This document shows, piece after piece, positions 1 through 64,000 of a DNA stretch of 64,000 nucleotides. The notes below the pieces were generated by a model. The model did no database searches. It saw nothing but the letters and a program-made list of their open reading frames with translations, and was not told the DNA's origin. The position numbers and the translations under genes were made by a program. Each line of letters begins with the position of its first letter. The first letter of the stretch is position 1. This stretch comes from Haliotis asinina (lineage: Eukaryota; Mollusca; Gastropoda; Lepetellida; Haliotidae): contig NC_090291.1 of the NCBI RefSeq assembly GCF_037392515.1, positions 34,352,501-34,416,500 on the forward strand, in the 5' to 3' direction.

Positions 1-947
1 GTCAGTCTTTGTCCATGATGGCGGCTCTTGTTGCTGCACTGTATCCGTCACACAGCTACTCCCACTCAGGCAGTGAGGGAATGGATGGCAATATGTATAT
101 GAGGCACAAATTGTGGATGAACATTCTTAAAACATTTCTTAGAAATAGTTATAACAATTATGATATTTTGGGCAGTGGGTCCTCTCTCATTTAAGACTAA
201 AACATGTTCTATGTGGGCTGGCAAACATTTTAGAAAAAAGAAATATTAAAAAAATCCTTTTTTCTATCAAAGAAACTTGCTTCAGTGTTATCTTGGCTTC
301 CATCAGACAGAAGATATAGAGATGTAAAATATTTATATAAAAACATGTCATGATGCTCTCGTTAGTTTCATGTAAATTGGCTGTCAATAAAATATGAGGA
401 AACCTGTAATTATTATTAAGTATAATTGAAGGCGACATTTCTACGCAGTTCAGTGTCGTCAAGCTCCACATTTCTACACAGGTTCAGTGTCGTCAAGCAT
501 TGTGATGCATGAGTAAGAAATAATAATGTATTCCCTCTATTTGTTTCTCATGGATCAATTGCTTGATGACATTAGAATCTCTGTTGAAACATCACGTTTC
601 ACAGAATGAAAGATGTATATCCATACCAATTGTTATCCTTTTACAAGCTCTGATAGGATGCAGTGTAATCAGCACAGCTGCTTAAAACCATTTTGTGGTG
701 CTATGCATCATTGCATGACAGGGTAACAGGACCATTCGGTGCATGTCCTTACTCTGGAAACAGCGACAACAGCTGTCCTTTACAGCTGTGTCTGTATCAT
801 ATTACCTCATTGATAAATGATGGTGATCATCATCAAGATCCTGGAGGTAACATGATGATGATGCCGATGATAATGAGGAGGAGGATAGTGATGATGATGG
901 TGATGTATGAATGGCGAATGGGCTTTCTCCAAGATCTTGACGTTAAA
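1..947. other. No gene recognised; AT-rich non-coding sequence
   Basis: I see no coding exon, RNA gene or element with clear ends here. A short sequence (about 25 bases containing cagttcagtgtcgtcaagc) is present twice, near 446-468 and 478-500. The missing 5' exon of the phosphatase gene (signal peptide) could lie here or upstream of the window, but nothing I can read supports a specific exon. Confidence 0.5.
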
Positions 948-970
948 AAAAATGATGATGATGATGATGT

Positions 971-1021
<51 letters not shown>
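948..1021. repeat. (GAT)n microsatellite
   Basis: Almost pure run of gat/atg triplets, about 23 units. It opens a poly-Asp frame on + and a poly-Ile frame on -; both are compositional artefacts. Confidence 0.95.
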
Positions 1022-1025
<4 letters not shown>

Positions 1026-1028
1026 AGT

Positions 1029-1178
1029 CAAGTGGCTAAGCGTTTGATCGTCACACTTATTAGAAGATCCCAGTTCGATTCACCACGTGGGTACAGTGTG
1101 TGAAGCCCATTTCTGGTTTCCCTGGCGGTGATATTGCTGGAATATTGCTAAAAGCAGCATAAAACCCAGCTCACCCAA
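1029..1178 (+). mobile_element. tRNA-derived SINE (type T), diverged
   Basis: Old copy with a box A-like start (gtggctaagcg), a box B-like stretch (cagttcgattcacc) and the tail seen in other copies (tgctggaatattgctaaaag). It is diverged enough that several consensus positions are lost. Confidence 0.75.
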
Positions 1179-1691
1179 ACTTGCTCATGTCATGTCTCAC
1201 TTTGCAAATGAGCATTCTAGCATGAATATACTAAAACTCTATATTAAGCAGTAGTGAGAACTGAGGTCTGATTTTAATAATTTATAGTGTGACTGATGAA
1301 ATAATTCATTCAGTATAGCTTAGTCTGAAATCTGTTAAATGATCTCATGAAATATACATTATTCCAGTCAGGCAGATAAATAAACATGATAAAACCAGAA
1401 GTAATGAGGTCTGTCATGTATGAGATATAGGTGGTTGATTTGGAATTTATGTAGGTAAGGCTCATTTATTATTATTGATTTGAGTTAATAAATTGCTGTA
1501 TCATTGTCAGCTTTGACTCTGTTGTAAGTAATACATTTAAAGCATTACATCCCAGATCTCACCACTGGACGTTGGATATTCAACATTTATTGATTAACCA
1601 CTTTTTTTCAACCACTAATCTCATTTATGAGGGTAATAACAGTAAATGTCATGTCATCATGTAAAGTATATGTCACTCATAACATGGCAGC

Positions 1692-1766
1692 ACATGTTAT
1701 ATCACAGTAATTAGTTATATCACAGTAATTAGTTATAACACAGTAATTAGTTATATCACAGTAATT
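1692..1766. repeat. 18-bp tandem repeat
   Basis: Four near-identical units of atcacagtaattagttat. Confidence 0.85.
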
Positions 1767-2060
1767 ATAGAGTTAAAGCATAAATAATGCCCATTTCTGA
1801 TGGTAATGTTACAGTTTTCATTGTATTATTGCTGCAACATATTCTGAAACTTGCACGCTAATGATATGACTAAACAGATGTTTTCCCAACAAAGCAAGTT
1901 GTTAGGATTCTTCTTCATGATGTGACAGTACTTTGAAAATTTGTAAGACTTGGGGATGAACTTTTGCATGGACAGTAAGAGCATAATGGGGAAAGCTGTG
2001 TTAATCTGATGATATCATCTGATAGTATTGGGAGAAGTTGTCTAATAGTGTTGTGTGAGG

Positions 2061-2412
2061 TCATCTCATATTATCATGGGATCATCTGCTGGTATTATGG
2101 GAGATCATCTGCTGGTATTATGGGACATCATCTGCTGGTATTATGGGACATCATCTGCTGGTATTGTGTGAGATCATCTGCTGGTATTATGGGAGATCAT
2201 CTGCTGGTATTGTGTGAGATCATCTGCTGGTATTATGGGAGATCATCTGCTGGTATTATGGGAGATAATCTGCTGGTATTATGGGAGATCATCTGCTGGT
2301 ATTATGGGAGATAATCTGCTGGTATTATGGGAGATCATCTGCTGGTATTATGGGAGATAATCTGCTGGTATTATGGGAGATCATCTGCTGGTATTATGGG
2401 AGATCACCTGCT
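2061..2412. repeat. 23-bp minisatellite
   Basis: About 15 copies of a 23-bp unit, gagatcatctgctggtatta plus tgg, with a few substitutions (gagatc/gacatc/gagata). It lies upstream of the first phosphatase exon in the window, so probably in an intron or 5' flank. Confidence 0.93.
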
Positions 2413-2715
2413 GGTATTGTATGAAGTCATCTATTGTCCTTTTGGCTCTACAGTGGACCGATGAATAGCACCTAAAACCTAATACACACAAAATACTCAT
2501 TGAAATGCTGATCATAATCAAAACATTATACCAACTCAGTGAGTTTTTTTTGCAGGATTTTTGGTCTAAAATAAAAAAGTTTTTCAACAAAATATCATTT
2601 AAATATAAACACAGTTCATATGAAGGAGGAGTGTAGAGAAAAGGACAGCCAGGTGTTCGAGAAGCATGTGCACAAAGTGCTGAGAAAATTGTTGATTCAT
2701 TAACCTGTCTTGTGC

Positions 2716-3165
2716 CATCTCCATCCTTTCTTGCACACCTGGCTGTTCCTTTTTCCACACTCCTCCCTAGTAACAGGCTTTGATTATGATCATCTCCATC
2801 CTTTCTTGTACACCTGGCTGTCCCTTTTTCCACACTCCTCCCTAGTAACAGGCTTTGATTATGATCATCTCCATCCTTTCTTGCACACCTGGCTGTCCCT
2901 TTTTCCACACTCCTCCCTAGTAACAGGCTTTGATTATGATCATCTCCATCCTTTCTTGCACACCTGGCTGTTCCTTTTTCCATGCTCCTCCCTAGTAACA
3001 GGCTTTGATTATGATCATCTCCATCCTTTCTTGCACACCTGGCTGTTCCTTTTTCCACACTCTTCCCTAGTAACATGCTTTGATTATGATCATCTCCATC
3101 CTTTCTTGCACACGTGGCTGTTCCTTTTTCCCCATTCCTCCTTAGTAACATGCTTTGATTATGAT
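2716..3165. repeat. 75-bp minisatellite, six copies
   Basis: Units begin at 2716, 2791, 2866, 2941, 3016 and 3091, exactly 75 bp apart. The period is a multiple of three, so both strands stay open: 25-residue repeats can be read on + and on -. Units differ by only a few substitutions. There is no codon-level sign of selection that I can see, so I treat it as non-coding. Confidence 0.93.
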
Positions 3166-3491
3166 CAGCGTTTCATTGAGTATTTTATGTTTGTTGGTTT
3201 ACAAGTTAGATTGCAATTCATCAGTCCGCTTTTGAGCCAAACAGACTGTAATGTTATTATATGAGGTCATCTGCTTGTGTTTTGTGAGGTGATCCTGTGG
3301 TATTGTATGAGGTCATCTGCTGGTTTTATTGAGGTCATGTAATGGCATTGACGTCATCAGATGGTATTCTGTGAGGTCATGTAATGAGGTGTCATCTAAT
3401 GATATTATTATTATTAGTTTTGTAAATTAGTACCTAGTTTTTCATCATCATTAATTGTGGAAGTAGTTCATGATTTTCTCATCTGTTTCAG

Positions 3492-3700
3492 AGCAATGTC
3501 TGCCGGAACAGGTTCACCTGTCCTACGGGAACACGATGTCTGAGATGGTCGTCATGTGGGCCACACCCAGCAACTGTACCACAGCCCTTGTGTATGGAGA
3601 CAAGGAGTGGGGCTTCCACGAGACAGCCAGTGGAAGATCTGTCAAGTTTGATATGAAGAATCCAAACGGCATCCAGTATCTTCATCATGTCAAGCTGCAG
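3492..3700 (+). CDS. PAP exon: N-terminal beta-sandwich, first part
   Basis: Preceded by a tttcag acceptor and followed by gtagga. Encodes [19 protein letters not shown] and the start of the fibronectin-III-like domain (MVVMWATP). The exon starts in phase 1, which is the evidence that coding sequence exists upstream. Confidence 0.9.
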
Positions 3701-6700
3701 GTAGGAGGGAGTTTGACCAGAGTGAGGGAGTGAGTGAGTCTTTACACCACTTTCAGCAATATTCCAGCAATATCATGACAAGAAACACCAGAAATGGGCT
3801 TCACAAACTGTATCCATGTGGGAATTAAACTCGTGACTTCAGCAAGACAAGTGAACACTTCGACTATTGGGCTTCTCCACTTCCCCATGATAAGGGGAAG
3901 CGACACCTTATTTGGGCCTACTGGGTCCCTTACCTGCTGGGTCCCTTACCTGATTCTCAAAATTTTGTCCTTTTTGGCCATCACCATCCATCATCAGTGA
4001 AATGATGTGTCACAGTACATTCATTGAACCAGAAACAGTAGAAATATTGTGGACTTTGCCATAAACCAACGAACAAACATACAAAACCTGTAGTATTTTT
4101 GTCAGTCACTGGTCGGTGATTTTTTTACTTTCAGCTGCATGGCATGCCAAAAAAACTCTTTCGAACATATCTGGCAACTTCTTTGAGAATCAGTTTAGAG
4201 GTTTTTTAGCTGAAGGAAAACCAAGTTATATGGATAGCTAACTTCTGCATTGTAACGAGTGACATGTTTCACTTGCTTGGTAAAAGTGTTAGTACCTAGC
4301 CTACACCGAAACTTTGTACTCATTGCAATAAAGACGTTGACTATCCTTATAACTTGGTTTTCCTTCACCTAAACAACCTGGTTTTCCTTTAACTTGGTTT
4401 TCCTTCACCTAAACAACCTGGTTTTCCTTTAACTTGGTTTTCCTTCACCTAAACAACCTGGTTTTCCTTTAACTTGGTTTTCCTTCACCTAAACAACCTG
4501 GTTTTCCTTTAACTTGGTTTTCTGGTGTTCCCCACCTTGATCATGCAGGAACATTGTTAAAAAGAGACTTGATAAAACTCACCCACCCACTCTTTCACTC
4601 ACCCACCCACCCACTAGAGTGCCTACACCCACCCACTCTTTCACTCACTCACCCACCCACTAGAGTGCCTACACCCACCCACTCTTTCACTCACTCACCC
4701 ACCCACTAGAGTGCCTACACCCACCCACTCTTTCACTCACCCACCCACCCACTAGAGTGCCTACACCCACCCACTCTTTCACTCACTCACCCACTAGAGT
4801 GCCTACACCCACCCACTCTTTCACACACTCACCCACCCACTAGAGTGCCTACACCCACCCACTTTCACTCACTCACCCACCCACTAGAGTGCCTACACCC
4901 ACCCACTCTTTCACTCACTCACTCACCCACCCGCTAGAGTGCCTACACCCACCTGGTCGTCTCCTGGCAGTGATTCAGTGCATGATGAAAATTGTTTCAG
5001 AACCTAAAGGCAGAGACAACATATCACTATCGTCCTCTCAGTAACAACATTGGTGCTGGACCTTTCTACTTCAAGACTCCACCAGCAGGACAGGTATGCA
5101 ACGCACACATTACGGCAGACTCAAGAGCATGTTTTTGGAACAGGATAGATACATTTTGTCATTTTACAGTTCTCATTATAGTAATCATGCTATTCTGTTA
5201 GAAATCTTTTGCCAAATGATTCATAATATGTTAGACGTTTAAGTCAGTTTTAACAGACTTCCATATAAATTTTTGCAGCAGCTAATATGAAGGTTGCTTC
5301 AAAAAGTGGTGCAGCTTTTAAAAGTGGTGTTGCTTCAAAAAGTGGTTTGTGCAGTCTTGGAGAGGTGCCAAGTACTCTGATTCATGCAAAGATGCACTTA
5401 ATTTTTACCCTCAAATCCAACCTCTGATTTACTGTGATAAAACTCTGAACTTTTACAGAAAGTGTTAATTTTGACTGTAAAACAAATAAACCTTTATTTC
5501 TACATTAGCAATTGTAGGCTTTCGATTAGGTGGCCTGGAAGTTGTCCTAACCATTAGGAATTCAAATCAGTAACAGTATGTTCTGTGTAGAAGCCGACGC
5601 ACCAACTTTTGTTCATCTTTGCAGTCATCAGAAATAGTGTCAGTAAATCCATATTGAATTAATGCCTATTTGTTTTTAGAAACATACACCAGGCTGATCA
5701 CAGGCCAGATAAGGCCTTTGGACATGGTTATGATGTATGGCATCAGGTTGTGTAGGACCCATGAAGATCTGGGTTAGAAGAGCTCTTCAACAGCTGTGCT
5801 CCTGATTTCTTTTATGTATAAACTCTGTCTTATGGCTATCATATTGCTGAGTTCATTGTCATAAAGCAAACACAAAACATATTTCCAGGACTGGTCACCA
5901 GTGTTCCTGGTATACGGAGACCTTGGTATCCATTCCTACACCATCCCCTCACTCACAGAGGAGGCGCTGTCCGGGGAGTACACTGCCGTGCTGCATGATG
6001 GGGACTTTGCCTACAACCTTCATGATAATGGGGGAACGGTAAGTTGCCAGCTTGCTGAACAAACATGTGAATGTGTTGTTACTAAAATTCACATTCAAAT
6101 GCCTCGTCTGTCCGTCCGTTAGACCGTCTGTAATCATAACTAAAAAAACATTCAATATTTTTAGACCAAAACTGATAGATATAACAATCCGAACCTATGG
6201 TTGTGCCTTTGTGCTGTTAACAGATATATGGCATACATATTTTTCGTGATTTATATGGAAACGATTCAGACTTAGTCTACAAATCGTCAAATGATTTGTC
6301 CTTTCAAATATTTGGCTGTCAGGGGATATGTTGATGTCCTGATGACTCTTGTTACCTGTTTATGATACTTCAAGAAGTGACATTTTGACCTGTTGGTAAT
6401 GCTGCAGTCAGGAATCCTCTTCCTCTTTCTTATACTGCAAGTTGGCGACTTTAACTTGTTTGTGACTCTGTGTGTAAGAACACTTTCACTCTGTATTGCC
6501 ACAGGTTGGGGACACGTTCATGCGGCTGATACAAGGAATTTCCTCTCAGCTTCCATATATGACATCGGTGGGCAACCATGGTGAGTAGCCATTGGTAATT
6601 GTTTGATCGGCATTCTAGAAGTCGGTGACTCAAAAATGAAACATACAACTTTATGGATGACAACTGCCTATTTATTGCATAGAGCAACGTTTTGATGTAG

Positions 6701-9700
6701 GTTCTTACATTGTTACCAAGCTGTAAGTCAATACAACCAGATGATGAGAGGTATATATACCCGTCTCATTTGTTGTTCCTAGTCTCCCATTGGCCTCTCC
6801 CAATTATGCACCAGTTGTTATTCAATTATATGTTGTTGTTAATGTTATTCTGCTGTTTGTCAAAATATACTATGTATATATACCTTCAGCTGTGTATATG
6901 CAGTGGAAGCTGTCAAAACCGGCATCTGTCCAATGCGGCAAGTTGTCAACACTGACACAAAATCTCAGTCCCATCCGCGGCATGTACATTCATTATCAGC
7001 TCTACAATCCAGCACATTGTCTAAACCGGATTATTTGTACCGGTTTTGACAGCTTCAACTGTATACCTAACTGTTGGTAGCAGGTAGCTAGTGGGCAAAG
7101 ATAATAGTAGCCAAGTTGCCTACTGCCAGAGAGTTTAGGTAGCTTAAGTTTTGTAGGTGGACTGTAGCCAGAAAGTGTGGATAGCATGTAGCTGGTGAAC
7201 AGTGAGGCAGTATTAGACAATTGTCTGTCACCAGCAGGTGCTTCTGGCTTGTTGGCAGCATATGTGGTGGCTGGTGGGAGTGGGTGTCTGCAGAGTATGG
7301 ATGGCCAGTTGTGGGTGCAGGTGGAAAGTGGTTGAGGATGGTGTGAATGGACTGTGTTAGTTGGTGGCCAGTAGGTAGACGGTGGGTGTGGGTATCTGCC
7401 AAGTATGGGTGACCAGTTGATGTTGGTGCAGAGGGCAACTGGGTGTGAATGGTGTGAGTGGGCTGTGTTTGTGGGTGGTCAGTAGGTAGACGGTGGGTGT
7501 GGGTATCTGCCAAGTATGGGTGACCAGTTGATGTTGGTGCAGAGGGCAACTGGGTGTGAATGGTGTGAGTGGGCTGTGTTTGTGGGTGGTCAGTAGGTAG
7601 ACAGTGGGTGTGGGTATCTGCCAAGTATGGGTGACCAGTTGATGTTGGTGCAGAGCGCAACTGGGTGTGGATGGTGTGAGTGGACTGTGTTTTTGGGTGG
7701 CCAGTAGGTAGACAGTGGGTCTGGATAGATAAGGTTGTCCGTAGGTGTGTGTGGCTACCGGATATTGATGTACATGGTTGGTGGTTATGGGATTCCATGG
7801 GTGAACTGATGCGTCACAAGGGTTGAAATGGTATACCAGGGTATTAATAGAACTGTGGTATTTTGCCTTTGATTTGATATACTGTAATGCAATCTAATGA
7901 ATTTGTTCCTTTTGTTTTCATACCGTTCTTCTATCTTGTCATAAAATGACAGTTTTCTTCATTTAAAATAACAAAGATTATGGTTATTTTTTTCTATGCA
8001 ATCAAACAATGTAAGGTTAGGCGCTTGTCAGTTTACTGCATTATCTCATGTGCTGAAATGAAACAGACTGAACTGAGAGCCTAGTACCACAATACACACC
8101 ATACCATGGTACGAGTGTAAACCAAAAGTCACTGTGTTTTGTAATCTGATTGGTTGAAAAACATGATCAAATGGTATTTAATTCCCGGAAACTGCAAGAC
8201 TATTTGCTTCGTATTGACACACAGAAACATCTCAAACAATTGTTTCGTTGTGTCATCAACAGTAGTGACTTCATTGAAATCATATTGTGACGTAAAGTCA
8301 GAAAGACGTGACAAATGAGCAACTCCAGATGCTGCCATGGGAACCAGCTGAAACGGCCAGCTGATGACACTTCACTGCTGTACTCATACTCGATGTAAAC
8401 GAGTGCAGACAATAAAACCCCACTGGTTTTCTTTTTTGTTTGCAATGTTGATAAACATTGCCAACGCCATCGGTCCCAAATACATTCCTGTACTTCAAAT
8501 ACTCAATAACACCCAAAAAATTGGCCAACACATGATGTTTATCACCTTATTTAAATTCATAAATAAGATATATAATCATTAAATATTTCACAGTCACCAG
8601 AAAAATATTTGTTTTTTTTGTTATGCCTCAGTCATTGAATGTGCCACTTTGTACAATTCTGTAGTTTTTTCAGAAATCATCGATGACACATTCGCACACT
8701 ACCGCCACAGGTTCTCTATGCCGGGATCTGATTGGCCAATTCCTCTAGAAAAGATGTGGTACAGCATTGATGTGGGACCTGTGCACTTAATCAGGTGGGA
8801 ATCTGTGGGTATATCAGTTAAAAATGCTCCTCAGCAACCTCTGCTGGAGACCTGTGAAGAATTGTCGTAAAAGGCGATTAATGGGATAGGGCAGTCAGTC
8901 TTGTTGACTTATTACATTGCATATCATCATACTTCCAACGGCTTGGACAGTTGCTCACAATATCAGCCTTCAAGACTTCTGCATGATGCTGACTTTTAGT
9001 TTAGATGGAATATTGCTGAATTTGGATTCAAACAACAATCAAGAAAAGATGAACTTTGTCCAAAGTCTTTCCAAGTGCAGTGTCTGACGCTTGGGTGAAT
9101 GAGTGAGTTTTGTTTTATGCTGCAATCAGCAATATTCCAGCTATATGGCTTGGTCTGTTAAGAATCAGATCTGAACCAGACAATCCAGTGATCAAGAGCA
9201 CAAGCATCGATCTGCCAAATCAGGAACTCATGACATGTGTCTCCATAAAACTACACACCCAAGAATATTGGTCGGCCATTTAGGATGATAAAACATTTGA
9301 TCTGAGACAGGAAATGTACTTTTTTCAGCTATTCCACAGAGGTGTTTTTCACTCTGGACAAGAAGTATGTTAACACGCAACATGATTGGCTAATTAAGGA
9401 TCTGAAGCAAGCCAATGAGAATCGAGCCAATTGTCCATGGGTGGTAGCATATGGACACCGTCCAATGTATTGCTCCAATGATGACAATGATGACTGCACC
9501 AAACCAGACTCTCTAGTCCGAGCAGGGTAAGTCCCCACTGGTTCACTCTCAGTATGTTATGGGCATATTCTGACTGGAGTGAGTGAGTGGGTTTTTGTTG
9601 AATGAGAGTGAGTGAGTGAGTGAGTGAGTGAGTGGATGAGTCAATGTTTTTGAGTAAGTGTGTAAGTTGTGTGACTGAGCAAAATGGAAGTGAGTACAGT

Positions 9701-12447
9701 CCAGTTAGGTTCAAATGAGAATGATGAAGGATTAAATAATTCAAAATAGGATAAGTGCACAAAAGATGAATAAACACTTGGTCCTGAAACCTCTGTACCC
9801 AACAGGATCTGAAATCTGACATTTTATGATCAATCACAGGGATTGTTTGAGAAATTGTCCCATAAGTCAGTCAATATTTACTCGTAATGAAGGCCACAAG
9901 CCCATAGTACACAAAAACATAGTACACATGAACATAGTACACAATATCATAGAAAGGAATAATATGGTCACATTGTGCTATTTTCACTTTCCACACCGAG
10001 GAACAGAGCCAGCATGCACTTCAAGTGCAACTGTGAATATGAATTAAGGAAAATTGAAAGCTTGAAAAAACAACGTAAGTTATATCTGGGATTGTACTTT
10101 TTCAGAACATTTCTTGGGAATTATACTCACTGGGGATTCAAAACCACACTCCCAAAGTGAGGCATCATACTGCCAGCACTCAAAGTGAGCAATTTAACCC
10201 ACTCAGCCCCTACTTAAATGGATCACATACTTTGTGTGCCCCTCTGAGGACTGTAAAATAGCACAACTCCCATGATACTGGAGCAATCCCATATACTCAT
10301 GGAAACAAATAAGGGAACACATGAAAGTACAAGCGTTCCTTTATTCTTTTCCAGGCTTCTCCACAAGGTATGTATTGCACAATGAGTGAAATTCTGGAAA
10401 TAAGCAAAGGAACACTTGTACTTTCATGTGTTCTTTTATTCATTTACGTGAGTGTATGTTACGTTTAACTACTTTTTAACAGGTATTGTGTATGCACAGC
10501 TTGTATAAAGGTATGCAAATGTTTGTTAGCATACTTGCACATTCAATACACACAACCACATACAGTGCAATCTGTCTTATTCGGACTGGCTTGGGGTGAT
10601 TGATATGTCTGAATTAGATAGCACTCTGAGTTACACAGACGTTTCCTATATCGATGCCTGAAGGCTAGAATTATTCACTGGTCAAGAGGCTGGAGAACTG
10701 ACGTGTTGGTCAGAAGATATTCTACTGTAACATTGCTGATGAATGAATATGAATTTTGATCACTATTTTTACAGTTAAACGATACATACATAAATTATTT
10801 GAAGCTTGATTGTCAAACAATCAATAAACCGATTATTTGATGGATCGGTGCAGCACTAATCACAATGTGTCTGAAGGCCTCCTAAATGCATAGTGACATT
10901 GGCACTGAGTTTATCTGATTATCTCAATTTTGGTTTATAAGTTTTGTGTAAATTGCATCAATGGGAAATAGGCACTGAAAAAATACAGTAACCAATCAAC
11001 AGGTTGTTTATTTAAGCTTTATTGGCAAGTTGAGTAGTCGGAGTTACACAGAGAGCACTGTAGTTAGAATCTATCATGAGTAAGATATTGCACAGCATAT
11101 AGAACAACAGTGACGATAAATAGGTGTAGTTTTGAACTTAATTTGAATTGAGGTGCATGTATTAATGTGTCAGAATGCATGCATAAAAATACAAATTTGA
11201 GTATTATTTTTTTCAGATGTGTTATAAAATGCATCTGACATATATTTCCTTATTTCTAGATTGGAGGACATTTTCTACCACTTTGGAGTCGACATAGTAA
11301 TCCAGGCTCATGAACATTCCTACGAGCGTCTCTGGCCACATTACAAGGGGGTGGTAATTGCCAACAACTACACCAACCCAGGGGCTCCTGTGCAGCTCAT
11401 TACTGGTGCAGCTGGCAGCAAACATGGGCTGGATCTCATGGCTAACAGGACTGATGGTAGGTGCAGTGAGCTTTGCTACAAGGTTTGATGCAAATCATGA
11501 GAGTTGTCTCCCTTAGATCAGTGTCTTCATTCTGTGACAAGCAAAGCAGTGGTGTGGCCAGGAATGTGTTTACAGGAAATGGTTATACTCAGAGGGAGGA
11601 CATGATCATATGAGTGTGTATTACTGGAGGCGATTGTTACGTACAGGATAAAACATGACACATGGGCATTATGAAGCAGTAATGCAGTGCCCTCAGGCCT
11701 ACAGCTTAATGATTAAGGGAAACAAATACCAACGCCTTGAGCAAGCAATAGTTGCAAGGATATATTATTGCTGGATTATTGCTAAAAGTGGCTAAAACTA
11801 CACACATTCACCAACTACAACATTACCCTGTGAGTAATATTTATTTGTAGGAGGCATTTGATTTTGAATAAGCATCAGTTCAAAATTTCATCATGTTTCA
11901 TGTTTTTCTTCCAGATCCTTGGTCAGCCTTCAGACGAGACAATGGCTCCCTGAACAGCTATGGCCGTCTGGAGATCGTCAACACAACTCATGCATTATGG
12001 GAACAGAAGTCCGCCATGGACCATGACCTTATGGATTCAATTTGGATTGTGCAAGAAAAACATGGACCCTTCAAGACAGAAGAATTACCAGCTAATGTGA
12101 CGAAAGTAATTGAAGAAACCATTGAGGCAACTGGCGGGAAGCCAACATTCTCAGAAACTGAAACAGTAGATACAAACTCTGCGATTGTTGAAGATGACAA
12201 TAAGCAACGAATGGCGATCGGAATCGCATTTGGTTCTCTTGTAGCTGTTGTGCTAGTTGTTGTGATAGCTGTGAAGAAATGTCGACGGAAAAGGAAAGCT
12301 GTTCGGAGATGGGAACAGATGGATTTCAATTATGGGAAAAAGTTCTATTCCCCTGCCAAAGATCTGGACAAGGAATTAGATAATGATTTTGAGATCGATA
12401 TGAGTGATGGAACTCTTCCTACGACCAAACTGCTGTCAGATGACTAG
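3492..12447 (+). CDS. Purple acid phosphatase (ACP7/PAPL-like), eight 3' coding exons
   Basis: Coding exons: 3492-3700, 5001-5093, 5889-6038, 6505-6580, 8674-8794, 9329-9526, 11260-11456 and 11915-12447. All junctions have AG/GT and matching phases, giving about 525 residues without the missing 5' exon. The family is a secreted or lysosomal binuclear-metal phosphoesterase. Seen in order: an N-terminal fibronectin-like domain ([10 protein letters not shown]), then metal motifs [26 protein letters not shown] and [11 protein letters not shown], so every metal-ligand motif is present. The first exon begins in phase 1, so at least one upstream exon (start and signal peptide) is not identified. Unlike human ACP7, which is about 440 residues and soluble, this one continues into a transmembrane segment (12210-12276), a KKCRRKRK stop-transfer and a roughly 55-residue tail. 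Family assignment is secure; membrane topology is inference. Confidence 0.9.
3722..3882 (-). mobile_element. SINE type T, in phosphatase intron
   Basis: Starts with gtgagtgagtctttacacca (reverse complement of the tail) and runs through gggcttcacaaactgta to ttcgactattgggc (reverse box A region). Diverged. Confidence 0.75.
4351..4521. repeat. 40-bp minisatellite
   Basis: Units cacctaaacaacctggtttt plus cctttaacttggttttcctt start at 4366, 4406, 4446 and 4486; copies are virtually identical. It lies in the intron between the first two phosphatase exons. Confidence 0.93.
4580..4955. repeat. 46-bp minisatellite
   Basis: About eight copies of a pyrimidine-rich unit containing actagagtgcctacaccc; anchors at 4613, 4659, 4705 and 4751 give a 46-bp period, with one shortened unit (42 bp). 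It ends about 45 bp before the next phosphatase exon. Confidence 0.93.
5001..5093 (+). CDS. PAP exon: N-terminal beta-sandwich, second part
   Basis: Acceptor ttgtttcag, donor gtatgc, phase 0 at both ends. Encodes [15 protein letters not shown] and [10 protein letters not shown], matching the family pattern L.P.T.YYYRVG..G ... F.FKT. Confidence 0.9.
5889..6038 (+). CDS. PAP exon: metal motifs I and II
   Basis: Acceptor atttccag, donor gtaagt. Encodes VFLVYGDLG (first metal Asp) and [11 protein letters not shown] (bridging Asp and the tyrosine that gives the charge-transfer colour in iron forms). Exactly 50 codons. Confidence 0.93.
6505..6580 (+). CDS. PAP exon: GNHE motif start
   Basis: Acceptor ttgccacag, donor gtgagt. 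Encodes [19 protein letters not shown] and TSVGNH; the next exon supplies the Glu of GNHE (phase 1 junction). Confidence 0.9.
6598..6700. mobile_element. MITE fragment
   Basis: ttgtttgatcggcattctag through tttattgcatagagcaac matches, inverted, the fold-back element at 42913-43075. Only one arm is present here. Confidence 0.6.
7200..7735. repeat. 111-bp minisatellite
   Basis: The anchor gggtatctgccaagtatggg recurs at 7390, 7501 and 7612 (111 bp). Flanking units are more diverged. The period is divisible by three, so the minus strand stays open for 236 codons as a Pro/Thr/His-rich 37-residue repeat; I read this as an artefact of the period. Confidence 0.9.
8674..8794 (+). CDS. PAP exon: [10 protein letters not shown] region
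   Basis: Acceptor ttttttcag, donor gtggga (a weak donor). Encodes [18 protein letters not shown] and [12 protein letters not shown], joining to SYSTEVFF in the next exon. The reading frame runs open past the donor, but those residues do not fit the family. Confidence 0.88.
8846..8960 (+). mobile_element. SINE type L relic
   Basis: Resembles the internal part of type L copies (gtcgtaaaaggcgattaatg, then a diverged gcagtcagtcttgttgactt). No tail is recognisable. Confidence 0.5.
9098..9243 (-). mobile_element. SINE type L, 5'-truncated
   Basis: gagtgagttttgttttatgc, then atattccagctatatgg, agacaatccagtgatcaaga and catgacatgtgtc; this is the tail-proximal two thirds of the type L element in reverse. 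Confidence 0.75.
9329..9526 (+). CDS. PAP exon: GHRPMYC metal motif
   Basis: Acceptor tttttcag, donor gtaagt. Encodes [37 protein letters not shown] and an acidic cysteine loop [16 protein letters not shown], aligned with the human NADLDDCT loop. Confidence 0.9.
9578..9668. repeat. (GTGA)n microsatellite
   Basis: Imperfect gtga/gagt tetramers, purest at 9607-9635; likely grown from a SINE tail. Confidence 0.75.
10291..10457. mobile_element. Short MITE with about 60-bp inverted arms
   Basis: Left arm gggaacacatgaaagtacaa followed by gcgttcctttattcttttcc; the right arm is its reverse complement with few changes (to about 10457). Spacer about 45 bp. No TA flank that I can be sure of. Confidence 0.75.
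11260..11456 (+). CDS. PAP exon: [11 protein letters not shown] motif
   Basis: Acceptor atttctag, donor gtaggt. Encodes [15 protein letters not shown], then [11 protein letters not shown] (last metal His residues) and [18 protein letters not shown]. Joined directly to the previous exon it lacks about 7 residues that human ACP7 has before GLEDLF, so a small intervening exon in the 1.7-kb intron is possible. Confidence 0.88.
11915..12447 (+). CDS. PAP last exon: C-terminal core, TM segment, cytoplasmic tail
   Basis: Acceptor ttcttccag; stop TAG at 12445-12447. Begins with [20 protein letters not shown], equivalent to the family's end strand. It then adds an acidic linker, a hydrophobic run [20 protein letters not shown], a basic KKCRRKRK, and a tail ending in KLLSDD. 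No ER-retention or clear sorting signal is visible in the tail. Confidence 0.9.
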
Positions 12448-12640
12448 TCAAAACAAAATATACATAGTGTCAAACTGGATTACTAACTTTGTGATGCCTT
12501 GTGTTACCTTGGTTACAGCCTTAAATGTATGTATAAGGCTGGATATTCATCATTCCATTGTAAGGAAACATTTTGTGCCTTATTCACCATCATTCCATGC
12601 TTTCTCTAAATGATTGTTTTATGTTGTGATGATGTTTTAC
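12448..12640 (+). other. Probable 3' UTR of the phosphatase gene
   Basis: Follows the TAG stop. I see no canonical AATAAA close by, so the polyadenylation site is unassigned. Confidence 0.4.
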
Positions 12641-13320
12641 AATGTTGTGCATAATATATGCAATGAGGATCTTAGGGATCTTAACACTAAGGTGAACTTA
12701 ACTCCAGTATGTTGACATTGGTTTCAGATTGTAGTAGTGCCAGGATTGCTTTGTGGAACCGATGACGTATTTCTATGTTGTGCATAATATATATGATGAG
12801 GATCTTAGCGCTAAAGTGATCGTAAATCCTATACGAAGACGTTGACTTACCGGTAAGATCGTAGTAGTGGTAGGATGGCTTCATGGAACCAATGATGTAT
12901 TACTGTGTTATGCATGATATATATGTAATAAGGATCTTAGCACTAAGATGATCGTAGCTCCTATATGTAGACATTGACTTAAGGTCATAGTACCACTGGG
13001 ATGGCTTTGTGGAACCGATGATGTATTACTGTGTTATGCATAATATATATATATATAGATATCTAGAGGATCTTAGCACTAAGATCCAATATGTTGACAT
13101 TGACCTAAGATCATAGTAGTACTGGGATGGCTTTGTGGAACCGATGATGTATTCCTGTGTTGTTCATAATCTATGCAACGATTCATAGAAATCCACATGT
13201 GTGCTGGGCCCACATAGGGATCTTATCAGTAAGGTGGGCGTAACTCCTACACGTCGACATTGACTTACGATCGCAGTAGCGCAAGGATCGCTTTGTGGGA
13301 CCAAGCCATGCTGACATGAA
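12640..13320. repeat. About 130-bp diverged tandem repeat, five units
   Basis: Each unit contains gtgcataatatat, gatcttagcactaag, a stretch like cgtaactcctacacgtcgac, atcgtagtagt, and ggctttgtggaaccgatgat followed by gtatt. Units start near 12645, 12777, 12905, 13031 and 13155. Confidence 0.85.
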
Positions 13321-14179
13321 TGGATTATGACGCTCAAAAACTCCACAAATGATAGTTTCAAGCTCACATTCAAAGGCATCACATAAATGTGTAGCATGTA
13401 TGAGGTTCTTTGTTATTTTGTTGTTTCAAAACCAGATTTCCCTTTAAGATTATGCTAACCACATGACATCCACTACTGTTTGTAAGGACTTCCTTATTCA
13501 CTAAACTGATGATGATGTGAAAAAACTGCTAACATGTCTAGCTTTAAGGAAGTGTTTTTAAAGCCAAGTTTCTATTGAAAGTGAGTGAGTATGGTTTTAT
13601 GCCGCCTTTAGCAAATATTTAGATGGAGGGAGATGGTGTATGAGTGAAGATTGGCCTATGTAGTGATGAAGATGTCTATTTGTGTTACTGAAAGGTCTTC
13701 CATGGTATTTAATTGCTCTTCTTTTCCTACAATACTGTGATTTATTAACGTGTTCCCTAACATGATAGTTTGTGATTTGACATTGTTTAGAGTTCCTTGT
13801 CAGATATATCAATCAAGATTAGAGAGTAAGGGTGCACATCCTTGTATTTAAAGAGAGTGAGTGAGTTTAGTTTTACACTGGACTCGGCACTATTCCAGTC
13901 CTGTGGCGGCGTTCCATGTATTTAAAGCTTTCTGGTTATACTAATGTTAAAACTGATACATGAATAACTCATTTTGTGATGTTTACAACAATAATGGTTT
14001 CTCCATTAGTTCATGTAACATGTTCGTGTAGTATATTTCAGAAGAAATTGCCATTTCAAATTCACTTTTGACATTTTCTAAGAAATTATACAACTAGAAG
14101 TAAAAAGTGTTTCTAAATTTCCTTGCAAAGGCATCAACCTTTGAATTGACAGTGATTACGCTGATATTGTGTGAGATGG
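13321..14179. other. No gene; two SINE tail fragments
   Basis: Fragments of reversed SINE tail lie at 13577-13612 (gtgagtgagtatggttttat) and 13853-13912 (gtgagtgagtttagttttac). Nothing else recognised. Confidence 0.5.
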
Positions 14180-14349
14180 TTTGGGGGTAGCATAGTAGTT
14201 AAGGCATTTGCTCGTCACACTGAAGATCCGGGTTCAATGCCCCAGGTGGGTACAATGTGTGAAGCTAATTAATGGTGTTCACCACCGTGAATATTGCTGG
14301 GATGTTGCTAAAAGCAGTGTAAAACTAAACTAAACTCACTCACTCACTC
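14180..14349 (+). mobile_element. SINE type T, near full length
   Basis: Box A-like gggtagcatagtagttaagg, box B-like gatccgggttcaatgccc, then gtgggtacaatgtgtgaagc and the tail aaactaaactcactcactca. Located downstream of the phosphatase gene. Confidence 0.85.
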
Positions 14350-14461
14350 CTAATGTGTAAGAGACTGATTTCCTTGGTGTCTGTGTTTATGATGGTCAGG
14401 TTTGTGGATGTTGTTATTTTCAGAATTAGTGGACAGGCTGATGTAAAGTGTTCAGGGTTTT

Positions 14462-14920
14462 TCACATTCTCCTCCCACAGCGGTTACTTGTCATATCTTC
14501 CTACCTAACCTCTGTTCTAATACAACCCTTTCATGGTGCGAGTGTTCAAGACTCGTGATTGGAGGCAATCAGATTTAGCTGTGCAGTCAGCAACCTTGTT
14601 TCAAAAGTGATCGTTCGCAAGATCTTGGTAATTTACGGATGCATCATGAAAACTAGAATCTCTTCCCGAGCGCGATACTCAAATGTTTCTTCTAGACAGA
14701 ACTCAGTCATCTCGTATTTGTTTCTCCACACTGCTTGCATTTGTCAAGTTGAATCTAGGTTGATTTACATCATGTGTTCTGATTAAGCAGAAAAAACGGG
14801 AGATAAATCTGCTGCCATTTTTTGCTGCTGGGGGATTTTATGACCATATTATATGGCCATATTAGAACAGAGGTTCATAGGAAGATATGACAAGTAACCT
14901 CTGTGGGAAGAGAATGGGTT
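14462..14920. mobile_element. MITE, about 460 bp, with about 60-bp terminal inverted repeats
   Basis: Left end cattctcctcccacagcggt, then tacttgtcatatcttcctac and aacctctgttctaatac. The right end (14866-14916) is the inverse: attagaacagaggttc, ggaagatatgacaagtaacc, tctgtgggaagagaatg. No coding capacity, so a non-autonomous DNA element. Its terminus recurs in the palindrome at 19859-19942. Confidence 0.85.
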
Positions 14921-16119
14921 TTTCAGGGAGTTAGTTTAGATCATTGTTTGTTAGGAGCTTTTTGTAACTAAGAGTACAGTTTCTGCTCAATAAGCAGAGA
15001 TTTTAACTCAGTGATTTTTGTAGTAGCTATGAATTATAGCCCCAAACTATGCTAAAATGTCTGTCCTAAAAATTCTATGAAATTTGAAGAAAATTCATTG
15101 AAATTTATATAGACAAAAACATATATTTTCAATGATTAAATAAATTTTTGCCAAACAGAAATGAGAAGAAGAAATGAAATGCCAATAATTTTGTGAAATT
15201 AAGCTTTACTCTTGATTGTGTCATATGATCGTTCTGAGAATCCATCATGATTTTGGTATATAGTTGACTACTGATTTTATGGACAAATTACTAATATTGG
15301 TCGTTGAAAACTACTTTTCGTAACACAGAGGATGTCATCTCTGAATAACCATGGACTGTGGGAAGTATTTGTATAGATACAAATACAATAGAAATAAACA
15401 TCTAGAGTCTGGTAAGGGTCTAACAGTAAACTGAAGACAATATTGGATCCCTAAAAGAAGAAATAACATGTGTTATATTGAAGTCATCCTGAATGATGGC
15501 AAGTCTTTCACTACAGGTTCACCTTCACAAACGTGTTAACCACTTGGTGACCCCACCGTTCATGTATAAAAGGAAAACCTTTTTGAAACCCTAATACATT
15601 TAATACTATGCTTAAATATTAAACCGTAAGACAATCAAAATGGATAACCATTACATATATATATATATAAAACTTAAATATGATATAATAATCTAATTTC
15701 ATGTCAGTGTCATTCCTGGAATTTCTGAAAATTGATTACAGGATTCATTTCAGTGTAGCTCCATGCATACATCAATAAAGGGTGAAGCTCCAAGGTATAG
15801 CTGTGAGATAACGGTCAACAGAATGCATTTCAGAAAAATAAAACCGAAGCTGGTATGGATTTTCACTGAGATCCTCTTCACCATTATATTCAGGCAAACT
15901 GGTCTGATTAACTGAAATAATCAACGATTGGTAGCAGTGATCCAACGACCAAGCAGTCGATCACATTTTCACATAATCGAACATAAATGATTTATGATGT
16001 AGTTTTGGTGTTTGAAACACTTGACAACGGAACACGTTAGAAATTGTCAGGGCCGGGAAACGTTTAATTCTTAGAAAACTTGACTCGCTGAAAATTCATG
16101 ACTGAATACTTCTTGAAGA
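14921..16119. other. No gene recognised
   Basis: AT-rich, with an (AT)n run near 15655-15668. I see no exons or elements with clear ends. Confidence 0.5.
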
Positions 16120-16245
16120 TTCATGATATATTAGTAGTCACTTTATGAAAGCATGTTACATTCATGATGTATCAGTCATCACTTTATGAAAGCATGTTAC
16201 ATTCATGATATATTAGTAGTCACTTTATAGAAACAAGTTACATTG
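16120..16245. repeat. 41-bp tandem repeat, three copies
   Basis: ttcatgatatattagtagtc then actttatgaaagcatgttaca, starting at 16120, 16161 and 16202. Confidence 0.9.
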
Positions 16246-17040
16246 GATCTGACATTTGCGAATGCAGTTTGCCAGTATCTGACTAAAACAAGAAAACAAC
16301 CAGAGAACCATGTTATACTTATCTGCGAAAACACCTTTAATAATAAGATTTGAAAACTGATGCTGACCATTTTGTTTTCATGTTTGCTTATGATGAACTC
16401 TGTCATCAGTTGGGAGATTTCAGCCAATTCCCAACACTAGTTGTGATGAAGTATGATGTGCCGAACTGATAGTTCTCTTGAAGTGATAATTGTACCAGTC
16501 TTTTTAATTTGTTGTTTTTCGGTTGTGTTGGATGTTTGATGACATGAAGTATTTACTTTCATTTCTTCAACTTTATGATGCAATGGTGTTTGATGTATCT
16601 TCTAAACATAATATAAATATCCCTAGCTCATTGGCTTTCGTCCAGGAATTTAGAGGAATATTTAGGCAATCAGACAGTTCTGTTTTTAGCATGGTAGCCA
16701 TAGAGAAGTCATGTGAAGCTATGTGAATTTTTTTCACTTTTCATTTGATAAAGTCACCTGCATTTTTATATCTATTAATATGTGTTACACCTTTTTCTGT
16801 GATTGTTTATGTTATCAGAGCCAAGCTGTATAAATGTATCATGTTTATTTCTTGATTTATGGCTCAGGGGAGTGATGATGATTTTTATGGAGAAGCATGT
16901 AAAATGTGAGTGATCCCGCCACACACCATAAATTATGAATGGTCCCTTACTGTACAGATTCATTCCATGTGTCTGATGAAGGTGGTGCACAGACCTGTTG
17001 ACAGACATGTTGGTACATGATGTGGCTGTGGTGTGAGAAT
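16246..17040. other. No gene recognised
   Basis: Short open stretches occur but none shows recognisable motifs or splice structure. Confidence 0.5.
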
Positions 17041-17660
17041 TTACTGGAGTGGATGTATTGTCAAATCAAAACACACCGAGGTCATGTTGTCAAGATGGTG
17101 CACTGTTGTCCTGTTTTTATCGGTGGAATACATCATCATCATGTTTCCAATCAAGGTGAACATTCTGAGGGTGTTTCGTCAAGATGGAAAAATCTATGGA
17201 CGCTTTGTTAAGATGGAACACTCTAGGGGTGATTTTTCAAGGTGGAATACTTTGGGTGTTTTGTCAAGATTGAACACTCTGTAGGTGTTTTGTCGAGATG
17301 GAACACTCTAGGAGCGTGTTTTTTCAAGATGGAACACTATGAGTGTTTTTGTCAAGCTGGAACACTATCGGCATTTTGTCAAGGAAGAACACTATCGTGT
17401 TGTTAAGGTGAAACACTCTATGGTCATGTTGCCAATCTGAAATCTATGGGCGTTTTGTCAAGTTTGAACTCTACATGGGTGTTTTGTCAAGATGGAACAC
17501 TCTTAGGTCAAGTTGTCAAGATGGAACACTTGTGTTGTCAAAGTGAAACACTCAGTGGTCATGTTGTCAAGATGGAACACTTGTGTTGTCAAAGTGAAAC
17601 ACTCAGTGGTCATGTTGTCAAGATGGAACACTTTGGGTATTTACTATAATTTAGTCAAAG
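17041..17660. repeat. Diverged minisatellite around gtcaagatggaacact
   Basis: About 16 units of 30-50 bp sharing gtcaagatggaacactct and a ggtgttttgtcaa element. Between 17508 and 17630 a 61-bp higher-order unit is duplicated exactly. Older units to the left are more diverged. Confidence 0.85.
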
Positions 17661-18702
17661 TCGAACACTCGATCTCTAAATCATCCCTACTGCATGGCCC
17701 TGTAGTGTAGTCACAACCATTACCTCTTGCAACATTCCACAAATTGCGTATTGATTTTATAAAAACTTGAAGATCGGACACACAACTTTTTCCGAAGTGT
17801 CTGTAAATATATCTCTGCGTGTTGTGCAATAAAACAAACTTTTGATCTGCTAACACTAGCATTTGTCATTAATGAAATACCATCATATGCAAAGTCGACA
17901 TACCAGAGGACCTTTGGTGTATGAAACAAATGTGATGAAACTTTTTAAAATTCTGAACTAATTCACCTGTTTTTTTTCAATTTTGTAATACAGTTTTGCT
18001 TGTTTTCATTTAAAATGAACTGTGAGCTGTATATGCCATGCTTGAGTGTTCCAGTCCCCAAGCGTGGTGGTGAGATACTTACAGGGCTAGTTGAACCCAT
18101 TCGCAACTATTCGACTTTTTCGGTGACTTGCCGGAATGACACGAGTAGTTAAGAAAGTAGTTGAACCAAACGTAAGTTCTATTTACTCTCTTGGGGGTGG
18201 GTTGGGGTATCACCATTGAAACTCGGAAGAAAGTGGTGTGCACCTCACCTTTCTTAAGGGAAGCAGTATCCGCTCCTGAGTTCATGTGTGTCCCTTCCTT
18301 TGCGTCCCTTGGGCACGCAGGAAACCGAGTCATCGTGGGTTCATTTCCGTTTATCACGATTTTGTTTCTTGGTTCGTCGGCTGCACAGTCGTTATCGTGG
18401 GATTCACTCAGGTGGTAAACGTCCAGCATTACTTCACACATTAAACTGACATGCCGTTATGTAACAGTACATATGGAAATTAATTAAGAGATACCAAATA
18501 CGTTTTGTTATAATTTTGTACCTTTGAATGTTGTGATGGTGTACAGATGCTGAATGGCGTTTCTTTGAACGAATGTTCAGTTTGGGGATGAATGGAATAC
18601 ATGATGCATCGTCCCCTGCAAAAAGCAAAAAACACTTGCAGTTCGATGTGCCAGAAGGTATAAAATGAGACAAATTCGTGATAATGTGCTCAGAACTTAT
18701 CA
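17661..18702. other. No gene recognised
   Basis: A stretch at 18080-18420 is less AT-rich and open on - for 120 codons, but I recognise no domain in it and see no splice or repeat relation inside the window. Function unassigned. Confidence 0.4.
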
Positions 18703-19627
18703 GTATGGCGCTGCGGCGATATTCAGAAACAAGGGGATGGGAAATTATTGCCATACGTAAAAACAGGAATGTCCGCTACAGCAATTGGTCGTCAGCTGTA
18801 CATTCATCACTCAAGGTCAGAACGACCCATGAAGACAATCAGTGGAAAATGCCCTGGCACGTCTTTGTTCGATGTCAACCCTTCACCACAAGTGGCGTAT
18901 CGAAAACCATTTGGCTTCCAAAACAGAGTATTGAGCAACAGAACAGTGAGAAACCGCTTAAAGTCGATCTGCACGAGGGCATGACGGGTAATTAAGCGCC
19001 CAGCATTAAGTAATCTCCATAAAATCCATTTGGATTGGTGACGTCAGTGGAATTTTAACTCATGGAGGTCCAATGGTCGGGCGAGAGCCGCTTCCTTTAA
19101 CACGTCACAGATGGCTGTCAACTTGTTTGGAGGACCAGAAACACTGCGTATGTGCCAAGAAACATGCAAGCTTCAGTTCCATTTGGTTGGGGTCAGATAT
19201 GGTCTGGGGATGCCTTTCCCATGACTGTAAGCTGGATCTTGTCATGGTTCAGAGGAACCTCAATGGCGATCTCTACATCCGGGACATCCTTGATCCCCTC
19301 AATCATGCTTTAGCTACTCGTCCCTTATTCACGGTTGACAACGCTTAGTCTAACCGTTCCCGTGCTGTGAAGGAGTATCTTCAGAGAGACGCTATCAACT
19401 AAATCACCTGGCCTGCTATGAGCCCAAATTTGAATCCTTTGGAACATGTCTGGGACATTATTGGGCGTCGAATCGAAACACTGGAACCTCGTCCACAGAA
19501 CCTTGCTGGTTTAGAGGATGCATTGCATCGTAAATAGCTGCCTTTAGAACGAATTCGACGACTCAGTGGGCATTAGGAGAAGGGTCGACACCACCATCCG
19601 GGCTCGTGGCAGGTACACTCGCTACTG
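18703..19627 (+). pseudogene. Dead Tc1-like transposase
   Basis: Cut-and-paste transposase of the Tc1 group, read in pieces. An N-terminal helix-turn-helix follows ATG at 18703 (KTGMSATAIGRQL, then RTVRNRL). Around 19080 there is a degraded WSGESRF (first Asp site of the DDE triad), DMVWGC near 19198, PLFTVDNA where the second Asp lies, and PNLNPLEHVWDIIGRRI with the catalytic Glu. It ends with IRARG.YTRY and TGA. At least one frameshift near 18745 and several in-frame stops (for example 18994, 19346 and 19400) show it is non-functional. No clear terminal repeats found. Confidence 0.85.
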
Positions 19628-19858
19628 ACATTTTTTTGGTGATTTGGCTTCTTGAAACCTCACAGAACACATTCTTTCAGAAATGAACTTATCTGTGTCG
19701 TTGTCGATCTCCACGTACAGCACCAATGTGGTATTGTGGAACAATTCTGCTGAAATTCCCACTTTAGAATCACGTGTCGAAAACAGATTGAAACATGCTA
19801 TCACTTTTTACTATTTTTTTATACATCCCTCAGTCAGTTCAACTTTCATACTTGGGTA

Positions 19859-19942
19859 CATTCTCTTCCCACAGAGGTTACTCCTGTCATATCTTCCAAC
19901 GTAGGAAGATATGACAGGAGTAACCTCTGTGGGAAGAGAATG
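19859..19942. repeat. Perfect palindrome with 39-bp arms (fused MITE ends)
   Basis: Left arm 19859-19897 begins cattctcttcccacagaggt; the right arm 19904-19942 is its exact reverse complement, with a 6-bp spacer (aacgta). The arm sequence is the terminus of the MITE at 14462-14920, so this looks like two element ends joined head to head. Confidence 0.93.
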
Positions 19943-20274
19943 ACTTGGGTAGTGTTAGACCCATTCCTGACTTGATATGATGGCGGTATTACATCATACT
20001 TATCCAAAGCTGACAAAATCGTGTGTCACTTAACTGATTTCCATGTGTATAGAATCACTGTACCTAATGTGCTGCTGATAACGCGCGTTACCACGAGGAG
20101 GCACACACACACAATCACAAACACGCATAAACCATAAAGCCGTTCTTCCGTTTGAACGATTCTACCACTGGAGAATGAGGGCTACTTTTATGGATATACC
20201 ATTTTTATGGATATACAACTCCTTTACTCTGTATTGGTGACGTTTCCAGATCCAGTCTAATGTCGTCAAGTGAG
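19943..20274. other. No gene recognised
   Basis: Contains a short ca-rich run (20103-20112); nothing else. Confidence 0.5.
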
Positions 20275-20592
20275 CAGTCTGAGTAAACTTAGTCTCAGTG
20301 TATTTCGTTACACTCCACCACTGAGTCTAACAAAACCTAGTACTGCTAGACACATTAGATGATCCTGCGCACTAAACGCATTTGTGACAAGAGAGGCGGT
20401 ACAACGAATTGGGCAAGTACACTTGTCTGCTACAGGTAGCTTGACGATTATGCACGTGCAATACATGCTAACCGTGACATGAAATCAGCACCGCTACTGA
20501 TTAACACCTGTCTCGCTACTGTGTAACACCTGTCTCGCTACTGTTTTACACCTGTCTCAATACTGTTAAACAGATTTCAGTTGTAGTAAAAA

Positions 20593-21914
20593 ATGTCCAA
20601 GTTAGGAAAACATGGGCAAATAGTTCATTCTCAGGCAAGGGAGATAGCATACAATGTTATCATGTATATGGACAAAAATTGTGCAACCAAAGCAGATTAC
20701 CTTTCACAAAGTAGCCTTGCTACTGGACTCTCAACGGCAACTTTAAAGCGCATTAAGGCAGAAGGTGGTAGGAGTGCGAGTGGACCTACATTTATCAGTC
20801 CCACCAAGCTGCACAAACCCAAAACTTGCAGTTACAAACTTGAAGATTTCGACCGGTGTGCAGTCCATCAATTTGTACAAAGTTTATATGGCGTAAAAAA
20901 CAACTACCCACTCTGGATACGATGTATGATATGGCAAAGTGCCAGTTGAACTACAAGGGTTCTAAGGAAAGTTTTCGAAAAAATCTCAAAGACATGGGGT
21001 TTAGGTGGCGAAAAACGCAGTCAAACCGTAAACTTTTAATGGAACGTAAAGACATTGTTTCCAAGCGTTTGCAATACTTGCGTGCAATAAAGAAATACAG
21101 AGAAGAAAATCGAACACTCATCTTTATCGATGAAACATGGTTGCATGTACACCACATTGTCCCAAAGTGTTGGCAACTTGAGGGTGAAGTAATAAATGGG
21201 GTTCAACCTCCGTCTGGCACCGGAACTCGGCTTATTGTGGTCCATGCAGGGGGTTAAAACGGTTTTGTTCCAAATGCTTTGCTTGTTTTTGATTCCAAAC
21301 TCAAATCAGCAGACTATCATGACGAGATGAACTTTGATAATTTTTCCAAATGGCTCCAGGAAAAGTTGATCCCAAACCTTCCACTTCACTCTGTCATCGT
21401 TATGGATAATGCACCATATCATAGCAAGCAAGTGGACAAATGTCCGACAACCGCCAACAGAAAAGATGACATAAAAGCGTGGCTACAAAGGCACAATATC
21501 TCATTTGATGAGAAAATGCTTAAAGTCGAACTATTGTTTCTTGCAAAATCCAACAAATCGGGCCCTGTCTACAGAGAAGACACGATGTTGAAGCAACATG
21601 GTCATGATGTACTACGTCTCCCTCCATACCACGCAGAACTAAACCCGATTGAGTTAATTTGGGCAAAGGTGAAAGATCATGTCGCTTCACAAAACTTGCA
21701 GTTCACAAAAAGTTCCTTAAGAGTTGCCATAAACGAAAGGATGTATGCAATCGGTGCAAAAGAATGGTCGGAATGTTGTAAACATGTTAAAACAATTGAA
21801 GATGGTTACTGGCAACGCGAAATCGCAGTAGAAAGGGAAATTGACAGACTACTGATTGACTTAGGACTTGCGAGTGATTCAGACACCGAGACTGATTCAG
21901 AGAGTGATAATTAA
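20593..21914 (+). pseudogene. Transposase, IS630/Tc1/mariner superfamily, DD82E type
   Basis: N-terminal DNA-binding part from ATG 20593 (GKHGQIVHSQAREIAYNVI, STATLKRIKAEG), then MGFRWRKTQSNRKLL. Catalytic core: LIFIDETWLH (first Asp), VIVMDNAPYHS (second Asp), PPYHAELNPIELIWAKVK (Glu). I count 81 residues between second Asp and Glu, far from the 34-41 of Tc1 or mariner but matching the DD82E group described in molluscs and other invertebrates. Acidic C-terminus SDTETDSESDN. Two lesions: a frameshift in the region of the A-run near 20890-20900, and a single in-frame TAA at 21256-21258 in the stretch HAGG*NGFVPN. Otherwise open, so the copy is young or only recently dead. Confidence 0.88.
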
Positions 21915-22909
21915 AGCATAAATCAGTAAGTCCGCCTAATTTTCCAGCATTGATGTGTCTTGTATAATAACTGACACATACTACATCAGGTTTTTACTGT
22001 TCCCATACTTTGTCATAAAAAGCGTAATCTTTTGTGAGTTGTCTGTATTATATATTGTTTTAGTCACTGATAAATCTACTGAGTCTGGTACTGAGTAATC
22101 CCCAAACCGACAAATTTGTGTACAAAGATATTTCTCTCTGACTTATCAATGTCAAAAGGTATTTTCAGTTTTCTGTACACAATTTTGGTGACCATAATAA
22201 AAATATGACAGAAATATTGTTTGAATACTAACCATTTCTCTGGAACCGGTTATATAAATTTCCAAGAAAAGTATTCCCGGTCGATCACCAGCGGAATTAT
22301 GGACGAAAATCAGCTCGTACAGAGAAATAGGAACAAAATTATGGGATAAAAATATTTCCCCCTTGCTACTCTGATTCAGCCACCACCATTCAGTAACAGA
22401 TAACTTTTAACATATTAAAAAGTTAAATGAAACACAATTAACTATATGTAGTTATTATCTATTTAATATTTAGAAGACGAAAAGTCAACTTTACCCATTA
22501 AAACAACACCGCATATTCCTTCGAATGATAAGACTGCAATTTCAGGCATAAGATACTGATATTCCACGGTAACCTTTAGTTAAGACGAAGGCAAAGGGGC
22601 ATTGACAAGCATTTTAGATATTCAACAATTTTGTTAAAAAAAACCCCCAGGAAAATGTCATTTGCTTCGTGAAATGGATCGGTGGTCCTAAACATATTTG
22701 CTCAGTATATTGTGCTGATTCAATTCGTTGGTACCTGTTCCCAAATCGAGTGTGCTATAACAATTCATGGGGGCACGGGGACAATGAACTTCTCGATATT
22801 TATCAGACAACTTGTCTCCCTGTTGTTTCAAGTGGATCGTTCTGTGGGGCGTTCCCAAGTATGCAAATTGGGGTCATTTTTCAGGTTGTGGATCATCTTA
22901 TATGCGTTT
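21915..22909. other. Non-coding 3' part of the DD82E element
   Basis: AT-rich, no open frame with recognisable motifs. It has no match in the two shorter derivatives, so it may be element sequence lost in them or an insertion. Confidence 0.5.
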
Positions 22910-23474
22910 ACCAGTAGAAGGTCGCGTCGAGTAACCTTTGAGTGACCCATGGCCGTCTAATCAAACGTGAGACGGTTAAATAGACTTAACCAATCAGACA
23001 ACGGCTACTATTTAGGGATCGGAGGGACTTTCAAAATATTCAGGTCACTGACACAGATCTCTCCACAAACAAAAATCAGCATATAACACAGTTATTTGAC
23101 CTGCAGTATATACGCTTTGAGGTTTCTGTTGACATGGTTACCATTAGCTAATATTTCCGTAAGATGATATCCTTGAATATTGCCAAAAACACTATTTTCA
23201 GCGACTGGTTACTCACTGCTGTCACGGTTGTAGTACGCCCTGTGTATCACTCGGAAGCGAGCGTACGCTAAATAGCATTCAGAATCGTTCGGGTACGAAC
23301 TTTTTCGAGATAAAGAGTTCCAAAGGTATGTGCGAATGTCCATTTTCACGATTTGGTAAGCTGTGTTCTGATTGGTCAATCTCAAAGGTTACCTGACACG
23401 ACCTCCCATAAGGTTTTATGAGACTCAGTAGTGGATTTTAACGAAAAGTACAGAGGATAAGTTTACTTAGACTG

Positions 23475-23774
23475 TATTGTGATGTTGACAACCAAGTGAT
23501 TCTACCACTGCACGCCACACTGCTTACAGTATTAACTGCCTATGTTGCGGTGCAGGAAATGTAGACTTAGTCTCAACCAAAACAAGAAATATTTTAATTA
23601 CCTTATCTTTTTTTTCAATTTTGAGGTTTTCATACATATCTATTACAGATTAACTATCGATGACTGGTGATAAGTCATATTAGTGGTATACGTGGATCTG
23701 ATAAACAAAGTGTGTTTAAAAATATGTGTTTGTGTTATAGTAGGCGGTACTACAGGGGGCAAAGAGAGCCTTTT
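23475..23774. other. No gene recognised
   Basis: Flank between the DD82E element and a SINE; contains agacttagtctcaac at 23564, reminiscent of the DD82E terminus. Confidence 0.4.
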
Positions 23775-24050
23775 GAGTGAGTGAGTGAGTTTAGTTTTAC
23801 GCCACACTCTGCAATATCCCAGCCATAGGGCGGCGGTCTGCAAACAATCGAGTCAGGACCAGACAATCCACCGATCAACAACATGAGCATCGATCTGCAC
23901 AATTAGGAACCGATGACATGTGTCAACCAAGTCAGCGAGTCTGACCACCCGATCCTGTTAGTCGTCAGTCTTACGACAAGCATAGTCACTTTTTATGGCA
24001 AGCATGGGTTGCTGAAGGTCTATTCTACCATCGGGACCTCCACGGGTCGC
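23775..24050 (-). mobile_element. SINE type L, long copy
   Basis: gtgagtgagtttagttttac gcc at one end, then cagacaatccaccgatcaac, catgacatgtgtcaaccaag, ttttatggcaagcatgggtt and cgggacctccacgggtc. Confidence 0.88.
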
Positions 24051-24214
24051 CTTTTGAGAAAGATGGGTGCAAACCTTATTTTCATGAGAGTTCCAACGGT
24101 CATTTAGTCACTTTTCAGAACAAAATCACCAGCACAGATAAGTACAACCCCACCTTGATCCTCCCATTTACTGTGTGAGATATCCTTCATTGTCCTTGTT
24201 TACTTGCCACAGTC

Positions 24215-24275
24215 TTCGTGGGCGAGTGGATTAGGCGTTCGCAGAGTGTAGGGTTCGTCACTGGTTCGACCCCGT
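24215..24275 (+). other. tRNA-like SINE head fragment (tentative)
   Basis: gtgggcgagtggattaggcg resembles box A and actggttcgaccccgtgc resembles box B. There is no cloverleaf I can fold with confidence, so not called as a tRNA gene. Confidence 0.35.
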
Positions 24276-24470
24276 GCCCGTCATGCAGAACGGCGTCAAA
24301 TTATGGTACTTGTTTATGCCCTGCCTGGCGCTCAGCAAATGTTTATAAGATAAGGAATGGTCGTAATAATGTGCTTTAGTTTGTTGTCCGTGTTAACCTG
24401 CGGCATTGTATACATCTGCCGTACTGTAACACGGCAATGGTTCGTACGAGTATTCGAATACTCGGGCACC

Positions 24471-24532
24471 CACCCACGCACGCACGCACGCACGCTCGCT
24501 CGCTCGCTCGCTCGCAAATACACACACACAAC
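24471..24532. repeat. Compound microsatellite (ACGC)n(TCGC)n(AC)n
   Basis: cacgcacgcacgc, then tcgctcgctcgctcgctcgc, then acacacacac. Confidence 0.9.
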
Positions 24533-24573
24533 TAATCTTAAACCGGACTTTTAAGTCCACCTGATAAACACCA

Positions 24574-24640
24574 GCCGTATCTTTCCTTTTTTATACTCAT
24601 ACGACGGTACCGTTTCCACATCCCTTTTATCACGGGGTAA
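24574..24640 (+). repeat. Dispersed repeat R, left piece (split by the LINE)
   Basis: gtatctttccttttttatac through catacgacggtaccgtttcc matches the start of the second R copy at 32847. It continues at 30197 after the LINE insertion. Confidence 0.85.
24628..24640. repeat. 13-bp target-site duplication of LINE, left copy
   Basis: tatcacggggtaa, identical to 30197-30209. Confidence 0.9.
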
Positions 24641-24734
24641 GGTAAGGTAAGGTAGGTAAGGTTTTAGGGCGACCTTGGGCCTTAAAAGACCTATATGCGC
24701 CCAACACTTAACAAACAGTTACATTCTTGTCCAG

Positions 24735-27700
24735 TTAAATTACGTCGTACTTATCCGTTTTGACGAGGAAGTCTAATACAGCTCTCTGTACGCAACCATA
24801 CATTAAATTATCGCCAAGTATTGCGTTCAGCGTAAAAATAGTTTTGGTTTTATTCAGCACAATGTCTCTAAGAGCCTTGCGTGGGTTTTCATGAGCTGGA
24901 CATTCAATGAGGTAGTGCTGAACTGTTTCTGGGCAGTGTAAGTTACAGCTTTCACATATAGGAGAGATGTCTTTATCTAAAATGCTTTTATATGCCTTTA
25001 ATCCACAGTGTCCTAGCCTGAGGCGAGTTAAAACAACTTCATCTCTGCGGCAACGCCTACGGATTTTAAAATGTTTGTTTACTGCAGGACAAATCGAGTA
25101 CATGTGTCTACCTGTAGTTTCACTGTCCCATGTATTTCGCCAAGAGGCATTTAATGACGATGAAATGACAAACCAGTAATCTCTTGAAATGGGCTTAATT
25201 GATAGAATATCTGGCTGTGGTCTGTTGCAAGCCATCTTAGCAAGTGTGTCGACTACTTCGTTCCCAGCTATACCTACATGTGCAGGGATCCAAACAATAT
25301 CACAGCTGATGTACATGGAGTTTAGAACAGTATCAAGATACAAGATGTCGTATATAATGTCACTGCGTGGACCTTGGACACCTGATTGAATTGCTTGTAT
25401 AGCTGATAACGAATCAGTAAGAATTATTGCTTCGTGCTCGTTATCTTTTACCCATTTTAAAGCTTGAAGTATAGCTGTCAATTCTGCTGCAAACACAGAC
25501 AGATGATCAGTCAATCTAAATCTTTTAGATAAACCAAGATCAGGAATATAAAAGGCCCCACCAACATGACCGGTTCTGGGATCTTTTGAAGCATCAGTGT
25601 AAATATGAGTAAAATTACTATATTTGTTGTGGATGTAGTCTTGGGTTAGGATTTTAACAACACATGGTGACATTTGTTTGTTTACAAGCCCCGATAAATC
25701 ATAAGAAATCGAAGGTTGTGTTAAAGTCCATGGAACCGTTTTAGGTAGAGATTGCGCAGCATTCAGCTGAAGATTGTTCAACTCGTACTGTGATGCAAAT
25801 TGTTGAACGAGTAATCCAAATGGTGGTTTTCCATGATTCCAATCACACATGACATATTCCACACAATCACACAAAATATCAGTTGCTGGTTGATACCTAG
25901 ATGACGCTTTTAAAGATAAATAGTACTTAAGGGCCACTTTAAGACGATGGTATTGCAAAGGAGGTTCTGAGCATTCCACCTGCAAGGCAGAAACTGGTGT
26001 AGTAGGAAAGGCACCAGTGCATATCCGAAGAGCTTTAGCTTGAACACGATCAAGTTTAACCAAATGACATTTTGCAGCATTCATGAAAACTTGACAACCG
26101 TATTCTAATCTAGACAAAATGAGTGCTTTGTACAAAAGAAGCAAGGACGATTTATCAGCACCCCACTTTGTGGAAGACACGCTCTTCAGTAAATTGAGAG
26201 CTTTAGTGCATTTTGATGAAATGTAATCGATGTGGCTGGACCATGTGAGTTTTTGATCAAAGATTACACCCAAGAATTTAAATTCTGAAACAAATTTTAT
26301 GTCCTGACCACCAATGTGTAGCTTCAGATTTGGGGGAAGTTTACGTCTTGTGAAGAACATAGCAACTGATTTAGAAGTGGATACCTTGAACCCCCACTTT
26401 GAACACCAAAGATCGATAGAATTTAGAGCCAATTGAATAGATTTGTGAACAAACTCAATGTTTCCAAAACGTCTCCAACAAGCACCATCATCTGCAAATT
26501 GTGATGCGTCAATATTTAACGGAAGTTCAGAAAAGAAATCATTGATCATGATATTAAAGAGCAAAGGGCTTATAACACTGCCCTGTGGAGTGCCATTTAC
26601 AATAATTCGCACGTCAGACACGTGTTGCCCAATACGAACTTGTATGGTTCGATCAGTTAGGAAGGACTTTATCCACTGTAGCATACGCCCCTTTACCCCT
26701 AAACTTTGCAGTTTAAATAAAAGGCCATTTCTCCATAACATATCATACGCCTTTTCAATGTCTAAAAGTACACACAGCATATACTCTTGGTTTCCTAATG
26801 CTTTCTGCGCTTCATTTTGTAGTCGAACTAGGTGATCTGTGCATGAACGAGTTTTCCTAAACCCACACTGTAGCCTCGCTAATAATTCATTTGATTCTAA
26901 GTAGAAACTCAGACGATTTGTGACCATCCTTTCCATGATTTTACACAAATTAGACGTTAAGGCTATTGGTCTGTATGAAACAGGGCGAGATGGATCTTTA
27001 CCAGGTTTAGGAACAGGGATAACAACAGCATGTCTCCAGCTCCTGGGTAACTTTCCAGATATCCAGCTTTGATTTATGATATTTAGTATGACTTCTAAAG
27101 ATGAATCGGGCATATGTTTAAAGTGTTCGTAGCACAATTCATCCGCACCAGGAGATGTATTCTTACCTTTTGATATTGCAGATTTTAATTCTCCCAGATG
27201 GAAGTATAAATCATATTCAGGAAAAGGTTGTAATAAAGAAACTGAAATTTTAGGGATAATCTCATTCTCTAAATATGTGACTTCCTTTTTAAATTGAGTA
27301 GAAAAGTTTTCATAGCTGCTAACAGCCTCAAACTGATCTGCTAAAAGATTGGCTTTCTCTTCACGGGAAATAGCACTTTGATCCAAAACAGGAATAGCGG
27401 ATCTATTGTGGTTCCCACTAATCCTTTTTACTTTGGCCCAAATAGAAGACAAGGAAGTATGCCTGTTTATTGTAGATATATAGGAACGCCAACTGTTGCG
27501 TTTTAAAGAGCGTACAAGACGCTGGAATTCAGCCCGTTTTTTGCGAAAGTCTTCTAAATCAACCGGTAAGGATGTCCTGCGAAGTCGGTTATAGGCCTTT
27601 TGTCGAGCTTTATCAGCTTTGTCACAATCCTTATTCCACCAATACTGAGTATTTCGAGTATTTGGCTTTCCAGAAGTTTTCCCAATAGCTCTTTCTGAGA

Positions 27701-28559
27701 TTTTAGTCAAAGAGAAAGTTAGATTGTAATTTGACCTTTCAATGTCGTCTGTAAGCAAATCACACGTTATTTCATTTGAACAATGTTCAACAAATTCATG
27801 CCAATCTGCAGATTTAAATCTCCATCTAGAAATTCCTAGTCCAGGTGTTCGAAGAGGTTTAAATGATATTTCAGTGAAAACTGGAAAATGATCACTCCCC
27901 AGACTGTCATTTTGATAAACACCCCACTGACATTTGTGTGATAATATAGGCGAAACAAGGGTAAGATCCAATGCTGAGAAAGTAAAGTTACTAGTATTTA
28001 TACGGGTCATTTCGCCAGAGTTTAGCACTATCAAACCTGTGTCATCCAAAAGATTTTCTACAACTTGACCAGCATGATTTGTATGCCTGCTTCCCCACAG
28101 TACATTGTGACTATTAAAATCACCACATATCAAAACTGGCGTAGCTACAGAATTTGTCAGCATTTTATAATCATCTACAGATGGCGTACCATTGCTGTAT
28201 ATATTAACAATGGTTAGGAATTGCTTCTCTTCTGAGACAATTTCCACAGCATTTGCCTCAAAATTAAGTTTCGGCAAGGTATGGCTATTATATGTTAAAT
28301 CCGATTTAACAAAAATAGCACAACCGCCACGTTTGGGATTTCTAGTCTTAGGGTCATATTCAATGCGGTCTTTTCGCATGCAAACATAGCCATTAATTTT
28401 GAACTGACACTCAGGCCAGAGAAAGGTTTCTTGAATGCATAGTACATCCGGTTTGAATTCTAGTTTTCCAAGAAACGTTTTAAGATGAGGACCGTGTGCT
28501 ACTAAACTCTGTGCATTCCACTGCAGAATAGTTAATAGTAAGATGGCGCTATCCATCAT
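24735..28559 (-). CDS. LINE ORF2: APE endonuclease, reverse transcriptase, RNase H
   Basis: 1274 residues. Endonuclease 1-230: LQWNAQSL, CIQETFLW (Glu44), LICGDFNSHN (Asp147), GSDHFPVF (Asp223-His224). Reverse transcriptase about 500-790: YRPIALTSNLCKIMERM, GFRKTRSCTDHL, LLDIEKAYD (Asp600), GTPQGSVISPLLFNIM, and FADD with Asp690-691. RNase H about 985-1110: IYTDASKD (Asp989), AAELTAI (Glu1026), ILTDSLSAI (Asp1049), IPAHVGIAGNEVVDTLA. C-terminal zinc region CESCNLHCPETVQHYLIECP. All catalytic residues expected for target-primed reverse transcription are present. Translation probably restarts at the ATGA overlap with ORF1. Confidence 0.93.
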   Translation of the reverse strand: MMDSAILLLTILQWNAQSLVAHGPHLKTFLGKLEFKPDVLCIQETFLWPECQFKINGYVCMRKDRIEYDPKTRNPKRGGCAIFVKSDLTYNSHTLPKLNFEANAVEIVSEEKQFLTIVNIYSNGTPSVDDYKMLTNSVATPVLICGDFNSHNVLWGSRHTNHAGQVVENLLDDTGLIVLNSGEMTRINTSNFTFSALDLTLVSPILSHKCQWGVYQNDSLGSDHFPVFTEISFKPLRTPGLGISRWRFKSADWHEFVEHCSNEITCDLLTDDIERSNYNLTFSLTKISERAIGKTSGKPNTRNTQYWWNKDCDKADKARQKAYNRLRRTSLPVDLEDFRKKRAEFQRLVRSLKRNSWRSYISTINRHTSLSSIWAKVKRISGNHNRSAIPVLDQSAISREEKANLLADQFEAVSSYENFSTQFKKEVTYLENEIIPKISVSLLQPFPEYDLYFHLGELKSAISKGKNTSPGADELCYEHFKHMPDSSLEVILNIINQSWISGKLPRSWRHAVVIPVPKPGKDPSRPVSYRPIALTSNLCKIMERMVTNRLSFYLESNELLARLQCGFRKTRSCTDHLVRLQNEAQKALGNQEYMLCVLLDIEKAYDMLWRNGLLFKLQSLGVKGRMLQWIKSFLTDRTIQVRIGQHVSDVRIIVNGTPQGSVISPLLFNIMINDFFSELPLNIDASQFADDGACWRRFGNIEFVHKSIQLALNSIDLWCSKWGFKVSTSKSVAMFFTRRKLPPNLKLHIGGQDIKFVSEFKFLGVIFDQKLTWSSHIDYISSKCTKALNLLKSVSSTKWGADKSSLLLLYKALILSRLEYGCQVFMNAAKCHLVKLDRVQAKALRICTGAFPTTPVSALQVECSEPPLQYHRLKVALKYYLSLKASSRYQPATDILCDCVEYVMCDWNHGKPPFGLLVQQFASQYELNNLQLNAAQSLPKTVPWTLTQPSISYDLSGLVNKQMSPCVVKILTQDYIHNKYSNFTHIYTDASKDPRTGHVGGAFYIPDLGLSKRFRLTDHLSVFAAELTAILQALKWVKDNEHEAIILTDSLSAIQAIQSGVQGPRSDIIYDILYLDTVLNSMYISCDIVWIPAHVGIAGNEVVDTLAKMACNRPQPDILSIKPISRDYWFVISSSLNASWRNTWDSETTGRHMYSICPAVNKHFKIRRRCRRDEVVLTRLRLGHCGLKAYKSILDKDISPICESCNLHCPETVQHYLIECPAHENPRKALRDIVLNKTKTIFTLNAILGDNLMYGCVQRAVLDFLVKTDKYDVI

Positions 28560-29944
28560 GATTTATCAGTGGAAAAAGAACGGAAGATATCTTGAGATAT
28601 GTCAATGTGGAGATGAGACTTTGCAGCGGACATAATTCGATATATTTGGTCATCACGGTTTGTAGCACCAAAGCTGACTGTGATAACCTCTAGCAGGAAT
28701 GCAACAAGATTTTCAGTTGAATATTCAGCTCGGGATGTGCTGCGGTCGCCAGATAGATGTGTAGACTGCAAATGATCCAACGACCTATCACCATTGATAG
28801 AACACTGACAGGAGCATTTATTTGCTCTGTTCGAACCCTGAGTGACCTTCACTGAAGGTAGACTTGTTGCAACTTGCTGAGAAGATGAAACAACTGGCTG
28901 TTTATTAGGACGACGTTTGACAACATTTGCAAATGACACAGGCATAGTAGTGTTGTTCTCTTTGACCATTTGTACAGCTTCTTTATAAGAAACTTTGTTC
29001 TCAACTTTTACACGTTGGATTTCAACCGCTTCCTTGTATTTACTACAACCTCTATAGGCAGCGCTGTGTTTTCCTCCGCAATTTGAACATTTCAAGGTAT
29101 CTTTAGAGGGACAGGCATCATAGGCATGATCCCCACTGCAACGAGCACAAACCTGAACTGTACTTTTACAATTGGTCGATGTATGGCCGAAACGCTGGCA
29201 TTTATAACACCTGAGGGCTGGTGGGACATATGCTCTTACCTTGAAGGACTGATAGTACATGTATACATGCTCAGGGAGTGTAGTACTTGCAAAAGTTAAC
29301 AGAACTGATAATGTCTGCTCTTTTTCCTTACCTCTGGTCAAACGTTTAGCATCAGTAACTTTAAAGGGTTTCAGCTGCTCAACTATTTCATCTTCAGAAA
29401 TATCCAGATCGATATTGTAAATGACACCTTTTGTTTCTCGCAGACTTTTGGGGACATAAGCTTTGATCTGTTTACCACAAATTCTCGTTAAAGAGAGAGC
29501 CATTTTGGACTGATCAGCCGATCTGCAGTGTAACACAATGTCACCCTTATCCAACCTCTTCAGGCTATGGATATCACCAACATGTTTTTGAATGTCCTTA
29601 GCTAGTGCAACGGGACTGACGGATTTCAAACTGACACTAGGGTCAACCGAGGAAAAAATAACAATGGGTTTCAAATTATGTTCATTAAAACTACATTTTG
29701 TCTGAACATCGTCATCATGTTTTCGTTTCGGACGTTTAGCCAACATAGCATTATATTTCTCAGCGAATTCAGCATGAGTGGAAGTTTCCTCAAAATCATC
29801 AGGAGCCGACCAGTCGGCTGTAAATTCCCCATCAGAATCTGAATTCATCGTCCTATCTGCGAAACAAACGCTATCACTGTTGTCGACAATCCTAATCCTC
29901 GAAGTAGGGTCTGCACGAGCCAAACGTGCCACACGCACGCACAA
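28556..29944 (-). CDS. LINE ORF1, zinc-knuckle nucleic-acid-binding protein
   Basis: 462 codons from the first Met. Met33 (ATG at 29848, MNSDSDGEFTADW) is an equally plausible start, because the residues before it are Arg-rich and unlike the rest. ORF1 proteins coat LINE RNA and form the ribonucleoprotein. Seen: an RRM-like middle region (about 100-240), then three cysteine knuckles near 245-310: CYKCQRFGHTSTNC, CARCSGDHAYDAC, CSNCGGKHSAAYRGC. The TGA stop overlaps the ATG of ORF2 in the tetranucleotide ATGA (28556-28559). Confidence 0.88.
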   Translation of the reverse strand: MCVRVARLARADPTSRIRIVDNSDSVCFADRTMNSDSDGEFTADWSAPDDFEETSTHAEFAEKYNAMLAKRPKRKHDDDVQTKCSFNEHNLKPIVIFSSVDPSVSLKSVSPVALAKDIQKHVGDIHSLKRLDKGDIVLHCRSADQSKMALSLTRICGKQIKAYVPKSLRETKGVIYNIDLDISEDEIVEQLKPFKVTDAKRLTRGKEKEQTLSVLLTFASTTLPEHVYMYYQSFKVRAYVPPALRCYKCQRFGHTSTNCKSTVQVCARCSGDHAYDACPSKDTLKCSNCGGKHSAAYRGCSKYKEAVEIQRVKVENKVSYKEAVQMVKENNTTMPVSFANVVKRRPNKQPVVSSSQQVATSLPSVKVTQGSNRANKCSCQCSINGDRSLDHLQSTHLSGDRSTSRAEYSTENLVAFLLEVITVSFGATNRDDQIYRIMSAAKSHLHIDISQDIFRSFSTDKS

Positions 29945-30196
29945 AGCCGAGCGTGCTCAGCCAACCGAAACACGAAAGTGAGGTTCACGAGCACAAACTT
30001 ACAACTAAAGGCAGTTACAAAATATAATTACTAAATTAATTACCAAAGCAAGTTTCACCAACTATGCTTATGGTATAGTTCAAAGAACACCCCCAACTAA
30101 CCACTGTAAATCTCAGCGAGAACAATCCACACAAGACCACTGACCCAGAGAGCGAGATAAACACGTCTGTCTTCGTCAGCAGACCAAGCAAAACTC

Positions 30197-30209
30197 TATC
30201 ACGGGGTAA
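30197..30209. repeat. 13-bp target-site duplication of LINE, right copy
   Basis: tatcacggggtaa, identical to 24628-24640. Confidence 0.9.
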
Positions 30210-31278
30210 CTGTCATTGCCCACTTACCTCCCCTCAAAGCCGATGTGGGTGTTCAGCGCATCATCGAGATATTTCATGAAGCGAAAGTAAAAGTATATTT
30301 CAGAAACACTGACGCTTATATTTGGGTCAAAGCGTCAATCGCACAGTCAGGAGAACCAAACGCAGTGTTACAGACCGCTGTTGTACTGACATGTAGACTC
30401 CTTCGCAGGTAGGACATGTTTAGTCAATGTTGTAATAAGTAAGGCATGTGGATTCCATGTTTGTCCAGGTGGGAAGTGTGTTCAATGTACATTGGTTCTG
30501 ACCACACCTTACTCAACACAATCCGCTTAGTTCCGGGTTATGCTGCACTGCTGCACTGCTGCACTGCTGCACTGCACATAGCTCAGCAGACCATTCTCAT
30601 GTTCCACACAGGAAGGGCATGTTGCTCTATCTGTTTCCTGGCTATACGCTGTTGTCGCTTGTCGTCAACAAAGTGGTCGCAGAGCATGGGTGGATACAGA
30701 ATTTTGAGAAGAGGGTTGGGGTGGTGTGTCCACCCTTGAGAAAGGGGTATATGCACACGTCATTTTCACCCGTTTTCACGAGTGTTTCAATGATCATTTA
30801 ATAATAATAAAAGGAGGGTGGGGTTGGGGTAGGGGGTGCGCACCCAACTCTTGATCGCCTATATGTATGCGGAGAGGGTAGGCAGCACAGAATGGAAGTG
30901 AAACAGTTTTATGTAGAGCTCTGTCCCTGCAAACTGACGTGGACTAACTGGTCCATTATTTTAGTCCTAAAAACGATTGTGCCTAATGCCAGAGGCGGGT
31001 CCACACTGTGCGTGCGTGCAGTCAACCATTATGTGTTTTAGTACACTTGCTTATAAAACTTGATACCCATTTAAATACACTTTGACAGTGTGCGTTAGTA
31101 GCGTAAACATATATGTTTGTTTTGTTTATTTTGTAACTAGAAATACAGCCACGTGTGTTAACATGACACATGATCATGTTGGTCTTTTTCACGTGGCTTT
31201 GTGTCCACAACTCATCTTTTTCAAAGTCTATGTTCTGACGCCTTTACATGTCAACGCAGGGGAGGTTACTCTGTTTTG
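30197..31278 (+). repeat. Dispersed repeat R, right piece
   Basis: Continues the R copy begun at 24574: cttacctcccctcaaa, aagtatatttcagaaacact, gtcaggagaaccaaacgcag, ggattccatgtttgtccagg, ending caacgcaggggaggttactc. Relative to the second copy (32847-33727) it carries about 270 extra bp at roughly 30940-31205. No coding signal; a possible retroelement or DNA-element fragment of unknown family. Confidence 0.8.
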
Positions 31279-31612
31279 AAGTACGTAGTCAGCCAACCGC
31301 GAAGGCCTCTACCTATATATCCTGAACCGTGAAAGAAACGTAACCCTACCAAAAACAGTGCCCGATGTGTTTCACCTTGATATATATTTTCCCACTTTTT
31401 ATGTTAGCTAGATCTGGTTTGTAGCAAATGTTCAAGAAAATTCGGTTTCAGATTCTTTATTTGAAACCAAAAAGAGCCATGTCGTCAAAACGTAGTTACT
31501 ATGGTAGGGTTGGGACGAAGTTTCTGTGCGTCTTTCATGCATCCCGGGGTGTCATCCCTAAAAGAAGAGCAACCGAACATGAACCGAACCATTCACTGTC
31601 CGACAGTTGCGA
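31279..31612. other. No gene recognised
   Basis: Flank of the dead Tc1-like element; its 5' terminal repeat may lie here but I cannot place it. Confidence 0.4.
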
Positions 31613-32581
31613 CATGCCGCGATTAGTATGGGAACAGAGGGACCAAGCTTTAGGAAGATTGAATGCTAGCCTGACTGCAACACAAGTTACAAATCATTTT
31701 TCTGTTCATGTTCGAACAATATACCGCCTGCAGCAACGAATCCAAGCCACTGGAAACACAGAAGACAGTCCTCGCAGTGGAAGGCCGCTGACAAGGTTGA
31801 GGCAAAATCTGCAAAATCGTTTCGCTCGGGCTAGGGAAACTGCGTGGACAAACCATTGGCAATCACTAGAGACCAATCAGCGCCGATACAGTGCGGAGGC
31901 GTCTGAGGCAGAGAAAAGTCAGATGTCGTAGGTCTTACCGGGGTCCGATTCTCACTGTTCGACATCGTCGTGCTTGTCTTCAGTGGGCCACACATCATCC
32001 GACTTGGCGTCACTCGGAGCGGCGAACTGTAGTCGTCTCTAACGAAAACCGGTATTGCGTCTAGACGGCTGATGACGGAGTGAGAGTGTGCCAACGACGC
32101 GTGGGGGAGAGACTCGTGGGGAGGTCCTAGCATAATGGTTTGGGGTGCTATTGCTCTCAGTCTAGGCCCTATGTTGTTACAAACATTTGGTCCTGGGTAG
32201 AGGAAATGGTGTAGCATCTTCCCGCTACATTGATCAAGCGCTGAGACCGTTCATCGCACCACATTTTGGTCGTCATGGAAACCACGTCTTCCAGCAGGAC
32301 AATGCGCGTCCCAGTACTGCCAGAACAACCTGGGACGTTCTCCGTCAACACGGCATACAAACTCTTCAGTGGCCTGCCTTCAGTCTAGACTTAAACCTGA
32401 TAGAACATTTGTGAGACGAGATTCAGAGGAGGCTCAATGATATGCGACCAAGGCCGACAACTGCAGCTGAACTCTCTCAAGCGCATCACCGAGTCTCATC
32501 GCAAGTTCTTGTGGCCTTCAACCGTCTCATCCACTCCATGTACAGACGATGCAACGCTGTTGTCCAGTCTAAGTTAACTTA
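31613..32581 (+). pseudogene. Dead Tc1-like transposase
   Basis: From ATG 31613 (MPRLVWEQRDQALGRLNAS) with HTH VTNHFSVHVRTIYRLQQR and the basic GRP linker SPRSGRPLTRLRQN. Catalytic remnants: NHVFQQDNARPSTARTTWD (second Asp) and SLDLNLIEHL (Glu, in a degraded PDLNPIEH motif). Frameshifts around 31860-32170 scramble the first-Asp region, and TGA at 32412 interrupts after EHL. Beyond it the frame reads DEIQRRLN to the end. Unrelated at close range to the Tc1-like relics at 18703 and 48468. Confidence 0.85.
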
Positions 32582-32846
32582 GTCTCAGTGTATTTTGTTA
32601 CACTCCATCGCTGAGTCTAACAAAACCTAGCAGAAGGTCGCTTCAGATAACCTGACCAGTAGAAGGTCGCGTCGAGTAACCTTTGAGTGACCCATGGCCG
32701 TCTAATCAAACGTGAGACGGTTAAATAGATCTAACCAATCAAACAACGGCTACTATTTAGGGATCGAAGGGACTTTCAAAATATTGAGGTCACTGACACA
32801 GATCTCTCCACAAACAAAAAACCGCACAAAACACAGTTATTTGACC
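32565..32846 (+). mobile_element. Truncated non-autonomous derivative of the DD82E element
   Basis: Left end cagtctaagttaacttagtc and ccatcgctgagtctaacaaa match 20275-20345; it then jumps to sequence matching 22914-23105 (gtagaaggtcgcgtcgagta and onward). So it is an internal-deletion derivative, and its right part is missing where repeat R begins. It overlaps the last bases of the Tc1-like relic. Confidence 0.85.
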
Positions 32847-33727
32847 TGCAGTATCTTTCCTTTTTTTCATAATCATACGACGGTATCGTGTCCACGTCCC
32901 TTGTATCACAGAGAAACTGTTATTGTCCACTTACCTCCCCTCAAAACCGATGTGGGTGTCCTGCACGCAATATGGAGGTATTTCATGAAACGAAAGTAAA
33001 AGTATATTTCAGAAACACTGACGCTTATATTTGGGCCAGAGCCTCAATCGCACAGTCAGGAGAACCAAACGCAGTGTTATAGACCACTGCTGTACTGTAG
33101 ACTCCTTCGCAGGTAGGACATGTTTAGTCACTGTTGTATTATGTATGGCATGTGGATTCCATGTTTGTCCAGGTAGGAAGTGTGTTCAATGTACATTGGT
33201 TCTGACCACACCTTACTCAACACAACCTTAGTTCCGGGCTGCTGTGCTAAGTGTCGAAACGTCAGTGCATCCAGACTGATATACACAACACAGTCTCTCG
33301 TGTTCCACATAAATAGGGCGTGTTGCACTTTGTGTATCCTGTACGCTGTTGTCGCTTGTCGTCAACAACCTGGTTGCAGAGCAGGGGCGGATATAGCTTT
33401 TTGAGGGGAAGGGTTGGGGGGTGGTCGGGTCTGCACACTCTTGAGAAAGGGGTATGTGCACGCTGCATTTTCACCAGTTTTCACGTGAGTTTCAATGGTC
33501 ATTTAATAGTAATAAAAGGAGGGAGAGGGGAGGATGGCGTTGGAGGGAAGGGTCGCTCCCAACTCTGGATCCGCCTATGCGGTGGAAGAGGGTAGGGAGA
33601 ACAAGAGGGAGGTGAAACAGTTTGACGTTGAGCCATGTCCCTGCAAATTGACAACCCATCTTTTTCAAAATCTAGGTCCTGACTCCGCTCTTGGAATGCA
33701 TGTCAACGCAGGGGAGGTTACTCTGAT
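32847..33727 (+). repeat. Dispersed repeat R, second copy
   Basis: Same orientation as the copy split by the LINE, uninterrupted at the LINE site (tatcacagagaaactgttat), which gives the empty-site comparison. Ends in caacgcaggggaggttactc. No coding signal. Confidence 0.85.
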
Positions 33728-33964
33728 TTGGATTAAAGTAATACCACTTCTCAATTCAACCACAAAAGCCTGTTTCTATATATTCAAAACAGATCGGTGC
33801 TCCTAATTTTTGTTTTGTTTCTTTTTGTAGGGATTTCGTTGTTTTTTTTCATTGCTGGTCTGTATAAGTAGTCAGATATAGTCAATCATGTGATTGACAA
33901 ATTGTGCATCGTTAAACGCAATTAGAATATGACCTGCATCAACCAGTCAGTTCTGCGCCGATAG

Positions 33965-34107
33965 GAGCGGTGGGGTAGCCTTGTGGTAAAAACGTTCACA
34001 CTGAAGATCCGGTTTCGATAGCCGACATGGATCCAATGTGTGAAGCCCATTCCTTAACCGTGATATTGGTGGAATAGTGCTAAAAGCGACGTAAAACTAA
34101 ACGCACC
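33965..34107 (+). mobile_element. SINE type T
   Basis: gcggtggggtagccttgtgg, gaagatccggtttcgata, gatccaatgtgtgaagccca and the tail aaaagcgacgtaaaactaaa. Confidence 0.85.
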
Positions 34108-34274
34108 TGACCATCGTCTTACCCTCTTGTAACAACCGCAAAAAGCAGTGTTCTCTTCATAAGATATGTTTAAATAAAAAATCCAAACCACCATCACCAC
34201 CCCCACCACCAACAAAATACCCGAGGATCACTCACTCACTCACTCATTAATCATGAAGTCAACAATGATGTTAA

Positions 34275-34424
34275 AGTGAAAGAGTACGGTTTTACGCCGC
34301 GTTTCAATATTCCAGCAATATCCGGTCGCGGGAACACCAGAAATGCACTCCACACATTGTTCCCATATAGAGAATCAAACCGGACCATCGGCGTGACTAG
34401 CAAACCACTGGTCTACCCCCGTGA
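34275..34424 (-). mobile_element. SINE type T
   Basis: gtgaaagagtacggttttac gccgcg, gaacaccagaaatgcact, gagaatcaaaccggacc (reverse box B), accactggtctacccc (reverse box A). Confidence 0.85.
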
Positions 34425-34724
34425 CATAAAGTTGAATCACATACATCTAGAAAACCCCGACCCTGATGTAAAGGTCTACTTTCTGGCGGCTCTTGTCCGT
34501 TAGGTGTGACCAAAAGACAAAAGAAAAGTTAGTGAAGTGGCAGGAGTGAAAAATTTTTTAATTCGTTGAATTGACGTTCATTTTTTATCCACTCCCCCTA
34601 AGAAGACGAATAGAATTGGATAGAGGTTTTTCCAGGTAACTATTGACTTTATATTTATATAATTTATTGTTTTTGTTTGTTTGTTTTGTGTTTTTGTAAA
34701 CCCTACTGGGTAGTAGGAAGGAAT

Positions 34725-34843
34725 ACGTGAGTATATGCTGGTTTCAGCAGTATTCTAGCAACAGCACAGCGAGGACACCAGAAATGGACTGACATATTGT
34801 GAGGGGAATCGTACCCAGGTATTCGGCACGACGAGCGAGCCGC
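34725..34843 (-). mobile_element. SINE type T, head-truncated
   Basis: gtgagtatatgctggtttca, gacaccagaaatggactgac, gggaatcgtacccaggta. Confidence 0.75.
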
Positions 34844-34850
34844 CGCCACG

Positions 34851-34892
34851 AGTGGTAGTGGTAGTGGTAGTGGTAGTGGTAGTGGTAGTGGT
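34851..34892. repeat. (GGTAGT)n microsatellite
   Basis: Seven hexamers; opens a spurious poly-Val frame just upstream of gene A. Confidence 0.93.
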
Positions 34893-35040
34893 AGAATTAT
34901 CAGTAGTATTTCTGTTTATTTGTTTTTACAGTGAAATTTCATCGTTCGTATGTGTTGTGCCTGACTGTTTCCAATGGATATATAAGACTGCCAGCAATAG
35001 GTCATTTTGGCTTTTCTCTTGTAGACACTCTTCGTCGACG

Positions 35041-35589
35041 ATGTCGTTCATTGGGCGAGGCGAATGTAGGAACTGCGGCTGTGGAGAGTACGTGAAACCG
35101 CTCGACGGGCAGAAATGTTACCACTGCAACCACGACGTAGACGTCCACCTCGTCAAATACAAACCCCAAACAACTACATCGACACCAACCAGAAAAACCC
35201 ATTCATTATCTGTTCAGAACACGATGGATGGTGCCACGATTGACGTTAGCCAAATGCACTCGGGGGAGACGTTTAAACAAGGAGCCCCTGACATATGTTT
35301 TGAAGAAACGAGACAAGTTCGTGAACCCTATGTCCGGACGCAGGGACATTTTGTCAAGCCCCAAGATAAAGTTTCAATCATCTCAAAACAAATATCATCA
35401 GTCACAAGAAAGGACGAAGATGCTGGACACAGTGAAGGTAATACGCCCCCCATAGCAGCTCAAAGATCAATAGGTGCGGTTCCAGAAAGAGAGGAGTCCA
35501 GTCCAGTCTCTAAGTCCAGAAAGTCCTTGCCGAGGACACCGATGAAGGCATCCGATGTATTCGTTGCTACAGCACCTTACAATGGACCG
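35041..35589 (+). CDS. Gene A, coding exon 1: Cys/His zinc module and linker (GIY-YIG-like family)
   Basis: First of two coding exons of a 337-residue protein; I do not recognise a named orthologue. ATG 35041 (MSFIGRGECRNCGCGEY) is chosen because an acceptor-like cttttctcttgtag lies 15 bp upstream and the longer open frame before it is a microsatellite. Residues about 7-40 carry C..C.C...C..C......H (ECRNCGCGEY, KCYHCNHDVDVHL), a likely one- or two-zinc module. The rest (41-183) is low-complexity, Thr/Ser/Lys-rich and probably disordered. Donor gtatgt at 35590 in phase 0 joins to 36276. It heads a set of four related genes (A, B on +; C, D on -). The zinc module is shared with B-D only in pattern; a role in nucleic-acid or protein binding is inference. 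Confidence 0.72.
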
Positions 35590-35613
35590 GTATGTACTGC
35601 GTCTTTGATAAAA

Positions 35614-35773
35614 GGCCGGTGGGATAGCCTAGTGGTTAAGGCATTCGCTCGTCATGCCGAAGAACCGGGTTCGATTCCCTACATGGGTACAGTGTGTGAA
35701 GCCCATGTCTGGTGCCACCGCCGTGATACTGCTGGAATATTGCTAAAAGCGGCGTAAAACTAAACTCACTCAT
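35614..35773 (+). mobile_element. SINE type T, full length, in intron of gene A
   Basis: Best-preserved type T copy: ggccggtgggatagcctagt, gaagaaccgggttcgattcc, catgggtacagtgtgtgaag, tgctggaatattgctaaaag and aaactaaactcactca. A tRNA-like head with boxes A and B is clear. It lies 25 bp after the exon donor and keeps the upstream frame open, which could be mistaken for coding. Confidence 0.92.
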
Positions 35774-36275
35774 GTGAAAGCTCAATAAATTGCTGGAAAT
35801 TTGGGGAATTTCGTTATTCTAAGCCCAGGCTGTCATTAGATTGTTTAGTCACGTTACTAATTAGAATTTGTTTTGGAGGTACCTTTTTTTAAGAACCTCA
35901 TAAGGAGACTAATGAATATGTCTTTAATTACAAATTAACACCAAATAAGACATCGGTCTGGGTGCAGTTCCACTATCCAATCTTAACTAAGATCAGTCTG
36001 AGCAAGTTACGCCATTCTTTCAATTGTCTTAGCTAAAAGATACGCCCATTCCACAAACCGATCCTAGGCCGATCGTAGTCGGTACCGATCTTATCATCCG
36101 ATCAGCGCAAATGCCGTGACTCTTTCGTGCGAGAGATAGAAAAGTGCGAGACACGAGTCACGAGTGTCCCTTTGCATAGTCCAGCAGACGAAGGGCAAAG
36201 ATCGGTTACTGGAACGGGACCCCTGGCCACCTGATCACGCATCATTCACTGACACATTGTTCGCCTTGTTTGTAG
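35774..36275 (+). other. Intron of gene A, remainder
   Basis: Ends in cgccttgtttgtag acceptor at 36275. Contains a dyad-rich stretch with gatcctaggccgatcgtagt and related gatc motifs (36060-36190). Confidence 0.6.
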
Positions 36276-36740
36276 AAACCATCCTGCTGGCGTCTCAGAA
36301 TGAGCCATCTTGCCTACGGAACTGAACCACCGGAACGTCTTTGTGGCTCATACAAAATTGCAGAAAATGGACGGACAATCTACGTGGGCAATGCTGAAAG
36401 TGCATCAATCAGAAGAGCATTGCGGAGGCACTTCAGAGGAATGGAAAAGCAAAACATTGGGGCTTATCTTACCACCTTAGACGAAGAGTACAAAGATAAA
36501 TTTATAACAGTATTCTGGCTTGGTAGTGAAATCAAACATGACTGCAAGTGCAGCTATCTTAAGTGCTTTGAAAGAATGGAAGGGAAAAAGCCCCAGTATA
36601 ACATGCAGGGCCATTCCTACACCTCACGACCAAAGCGAGAGGGTTCACGGGTTACACCTGACCCATATAATCGGGAAATTATTACACCTTTAGTTGTCGA
36701 AGAGTTAGGGATTCTTCAAGAGGACTTAAAGGTTGAATAG
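36276..36740 (+). CDS. Gene A, coding exon 2: GIY-YIG-like nuclease domain with conserved Glu and Asn
   Basis: 154 residues, phase 0. GIY-YIG domains are small metal-dependent endonuclease folds (UvrC, SLX1, homing enzymes). Seen: LCGSYKIAENGRTIYVG (the GIY...YIG pair, residues 207-221), then SIRRALRRHFRG with an Arg followed by a His as in the family's R...H helix. Later KCFERMEGKKPQYNMQ has the Glu (282) and Asn (292) that complete a classical active site. A Cys pair DCKCSYLKC precedes it. The C-terminal 40 residues (VEELGILQEDLKVE) match nothing I know. This is the one family member in the window with a complete-looking catalytic set. Confidence 0.75.
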   Translation, partial: KPSCWRLRMSHLAYGTEPPERLCGSYKIAENGRTIYVGNAESASIRRALRRHFRGMEKQNIGAYLTTLDEEYKDKFITVFWLGSEIKHDCKCSYLKCFERMEGKKPQYNMQGHSYTSRPKREGSRVTPDPYNREIITPLVVEELGILQEDLKVE

Positions 36741-36787
36741 CCGACTCATATTTTGTGGGGAGGAAAAGATTTCTTTGATTCTTAACA

Positions 36788-36903
36788 CCGCACTCACCAG
36801 TAATCCAGTTATATGGCGGCGGTCAGTAATCTGGACCACACAATCCAATGATCAACAGCTCGAGCATCGCTCTACGCAATCGGGATACGATGACATGTGC
36901 CTG
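36788..36903 (-). mobile_element. SINE type L fragment
   Basis: ccagttatatggcggcggtc, cacacaatccaatgatcaac and gatacgatgacatgtgc. Lies just after gene A. Confidence 0.8.
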
Positions 36904-37049
36904 CTAAATCATATTAATCGATTTGGTTGAATAAATATGTCTTTAAAAGCAAGATTGTGTTCGTTATATTGGGGTAATATATTTGCCATGACATCAGAAA
37001 AGGTATCATCACGCTTACTGTCACTTAAAGTCAGAGTGAATAAGTGAGT

Positions 37050-37093
37050 GTGCGCACGCACGCACGCACGCACACACGCACGCACACATACAC
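37050..37093. repeat. (CACG)n microsatellite
   Basis: cgcacgcacgcacgcacgca followed by cacacgcacgcacaca. Confidence 0.9.
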
Positions 37094-37246
37094 GAGTTTT
37101 TGAGCTTGGTTTTAGCAATTGTCCAGCAATATCACGGCGGGGGACGCCAGCAATGGACTTTACACATTTTACCTACGTGGGGAAACGAACCCGGATCTTC
37201 GGCGAAACGAGCGAACGCGTTAACCGCTAGGCTACCCCGCCGGCCC
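37093..37246 (-). mobile_element. SINE type T, near full length
   Basis: gagtttttgagcttggtttt, ggacgccagcaatggacttt, acgaacccggatcttcgg (reverse box B), cgttaaccgctaggctaccc (reverse box A). Confidence 0.9.
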
Positions 37247-37354
37247 TACACACTTACAAAATGTAAGGTATGTGATTGTTATACAAGACGATAATAGTGA
37301 GTTCGTCATGGTAGTTAAATGGATCAGTTAAACGCTGTCTTCTATCTCACTCCG

Positions 37355-37542
37355 GCAAGATGGCGCAGCTGGTCACAGTCCGTTATCAACACGTATTATC
37401 AGTCCGTGATAACACGTATTAGCCTTTGTTATTATTGTCGTCCTTAGCTCAACAACAGTCTTTTTCGCCCTGTATTTTTAGTTTTGTTTCACCTTGCGAG
37501 CAAATTGTCGACCTAATTTCGTTTCGTTTTTCATTTCCTAGA
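37355..37542 (+). promoter_or_regulatory. Possible promoter / 5' leader of gene B (tentative)
   Basis: ccggcaagatggcgcagctg resembles a YY1-type start-site element, and tcgtttttcatttcctag just before the ATG looks like a splice acceptor, suggesting a short non-coding first exon between them. No donor is convincing. Confidence 0.3.
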
Positions 37543-37543
37543 C

Positions 37544-37903
37544 ATGGCAGTGTGCATAGACACAAACAAAGACAAGCGCGGAGTTGTTCGGGGTAGGTGT
37601 AAGGACTGTCCCGAGGACTGCCTAGAGTATTCCCAACCTGTCCACCGACACAACTGTACTTATTGCGGGTGTCCGGCGGGACAACATGAGAGGGTAGAAC
37701 CTCGACCGGAACGCATCATCAAGACAGAGCCTGGGGAGGAGGAGGCAGGATCTCCGGGACAGAGTAATGGCGGACCAACACCGGGTCCATCCAGAAGACC
37801 GGGTGGCTTGACAACTGACCGAGGCCGGCCTGGTCCTTCTAGGCGATACGAGTCCCCAAATAACTCAACCACACACCGAGGTCAATCGCGACCAGTAAGC
37901 CAG
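37544..37903 (+). CDS. Gene B, coding exon 1: Cys/His zinc module, linker with sumoylation-like motif
   Basis: 120 codons, ATG 37544, donor gtacaa in phase 0 after RPVSQ. Residues 16-50 form RGRCKDCPEDC...HRHNCTYCGCPAGQH: Cys19, 22, 26, 38, 41, 43 and His34, 36, 48, a probable zinc module nearly identical in genes C and D. IIKTEPGEEE (Lys60) matches the consensus for SUMO attachment with a downstream acidic patch. The rest is Gly/Pro/Ser/Arg-rich (GPTPGPSRRPGG) and likely disordered. The frame runs 22 codons past the donor, but C and D diverge right there while keeping cag-gtac, which supports the splice site. Product unknown; paired with 39131-39529. Confidence 0.75.
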
Positions 37904-38224
37904 GTACAATTTCAACTTAGGTACTTTTTAGCTTTTAGAAAGTATATGGAAGTTATCCAGACCCAAACCTAACCTGGTCCCTCCACGCGAATAGATCGCT
38001 TCTAGTGTCAAGAACACTTCGGGATATATAGTAATGCAGGTATTAAATCAGTCTTGACTACCATCAACAGAAGGATGAGTTTTATGACAACTACTTTATT
38101 ACCATAGATGAAACGTCCCGTCGTAATTGCTAATTTAACAGAGTTATGAAATTATGAAACAAGGGGTGACACTTGTCCTTCGTTATTATAGAAATTGTTC
38201 AAAGTAAGCTTGTTATTTGCTTGG

Positions 38225-38880
38225 AATGTGTCTGCCCGTAATCACTTTGTTGCCGGAGCACAACTCGAAACCCGTTCCATATTTTTTTCCACAAAAGATA
38301 GTAAACTATCAAAAAGAACCAAAAGTGGTGCCTTGAGCTCTTAACAGATTTTTGCAATTTATATCTTTCTGGAATTCCATGGAAACTTTCTGTACTCAGT
38401 CTCTAAACAGAGGTGTGGACTTCGTTTCCGGATTAAAACTGTTCTATATATTTTAACCACAATTGGTAGATTCATCAAACAGAAACTGATGTGGTGCCTT
38501 TGGCTATCTACGGGTTTTTTTGTCATGATTTTATTTTTCTCGGTTTCCACGGAAACGATCTGGACTGCTGAAAAGGGAGGGTTCGGTTTCGTTTCCGGAG
38601 CACAAATCGAAAAGCATTCAATATCAATTTGCAATTTGCAATATATACAAGACAGATTCCAAAGTTCTGGACTTCTTTCCCGGAGTACAACTCGAATACC
38701 GTGCAATAAGTTTTCAACAAAAATGGTAGAAATATCAAACAGAACCCACTGTGGTACCTAGTTTGCTTTTACAGGTTTTTGGCATGTATATATATTTGTT
38801 ATGATTTCCATGGAAAAAATCTCAAAAGGGAGGCGTGGGACAGATCCCAAAGTGGTGCCTCTTGCTGTTTGCGGAATTTT
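38225..38880. repeat. Diverged repeats in intron of gene B
   Basis: Recurring blocks cggagcacaactcgaa, atcaaacagaac, gtggtgcct and ccatggaaa at irregular spacing. Open frames on both strands here are short and overlap these blocks. Confidence 0.6.
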
Positions 38881-39130
38881 GTCTTTTGTTTCTTCTTGAT
38901 TTCCGAGCAAACAAGGCACCACTTGATAATCTACCGGGTCTCCCTGCTTAAAGTAAGTGCTAGATGATTTGTTTTTTAATATATGTTAGGACTTGGGTTA
39001 TTGTCATCTTCTGGAGACCGTTGTTTGAGAATGGGGATGTCACATTTCAAGTCTTGAAAGACACGTGCGTACATAGTTCATCCGGACAGTTAGTCTCTTA
39101 GACGCCTTAAATTTCACATATTCATTTCAG

Positions 39131-39529
39131 AAACGCTGCAAACAGTTATTTGAGAGTGAAGGTATCGCCTATTCTCAGCTTAAAAGACACCTCAGCGCAA
39201 CAGAACATGGTGTGTTCACAATTCTGTGGAAGGAGGAGATAATTTATGTTGGTAATCCAAAGAAGACACCAATGTTATCGAACATTCGTAGCATATTTAC
39301 TGGTGGAAACACTCAAGACATCGGCAAATATCTGAAAAGTTTACCAAAAGATTTGGTACGGCAGCACGCCCGAGTCGCGTGGCTCAAACACATTGATGAC
39401 GACCCTCACCGTCGAACCTGCAGGGAAGGCTACAAAATCCTGTCGTACCAACAGTGTCTATCAAAATTGCAACGGAGGAAACCAAGGGATGCGCTAAAAC
39501 ATTTAATGCAATCAACTGTTGGAAGATAA
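39131..39529 (+). CDS. Gene B, coding exon 2: GIY-YIG-like domain, active site altered
   Basis: 132 residues plus TAA; acceptor ttcatttcag, phase 0, full protein 252 residues. KRCKQLFESEGIAYSQLKRHL leads into HGVFTILWKEEIIYVGNP (GVF 147-149, IYVG 158-161) and LSNIRSIFTGG with the helix Arg (173). The C-terminal half HIDDDPHRRTCREGYKILSY then QQCLSKLQRRKPRDALKHL lines up with gene A's SYLKCFERMEGKKPQYN, but the catalytic Glu is Ser and the Asn is not present. So the fold looks kept and classical nuclease chemistry looks lost or changed. C and D share these changes. Confidence 0.75.
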   Translation, partial: KRCKQLFESEGIAYSQLKRHLSATEHGVFTILWKEEIIYVGNPKKTPMLSNIRSIFTGGNTQDIGKYLKSLPKDLVRQHARVAWLKHIDDDPHRRTCREGYKILSYQQCLSKLQRRKPRDALKHLMQSTVGR

Positions 39530-39959
39530 ATATGTTAACACACACAAAAATGAACTAAAAAATCAGGTTCAGTAGTCTTCACCCCCTGTTAAGGAGCTGA
39601 ACCTTTATAATTGTTGTTAAGAATTCCCAGATTTTGTATGTACAGTTTACAAACTGCTCAATCCCATAGTTTACAAATTGCTTGTATCTCAACGTCTTTG
39701 CTATTCCGTGCATAACATTACAACCAGGCTCACGATCCATAAACCATTCTTAACGTTACGACCTGTCTTAACTCTATAGTTTTTTAAATATTTTTTTATG
39801 ATTGAAATGTTCCATCTGTTTATTTTTTTGGCATATATATTTCTCGACAAAGAAGATTTCTTTTAGGGTTTTTATAAATGAAGTTATGCTAAGATGTCTA
39901 TTCCTAATACTACATATGTCTTTTGGCTGCAATGATGATGTGGTTTAGTAATGTATTTT
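39530..39959. other. 3' flank of gene B
   Basis: AT-rich; probable 3' UTR then intergenic. No clear poly(A) signal chosen. Confidence 0.4.
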
Positions 39960-42440
39960 GGTGTAGAGTACCAAACCAAACCATATGTTTTGTAAAAGTG
40001 AAATTGATGAGGGAATGAATTGTTGAGCCAAATTTGTAATTTTCTCTAAAAGGTTTGTGTCACTTGGCATTCCCAGCATACATTGAAAACACTCTCAGTT
40101 AGATCCTTGCAGAAACAGCATATGCTACTATCAACTTTCTTCAAGATCTGGTGTAAATTTGATACCTAGTACATCAAATTCACCAACTAACCATTCAACT
40201 TTTAGATCATTATATATCATATCATTAGATTTAGCTTTTGATCCAATCCATACCGCTTTTGATTTATCCAAATTAATTTTCAAACCTGACATTTTGTAAA
40301 ATGTATTAACTATGTCTATTGCAGAGTACAAACTCTCTTCAGTCCCATTCAGAAATAATTCATTATCATCGGCATATTGATTCAGTTTATATTCATTATC
40401 TTTAATAACTATACCTTAGATGTTTTCATTGTGTCTTATCATGCAACCAAGAATTTCAGCTACAAAGAGGAAAAGATATGGAGATAAAGGGTCTCCTTGT
40501 CTACAGCCCCTTTCATCTGCAAACCCCCCAGATAGGTTACCATGTTAGATGACACAGGATGTCGTTTCATACGTTAATGTATTTATCCATCCTACCAGTT
40601 TGGGGCCAAATTCGAATGTATGGATGACTAGATTCATAAAATCTTTTGAAATAGAATCAAACGCTTTTTCAAAATCAATAAGGATTAGCAAACATAATAT
40701 TGTATAATAATCTTGTATTTTCACTAATTGTCCTCCCTGGTATAAAACCAGTTTGGTTAGAGTGAATGAGTTCGTCTAGAGTAGATTATAATCTGTGTGC
40801 TATACAGGAGCTGATAATTTTGTAAATAGCATTAAGTAAAGTGATTGGTCTCCAGTTCTTCAGTAATGTTCTATCTTAATGGGGTTTTGGAATACAGGTA
40901 ATAACACCTCTTAATTGGCAGACATTTCATACTTGGCTTATACATCTTTAATGAATCTATAGATCCATGTTTTTAATTCTTTCCAAAAACATTTAAAGAA
41001 ATCAATAGGAAAACCGTTAATCCCTGGGCTTTTATTATTCTTCATTCTGTACACAGTATTACTAATTTCATCTAATCTGATAACTCTTTCAAGGTAGTCC
41101 CTCTGCGTTTGGTTCTAAATTGGAGTAGTAATATCGTTTAAACAGTTTTCATCCTCATAATGTTTGTGAGAGGCATATATATTTTTGTAAAATAGTTTTA
41201 GTTCATTCAGTATTGACTTGCTGTCAGTAATTTTACTATTATCATTAGTTACTAACTTGTTAATTGATTTTTGGGTGAACGTTCTATTTTCCAGGTGACA
41301 TAAATATTTTGAAGGTTTTTCTCCTTCTTCATACCAAAGAATTCGGTTTCGGATTTGTATTCCTTTCATTTCCTGATTTATAATTTCTTCCATTTCTTTC
41401 TTATATTTCGACAGTTCACCCAAAAGTTCTTCATCTATGTTTTGAAAAGTTTTTCTTATGGTATCTTCAAACTGTTTTATTTTAAATTCTAACTGTCCTA
41501 TAGTTTTTACTTTTGCTTTTTTCAAGCAGGATGAAAAAGATATAGTCTTTCCTCGAATTTTCATTAATAACGTTTCCAGAAATAAAGAGTTAGAAATAGT
41601 AAGTATAACATTGTCAGTGTTATTATTCTGTTGCATATTCCTGAACTGTGTCAGTTAAAATAGATCTGACAAAGTTTCCATACACAGGATTTAACAGCAA
41701 TGAAGTGTTAAACTTCCAATATCCGTGTCCTCGTTCCTGGCCTGAAGTGTTTGAAAAGGTTAATGTAATTGTTGAGTGATCACTTTTATAGCCTGGCAAA
41801 ATGTCTGAATTTAGACTTATATCAAATATATCCTCTGATACAATAAAGAAATCAAGCCTGGCTTGTTGTCTTGTATTTTCTATATTTATCATTCATATTG
41901 CTCCAAACATCAATAAGATTTGATAAATTCTAAAACAGTATTTCTTGATTTCGGGTTGTTTAGATGTTTATAATTCACAAGATCAATTGTTGGATCAATA
42001 ACCAAAGTCCAGTCTCAAACTGTTATCAGAGAATCATTCTCAAAATTAAGAATACATGTATTTTTAAACAGATTAGTGTAAGAAATACTGTCATCGATAT
42101 TAGGACCATAGAGATTAGTTAGCGTTAGTCTTTTATCCTCTATTGTTAAATCAGCTATTCTATAATTTCCATTTTTATCTATTAAAGTCTTATGTATTTT
42201 AAGATCAATATCGTTGTTAAAGAGAATGGCCACTCCTATGGAATTAGATTTAAAAGGTGCAATTATGGATTGTAAACCCCATTCGTTTCTCATGATATTG
42301 CAAGTAGATTCATCAATATGAATATCTTGCAGACATATGATTGAGTGTTTTTTTCCGGTTTATGTTCATTAATTCTTTTCTTTTAGATTTGTCTGCAAGT
42401 CCTCTACAATTAGCTGAGATAACTGACGTAATAAAAATGC
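39960..42440 (-). pseudogene. Degenerate L1/Tx1-type LINE ORF2 relic
   Basis: Minus-strand remains of an endonuclease/reverse-transcriptase LINE, distinct from the intact one. Endonuclease start TSVISANCRGLADKSKRKEL (about 42430-42365), then MRNEWGLQSIIAPFKSNSIG, VAILFNNDIDL and TNLYGPNIDD; RLDFFIVSEDI and YKSDHSTITLTF follow near 41820. A linker ORF spans 41636-41115. RT motifs: RQGDPLSPYLF near 40500, NQYADDNELFLNG near 40360, SGLKINLDKSKAVWIGS near 40260. A zinc end region (CFCKDLTESVFNVCWEC) near 40090-40040 directly follows, so the part between is deleted. Many stops and frameshifts; no terminal duplication seen. Old. Confidence 0.85.
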
Positions 42441-42611
42441 ATTAAAGCTGGGACCTGCATCTAATAGTATTGAAAGAGGAATATCTATACAAAAACATTC
42501 TTACTGGAGAAAAAGCGTAGGGTTAAGTATACATGTATAACATAATACAAGTGTCCCGCCAATATGACTGACACGCTTCACTCTCAGACCACCTCTCCCT
42601 CTGTCATTAAG

Positions 42612-42648
42612 AGAGTGACACCCCCCCCCCCACCCCCCCACCCCCCCG
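42612..42648. repeat. Poly-C tract
   Basis: Nearly uninterrupted run of C (accccccccccccacccccc type), about 37 bp. Confidence 0.93.
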
Positions 42649-42912
42649 AGCCGATACACGTGCACGGAGTCGACGTGATTACATACGTCGAACAGATGCT
42701 TGTGGGGATGTTCTGCCACTCTCAGTGCGAAGACAGGGTCAACACAGGGACGTTGTTTGGCTGACATTGACACGAAAAGGGTTTGAAACCAGATGGGCAA
42801 GTGGTTTTCTTCGGTAACCTCACATTACCATTCGAGTGATAAATGAAAGTGCTTCATAAAACTTTATTAGAATTTTTTTGGCTATTTTTTGCGTTTTCAG
42901 TGTGTGTCGGTA
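42649..42912. other. No gene recognised
   Basis: Flank of the poly-C tract; short open frames without motifs. Confidence 0.4.
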
Positions 42913-43075
42913 TGGATGACAACTTCTTGATTTATTGCATAGAGCGACTTACACCAATGGCATCATCTCACATTTAAATCGAACGTCGCGCTATGCAGTA
43001 AATCTAGATGTTGTCATCCATAAAGTTGGATGTTTCATTTTTGACTCAACAACTTCTAGAATGCCGATCAAACAA
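42913..43075. mobile_element. Fold-back MITE
   Basis: tatggatgacaacttcttga ... ttattgcatagagcga is mirrored by cgctatgcagtaaatctaga then tgttgtcatccata (42913-43022); the flank to 43075 also matches the fragment at 6598-6700. Confidence 0.75.
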
Positions 43076-43227
43076 TGAAAAGAGTTCCTGCACTTATGAC
43101 AACAGTATACGATCAAAGCCACCCATTTACTTTTGACCCTACAGCAGAGGCAACGCAGTTCCTGGACCATGTGTTCTGGTATCTACGTTAGAGGAAAGCT
43201 TAGTTACTGCAACATCGCTGTCTAACA

Positions 43228-43610
43228 GACCACGGGCAAACTGTAGCGCAAATGGGGTTGTGCAGTTTAGAGAAAATGACCAGTCTTCTTACATGCGAGC
43301 TGGCAGTGGTAATGGAGGCGAAGAACGTACTGAATACCACGAGTGGCGCCTAAAATGTTGAATAAAACATATTTCACATGAGTACTTCTTAAACATGGAG
43401 TAGGAAATCTGAGAGCACAACCAAGTGAGGAAATGGGAGTGTACGTTTGATGTTGGTTATGTTTTATTTTGACTTAAAAATAATTTCGATCCCAAGCGAT
43501 AGAAGAACGTTGCCAACCTTTGCTCACTTCACTCGCATATAAGAAGACTTGTCAAATTCTCTATGCTGCGCAACCCCATTTGCGCAACAGTTTGCCTGCG
43601 AATAGACTCA
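43228..43610. mobile_element. MITE-like element with about 85-bp inverted arms
   Basis: Left arm gggcaaactgtagcgcaaat, ggggttgtgcagtttagaga, gtcttcttacatgcgag. The reverse complement of 43515-43610 reads ggcaaactgttgcgcaaatg, gggttgcgcagcatagagaa, gtcttcttatatgcgag. No open frame between. Confidence 0.75.
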
Positions 43611-43704
43611 CACGCCTTGTCATTCATGATAATGACATACTGTAGTCAATATCGACCTTTATATTATTACTCGCTAATTATCAGTCGCTTATATTCATCA
43701 ATAT

Positions 43705-44002
43705 CAGTTGGGCGCGAAGGAGTGTTCTAGTGGTTAAAGCTTTAACTCGTCACGTCCGGGTTCGACTACCCATGAAGGTCCCGGGGTAGAATAGGTCTTC
43801 AGCAACCCATGCTTGCCATAAAAGGCGACTAACGGGATCGGGTGGTTAGGCTTGGTTGACACATGTCATAGGTTCCCGATTGCGCAGATCGATGCTCATG
43901 TTATTGATCAGTGGATTGTCTGGTCCTGGCTCGATTATTTACAGACCGCCGCCATAGAGCTGGAATATTGCTGAGTGCGGCGTAAAATTCAACTCACTCA
44001 CC
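43705..44002 (+). mobile_element. SINE type L, full length with tRNA-like head
   Basis: Head gtgttctagtggttaaagct and gtccgggttcgactaccc (boxes A and B); body gtcccggggtagaataggtc, caacccatgcttgccataaa and ggttgacacatgtcatag; tail gctggaatattgctgagtgc then actcactcac. This copy shows that type L begins with the same kind of tRNA head as type T. Confidence 0.9.
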
Positions 44003-44279
44003 GACCCGTGAAGGTCCCGGGGTAGAATAGGCCTTCAGCAACCCATGCTTGCCATAAAAGGCGACTATGCTTGTCGTAAGGCGACTAACAGGATCAGGTG
44101 GTCAGACTCGCTGACTTGGTTGACAAATGTCATCGTATCCCAATTGGATAGATCGATGCTTATGATGTTGATCACTGGTTTGTCTGGTTCTGGATCGATT
44201 ATTTACAGACCGCTGCCATATAGCTGGAATATTGCTGAGTGCGGCGCAAAACAAAACTCGGTCACTCACCCACTCGCTC
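44003..44279 (+). mobile_element. SINE type L, second tandem copy
   Basis: Starts in the body (gacccgtgaaggtcccgggg), so the head is missing; ends gctggaatattgctgagtgc then tcactcacccactcgctcac. Directly follows another copy. Confidence 0.88.
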
Positions 44280-44408
44280 ACTCACCGGGTTCGACTCCTC
44301 ACATGAATGTAATGTGTAAAGTCCATTCCTGGCGTCCCCAGCGTGATCCTGGCGTGATATTACGGGGATATTGCTAAAGGCGACGTCAATATCAACTCAC
44401 CCACTCAG
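44280..44408 (+). mobile_element. SINE type T, head-truncated
   Basis: Begins caccgggttcgactcctcac (box B) and ends aactcacccactcag; third SINE in the tandem. Confidence 0.75.
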
Positions 44409-44639
44409 AGGCAGATTGCTTTGAACAACGTAGAGGTTCTTCATGAGACTATTGTTACGCAGTTTTGCACATATATATTTGTATGAAGATACTCCAGTGG
44501 AGCATGATAAAACTCATGATGAAAACAAGGCATTCCACAGAGCCAATCAACTCACAATCTCAGTATCAAATCTTATTTTCCTGATGGTTCAGCTGTGGGA
44601 TACAGCAATGCGTGTCAAGCAATCAAAGTGCCTCAGTAA
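44409..44639. other. No gene recognised
   Basis: Short open frame without motifs; unassigned. Confidence 0.4.
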
Positions 44640-44790
44640 ATCGACACCTACTCACAGGATTGAGACCGCGCCACAAAGCTGGGGTATTGCTGAGTGCAGC
44701 GTTAAACACACTGTGCCCATGTGAGGAATCGAACCCCGGTGTTCAGCGTGAAGAGCGAACGCTTTAACCACTGGGCTACCTCACCGCTCA
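44640..44790 (-). mobile_element. SINE type T reversed, abutting a type L tail
   Basis: 44640-44706 is a + strand type L tail (caaagctggggtattgctga gtgcagcg). 44707-44790 is a reversed type T head (gaggaatcgaaccccggtgt, taaccactgggctacctcac). Confidence 0.8.
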
Positions 44791-44984
44791 AGACCTTTAG
44801 AACAAAGACAGTATGGCGATGCTGGGATCTTCTAGCACATTGTTATTTTTAATATTCAGACTCATTTTTGTCGTTTGCGCTGTAGAGATGTGATCAGTTA
44901 TGTAAATGCCATTTTATACGCAATACGTCAACAAACAAACAAACAAACACACAAACAAACAAACAAACAAATAAATAAATATAT

Positions 44985-45300
44985 ATCCTTATTGGCGTAT
45001 AAGTTTGAACAATGTATCTACAACACCTTCATGGGGCCGGAAAGTCAATTTCTAGGGAAACATTTGGTAAAATATGTGATGTGTGAGAATAATGACCAGA
45101 CTAAACTAAAAACAGTAAAAATATAAATACTAAACATATATTCTAAAACGAAAATATCTACGGTTAGACCGTAAATACACAGTATGCGGCGCATTATCCT
45201 GACTGCAACCAAATAAGGACACTCAGTGAGACGAATGCAAAACGAAAAGCATAAACAACCCCGGCCGAAATTCTGGACACAAATATTTCAGTAAGTTCTT
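44985..45300 (+). repeat. Dispersed repeat Q, first copy
   Basis: gaacaatgtatctacaacac, gaccagactaaactaaaaac, aaacgaaaatatctacggtt and aacaaccccggccgaaattc match 51935-52265 in the same orientation. The two copies bracket gene C and its upstream region. Confidence 0.75.
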
Positions 45301-45501
45301 GATTGCGATTGCTAACTGAAGCCATATTGGGGTGTATGATCACGTCATATACCTTTGAGTTTTAACTCTTAATAACGCGGCCATGGTGCAGAGGAGACAC
45401 GCATACTGTGTTGGAAAATCAGAGGTATATATACCAGCCCAAAATTATTTATTTAAAACCCCACGCGTTCACTTTCACATCAAACCTAATAATGGCGGTA
45501 T

Positions 45502-45664
<163 letters not shown>

Positions 45665-45862
45665 AACAAAAAAATCCTAATTGTTTAATTCCTTTCTTTC
45701 AAAGTGTATTGAAACAGGCCGGGTATTGGAAATAAAACAATTTCTTAAAATATATCAAAGAAACAATAATTCTTATTTTGCTTTCAATGTGAATGTGAAT
45801 GTTCTGTTAACAATAAGCATTGGGATGTAGGTTTGTTTCATCCCAGTTTTGGAAGACATCGT

Positions 45863-46294
45863 TCATAGGTAACTCTCTAACACTTGTTGGCCACCTAAAT
45901 CAATTATATTCTCTCTCATTATACCCTTTAGCACATCCCTTGGGTTCCTCCCCTGCAGTTTTGACAGGCACTGTCGATATGACAAGCCTTTCTTTCCTTC
46001 TTTACACGTCTTAAGGTGCGGGTCATCGCCATTGTGTTTCAGCCAGGCGATTTTGATATGAGCACTTCTCAAATCGCTGCGTAATATTTTCAGAAATGAA
46101 CTGATGGCTTGATTGCTTCCACCAACAAAGATACTACGAAGGCTCGATAATATCGGCGTCTTCTTTGGCTCTCCAACATAAATTATTTTCCCTTTCCAAC
46201 GGATTGTAAACACGCCACATTCTGTTTTGCTGAGGTGTCTTTCAAGTTGAGAATATTCGACGCCAGTATTATCAAATAACGTCTTACAGCCTTT
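45863..46294 (-). CDS. Gene C, coding exon 2: GIY-YIG-like domain, active site altered
   Basis: 143 residues plus stop; acceptor gttggtttcag precedes 46294, phase 0 with 46553. Sequence KGCKTLFDNTGVEYSQLERH, CGVFTIRWKGKIIYVGEP, LSSLRSIFVGGSNQ, HNGDDPHLKTCKEGKKGLSY, RQCLSKLQGRNPRDVLKGIM. GVF/IYVG and the helix Arg are kept; the Glu and Asn sites of gene A are Ser and non-Asn. The C-terminus ENIIDLGGQQVLESYL is longer than in B and D. Full protein 267 residues. Confidence 0.75.
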   Translation of the reverse strand, partial: KGCKTLFDNTGVEYSQLERHLSKTECGVFTIRWKGKIIYVGEPKKTPILSSLRSIFVGGSNQAISSFLKILRSDLRSAHIKIAWLKHNGDDPHLKTCKEGKKGLSYRQCLSKLQGRNPRDVLKGIMRENIIDLGGQQVLESYL

Positions 46295-46552
46295 CTGAAA
46301 CCAACATAAGAAATTCATAAAGGTCAGATCATGGAAATTTGTAAAATCATTTAAGATCAGTCCTTAATTTCACAAACATAAATATCCAGTGTCTGACAGA
46401 CCACTCACGTGGTTTTTGGTGTAACAAATAAAGTACTTACGTTTTTTAGTGTGGCAACACGGAATATACCTTGATATAAGGTAAAATGTTGGTAATCGAG
46501 ATGACGAAATAACTTCCAAACACTTTCTAAAAGCTAAAAGTTGAAACTGTAC

Positions 46553-46924
46553 CTGGCTTACTGGTCGCGATTGACCCTGGTGTGTGGTAGTGTCATTTGG
46601 CGACTCATTTCGCCTAGAGGGACCTGGCCGACCTCGGTCCGTGGTCCAGCCATCCGGTCTTCTAGATGGACCCGGTGTTGGTCCGCCATTACTCCGTCCC
46701 GGAGATCCTGCCTCCTCCTCCTCCTCCTCCCCAGGTTCTGTCTTGATGATGAGTTCCGGGCGAGGTTCTACCCTCTCATGTTGTCCCGCCGGACACCCGC
46801 AATAAGTACAGTTGTGTCGGAGGACAGGCTGGGAATACTCTGGGCAGTCCTCGGGGCAGTCTTTACACTTACCCCGAACAACTCCGTACTTGTCTCTGTT
46901 GATGTCCGTGAACACTGCTGCCAT
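46553..46924 (-). CDS. Gene C, coding exon 1: Cys/His zinc module and acidic SUMO-like motif
   Basis: 124 codons from ATG 46924 (MAAVFTDINRDKYGVVRGK), chosen because the same MAAVF start occurs in gene D and because ctag-ag immediately upstream fits a splice acceptor; the frame is open for 20 more codons upstream. Zinc module CKDCPEDC ... RHNCTYCGCPAGQH, then LIIKTEPGEEEEEEAG (Lys61) with a longer acidic run than in B or D. Linker GPTPGPSRRPDGWTTDRGRP. Donor cag-gtacag at 46552. About 96% like gene D by eye over the first 60 residues, so duplication is recent relative to gene A. Confidence 0.75.
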
Positions 46925-47039
46925 CTCTAGGAGTAGAGCTAGAATAATACACTTCATTAAGTTCAGCTGTTTGTGACGCAACAAATAATATTCGGAATTG
47001 GGGAGTCAAATGACATGTCAAATTATTTGTAACTTTCGA

Positions 47040-47289
47040 TTCTCAAAGGTTTGGGCTGACCATTAAGCTGTTGTCTTGATATCAGCGAGCTTCGAAATAG
47101 TAGTTAACTATTTAACTGATTAATGCTATTTTATATTTTCACATGATCATGTCATTATATTTTTACAGCATGTCTTTGTCTTTTTCAATCTGATGTATCC
47201 GTTACCATAGATACGTGTTTGCATTCATATTGAAGTTAAATGTGTTTCGTAAATAATCTATGTACTTATGTTTCGTCCAGAGAAATTCT
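47040..47289. other. No gene recognised
   Basis: 5' flank or intron of gene C. Confidence 0.4.
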
Positions 47290-47380
47290 CAGTGGGCAGG
47301 GTTACCTGGTGTTTAAATTGTTGGCTCATCACGCGGAAGACCGGGGTTCGATTCCACCGAGTACACGTTCTGAAGCCAAT
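47290..47380 (+). mobile_element. SINE type T head fragment
   Basis: gtgggcagggttacctggtg, gaagaccggggttcgattcc. Confidence 0.75.
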
Positions 47381-47439
47381 TTTGGCCTTACTAAATCACT
47401 TCACTGTCCAATCTCAGTGCTCGCACAATGTGTGTAGGG

Positions 47440-47522
47440 CATGTCGCTACATCCTGGTTCCCGGGCCTCTCATTAATATTCAGAATATTAATGAGAGGCC
47501 CGGGAAACAGGATGATGTCGCT
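47440..47522. repeat. Palindrome, 22-bp perfect arms extending to about 40 bp
   Basis: cccgggcctctcattaatat t-c at 47460-47481 is exactly inverted at 47483-47504; beyond that the arms continue imperfectly (catcctggtt / aaacaggatg; gtcgct on both sides). Confidence 0.9.
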
Positions 47523-48266
47523 ATAGCTTACGTCAGGACACTTACTTTGTTTCGCGAACTTTAACGGAAGTAACACGAGAAGGCTGCCGGATTCGAAAGC
47601 TGATTTCATTTGATTTGCATTATGGCATGTCCCCAGCGGTGCTCGCTCACTCACGTACGAACACCCTGTCACGGCTGTCCTGATGAGTCATGAAACGAAA
47701 CCATTCTTTGTGTTCGTAAAGGTTTTCATTGTTATTATTAATCTCTTACTCAACATTTCGAGAACTTTCAGACCGAGAACTCGTAAGACAGTTTGACTGT
47801 GGCTTACAAGTATTTCCTATGCTGAATTGTGGTATCTGCTGTGTAATTACATTGCAACTTCATAGTTTGTGCTCCTTTTCTTTGCAGGATGTACCGAAAC
47901 TTGTGCTGAAATGTCTGAAGTGCCTCCGCAGAGTTCTGATAATTGCATAATTGACATTGTCCACATAGAATGTCAGACTATTCTGGGCCATTTTGTACGA
48001 TCTATTTCAAACTAAGCGGTTCCGCATCAGCATGAAATCTCAATTTAAATACTCAATTACGACTACGTCAAGAACATCTTTTAAACATATCAGGTGTTCG
48101 CGACAAGATCTTCCCAGAGGGTCCCCAGAATATAAAATATTGTACTGTGAATCGTCCCAAATCGGGTGTCATCTCAAAATTTTCATATCTAAGAAAAAAA
48201 AATTCTTTAATCCTCGCAATTACACGAGCGCCTGTGGGTGGCACCCGTCATACCTACATACAGATA
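47523..48266. other. No gene recognised
   Basis: Several short open frames (for example 47729-47950) without motifs. Confidence 0.4.
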
Positions 48267-48910
48267 AGTAGGGGAACTGTACTTTCAACGTACGATTGTC
48301 GACATTGGGAGATACATGGGATGGAATCAATGTTGATACAATAATAATGGATGTTTTGTGAATGCATCGCCACATGGATTTCATTCAAAGAAAAACTGTT
48401 CGTTCAGTTATCCCGTTTGTTTGGTCACTAGAGTATGGCATGAAAATTTCAGGTTTACAATTTTCAGTCAGTAGTGTGTGACTTGCTCCTGAAGAGTCAG
48501 ACATTCATCCAGACGACGCGGCATACTGCGTATGAGTTTCCCAATAGTCGTTTGAGGGAGTCTGTTCCATTCATCATGTAGTGCAAGGCCGCGCTCATCC
48601 AGCGTAGTCGGTGGCCTTTGACGTTGACGCACACGTCTCCCTATCATGCCCCAGACGTGTTCGATGGGGGAAAGGTCAGGGCTTAACGCTGGCCATGGCA
48701 TACGATAGATGTTGTGCTGGAGGTGATCATTGACGGTACGCGCAAGGTGTGCACGTGCACTATCATCCTGAAAGATGAACTGACGACCGACCTGCCTCGC
48801 AAAGGGGACAACACAGGGTGTCAGTATGTTGTCTCGGTCTTCCTTGCACAACATGAAGAGGGGTTCGGTCTGTCATAGTGATACCACACCATACCATTAC
48901 TGACCCACCT

Positions 48911-48922
48911 CCAAATCGATCG
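48911..48922. repeat. SINE target-site duplication, left
   Basis: ccaaatcgatcg, identical to 49132-49143. Confidence 0.9.
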
Positions 48923-49131
48923 CGACTATGCTTGTCGTAAGAGACGACTAACGGGATCAGGTGGTCAGGCTCGCTGACTTGGTTGACACATGTCATCGGT
49001 TCCCATTTGCGCAGATCGATTCTCATGTTGTTGATCACTGGACCCTCTTGTCCAGACTCAATAATTTACAGACCGCCGCCATAAAACTGGAATATTGCTG
49101 AGTGCGGCTTAAAACTAACTCACTCACCAAT
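48923..49131 (+). mobile_element. SINE type L, 5'-truncated, inside the transposase
   Basis: Begins cgactatgcttgtcgtaaga, ends aaaactaactcactcaccaa t. Flanked by a perfect 12-bp duplication, so retrotransposed by target-primed reverse transcription rather than moved by a transposase. Confidence 0.93.
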
Positions 49132-49143
49132 CCAAATCGATCG
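49132..49143. repeat. SINE target-site duplication, right
   Basis: ccaaatcgatcg. Confidence 0.9.
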
Positions 49144-49968
49144 TGTGGTCTCATGCTGATGTCAGCATGGCGTTCATTTCTTCTTCGCCAGTCCCGACCA
49201 CGCCCGTCAAGGACGTCCAAGGTAAATCCTGACTCGTCTGAAAATATGACACGTGACCAACGACAATTTCTCCAGTGTCTACGTGCCCTGCACCACTGTC
49301 GTCTTTGAACCATGTGACGATCAGTCAAGAGGGGTACAACATGGTGCCGTCGTGCATGTAAATGAGCTGCATGGAGGCAATTCCTAATCGTCTGACCAGA
49401 AACTCGAACACCAGTAGCCGGCTTCAGTTTGGCTGCAATTTGATTTGCCGTTTGAGCTCGATTCCTTAAAACCTGGTTAAGAATGAAACGGTGCTGTACT
49501 CTTGTTGTTGACCTTGGACGACCTGAACGGGGTCGATCATCAACATTTTGGGTTTGCTGGTCTGTTAATGACTGACTTGGAAACATTATATTGAAGGCGT
49601 TGGCCACTGCTCGCTGGGTAGTGCCAGTTTGCAACATTCGAATTGGACGTAAACGTTCATTATGTTGCATAAGCGGCATTGCAAATTCATACCATCTAAA
49701 CGACTAGAAGCATACACTAACAACTGCGTGATGCACAGATGCAAGAAGAAAATTATAGGAAACAATGGTATGCAGTGATTTATCGACCTGCCTGAAAAAC
49801 GTCAAGATTCATAATGACACCCCATGGACGTGTAGGAGGCTTCCCATGCATTGTGTTTGTGTGTGGTGATAAAGTGAAATGATGCTGCATACACAAGATG
49901 ATTGTCATTGTAACGTTCCACGATGGGGTTTCTTTCTAACACACTTCAAACTTCAGGTTCCCCTACTT

Positions 49969-50960
49969 TTTTAAACAGTATATTATGTCCACCACAATTC
50001 CACCATAATGCTTACTGGCGGTATACTGACTCCCATCACCAATATGATACCCCACTGCTCCTCGGCATGAAGAGCGAACGTTTTAAACACTTTGGAATCC
50101 CACCAGCTTAGACGTAAGCCTGTAACGAATCTAACGATATTGTTCGTCCATATGGGGAAGGGTTATATAATATTTTCACACCATCGTTGACGTTGTACAA
50201 ATTGAAACGTTAACGATGCACAAGCAGATTTCTTGACGTGTTTCACGATAGCACAATGGTAATGACATCACAGGTATCATGGTTGAAGATGTGTTTGGTG
50301 AAAAACTATGATAGAGTACACTACCTCAGAGCCGCAGCTATTGGGCGATTTGGAGAATAAACAAATGATGTTGTTCCAAAACTGGAAATCACGGCAAGTA
50401 TGTCGTTGAAAATTGCCAATGAAAGCGCAGTAGGAGAAGGCGTGAGTTTGGTTCTGAAATTGCATGTGAAAGCTGTCGCAGCGCACATTGACACGGGAAC
50501 CAGATTGGAAGCGAGAAGTTGTACCATCGCATACATCATTTCAAAAGGAAACTTATCGCCCTTCGGGACAAAGGGATAGCCCATTATCAAGCGTGCATGA
50601 TTATAATCTAGAGCGTTCGTTGGGATTGCCTCGGGTGGTTATTCACTGATCGAACACAGGAACCGTGGCACATAGTCCCAGCTGCATACACCCCGGGTGG
50701 TCGACACCACGACTAGGGGCTCAATCCGTACACTTATGTCGATGATTTGGACCCGTCTCCCAACTTGGAGATCGTCTTCCTACTTGTCTCTCTGGCTGAT
50801 CATATCTGTCAGCATTATACTCGGGAACATTACGTCATGTTGTGCAAAGTACGTAATATACGCAGGCATAGTGACGTGTTGTTAGACATTTACTGATAGC
50901 AGGGAGACTACATATATTGTAGATTATCCCTGCTGATAGCTTTGAGAATTACGGGTCCAG
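49969..50960. other. No gene recognised; one reversed SINE fragment
   Basis: 50040-50108 resembles a reversed type T head (catgaagagcgaacgtttta). An 89-codon minus-strand frame at 50321-50590 is hydrophobic in parts but shows no family motif; not called. Confidence 0.45.
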
Positions 50961-51026
50961 CCTAGCTAAGATACATAGCGTTCACTACACTACATCATGT
51001 AGTGAACGCTATGTATCTTAGCTAGG
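50961..51026. repeat. Perfect palindrome, 29-bp arms
   Basis: cctagctaagatacatagcg ttcactaca at 50961-50989, exact inverse at 50998-51026, spacer 8 bp. Flanked on both sides by ggtccagcct. An imperfect relative lies at 61228-61283. Confidence 0.93.
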
Positions 51027-51169
51027 TCCAGCCTGGAGGGGTTTATGACACCGAATGTTTACTGAATACACGAAACAAAGGAGATTATGTCGCTTGAATA
51101 CATATGACGTGTTAAAGGAACTTATTGAAATGGTTTACTGTATGACAGATATTACATTGTGTGTATGCC

Positions 51170-51441
51170 GCTGATGTTAGGATCGGTGTGAGTGAACATT
51201 ACACTGGATGTCTAGAACCAATTTGGGGGTTTGAAACCAGAAGATGAATTCTAACCCGGATGTGAATTGAGGAAGACAAATGACAGAATAGAGTTGCCTC
51301 CTCTTCAATGTAGGGGAAGTTCACGGTTTTCAAATGGATTCTGTTGGGTTTCACCAATTCAGCTTTGATATTTAAGCGCAGTTGTTCCAGCGCTCGTTGG
51401 GATATCATATCATAACCTACACTGTTTAAAACATGTCTCAC
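51170..51441 (-). other. Conserved non-coding block after the putative first exon of gene C
   Basis: Diverged match to 59985-60297 and 62180-62495 (shared gcagagttgcctcc, attcagctt, catgt). Short open frames here and in the two relatives do not share codons well enough to be coding; I read it as intron start. Confidence 0.5.
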
Positions 51442-51530
51442 CTGTGAAGGAATCTATAGCTGTGATGATCCAGACAGCATGCCTCCCGCTCCCGGTTGTT
51501 AACTGGCCTCTGACCTACATACAAACGTGA
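51442..51530 (-). promoter_or_regulatory. Putative non-coding first exon / promoter of gene C
   Basis: Minus strand: a CRE-like tgacgtcacgtttgtatgta, ggtcagaggcc, cgggagcgggaggc, gattccttcacag and then the donor gtgagacatg. The same block with a valid donor occurs at 60303 and 62501. The start site is not defined by the sequence. Confidence 0.5.
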
Positions 51531-51594
51531 CGTCAGCGTATTTGTGACTTAGTTGTGCATAGCTGCACTAGAATATTCCAGCTACTATAGTAGA

Positions 51595-51860
51595 GGAACT
51601 GCACTTTCAATGTACGGTTGTCGAAATTAGGAGATATGTGGGATTGAATCAATGTTGATACAATAATAATGGATGTTTTGAGATTGCATCGCCACACGGA
51701 TTTCATTCAAAGCAAAACTGTTCCTTCAGTTATCTCCCTTGTTAGGTGACTGGAGTATGAAATGAAAATTTCAGGTTTACAATTTTCAGTCAGTAGTGTG
51801 TGATTTGACCCCGAAAACCCTGACCATACACAGATGCAAGAAAAGTATCGGACATTTTTC
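51595..51860 (+). mobile_element. Solo terminal fragment of the 48267-49968 Tc1-like element
   Basis: agaggaactgcactttcaat through aatttcaggtttacaatttt and gtcagtagtgtgtgattt match 48268-48482, then jump to cacagatgcaagaa, equal to 49735. An internal-deletion derivative. Confidence 0.82.
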
Positions 51861-51934
51861 GCTGAAGAAGGGTGAGGTATTATGTTGTTGTCATTTTATG
51901 CCCAAGAAATGAAGAAAGAATTGTCTGCGAGAAT

Positions 51935-52265
51935 AATATCTTTACTGAACGTAAGGTTAAACAATGTATCTACAAAACCTTTTTGCGCTCAGAAAAATCT
52001 GTAAAAATATCTAACTGAATGTGAGAAAAATGATCACATACAGAGCTAAACTAAAACATAAAAATAAATATAATAAAATATATAGTATTTAAGTATTACT
52101 TGTATTCTGAAAAGAAATTGTCTACGGATAGACGTCAAATACAGTCGATGCGATTCATTATCTGTAGATCTACATGGTATTTTGCAATCGAATAGCGACA
52201 GTCAAATACAAAACAAAAAGCGTATAAACAGCCCCGGTGGAAGTTCCTGAGACAAATCATACATG
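51935..52265 (+). repeat. Dispersed repeat Q, second copy
   Basis: taaacaatgtatctacaaaa, cagagctaaactaaaacata, agaaattgtctacggataga and aaacagccccggtggaagtt; see 44985-45300. Confidence 0.75.
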
Positions 52266-52662
52266 TTCAGTTGATGTCGGCCAAAAGACCATGGTGACAA
52301 GATAAACCAATACTTCATGATGTAAGCGACCTTCGTGATGTTATATAACCCGTATCTATCACATAAACCGCTGACCACAACTTCGACTTAGACTTAGTTC
52401 CAGGGTGCCGATCCACAAAGCGTTCGTACCGTTACGACCTGTCGTAACTCGATACGTCATCATAGTAGTAGCGCTACGAAGACTTTGTGGGTAGGGGGCC
52501 TGAATACACGCACGCACGCACGCACTACTGATAGTAACAATTAATCCCACATCTATTGAAAAGGAGCCGCAGTGAGCTATTCGGGCAGAACATGGCTTGC
52601 TTCTTCTAGGGCTTTAGCATTGGAGGGAGGACAGTAGGGAAAATACTGTCTTTCAGGGACCT
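52266..52662. other. No gene recognised
   Basis: Contains gttacgacctgtcgtaactc, a dyad related to the repeats at 12640-13320, and a short (ACGC)n run at 52505. Confidence 0.5.
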
Positions 52663-52928
52663 GAGTGAGTGAGTTAAGCTTTACGCCGCACTCAGCAATA
52701 TTCCAGCTTTATGACGGCGGTCTGTAAGTAATCGAGTCTGGACCAGACAATCCAGTGATCAACAACATGAGCATCGATCTGCGCAATTGGGAACCGATGA
52801 CATGTGTCAACCAAGTCAGCGAGTCTGACCACCTGATCCCGTTAGTCGTCTCTTACGATAAGCATAGTCGCCTTTTATGGCAAGCATGGGTTGCTGAAGG
52901 TCTGTTCTACCCCGGGACCTTCACGGGT
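52663..52928 (-). mobile_element. SINE type L, long copy
   Basis: gtgagtgagttaagctttac gccg, atattccagctttatgacgg, gaccagacaatccagtgatc, gccttttatggcaagcatgg and ccgggaccttcacgggtc. Cleanest body sequence of the reversed copies. Confidence 0.92.
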
Positions 52929-53639
52929 CTCAGGAACCTGAGAGGGGTCAGCGAAAGAAATGCTGTACCTTCTAGACCACTAATGTCTCTATTGCAGCAA
53001 TGTATCAAAACAACCCCACATTCACTACAGCTGTGTCCACGTGTTTCCTTGGTGTAGGATATCGACACGTCAACAGTAACCGCTCCCGCTTAGTCTAATG
53101 CGAGTGTCGTCTTCGAGGTTTGTGAATTCCAGTACATGTTATACTGACCTAACCCCGAGTAACCCCATATTGATGAAAGTTTTATATTAAAAGAGGAGCA
53201 GCTGCTTACGTTGTTATGTGTTATTTGAGAGTTCCTTAATATACAAAAGTTTGACAATGAAAGACGTTTGATTGCACCGTTTCGATCTAAGGTGGAATGT
53301 CTGCACGAGGTGACGTGAGCGTTCAAACGCATGTGAGACGTTTAGCGTAATTTGTAGAAATATGTAGAACTTTTTGTGCTGAATGCAATGGTACGAACCA
53401 AAACATTGTATGTTCACAAATGAAAAAGGTATACTGACACAATCGGTCGCCATTTTGATTGTCTCACTCTTTCAGTCCAGGTATATAGCACTTATCGAGG
53501 ATGCTCGTAGAGATAAATTCGTTATCATGTGTTCGAAAGTTTGATATGGAGATTTATCATGTGTCCGTGTTAAATATCAAACTCGAACGAGGAACTCGCG
53601 AACTCATGGTAACTTATATTGTATTGTTCGAAAAGAAAA
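52929..53639. other. No gene recognised
   Basis: No motifs or elements recognised. Confidence 0.4.
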
Positions 53640-53899
53640 CACCAAGATGTTTGATATGTTGATGTACACCCTACAAATGTTCATTATTTAAGATCAAGTT
53701 TTCTTCCCATTTATCCAGTTGGGCTAAATCATAGCTGAGAGTAGCTTCAGTCAGTTTTACACATTTTTCTGCAACACCGATTGACAGGTTAATGTTTTTT
53801 TTTCAGGTAAAGCATTGACATATAACAGGAACAAAAAAGGACCTAAGACAGATCCTTGAGGAATCCTTGCAGCAACCATCAGTTCTTTTGATCATGTTC
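53640..53899 (-). pseudogene. LINE reverse-transcriptase fragment
   Basis: Minus strand reads ARIPQGSVLGPFLFLLYVNA (RT motif GIPQGSVLGP.LF..YIN) near 53870-53810, then, after a break, KLTEATLSYDLAQLDKWEEN. The YADD segment between is missing. A third LINE lineage, unlike both the intact LINE and the L1/Tx1 relic. Confidence 0.75.
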
Positions 53900-54624
53900 C
53901 ATTAAAAAGACACACTGTGCTCAGAACTCAGTATATATGTTGGAAGATGACAAAAACGTGGAGACAATGGTCAGCATGCGTGCGTCTTTCAAGCCACTCT
54001 CCAAACCGACTGTTATTGGAGATTTCTTTCACCACAAGTGAGTGTCTAAATTTTGATTGGTATTTGTAATACTATGAACAATCTATCCAGACATTGTATA
54101 CATTGCTTGATTGTTATGTTAATATTAAAAAAAACTGTAATAAAGTCATTTGATACATGTATAAGTTCGTATGTTCTCTTTCACCGTAAGTCAAAGGGAA
54201 GTAACTCTACTGAAGCGGTGTTTGTTTCAGTAGTCCGTACATTTCACTATCCGAACGTTTTTGATGAAAACCAGAAGTGTCCGGATTAACGCGGCCTGAC
54301 TGTATGCTAAATTTCTGAGTTGATATACAGTAGAATGACTATCATTGAAAATGACTTCATTTGACTTAACTATCTGTGTTCATGCATGGAAATGGATGTT
54401 GGTTGGGATCGATTTATCTCATATAATGAAAATAGGAATAACGTTTCACATTGTAGGGTATACACATTTTCTTATGTTATACAACACAGAAAAGGGTTCG
54501 CCAATTGTAAATAAATACATGCTTGAAGCAAAAAATATTGCATTAAAAAATATTAAACAGGTGGCTAAAAATGTGAATATGTTAATAAATAGGTACAGAC
54601 TATAGAACTGGAACAAAACAATTA
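53900..54624. other. No gene recognised
   Basis: Open frame 54345-54605 (86 codons) has no motif I know and sits against the transposon's left end. Confidence 0.4.
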
Positions 54625-55082
54625 CAGTCTGTTTAGTCAGAAACGGACCGATGAATTGCAAATTTTATCTTTGTATAAATTGCCACATAAATATACATAG
54701 TACACATGTTTATTATTTATTGATACCCAGCAGCTTTCTGATATCTGAAACTTTTTCGGACTCCACCAAAAAGGTTGCATTAAGAACTATCATAATTGAA
54801 AACGCAAATGTTGTTTTCTGTCGCGACGGGGTGAAACCGCAGAAACAGCCATTATCTCGGGATACACATGCCTGACGAAAAATGAAGTTGAATGCTGTTG
54901 TAAAACAGTTGATGATTAAAGCGTACGATTTTTCCGAGCTGAAGCCGAAAGGGGCAAATAATTTTATGCCATAATAGAAATTCCGTAAGGGCTTTACACT
55001 TTTCAGCAAAGGTACTGACAAATGTTCTGGAAGGACAAACATTGTGAGGGGTATGCGTAGTGAGGGGTCGTGTCAAGGTCAC

Positions 55083-56135
55083 AGAAAATCAAAGCATTTG
55101 GACAACTTTCGAAAGAACCGTGTAAGTCTATCAACAAGTTCTATTCTGAAAACAAATACATGTCGCTGAAAATTTTAAAAAAAACAAACAAAACATTTGA
55201 TTCAAGAACACAGCCTCAGAATATCAAAGTACGCACTCTGGCGACTCTTACACTCTTTCGGGTATCGTTATAAGAAAATTTCGGGGGAGAATAGGTCAGT
55301 ACTCTGTGAACGCACTGATATCCTTCGCTTGAGAAATAATTTTCTCGGGATAATAAAGAAGAAGCGCGAGGAAGGGTTCGAGCCAGTGTACTTGGATGAG
55401 ACCTGGGTCAATGCCTCGCACACTGTCAGCAGTCAGTGGGTACCTGATGAGGGTGATAAGGGGTCACGCAGAACGCTGCATCTAGGGAAAGGAGAGAGAC
55501 TAATCATTCTCCATGCTGGTTGCTCCTGCAAAGGCTTTCTCTCAGGCTGCGACTTGGTATTCAGGGCAAAGTCCACAGATGACAGAGACTACCATTCCGA
55601 GATGAATGGTGCGCTTTTCCACGACTGGGTTAAAAACAAGCTGGTACCAGCCCTACCAGAGAATTCTTTTATCGTAATGGACAACGCCCCATACCACAGC
55701 GTGCAGGACCCCGACAGCAAAGCCCCGACATAGAACAGTCGAAAAGGTGATATGATATCAAGGCTCGACAAATTTCAGATTGCACGGCCATCAAAGGCAA
55801 CGAAGCCTTAGATATATGAGGTCATAAAAACCCACAAAGGTGAACCTTTCTCCAAAGCTGACAGTTACGTAAAAAGTAAGGGTCGCGATATTCTGCGACT
55901 TCCGCCCTATCACTGTGACTTTAACCTCAATGGAATGACATGGGTATTGTCAAAGGAGATGTTGCCAGATCAAACACAACTTTTAGATTACGTGGCGTAC
56001 AGGTTTTGGTTAAGGAATTCAACAAATCCACGACTGAAACTTGGCAAAACTGTGTTAACAAGGTAGCAAAAGTTATTGTACAAGGTCTCGGGATGGCTTA
56101 CAACAGGCAACTGTGGAACCACTTGTCACCCCTTT
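55083..56135 (+). pseudogene. DD82E-type transposase, degenerate
   Basis: Best frame 55197-55733: LLHSFGYRYKKISGENRSVL, PVYLDETWVNASHTVSSQW (first Asp), GERLIILHAGCSCKGFL, DYHSEMNGALFHDWVKNKL, SFIVMDNAPYHSVQD (second Asp). After a TAG at 55731 and at least one more stop it continues as KGRDILRLPPYHCDFNLNGM, where the catalytic Glu region is lost. N-terminal pieces are out of frame upstream. Same transposase family as 20593-21914 but clearly a different subfamily. Confidence 0.85.
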
Positions 56136-56695
56136 AAGTCGTGACTATGACACTACGATAGACGAGGAACCGACAGGTCTCCCTGGATAGATTTTGAGAT
56201 GTCCCCAGCCATGACTGGCTGTTCCGTTTCTGCGGTTTCACCCCACTGCGTCAGATAACAACTTCTGCGTTTTCAATGATGATAGTTCCTAATGCAACCT
56301 TTTTGGTCGGGTACGGAAATTTTTCAAATATCAGAAAACTGTTGGGTATTAGTAAATGATAAACATGTGTACTATTTATATTTATGTTTGTGTACCAGAA
56401 CATTTGTCAGCACCACCAGCGTATGGTGCCCGCTTACGGACTTAGGGATTTATCAGTGGCATAAAATGATTTGCCCCTTTCGACGTCAGAATGGAAAAAT
56501 CGTACACTTTAATCATCAGCTGTTTCAGGTCAGCATTCAACCTCCTTTTTCAGAGATAGTGGCTGTTCCGTTTCTGCGGCTTCACCCCGCCGCGCCAGAA
56601 TACACCTTTTGCGTTTTCAGTGATGATAGTTTCTAATGCAACTTTTTTGGTGGAGTACGGAAAAATTTCAAACATCAGAAGGCTGTTGGGGGTAA

Positions 56696-56892
56696 GAGTT
56701 CCGCCCGTACCCCAACCTCAAACAAAAGCCAACATTACAAAATGACATGCACATCTCACCTTAAATATACATTCAATAAACTTGAACGGGTATTAAAAAA
56801 ACCCCAAAAATGAACTTATTTCAGTGTTGGAATATTAAACAGGGGAAGGTGGAAATATGCTATGTGAAAAGAGGTGGGTACGGGCGGAACTC
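56696..56892. mobile_element. 197-bp MITE with 17-bp inverted ends, nested in the DD82E arm
   Basis: gagttccgcccgtaccc at 56696-56712, exact inverse gggtacgggcggaactc at 56876-56892. AT-rich interior without coding capacity. Confidence 0.88.
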
Positions 56893-56991
56893 CCGAGTTG
56901 AGTATCAGTAAATGATAAACATGTGTACTACTAATATAATGATAAAACTGGCAATTCATCGTTCCATTCTGACTCAAACGGACTGTATGTT

Positions 56992-57393
56992 CTAACGATT
57001 GATGGTTTCCTCTCTCATCAAACCTTTCAGAACATCCCTTGGCTTCACCCCCTGCAGATTTGACAGACACTGTCGATATGACATCCCTTTCTTGCCCTCT
57101 TTACACGTCTTGGGGTGCGGGTCATCGTCTATGTGTTTTAGCCAGGCAATCTTAATGTGAGCACTTTTCAAAACGTTGGGTACGTTTTTCAAACATTTGC
57201 TGATGTCTTGATTGCTTCCACCAGTAAATATGCTACGAAGACAGGTTAATATTGGCGTCTTCTTTGGCTCTCCAACATAAATTATTTTCCCTTTCCACAG
57301 GATTGTGAACACGCCACATTCTGTTCTGCTGAGGTGTCTTTCAAGTTGAGAATATTGGACGCCGTTATTCTCAAATAACGTCTTACAACGTCT
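56992..57393 (-). CDS. Gene D, coding exon 2: GIY-YIG-like domain, active site altered
   Basis: 133 residues plus TAG; acceptor gttggtttcag before 57393. RRCKTLFENNGVQYSQLERH, CGVFTILWKGKIIYVGEP, LTCLRSIFTGGSNQDISKCL, HIDDDPHPKTCKEGKKGMSY, RQCLSNLQGVKPRDVLKGLM, then REETINR and stop. Keeps GVF/IYVG and the helix Arg; has Ser at the Glu site like B and C. Full protein 255 residues. The second DD82E transposon ends 6 bp beyond the stop codon, so the natural 3' UTR is displaced. Confidence 0.75.
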   Translation of the reverse strand, partial: RRCKTLFENNGVQYSQLERHLSRTECGVFTILWKGKIIYVGEPKKTPILTCLRSIFTGGSNQDISKCLKNVPNVLKSAHIKIAWLKHIDDDPHPKTCKEGKKGMSYRQCLSNLQGVKPRDVLKGLMREETINR

Positions 57394-57465
57394 CTGAAAC
57401 CAACATGTGAAAGAAAATCAGACAGGTGAGCTCATGGAAATTTGAATTTGAAATTCATGTTACGG

Positions 57466-57988
57466 CAGTGTAAGTTAACTTAGACTCAGTATTATTCGTT
57501 ACTCTGGTATATACTGAATCTACCAAACCTTAGTAGAAGGTTGCTCAAAGGTTAACTGAAGCGACCTTCTACAGTGACTGTTCAATCAAAAGCGAGACAG
57601 CCGAACGGAATTAACCAACCAGACAAAGGGTACTGTTTAGGGTTCGGCGGGATCTACCAATTGGCGACGCATGATGACATAGTTACTATTAGATTATATT
57701 TCCGTAAGATGACATACTGGACTACAGATCGAATGTCCTTTTCAGCAACTGTTTATTATCGTTCAGCGTCCTCCACGAGTATCCCCCGGAAGTGATCGTG
57801 CGGTAATATCACTACGGAATCGTTCGAGCATAAACGTTTTCGAGGTGAAGGTTAAAACGGTACGTGCAAATGCTAACTTTCGCGATTTGGTAGGCTGTGA
57901 TTGGTCAGTTAAAAGTTTTTAAGGGTTTGTCAGACTCAGAATAGCTGTGAAACGGATATAATACTGAGCCTAAATCTACTTAGATTTC
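57466..57988 (+). mobile_element. Non-autonomous derivative of the first DD82E element, in intron of gene D
   Basis: Left end cagtgtaagttaacttagac; the right end gcctaaatctacttaga is its rough inverse. Interior matches 22914-23400: agaaggttgctcaaaggtta, atatttccgtaagatgacat, ttttcagcaactg, gtttcgaggtgaa-like and cgcgatttggtaggctgtga. About 520 bp, no coding capacity. Confidence 0.82.
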
Positions 57989-58799
57989 ATGTCACAGACT
58001 GATTTGTCTGTGGTGAAAAAACAGGTGAAAAAACAGTTGCAGGTGCACGCCATGTACTACGTGCCTGGTACACACCAGGCAATGGCAGTGTCTGTCAGAT
58101 AATGTAGTTTCTTTAATTACAGGCATGCATCTCTGTTTCCATGAACTGTTCATATTAAAACAATTTCTCATATATAGGCAAGTGTAACCCTGTATTCTAG
58201 TAAATATACTCGACAACAAAATTCCCTGCGATACAGACATTTTTGGATAAATTTGATCAGGTTTACCCAAAACGTACATAATACGAAAACAGAGCATACA
58301 AACGCAACTTTGAAATGATTTTTTTAAAACCAGGTCAAGCTGCTTTTGCACGTGCAATTTCGTGAAAAAAAACCGTCTGTGAGTTGCGGAGCTTTTTTCA
58401 ATGTGGATAAAGACACGTTCAATGACAGCTACCTGAATACAGCTACCTGGATAAACATTGAATTTCAAACCAGAAGTAAACTCTTTTGATGTCAAGACTT
58501 TCTGAAAAGGAGTGGTAGCGAGCACTTGGAAGCCGGAACCACAGGCGCTCTTGTCATTGCGAGGATATATCTAGATATATTGTCCCGTGAAGCGTTACAA
58601 ATGGCATGTTGTACACCAGCTGGCAAAAGACTAAACGCCAGCCACGTGGTTGTATTTTAAACCTCAACATTTAATTGCACAAACATATAAATACCCAGCA
58701 CCTAAGATACCAAATCAACGTCTTCCTGGTGCGGATCCAGGGCTTTGGAGAAGCGGGAGCATTATCATGTAAATTATAGCATCTAAAAACATTATACGT
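57989..58799. other. Rest of intron of gene D
   Basis: A 177-codon open minus-strand frame (57992-58525) has no recognisable domain, signal or splice support and is not called as a gene. Confidence 0.45.
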
Positions 58800-58870
58800 T
58801 TGCAAAAGTCTAGATTTATGTTTTAAAAAATTGTTGTCCAAACATAGATTCGAATCCCTGTGTCCTGGAT
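58800..58870. repeat. Short block repeated at 61565-61635
   Basis: gcaaaagtctagatttatg, then gtccaaacatagattcgaat; the relative at 61565 reads gcaaaagtctagatttttat and caaacagagattcgaacc. Outlier block of the larger duplication. Confidence 0.65.
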
Positions 58871-58987
58871 CAGTGGTGGTCAAGCAGCATAAACAATAAG
58901 ATAAGGTAAAACATAGATAATCAAGATGTCTAAATAACTTCCAAACAGTTACTGAAATCTAAAACATTAAGTAAAGTGAAATTGTAC

Positions 58988-59353
58988 CTGGCTTACTGTT
59001 CGCCACTGACCCCGGTGTGTGGTAGAGTCATTTGACGACTCATTTCGTCTAGAGGGACCAGGCCAGACTTGGACCGTGGTCCAGCCATCTGGTCTTCTGG
59101 ATGGACCCTGTGTTGGTCCGCCGTTAGTCCGTCCCGGACACCCTGCTTCCTCGTCCTCCCCAGGCTCTGTCTTGATGATGAGTTCCGGTCGAGGTTCCAC
59201 CCTCTCGTGTTGTCCCGCCGGACACCCGCAGTAGGTACAGTTATGTCGGAGGACAGGTTGGGAATACTCTGGGCAGTCCTCGGGGCAGTCTTTACACCTA
59301 CCCCGAACAACTCCGTACTTGTCTCTGTTTGTGTCTGTGAACACTGCTGCCAT
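58988..59353 (-). CDS. Gene D, coding exon 1: Cys/His zinc module and linker
   Basis: 122 codons from ATG 59353 (MAAVFTDTNRDKYGVVRGR), donor cag-gtacaa in phase 0. CKDCPEDCPEYSQPVLRHNC, YCGCPAGQHERVEPRPE, then LIIKTEPGEDEEAG (Lys61). The linker has drifted (TTVQVWPGPSRRNESSND) where C reads TTDRGRPGPSRR. An acceptor-like cctag-ag sits 2 bp before the ATG, as in C. Upstream, putative first exons lie at 60303 and 62501. Confidence 0.75.
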
Positions 59354-60302
59354 CTCTAGGTACTGAGCAAAATTAATACAGTCAAATTGGCTCTTTGTGA
59401 GCTTCGGAACGGCAACGGGGGAAAAGAGTAAAAACGTTTCACCAAAAACTAACACGTAAGGGGCAAATACAGCTTTTTGAGAAAGGGTGGTTGCACAGTT
59501 CATTTGCACCCGCTTTCACTAGAGTTTCAATTAGTGAACTTTCAGGACAACAGGTGGGTCCGCATGGTAACCCCATCCTAACAGTTCATAAGATAATGAA
59601 ATAAATAAAAATGACAAATAAAAGAATAACATAAAAAACAATGAATACACAAACATTAATTGGTGAAACAAATCTATAAATAGTATCATATAAACTAAAA
59701 GTCTGGGATAGAATTGTCAGCATGGGGCGAATCGCTGGTATTCACATCGTGGGGCCACGAGTTACTGAATCTGGCAACTAGACTGTCAACTGAAATTTAC
59801 AATACAATTTTTATGTGTTAACAATATTGAACAGTTGTTTTGCACATAGTTAATTTTATAGTTCTGAACAATATCTACGGGTGCTACACTTTTGGACAAG
59901 GAAACCCTTTTTAAAACACATTAAAAAATGATCAAACGTAACAGACTGATATTAACAGAGTCATTTTACCTTCAGAAGGCAGGAAATTGCACCTGGGAGA
60001 ATCTAATTTTAAAACATTCTGGGGCCGGACCCCCTAGATCCTCGGCCGTTTTGAGGCCTCGAACGTGCTGAAGATCAAGTCTAATCCGTATGTTTTCCTT
60101 TACTAATTTGAGGAAAACAAATATAGCAGAGTTGCCTCCCCTGTATTGTCGACGCTGTGTCCATGAATTTGACATTTTTCTGACAGTTCGTTAATTTCTG
60201 TAGGGTTTACGAAATTCAGCTTCTTATTGGAACGCAGTTATACTTTTTAAGGGTACCAAGCATGTCACGTGGTTTGTGAAACATGGAATAAACATGGCTC
60301 AC

Positions 60303-60400
60303 CTGTGACGGAATCTAAAGCTGGGTGAACTTAGTTTGACAACACGCCTCCCGCTCCGGCTGTACGACTGGGTCTCTGACCTACATACAAACGTCAGTGT
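60303..60400 (-). promoter_or_regulatory. Putative non-coding first exon / promoter of gene D, copy 1
   Basis: Minus strand: actgacgtttgtatgtaggt cagag, ccggagcgggaggcg, tagattccgtcacag, donor gtgagccatg. About 950 bp upstream of the gene D start codon. Confidence 0.5.
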
Positions 60401-60504
60401 CCTTTTGAACTCGCGTGTAGCCAACCCATTCAGGACAAATCACCGTATCAAAGAGAGTATAGAGACGTCAGGGTATGTCAGTCAGGGCACTCACATTCAG
60501 AGGT

Positions 60505-60655
60505 GAAGGGTCTGTTGGATAGCCAAATTGTTAATGTGTTCGCTCATCACGCCGAAGACCTGGGTTCGATTCCCCATATGGGTTCAATGTGTGAAGCTCA
60601 GTACTGGTTGCTGGAATATTGCGAAAAGCGGATTAAACCTAAACTCACTCAGAGT
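60505..60655 (+). mobile_element. SINE type T, in duplication copy 1
   Basis: gttggatagccaaattgtta, gaagacctgggttcgattcc, gggttcaatgtgtgaagctc, and the tail gcggattaaacctaaactca. Same insertion as 62710-62850, so older than the duplication. Confidence 0.88.
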
Positions 60656-61227
60656 TATTGGCTAAACGTAATTCAAAATGATACTGCAGGGATACGTCTA
60701 CAACGAACGTAAAGGGGCCACTAAAGTTAGTCTATCTGAACCGTACCTCGTAAAATGCCAAATGAGTAGTTCGTAATATCCATCGTCCTGTTCATTACAA
60801 ACGTATTTGTACTGTCCTTTGTTTGATACTGTTTGGCAGATTAGATCCGTATGCATTAAAGAATTTGAACTGATGGGAAACATTACGTACCGTACTGCTT
60901 AAAATAATAATAAAAACAAAAAACAAAAACAAACAAACAAAAACAAAACATTATTCGTCGTTCCACTTCTTTTGCTCACAGTTATGCCATCATGAAAAAG
61001 ATGGGTGAGAGAATATTCCACCTCGATAGGGTCGGTGGGGTAACCCAGCAGTCAAATGATTTGCTCGACCCGCCAATGGATACGCATGTTTTTGATAAGT
61101 AATTTTATGTAAGTACATTGATATATGCGTGTAGTGCTTGGTTGAATAGCACCGACATCGTTGTTGAAAAGAAAAGACGGTCTAAAGATAAAAACAAGAA
61201 AGACCCCTTTCCCCATCAATAGCAGGG

Positions 61228-61283
61228 GTAGCTAAGATACATAACGGTTCATGTTAGTGAACCCAATGTATCTTACCTATAGT
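61228..61283. repeat. Imperfect palindrome related to 50961-51026
   Basis: tagctaagatacataacggt tcatgttagtgaacccaatg tatcttacctata; arms diverged, centre tcatgttagtga. Confidence 0.75.
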
Positions 61284-61564
61284 AGGGGCAAATTCTGAGG
61301 CCATTCTAAACACTGTCACCATAGCAACACAACCGAGTAATACATTTGTACCACAATGTTGCAAATAGGGAGCTGTCCTCAGCGATTGTTAATCAATCTA
61401 TTTGTGTACATCATGATCAAAGTATTGATACAGCACTGTTTGAGTGCCATGTACACAAAGGTAATAAGGAGTTTTAACAGTAGAAGTTTCTAAAATATTC
61501 ATTTCTTCGCCGATTTCGTTCAAATTTGCAATATAAGTTAATCATAACATATTAAAACAACACA

Positions 61565-61635
61565 CAATTGCAAAAGTCTAGATTTTTATTTAAAAATATA
61601 TTGTACAAACAGAGATTCGAACCGCTTTGGCCATA
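61565..61635. repeat. Short block repeated at 58800-58870
   Basis: See 58800-58870. Confidence 0.65.
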
Positions 61636-62500
61636 TACCCTCACCGCAGTCCTGAAATCCACACCTCAATTAATGACGCAAAGACATTAGCAGCCCATCT
61701 AACAGATGATCTGTATCAGAATGGTATACCGAAATACATACGATTACAAAAATCATCAGTTCATAAGATAATGAATCCAGACAATTCAAGAATAACATTC
61801 AAAACAATGAATACACGATTCACAAACAAACATTAATTGGTGAAAAAATCTGTAAATAGTATCATATAAACTAAAAGTCTAGGATAGAATTGTCAGCATT
61901 GGGCGAATTGCTGGTATTCACATCGCGAGGCCACGACAACTAGACTGTCAACTGAATTTTATAACAACTATTGTATGTTAACAATACTAAAAAAACAGTT
62001 TTATTGCATAGCTGTATATGCAGATATGTCTAAACACATTTACATAGCTAATTTTATAGCTCGGAACATTATCCACGTATGCTACACTTTGGCACATAGA
62101 AACTATTTTTAAAACACATGAAAAAATGGTCAAACGTAACAGACTGATATTAACAGAGTCATTTTACCTTCAGAAGGCAGGAAATTGCACCTGGGAGAAT
62201 CTAATTTTAAAACATTCTGGGGCCGGACCCCCTAGATCCTCGGCCGTTTTGAGGCCTCGAACGTGCTGAAGATCAAGTCTAATCCGTATGTTTTCCTTTC
62301 CTGATTAGGGGAAAACAAATATAGCAGAGTTGCCTCCCCTGCGTTGTCGACGCTGTGTCCATGAATTTGACATTTTTCTGACAGTTGCTTAATTTCTATA
62401 GGGGTTACGAAATTCAGCTTCATACCGGAACGCAGTTGTGCTTTTTAAGGATACCAAGCATGTCACGTAGTTTGTGAAACATGGAATAAACATGCCTTAC

Positions 62501-62600
62501 CTGTGACGGAATCTAAAGCTGGGTAGACTTGAACAACACGTCTTCCGCTAACGGCTGAACGACTGGGTCTTTGACCTACATACAAACGTCAGTATTCTTG
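62501..62600 (-). promoter_or_regulatory. Conserved first-exon block, copy 2
   Basis: Minus strand: actgacgtttgtatgtaggt caaag, ttagattccgtcacag, donor gtaaggcatg. The donor differs from copy 1 (gtgagc) yet stays a valid splice site. Confidence 0.48.
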
Positions 62601-62709
62601 TGTGCTATTGAGCTCTCGTGTAGGCAATCCATTCAGCCCCCAATTGCCATATCAGTGAGAGTATAGATATGTCAGGGTATATCAGCCAGGGCACTCACAT
62701 TCAGAGTTG

Positions 62710-62850
62710 AGGGGGGCTGTGGGATAGCCGAATTGTTGAGGTGATCGCTCATCACGCCGAATACCTGGGTTCGATTCCCCATATGGGTTCAATGTGTGAA
62801 GCTCAGTACTGGTTGCTAGAATATTGCGAAAAGCGGATTAAACCTAAACT
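62710..62850 (+). mobile_element. SINE type T, in duplication copy 2
   Basis: gtgggatagccgaattgttg, gaatacctgggttcgattcc; otherwise as 60505-60655. Confidence 0.88.
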
Positions 62851-63223
62851 CAATCAGAGTTATTGGCAAAACGTAATTCAAAATGATACTGCAGGGATAC
62901 GTCTATAACGAACGTAAAGGGGCCAGTAAAGTTATAGTCTGTCTGAACCGTAGCTCGTAAAATGCCAAATGAGTAGTTCGTAATATCCATCATCCTGTTC
63001 ATTACAAACGTATTTCTACTGTCCTTTGTTTTATACTGTTTTGGCAGATTAGATCCGTATGCATTAAAGAATTTGAACTGATGGGAAACATTAAGTACCG
63101 TACTGCTTACAAAATATAAACAACAACAACAGCAACAACAGCAACAACAACAACAAGAAAACATCATTCCTCGTTCCACTTCTTTTGTTCAGAGTTATAC
63201 CATCGTAAAATTAATGGGTGAGA

Positions 63224-63916
63224 GACACAACACGGAAGGCAAGAACTCGTGGCTGGCCAGGCCTACATGACGCGCCATAAAATATCGTAGAATTGGGGTG
63301 TGGCTTGTCCATAAGTGCACTCAGTACAGAGTACCATATTTACATAAAGATACAAAAATTACGCATAATTTCTTTAGCTTATGAGCTTATGTTCCGTTAA
63401 CTTACAATAGTCCTTTAAACATGTTTTGAATTGTCGTGAATCAAGAAGAATCAACAGAAATTTATTTTCCAAAATTCGAACCGCATTCGGGAGAGAATGT
63501 CAAAATAAACGTTAATTTCAAACTGTTAAGAATGCCTAACTGGCGACTTCCAAATGCTATCTGACGTTTGAATAAAAGTGGGACACGTTTTCATGTTATT
63601 CGGGGTGAATTCGAGGTACGGGGTGCATTCGAGCTGTATTCCAGATGCAGTCGAACTATTCCGATATTTTTGAAGAATATTCCTCCTGAACTCCAGCAGC
63701 AATTGGAATGCTTAGAATGTGAAAAGAATACACTTCAAATGCCGTTCGATGTTTTTCAACTTCGATTGTACCTCGAAACTGTTCACTCGAAAGGTTTCAA
63801 TGCATTCGGAATACAGTTTTAGAATGCTCTTAGAATTTCCACCAACCTCGAGAAATTTTCATTCCGACAGCATTCCGGATCCTCCTGGCTCAAGTGTAAG
63901 GTGGTATATCCGACAC
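63224..63916. other. No gene recognised
   Basis: Region 63480-63850 is rich in variants of attcgaa/attccg, which keeps an 84-codon frame open; no motif. Not called. Confidence 0.45.
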
Positions 63917-64000
63917 TTCTTGTAAGAGGCAACTAACTGGATCGGATGGTCAGGCTCACTGACTTGGTTGATGAATATCATGTACATTTAAGTAGATCGA
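63917..64000 (+). mobile_element. SINE type L, running off the window
   Basis: cttgtaagaggcaactaact, ggatggtcaggctcactgac, ttggttgatgaatatcatg; its tail is beyond the window end. Confidence 0.75.

Follow-up and report, generated by a model that had tools for sequence, protein, structure and literature searches.

A tandem gene family of Haliotis asinina that joins a Cys/His module to a divergent GIY-YIG-like domain

Four two-exon genes of the window belong to a larger cluster

The window, a 64,000-nucleotide stretch of Haliotis asinina DNA, carries four genes, A, B, C and D, and an eroded remnant that resembles the second coding exon of gene A (Table 1). The two coding exons per gene that had been read from the letters are borne out in all four, with GT...AG introns of 686 bp in A, 1227 bp in B, 258 bp in C and 1594 bp in D, joined in phase 0 into uninterrupted spliced frames of 337, 252, 267 and 255 amino acids, respectively. 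Additionally, an AG lies just 5' of the ATG in A-D, preceded by a pyrimidine-rich stretch in A-C and by a less clear one in D, so that a 5' untranslated exon is possible for these genes.

Table 1. Positions of the family exons and of the remnant within the window
Feature	Position	Strand	Content
Gene A coding exon 1	35041..35589	+	Cys/His module (C9, C12, C14, Y17, C26, C29, H36) and linker
Gene A coding exon 2	36276..36740	+	GIY-YIG-like domain, GSY...IYVG...PQYN
Gene B coding exon 1	37544..37903	+	Cys/His module, psi-K-x-E motif IIKTEPGE (by eye), linker
Gene B coding exon 2	39131..39529	+	GIY-YIG-like domain, GVF...IYVG
Gene C coding exon 1	46553..46924	-	Cys/His module, IIKTEPGE, linker
Gene C coding exon 2	45863..46294	-	GIY-YIG-like domain, GVF...IYVG
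Gene D coding exon 1	58988..59353	-	Cys/His module, IIKTEPGE, linker
Gene D coding exon 2	56992..57393	-	GIY-YIG-like domain, GVF...IYVG
Eroded remnant like gene A exon 2	47914..48000	-	30 aa, 60% identical, tblastn E 5e-5

The family is not limited to the four members counted in the sequence-only reading. Within about 50 kb the cluster holds seven genes, A-G; it runs beyond the window, with E, F and G lying at most 21 kb past its right end, and relatives are found elsewhere on C12 and on C16. In a search of the 1.14-Gb genome with the D protein, at least seven matches at E≤0.001 were obtained, all at 34.39-34.44 Mb of C12; this local and low-count distribution argues for a host gene rather than a mobile element.

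Exon 1 encodes a Cys/His module that recurs in six genes

In exon 1 of A-D, the module follows the pattern C-x2-Y-x8-10-C-x2-C-x6-H and is probably zinc-binding. The strict motif occurs at six distinct sites, those of A, B, C, D, F and G, and in family exons only, within a scan that covered the 64-kb window and 13 further genomic stretches; it is absent from all 20 shuffles made in blocks of three bases. No curated zinc-finger model lies above its cut-off over the module (Pfam; A-D and exon 1 of F and G). Specifically, zf-UDP reaches 13.9 bits over the module of F, below the cut-off of 27.1, and zf-Nse reaches 13.2 bits in B, below the cut-off of 27, at residues 114-133, which lie outside the module.

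The exon 1 sequences of A and F have the module spacing in common with the other members, while their sequence similarity is not significant by tblastn, the best E value between exon 1 of F and the remaining exon 1s being 0.013. The pairing of a Cys/His module in exon 1 with a GIY-YIG-type domain in exon 2 recurs in A-D, F and G (the exon join of G is putative), which argues against the two exons belonging to unrelated genes. A genome search with exon 1 of G at E≤10 returned five matches, namely itself, the exon of B (E 0.09) and three others; the search is not a sensitive one, since the exons already known in C and D were not recovered, and the match on C2 has two stops and lacks the Cys/His pattern. 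For gene E, a Cys/His module was looked for in an exon 1 and not found, and a weak RCYACNRNYPAHS stretch (L022:1162) was discarded as its exon 1 because its donor, judged by eye, is in the wrong phase.

B, C, D and G also bear a psi-K-x-E motif that, by eye and by its consensus, we take to be a putative SUMO-type site. On the same footing, the family proteins are presumably nuclear.

Exon 2 encodes a domain linked to GIY-YIG nucleases through distant paralogs

A-G carry the motif pair G(S/V)(Y/F)...(I/V)Y(V/I)G, degenerate in part, and the distant paralogs H, I and J carry G(I/L)Y...IYVG. Exon 2 of A matches those of C and D with E values of 1e-9 to 3e-8 (tblastn of the window), and as a query A retrieves H from its own genome (E 1.4e-6) in a match that extends beyond the stop codon of H. 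By blastp, A matches H, I and J with E values of 2.9e-9, 6e-6 and 5e-5, and the homology covers about 90-110 residues. H, I and J in turn all pass the 22.6-bit cut-off of PF01541 (30.2, 23.0 and 25.2 bits, respectively), and a seven-member profile that includes them matches only GIY-YIG nucleases among PDB sequences at E≤10 (nine of nine; six UvrC, two I-TevI and one Endonuclease II; best E 0.0098). Through these intermediates, A-G are placed in GIY-YIG ancestry, and the proposal that a Cys/His module is paired with a domain of GIY-YIG type is upheld: the family does have a GIY-YIG profile match, even though A-D themselves pass no Pfam cut-off.

None of A-G has a Pfam match above any cut-off, exon 2 of A matching PF20815 weakly and below cut-off (E 0.16). 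Against PDB sequences, the whole of D gives no match, exon 2 of A alone gives six matches at E≤10 with no GIY-YIG chain among them, and a profile of the four window exons gives four, of which two are UvrC (E 0.065 and 1.6) and two are spindle pole chains. The A-G profile scores 28.6 over 33 columns against Escherichia coli UvrC, whereas none of 40 column shuffles exceeds 14.3 and the reversed profile reaches 15.0. The profile matches to GIY-YIG proteins, those of PF01541 and of the PDB sequences included, lie mostly over the GIY-YIG hairpin and the first helix rather than over the Glu/Asn part of the domain. The AlphaFold model of A exon 2 has the core order E-E-H-H-H-E-H, albeit at a poor mean pLDDT of 49.5, and that of D exon 2 is uninformative (mean pLDDT 41.9). 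Three strands within three helices, a central Arg and a C-terminal Glu are among the superfamily features given in PMC1564403.

Other collections were searched as well. NCBIfam at E≤1 returns nothing for either exon of A or D or for exon 2 of F, and for H it returns 12 models, mostly UvrC-type and all below cut-off (best E 4.9e-5). All PHROGs matches at E≤1 are to families whose function is unknown, at E 0.055 or worse for A, D and F and with a single family for H (E 5.7e-4). A tblastn search with H at E≤10 yields 17 phage records (best E 0.3) and 14 plasmid records (best E 0.9), several of them annotated as GIY-YIG or endonuclease, which we do not count as evidence, and a scan of viral contigs with the four exon 2 proteins gives 95 pattern matches, none confirmed. 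The exon 2 domain appears to be divergent, with a GIY-YIG ancestry of the UvrC/homing-endonuclease type.

The active site of the cluster members appears degraded

When aligned to UvrC, H, I and J keep all five active-site residues (Tyr, Tyr, Arg, Glu and Asn), and none of the seven cluster genes has the full set. In particular, Arg stands in its column in 0 of 7 cluster genes, where A to G have A, N, S, C, D, T and H in turn, compared with 3 of 3 in H-J; we therefore term A-G descendants of the superfamily, not typical nuclease members. The first Tyr is replaced by Phe and the Asn column is substituted in B, C, D and G. In the Glu column, which lies in a region with indels, B, C, D and H-J have E, and the other four cluster genes (A, E, F and G) have K or G. 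The cluster members' active site thus appears degraded, a feature missing from the sequence-only reading. A by-eye reading in which A keeps its Arg together with a shifted Glu was overturned by the alignment to UvrC. Anchoring by eye on P-x-Y-N would instead place Cys in the Glu column of A-G, an alignment on which we do not rely.

What stands in the Arg and Glu columns varies with how the sequences are aligned. An Arg is found one place off in A (IRRAL) and two places off in G (IRRHL), and together with the Glu letter in B-D and the indels this makes residual activity possible. A-G might accordingly be read as nucleases that are still active, with shifted or substituted Arg and Glu and a Cys/His module that targets particular DNA. 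Such a reading, which we regard as unlikely, can draw on the two motif tyrosines and Asn present in A, E and F, on an Arg that adjoins the Arg column in A and G, and on the Glu letter in B-D; it is at odds with the complete residue set being found in no A-G gene yet in all three aligned distant paralogs, and with the joint absence of the first Tyr, Arg and Asn from B-D.

Close paralogs B, C and D show dN/dS below 1

By NG86, pairs of the close paralogs B, C and D have dN/dS values of 0.22-0.37 per exon. Some values are higher, namely 0.60 for the B-C module by NG86 and, by YN00, as much as 0.59 for an exon and 0.90 for the linker of one pair. These ratios point to purifying selection on B-D and do not support the earlier description of the family as fast-evolving, if positive selection is meant by it, although its members overall are very divergent. 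Exon 1 has probably been homogenised among members.

It is improbable that these genes encode immune or genome-defence effectors, as had been suggested. A tandem array of divergent members with probable exon 1 homogenisation would suit such a family, but dN/dS lies below 1 in the B/C/D pairs, Pfam gives no further domain in A-D, E or G (the long tails of E and G are without a match at E≤0.1), the array is modest in size, and we found nothing in favour of the role as such.

By profile score, the domain is closer to UvrC than to Penelope-like endonucleases

Capture of the domain from the endonuclease of a Penelope-like retroelement would be suggested by the make-up of the genome, in which Penelope-like sequences are the commonest PF01541 matches (15 of 17, named by reading). 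However, 13 of 15 Penelope-like copies (L036-L050) show a C-x2-C between the motifs, and none of the ten A-J genes does. The A-G profile scores 17.3 when compared with a profile of five Penelope-like copies, where shuffles reach up to 19.8, and 28.6 when compared with UvrC, where they reach no more than 14.3; we consider this origin very improbable. That exon 2 merely resembles GIY-YIG domains in a short beta-hairpin, as the lack of a Pfam match above cut-off in A-G, profile alignments that run mostly over the hairpin and first helix, and the poor structure models might suggest, is hardly credible given the 90-110 residues of homology to H, I and J and the single superfamily that takes all nine PDB-sequence matches.

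Discussion

We propose, as the reading that we favour by a modest degree of confidence, that A-G form a tandem host family in which a Cys/His module is tethered to a decayed GIY-YIG domain that binds DNA or a partner without cutting. In such proteins, probably nuclear, the putatively zinc-binding N-terminal module would be joined by a linker to the GIY-YIG-derived domain, whose cutting site seems to have decayed in A-G with presumable loss of cleavage, and the retained fold could still bind DNA or a protein partner. The Cys/His module and the SUMO-type psi-K-x-E motif of B, C, D and G may serve partner recruitment or regulation. A bolder extension, to which we give a slim chance, is that a nuclease became a pseudonuclease within one genome: an ancestor of UvrC/homing type, whose active site persists in the H-J line, would have given rise to the tandem A-G paralogs, which bear the Cys/His module, are SUMO-regulated, no longer cut and compete for or mark the DNA structures on which GIY-YIG nucleases such as SLX1 or Penelope-like endonucleases act.

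Few animal GIY-YIG proteins have been described. A family with the Cys/His and GIY-YIG-type pairing, and with intact and degraded active sites in one genome, would permit testing how a domain that cuts DNA comes to bind or regulate instead, and, should it prove widespread among molluscs, it would give a name to a gene set now labelled uncharacterised. Among the literature matches listed, there is no mollusc GIY-YIG family of such architecture.

Penelope-like endonucleases resemble the family in being GIY-YIG proteins and are abundant in the same genome, but their copies are dispersed and mostly bear the CxxC, whereas the A-J family is low in copy number and mostly local. In humans, SLX1A and ANKLE1 are the only annotated GIY-YIG proteins according to PMC13179284. 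SLX1 and ANKLE1 are likewise animal GIY-YIG nucleases, but ankyrin, LEM and RING domains are above cut-off in none of A-D (Pfam), and the A-G profile against an SLX1-like exon (76 aa used) does not rise above shuffles; H-J score 24.7 against the same 76 aa, a score without shuffle control. This SLX1-like exon, named by reading, lies in the same genome at L035. Tn7, as described in PMC10293859, was considered as a possible earlier case of target selection by a dead GIY-YIG protein and is not one.

The best sequence-profile affinity of the family is to the N-terminal GIY-YIG domain of UvrC and to I-TevI-type homing endonucleases. In H, I and J, the two motifs as well as the Arg, Glu and Asn line up with those of UvrC. 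Unlike UvrC, A-D, E and G have no UvrC-type further domain in Pfam, and, distinct from both UvrC and I-TevI, A-D, F and G bear the N-terminal Cys/His module and A-G differ in active-site residues. ANKLE2, an ankyrin/LEM protein, offers a precedent for an animal GIY-YIG-like domain reported to be without nuclease function, and clear GIY or YIG motifs are absent from it in the account of PMC13179284. Pfam at E≤10 finds neither ankyrin repeats nor a LEM domain, features of ANKLE1 and ANKLE2, in A-D, and in contrast to ANKLE2, A-G keep the GxY/F and Y(V/I)G motifs.

Two-exon genes pairing a Cys/His module with a GIY-YIG-like exon

The sequence-only reading had proposed that A and B, on the forward strand, and C and D, on the reverse strand, form a family of two-exon genes with a phase 0 intron. 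The gene models are borne out at the positions proposed (A 35041-36740, B 37544-39529, C 46924-45863 and D 59353-56992): each comprises two coding exons with open frames, separated by a phase 0 GT...AG intron. The introns of A, B, C and D measure 686, 1227, 258 and 1594 bp, and the spliced open frames 337, 252, 267 and 255 aa, respectively. The likeness among B, C and D covers both exons and short margins of the intron; over the 60 bases preceding the ATG it drops (17/55 to 25/54 mismatches). Because an AG lies immediately upstream of the ATG in A–D, preceded by a pyrimidine-rich stretch in A–C (less clear in D), a 5′ untranslated exon is possible.

The window corresponds to C12:34352501-34416500 of a 1.143 Gb assembly, C12 being the sequence that carries it, and genes E, F and G lie beyond its right end, so that the A–G cluster extends over about C12:34387541-34437096. 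F and G carry both exons, the exon 1 donor of G being putative, and the Cys/His module is paired with a GIY-YIG-like exon 2 in six genes. In E no Cys/His module was recognised; its exon 2 frame (L022:1933-5589, C12:34418433-34422089) exceeds 1200 aa, with a GIY-YIG-like start and a tail in which TTKPEYTAVTGQHAEQPMHRPL is repeated in tandem and PNKACAEPRSKTKV forms a second repeat. A second GIY-YIG group, some copies of which are broken by stops or frameshifts, occupies C16:4508811-4586271 (L026-L029) on another sequence of this genome; no Cys/His module was found there, nor within the fetched ~6-10 kb on each side of the distant paralogs H, I and J. The D protein gave at least seven genome matches at E<=0.001 (genome-search counts are lower bounds), and all seven fall inside the cluster, a distribution more in keeping with a host gene family than with a mobile element.

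Sequence profiles link exon 2 to GIY-YIG nucleases

None of the seven exon 2 products of A–G reaches a Pfam cut-off, the A product matching PF20815 GIY_YIG_2 weakly (E 0.16, below cut-off), so the case for GIY-YIG ancestry is built on H, I and J as intermediates. Searching the genome with A recovered H at C12:44.03 Mb (E 1.4e-6, the aligned stretch extending beyond the H stop) and, weakly, I (E 0.058) and J (E 0.84) on C16. In blastp at a nominal database size of one million letters, A matched H, I and J at 2.9e-9, 6e-6 and 5e-5, respectively, and these three score 30.2, 23.0 and 25.2 bits with PF01541, all above the cut-off of 22.6. H is among at least 17 genome places matched by PF01541. Fifteen of the 17 (L036-L050) read, by our own inspection with no family model, as Penelope-like element endonucleases, several with stops.

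A seven-member profile (H, I, J, F, G, E and A) searched against all PDB sequences returned nine matches at E<=10, all nine being GIY-YIG nucleases (six UvrC, two I-TevI and one Endonuclease II; best E 0.0098). The A–G profile scored 28.6 over 33 columns against E. coli UvrC (40 column shuffles <=14.3; reversed 15.0), whereas its scores against an SLX1-like exon of 76 aa (14.2) and a five-copy Penelope-like profile of the same genome (17.3) fell below their shuffle maxima of 16.3 and 19.8; by these scores, the closest known group found is UvrC/homing-type. The H–J profile, scored without shuffles of its own, gave 40.1, 24.7 and 17.4 against UvrC, the SLX1-like exon and the Penelope-like profile. 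Taken together, these profile matches, which span mostly the hairpin and first helix, make GIY-YIG ancestry of exon 2 very probable. An AlphaFold model of A exon 2, built like that of D from an input of only four sequences, is weak (mean pLDDT 49.5, 24/154 residues at 70-90) and has the core order strand-strand-helix-helix-helix-strand-helix; the D model (mean pLDDT 41.9) is uninformative.

Active-site residues differ in A–G

The superfamily is defined by GIY, YIG, Arg and Glu features, according to PMC1564403. Active-site columns were read from two MAFFT alignments of A–J to E. coli UvrC, I and J being the C16 copies included. H, I and J retain Tyr, Tyr, Arg, Glu and Asn at the UvrC positions. 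The Arg column in A–G reads A, N, S, C, D, T and H, with no Arg, an Arg standing one place off in A and two places off in G. The first Tyr is Phe, and the Asn column is substituted, in B, C, D and G. The Glu column, in a region with indels, holds Lys in A and F, Gly in E and G, and Glu in B–D. Cutting has probably been lost in most of A–G.

The exon 1 module

Exon 1 shares the core C-x2-Y-x(8-10)-C-x2-C-x6-H, with more cysteines upstream. Across the window plus 13 fetched stretches, the strict motif gave seven matches, two of them one site in overlapping stretches, hence six separate sites, one each in A, B, C, D, F and G; it was absent from all 20 shuffles that kept three-base blocks intact. 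Against a small database built from the fetched stretches, exon 1 of G matched its counterparts in B, C and D (E 1e-7 to 2e-5); exon 1 of A and that of F showed no significant similarity to the others (best for F 0.013) and were assigned by residue spacing. As no curated zinc-finger model exceeded its own cut-off, we infer zinc binding from the residue pattern.

Selection and probable exon 1 homogenisation

B–D are under purifying selection, with pairwise dN/dS per exon of 0.22-0.37 (NG86) or 0.38-0.59 (YN00). By sub-region, NG86 values run from 0.06 to 0.60 in the module and 0.22 to 0.43 in the linker, where YN00 reaches 0.90. NG86 dS is 0.22-0.28 in exon 1, well under the 0.45-1.06 of exon 2. 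Raw mismatch rates likewise differ between exons 1 and 2 (B-C 37/360 vs 117/396, Fisher p 2e-11; B-D p 2e-8; C-D p 0.004), a test in which homogenisation and stronger constraint look alike, the dS gap pointing toward homogenisation. Together, the lower dS and mismatch rate suggest that the B, C and D copies of exon 1 (37544-37903, 46924-46553 and 59353-58988) have been homogenised, perhaps by gene conversion. In a midpoint-rooted tree of ten exon 2 domains, a long stem (1.24 changes per column) leads to B–D, and H–J stand apart from A–G with modest support (87/86).

Other features of the window

Further features are listed below. Of the two retroelement frames, the shorter (466 aa) contains a CCHC match that falls short of its cut-off (17.9 vs 20.8 bits); the longer (1275 aa) has matches to endonuclease, reverse transcriptase and RNase H. 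By eye, the transposase-remnant frame is broken by a repeat (48922-49127), copies of which lie at 52665-52871 and at other places in the window. Beyond its Metallophos_C match, the forward-strand frame has weak membrane-protein matches below cut-off.

Other features of the window, with positions counted along it
Feature	Position	Strand	Basis
Non-LTR retroelement, two long adjoining frames	24735-29956	-	domain matches
Transposase remnant	48468-49703	-	HTH_Tnp_Tc3_2 match at 49038-49703
Direct duplicate segments, 1.4-1.5 kb, 85% identical	59582-61012 and 61757-63225		
Inverted repeat, arms ~25 bases, TTCCCGGGCCTCTCATTAATATTC...	about 47458-47508	-	by eye
Frame with purple acid phosphatase-like end	11872-12447	+	Metallophos_C match above cut-off

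Proposed mechanism and relation to known proteins

We propose that the exon 1 module would bind zinc and that the A–G proteins, having lost cutting, would bind DNA or a partner. The proteins would be nuclear, given basic stretches, seen by eye, in the F linker and in the E and G tails, together with IIKTEPGE in B–D and GIKREIASEDE in G, which by eye we take to be psi-K-x-E motifs. DNA binding as the present role is a tentative suggestion. The architecture is undescribed among the literature matches listed, and Table 1 of PMC1564403, in the part after its beginning, includes no family whose N-terminus bears a Cys/His module; the same architecture may exist, unnamed, in other molluscs. For a GIY-YIG-like domain that does not cut, ANKLE2 offers an animal precedent, its domain being without nuclease function according to PMC13179284.
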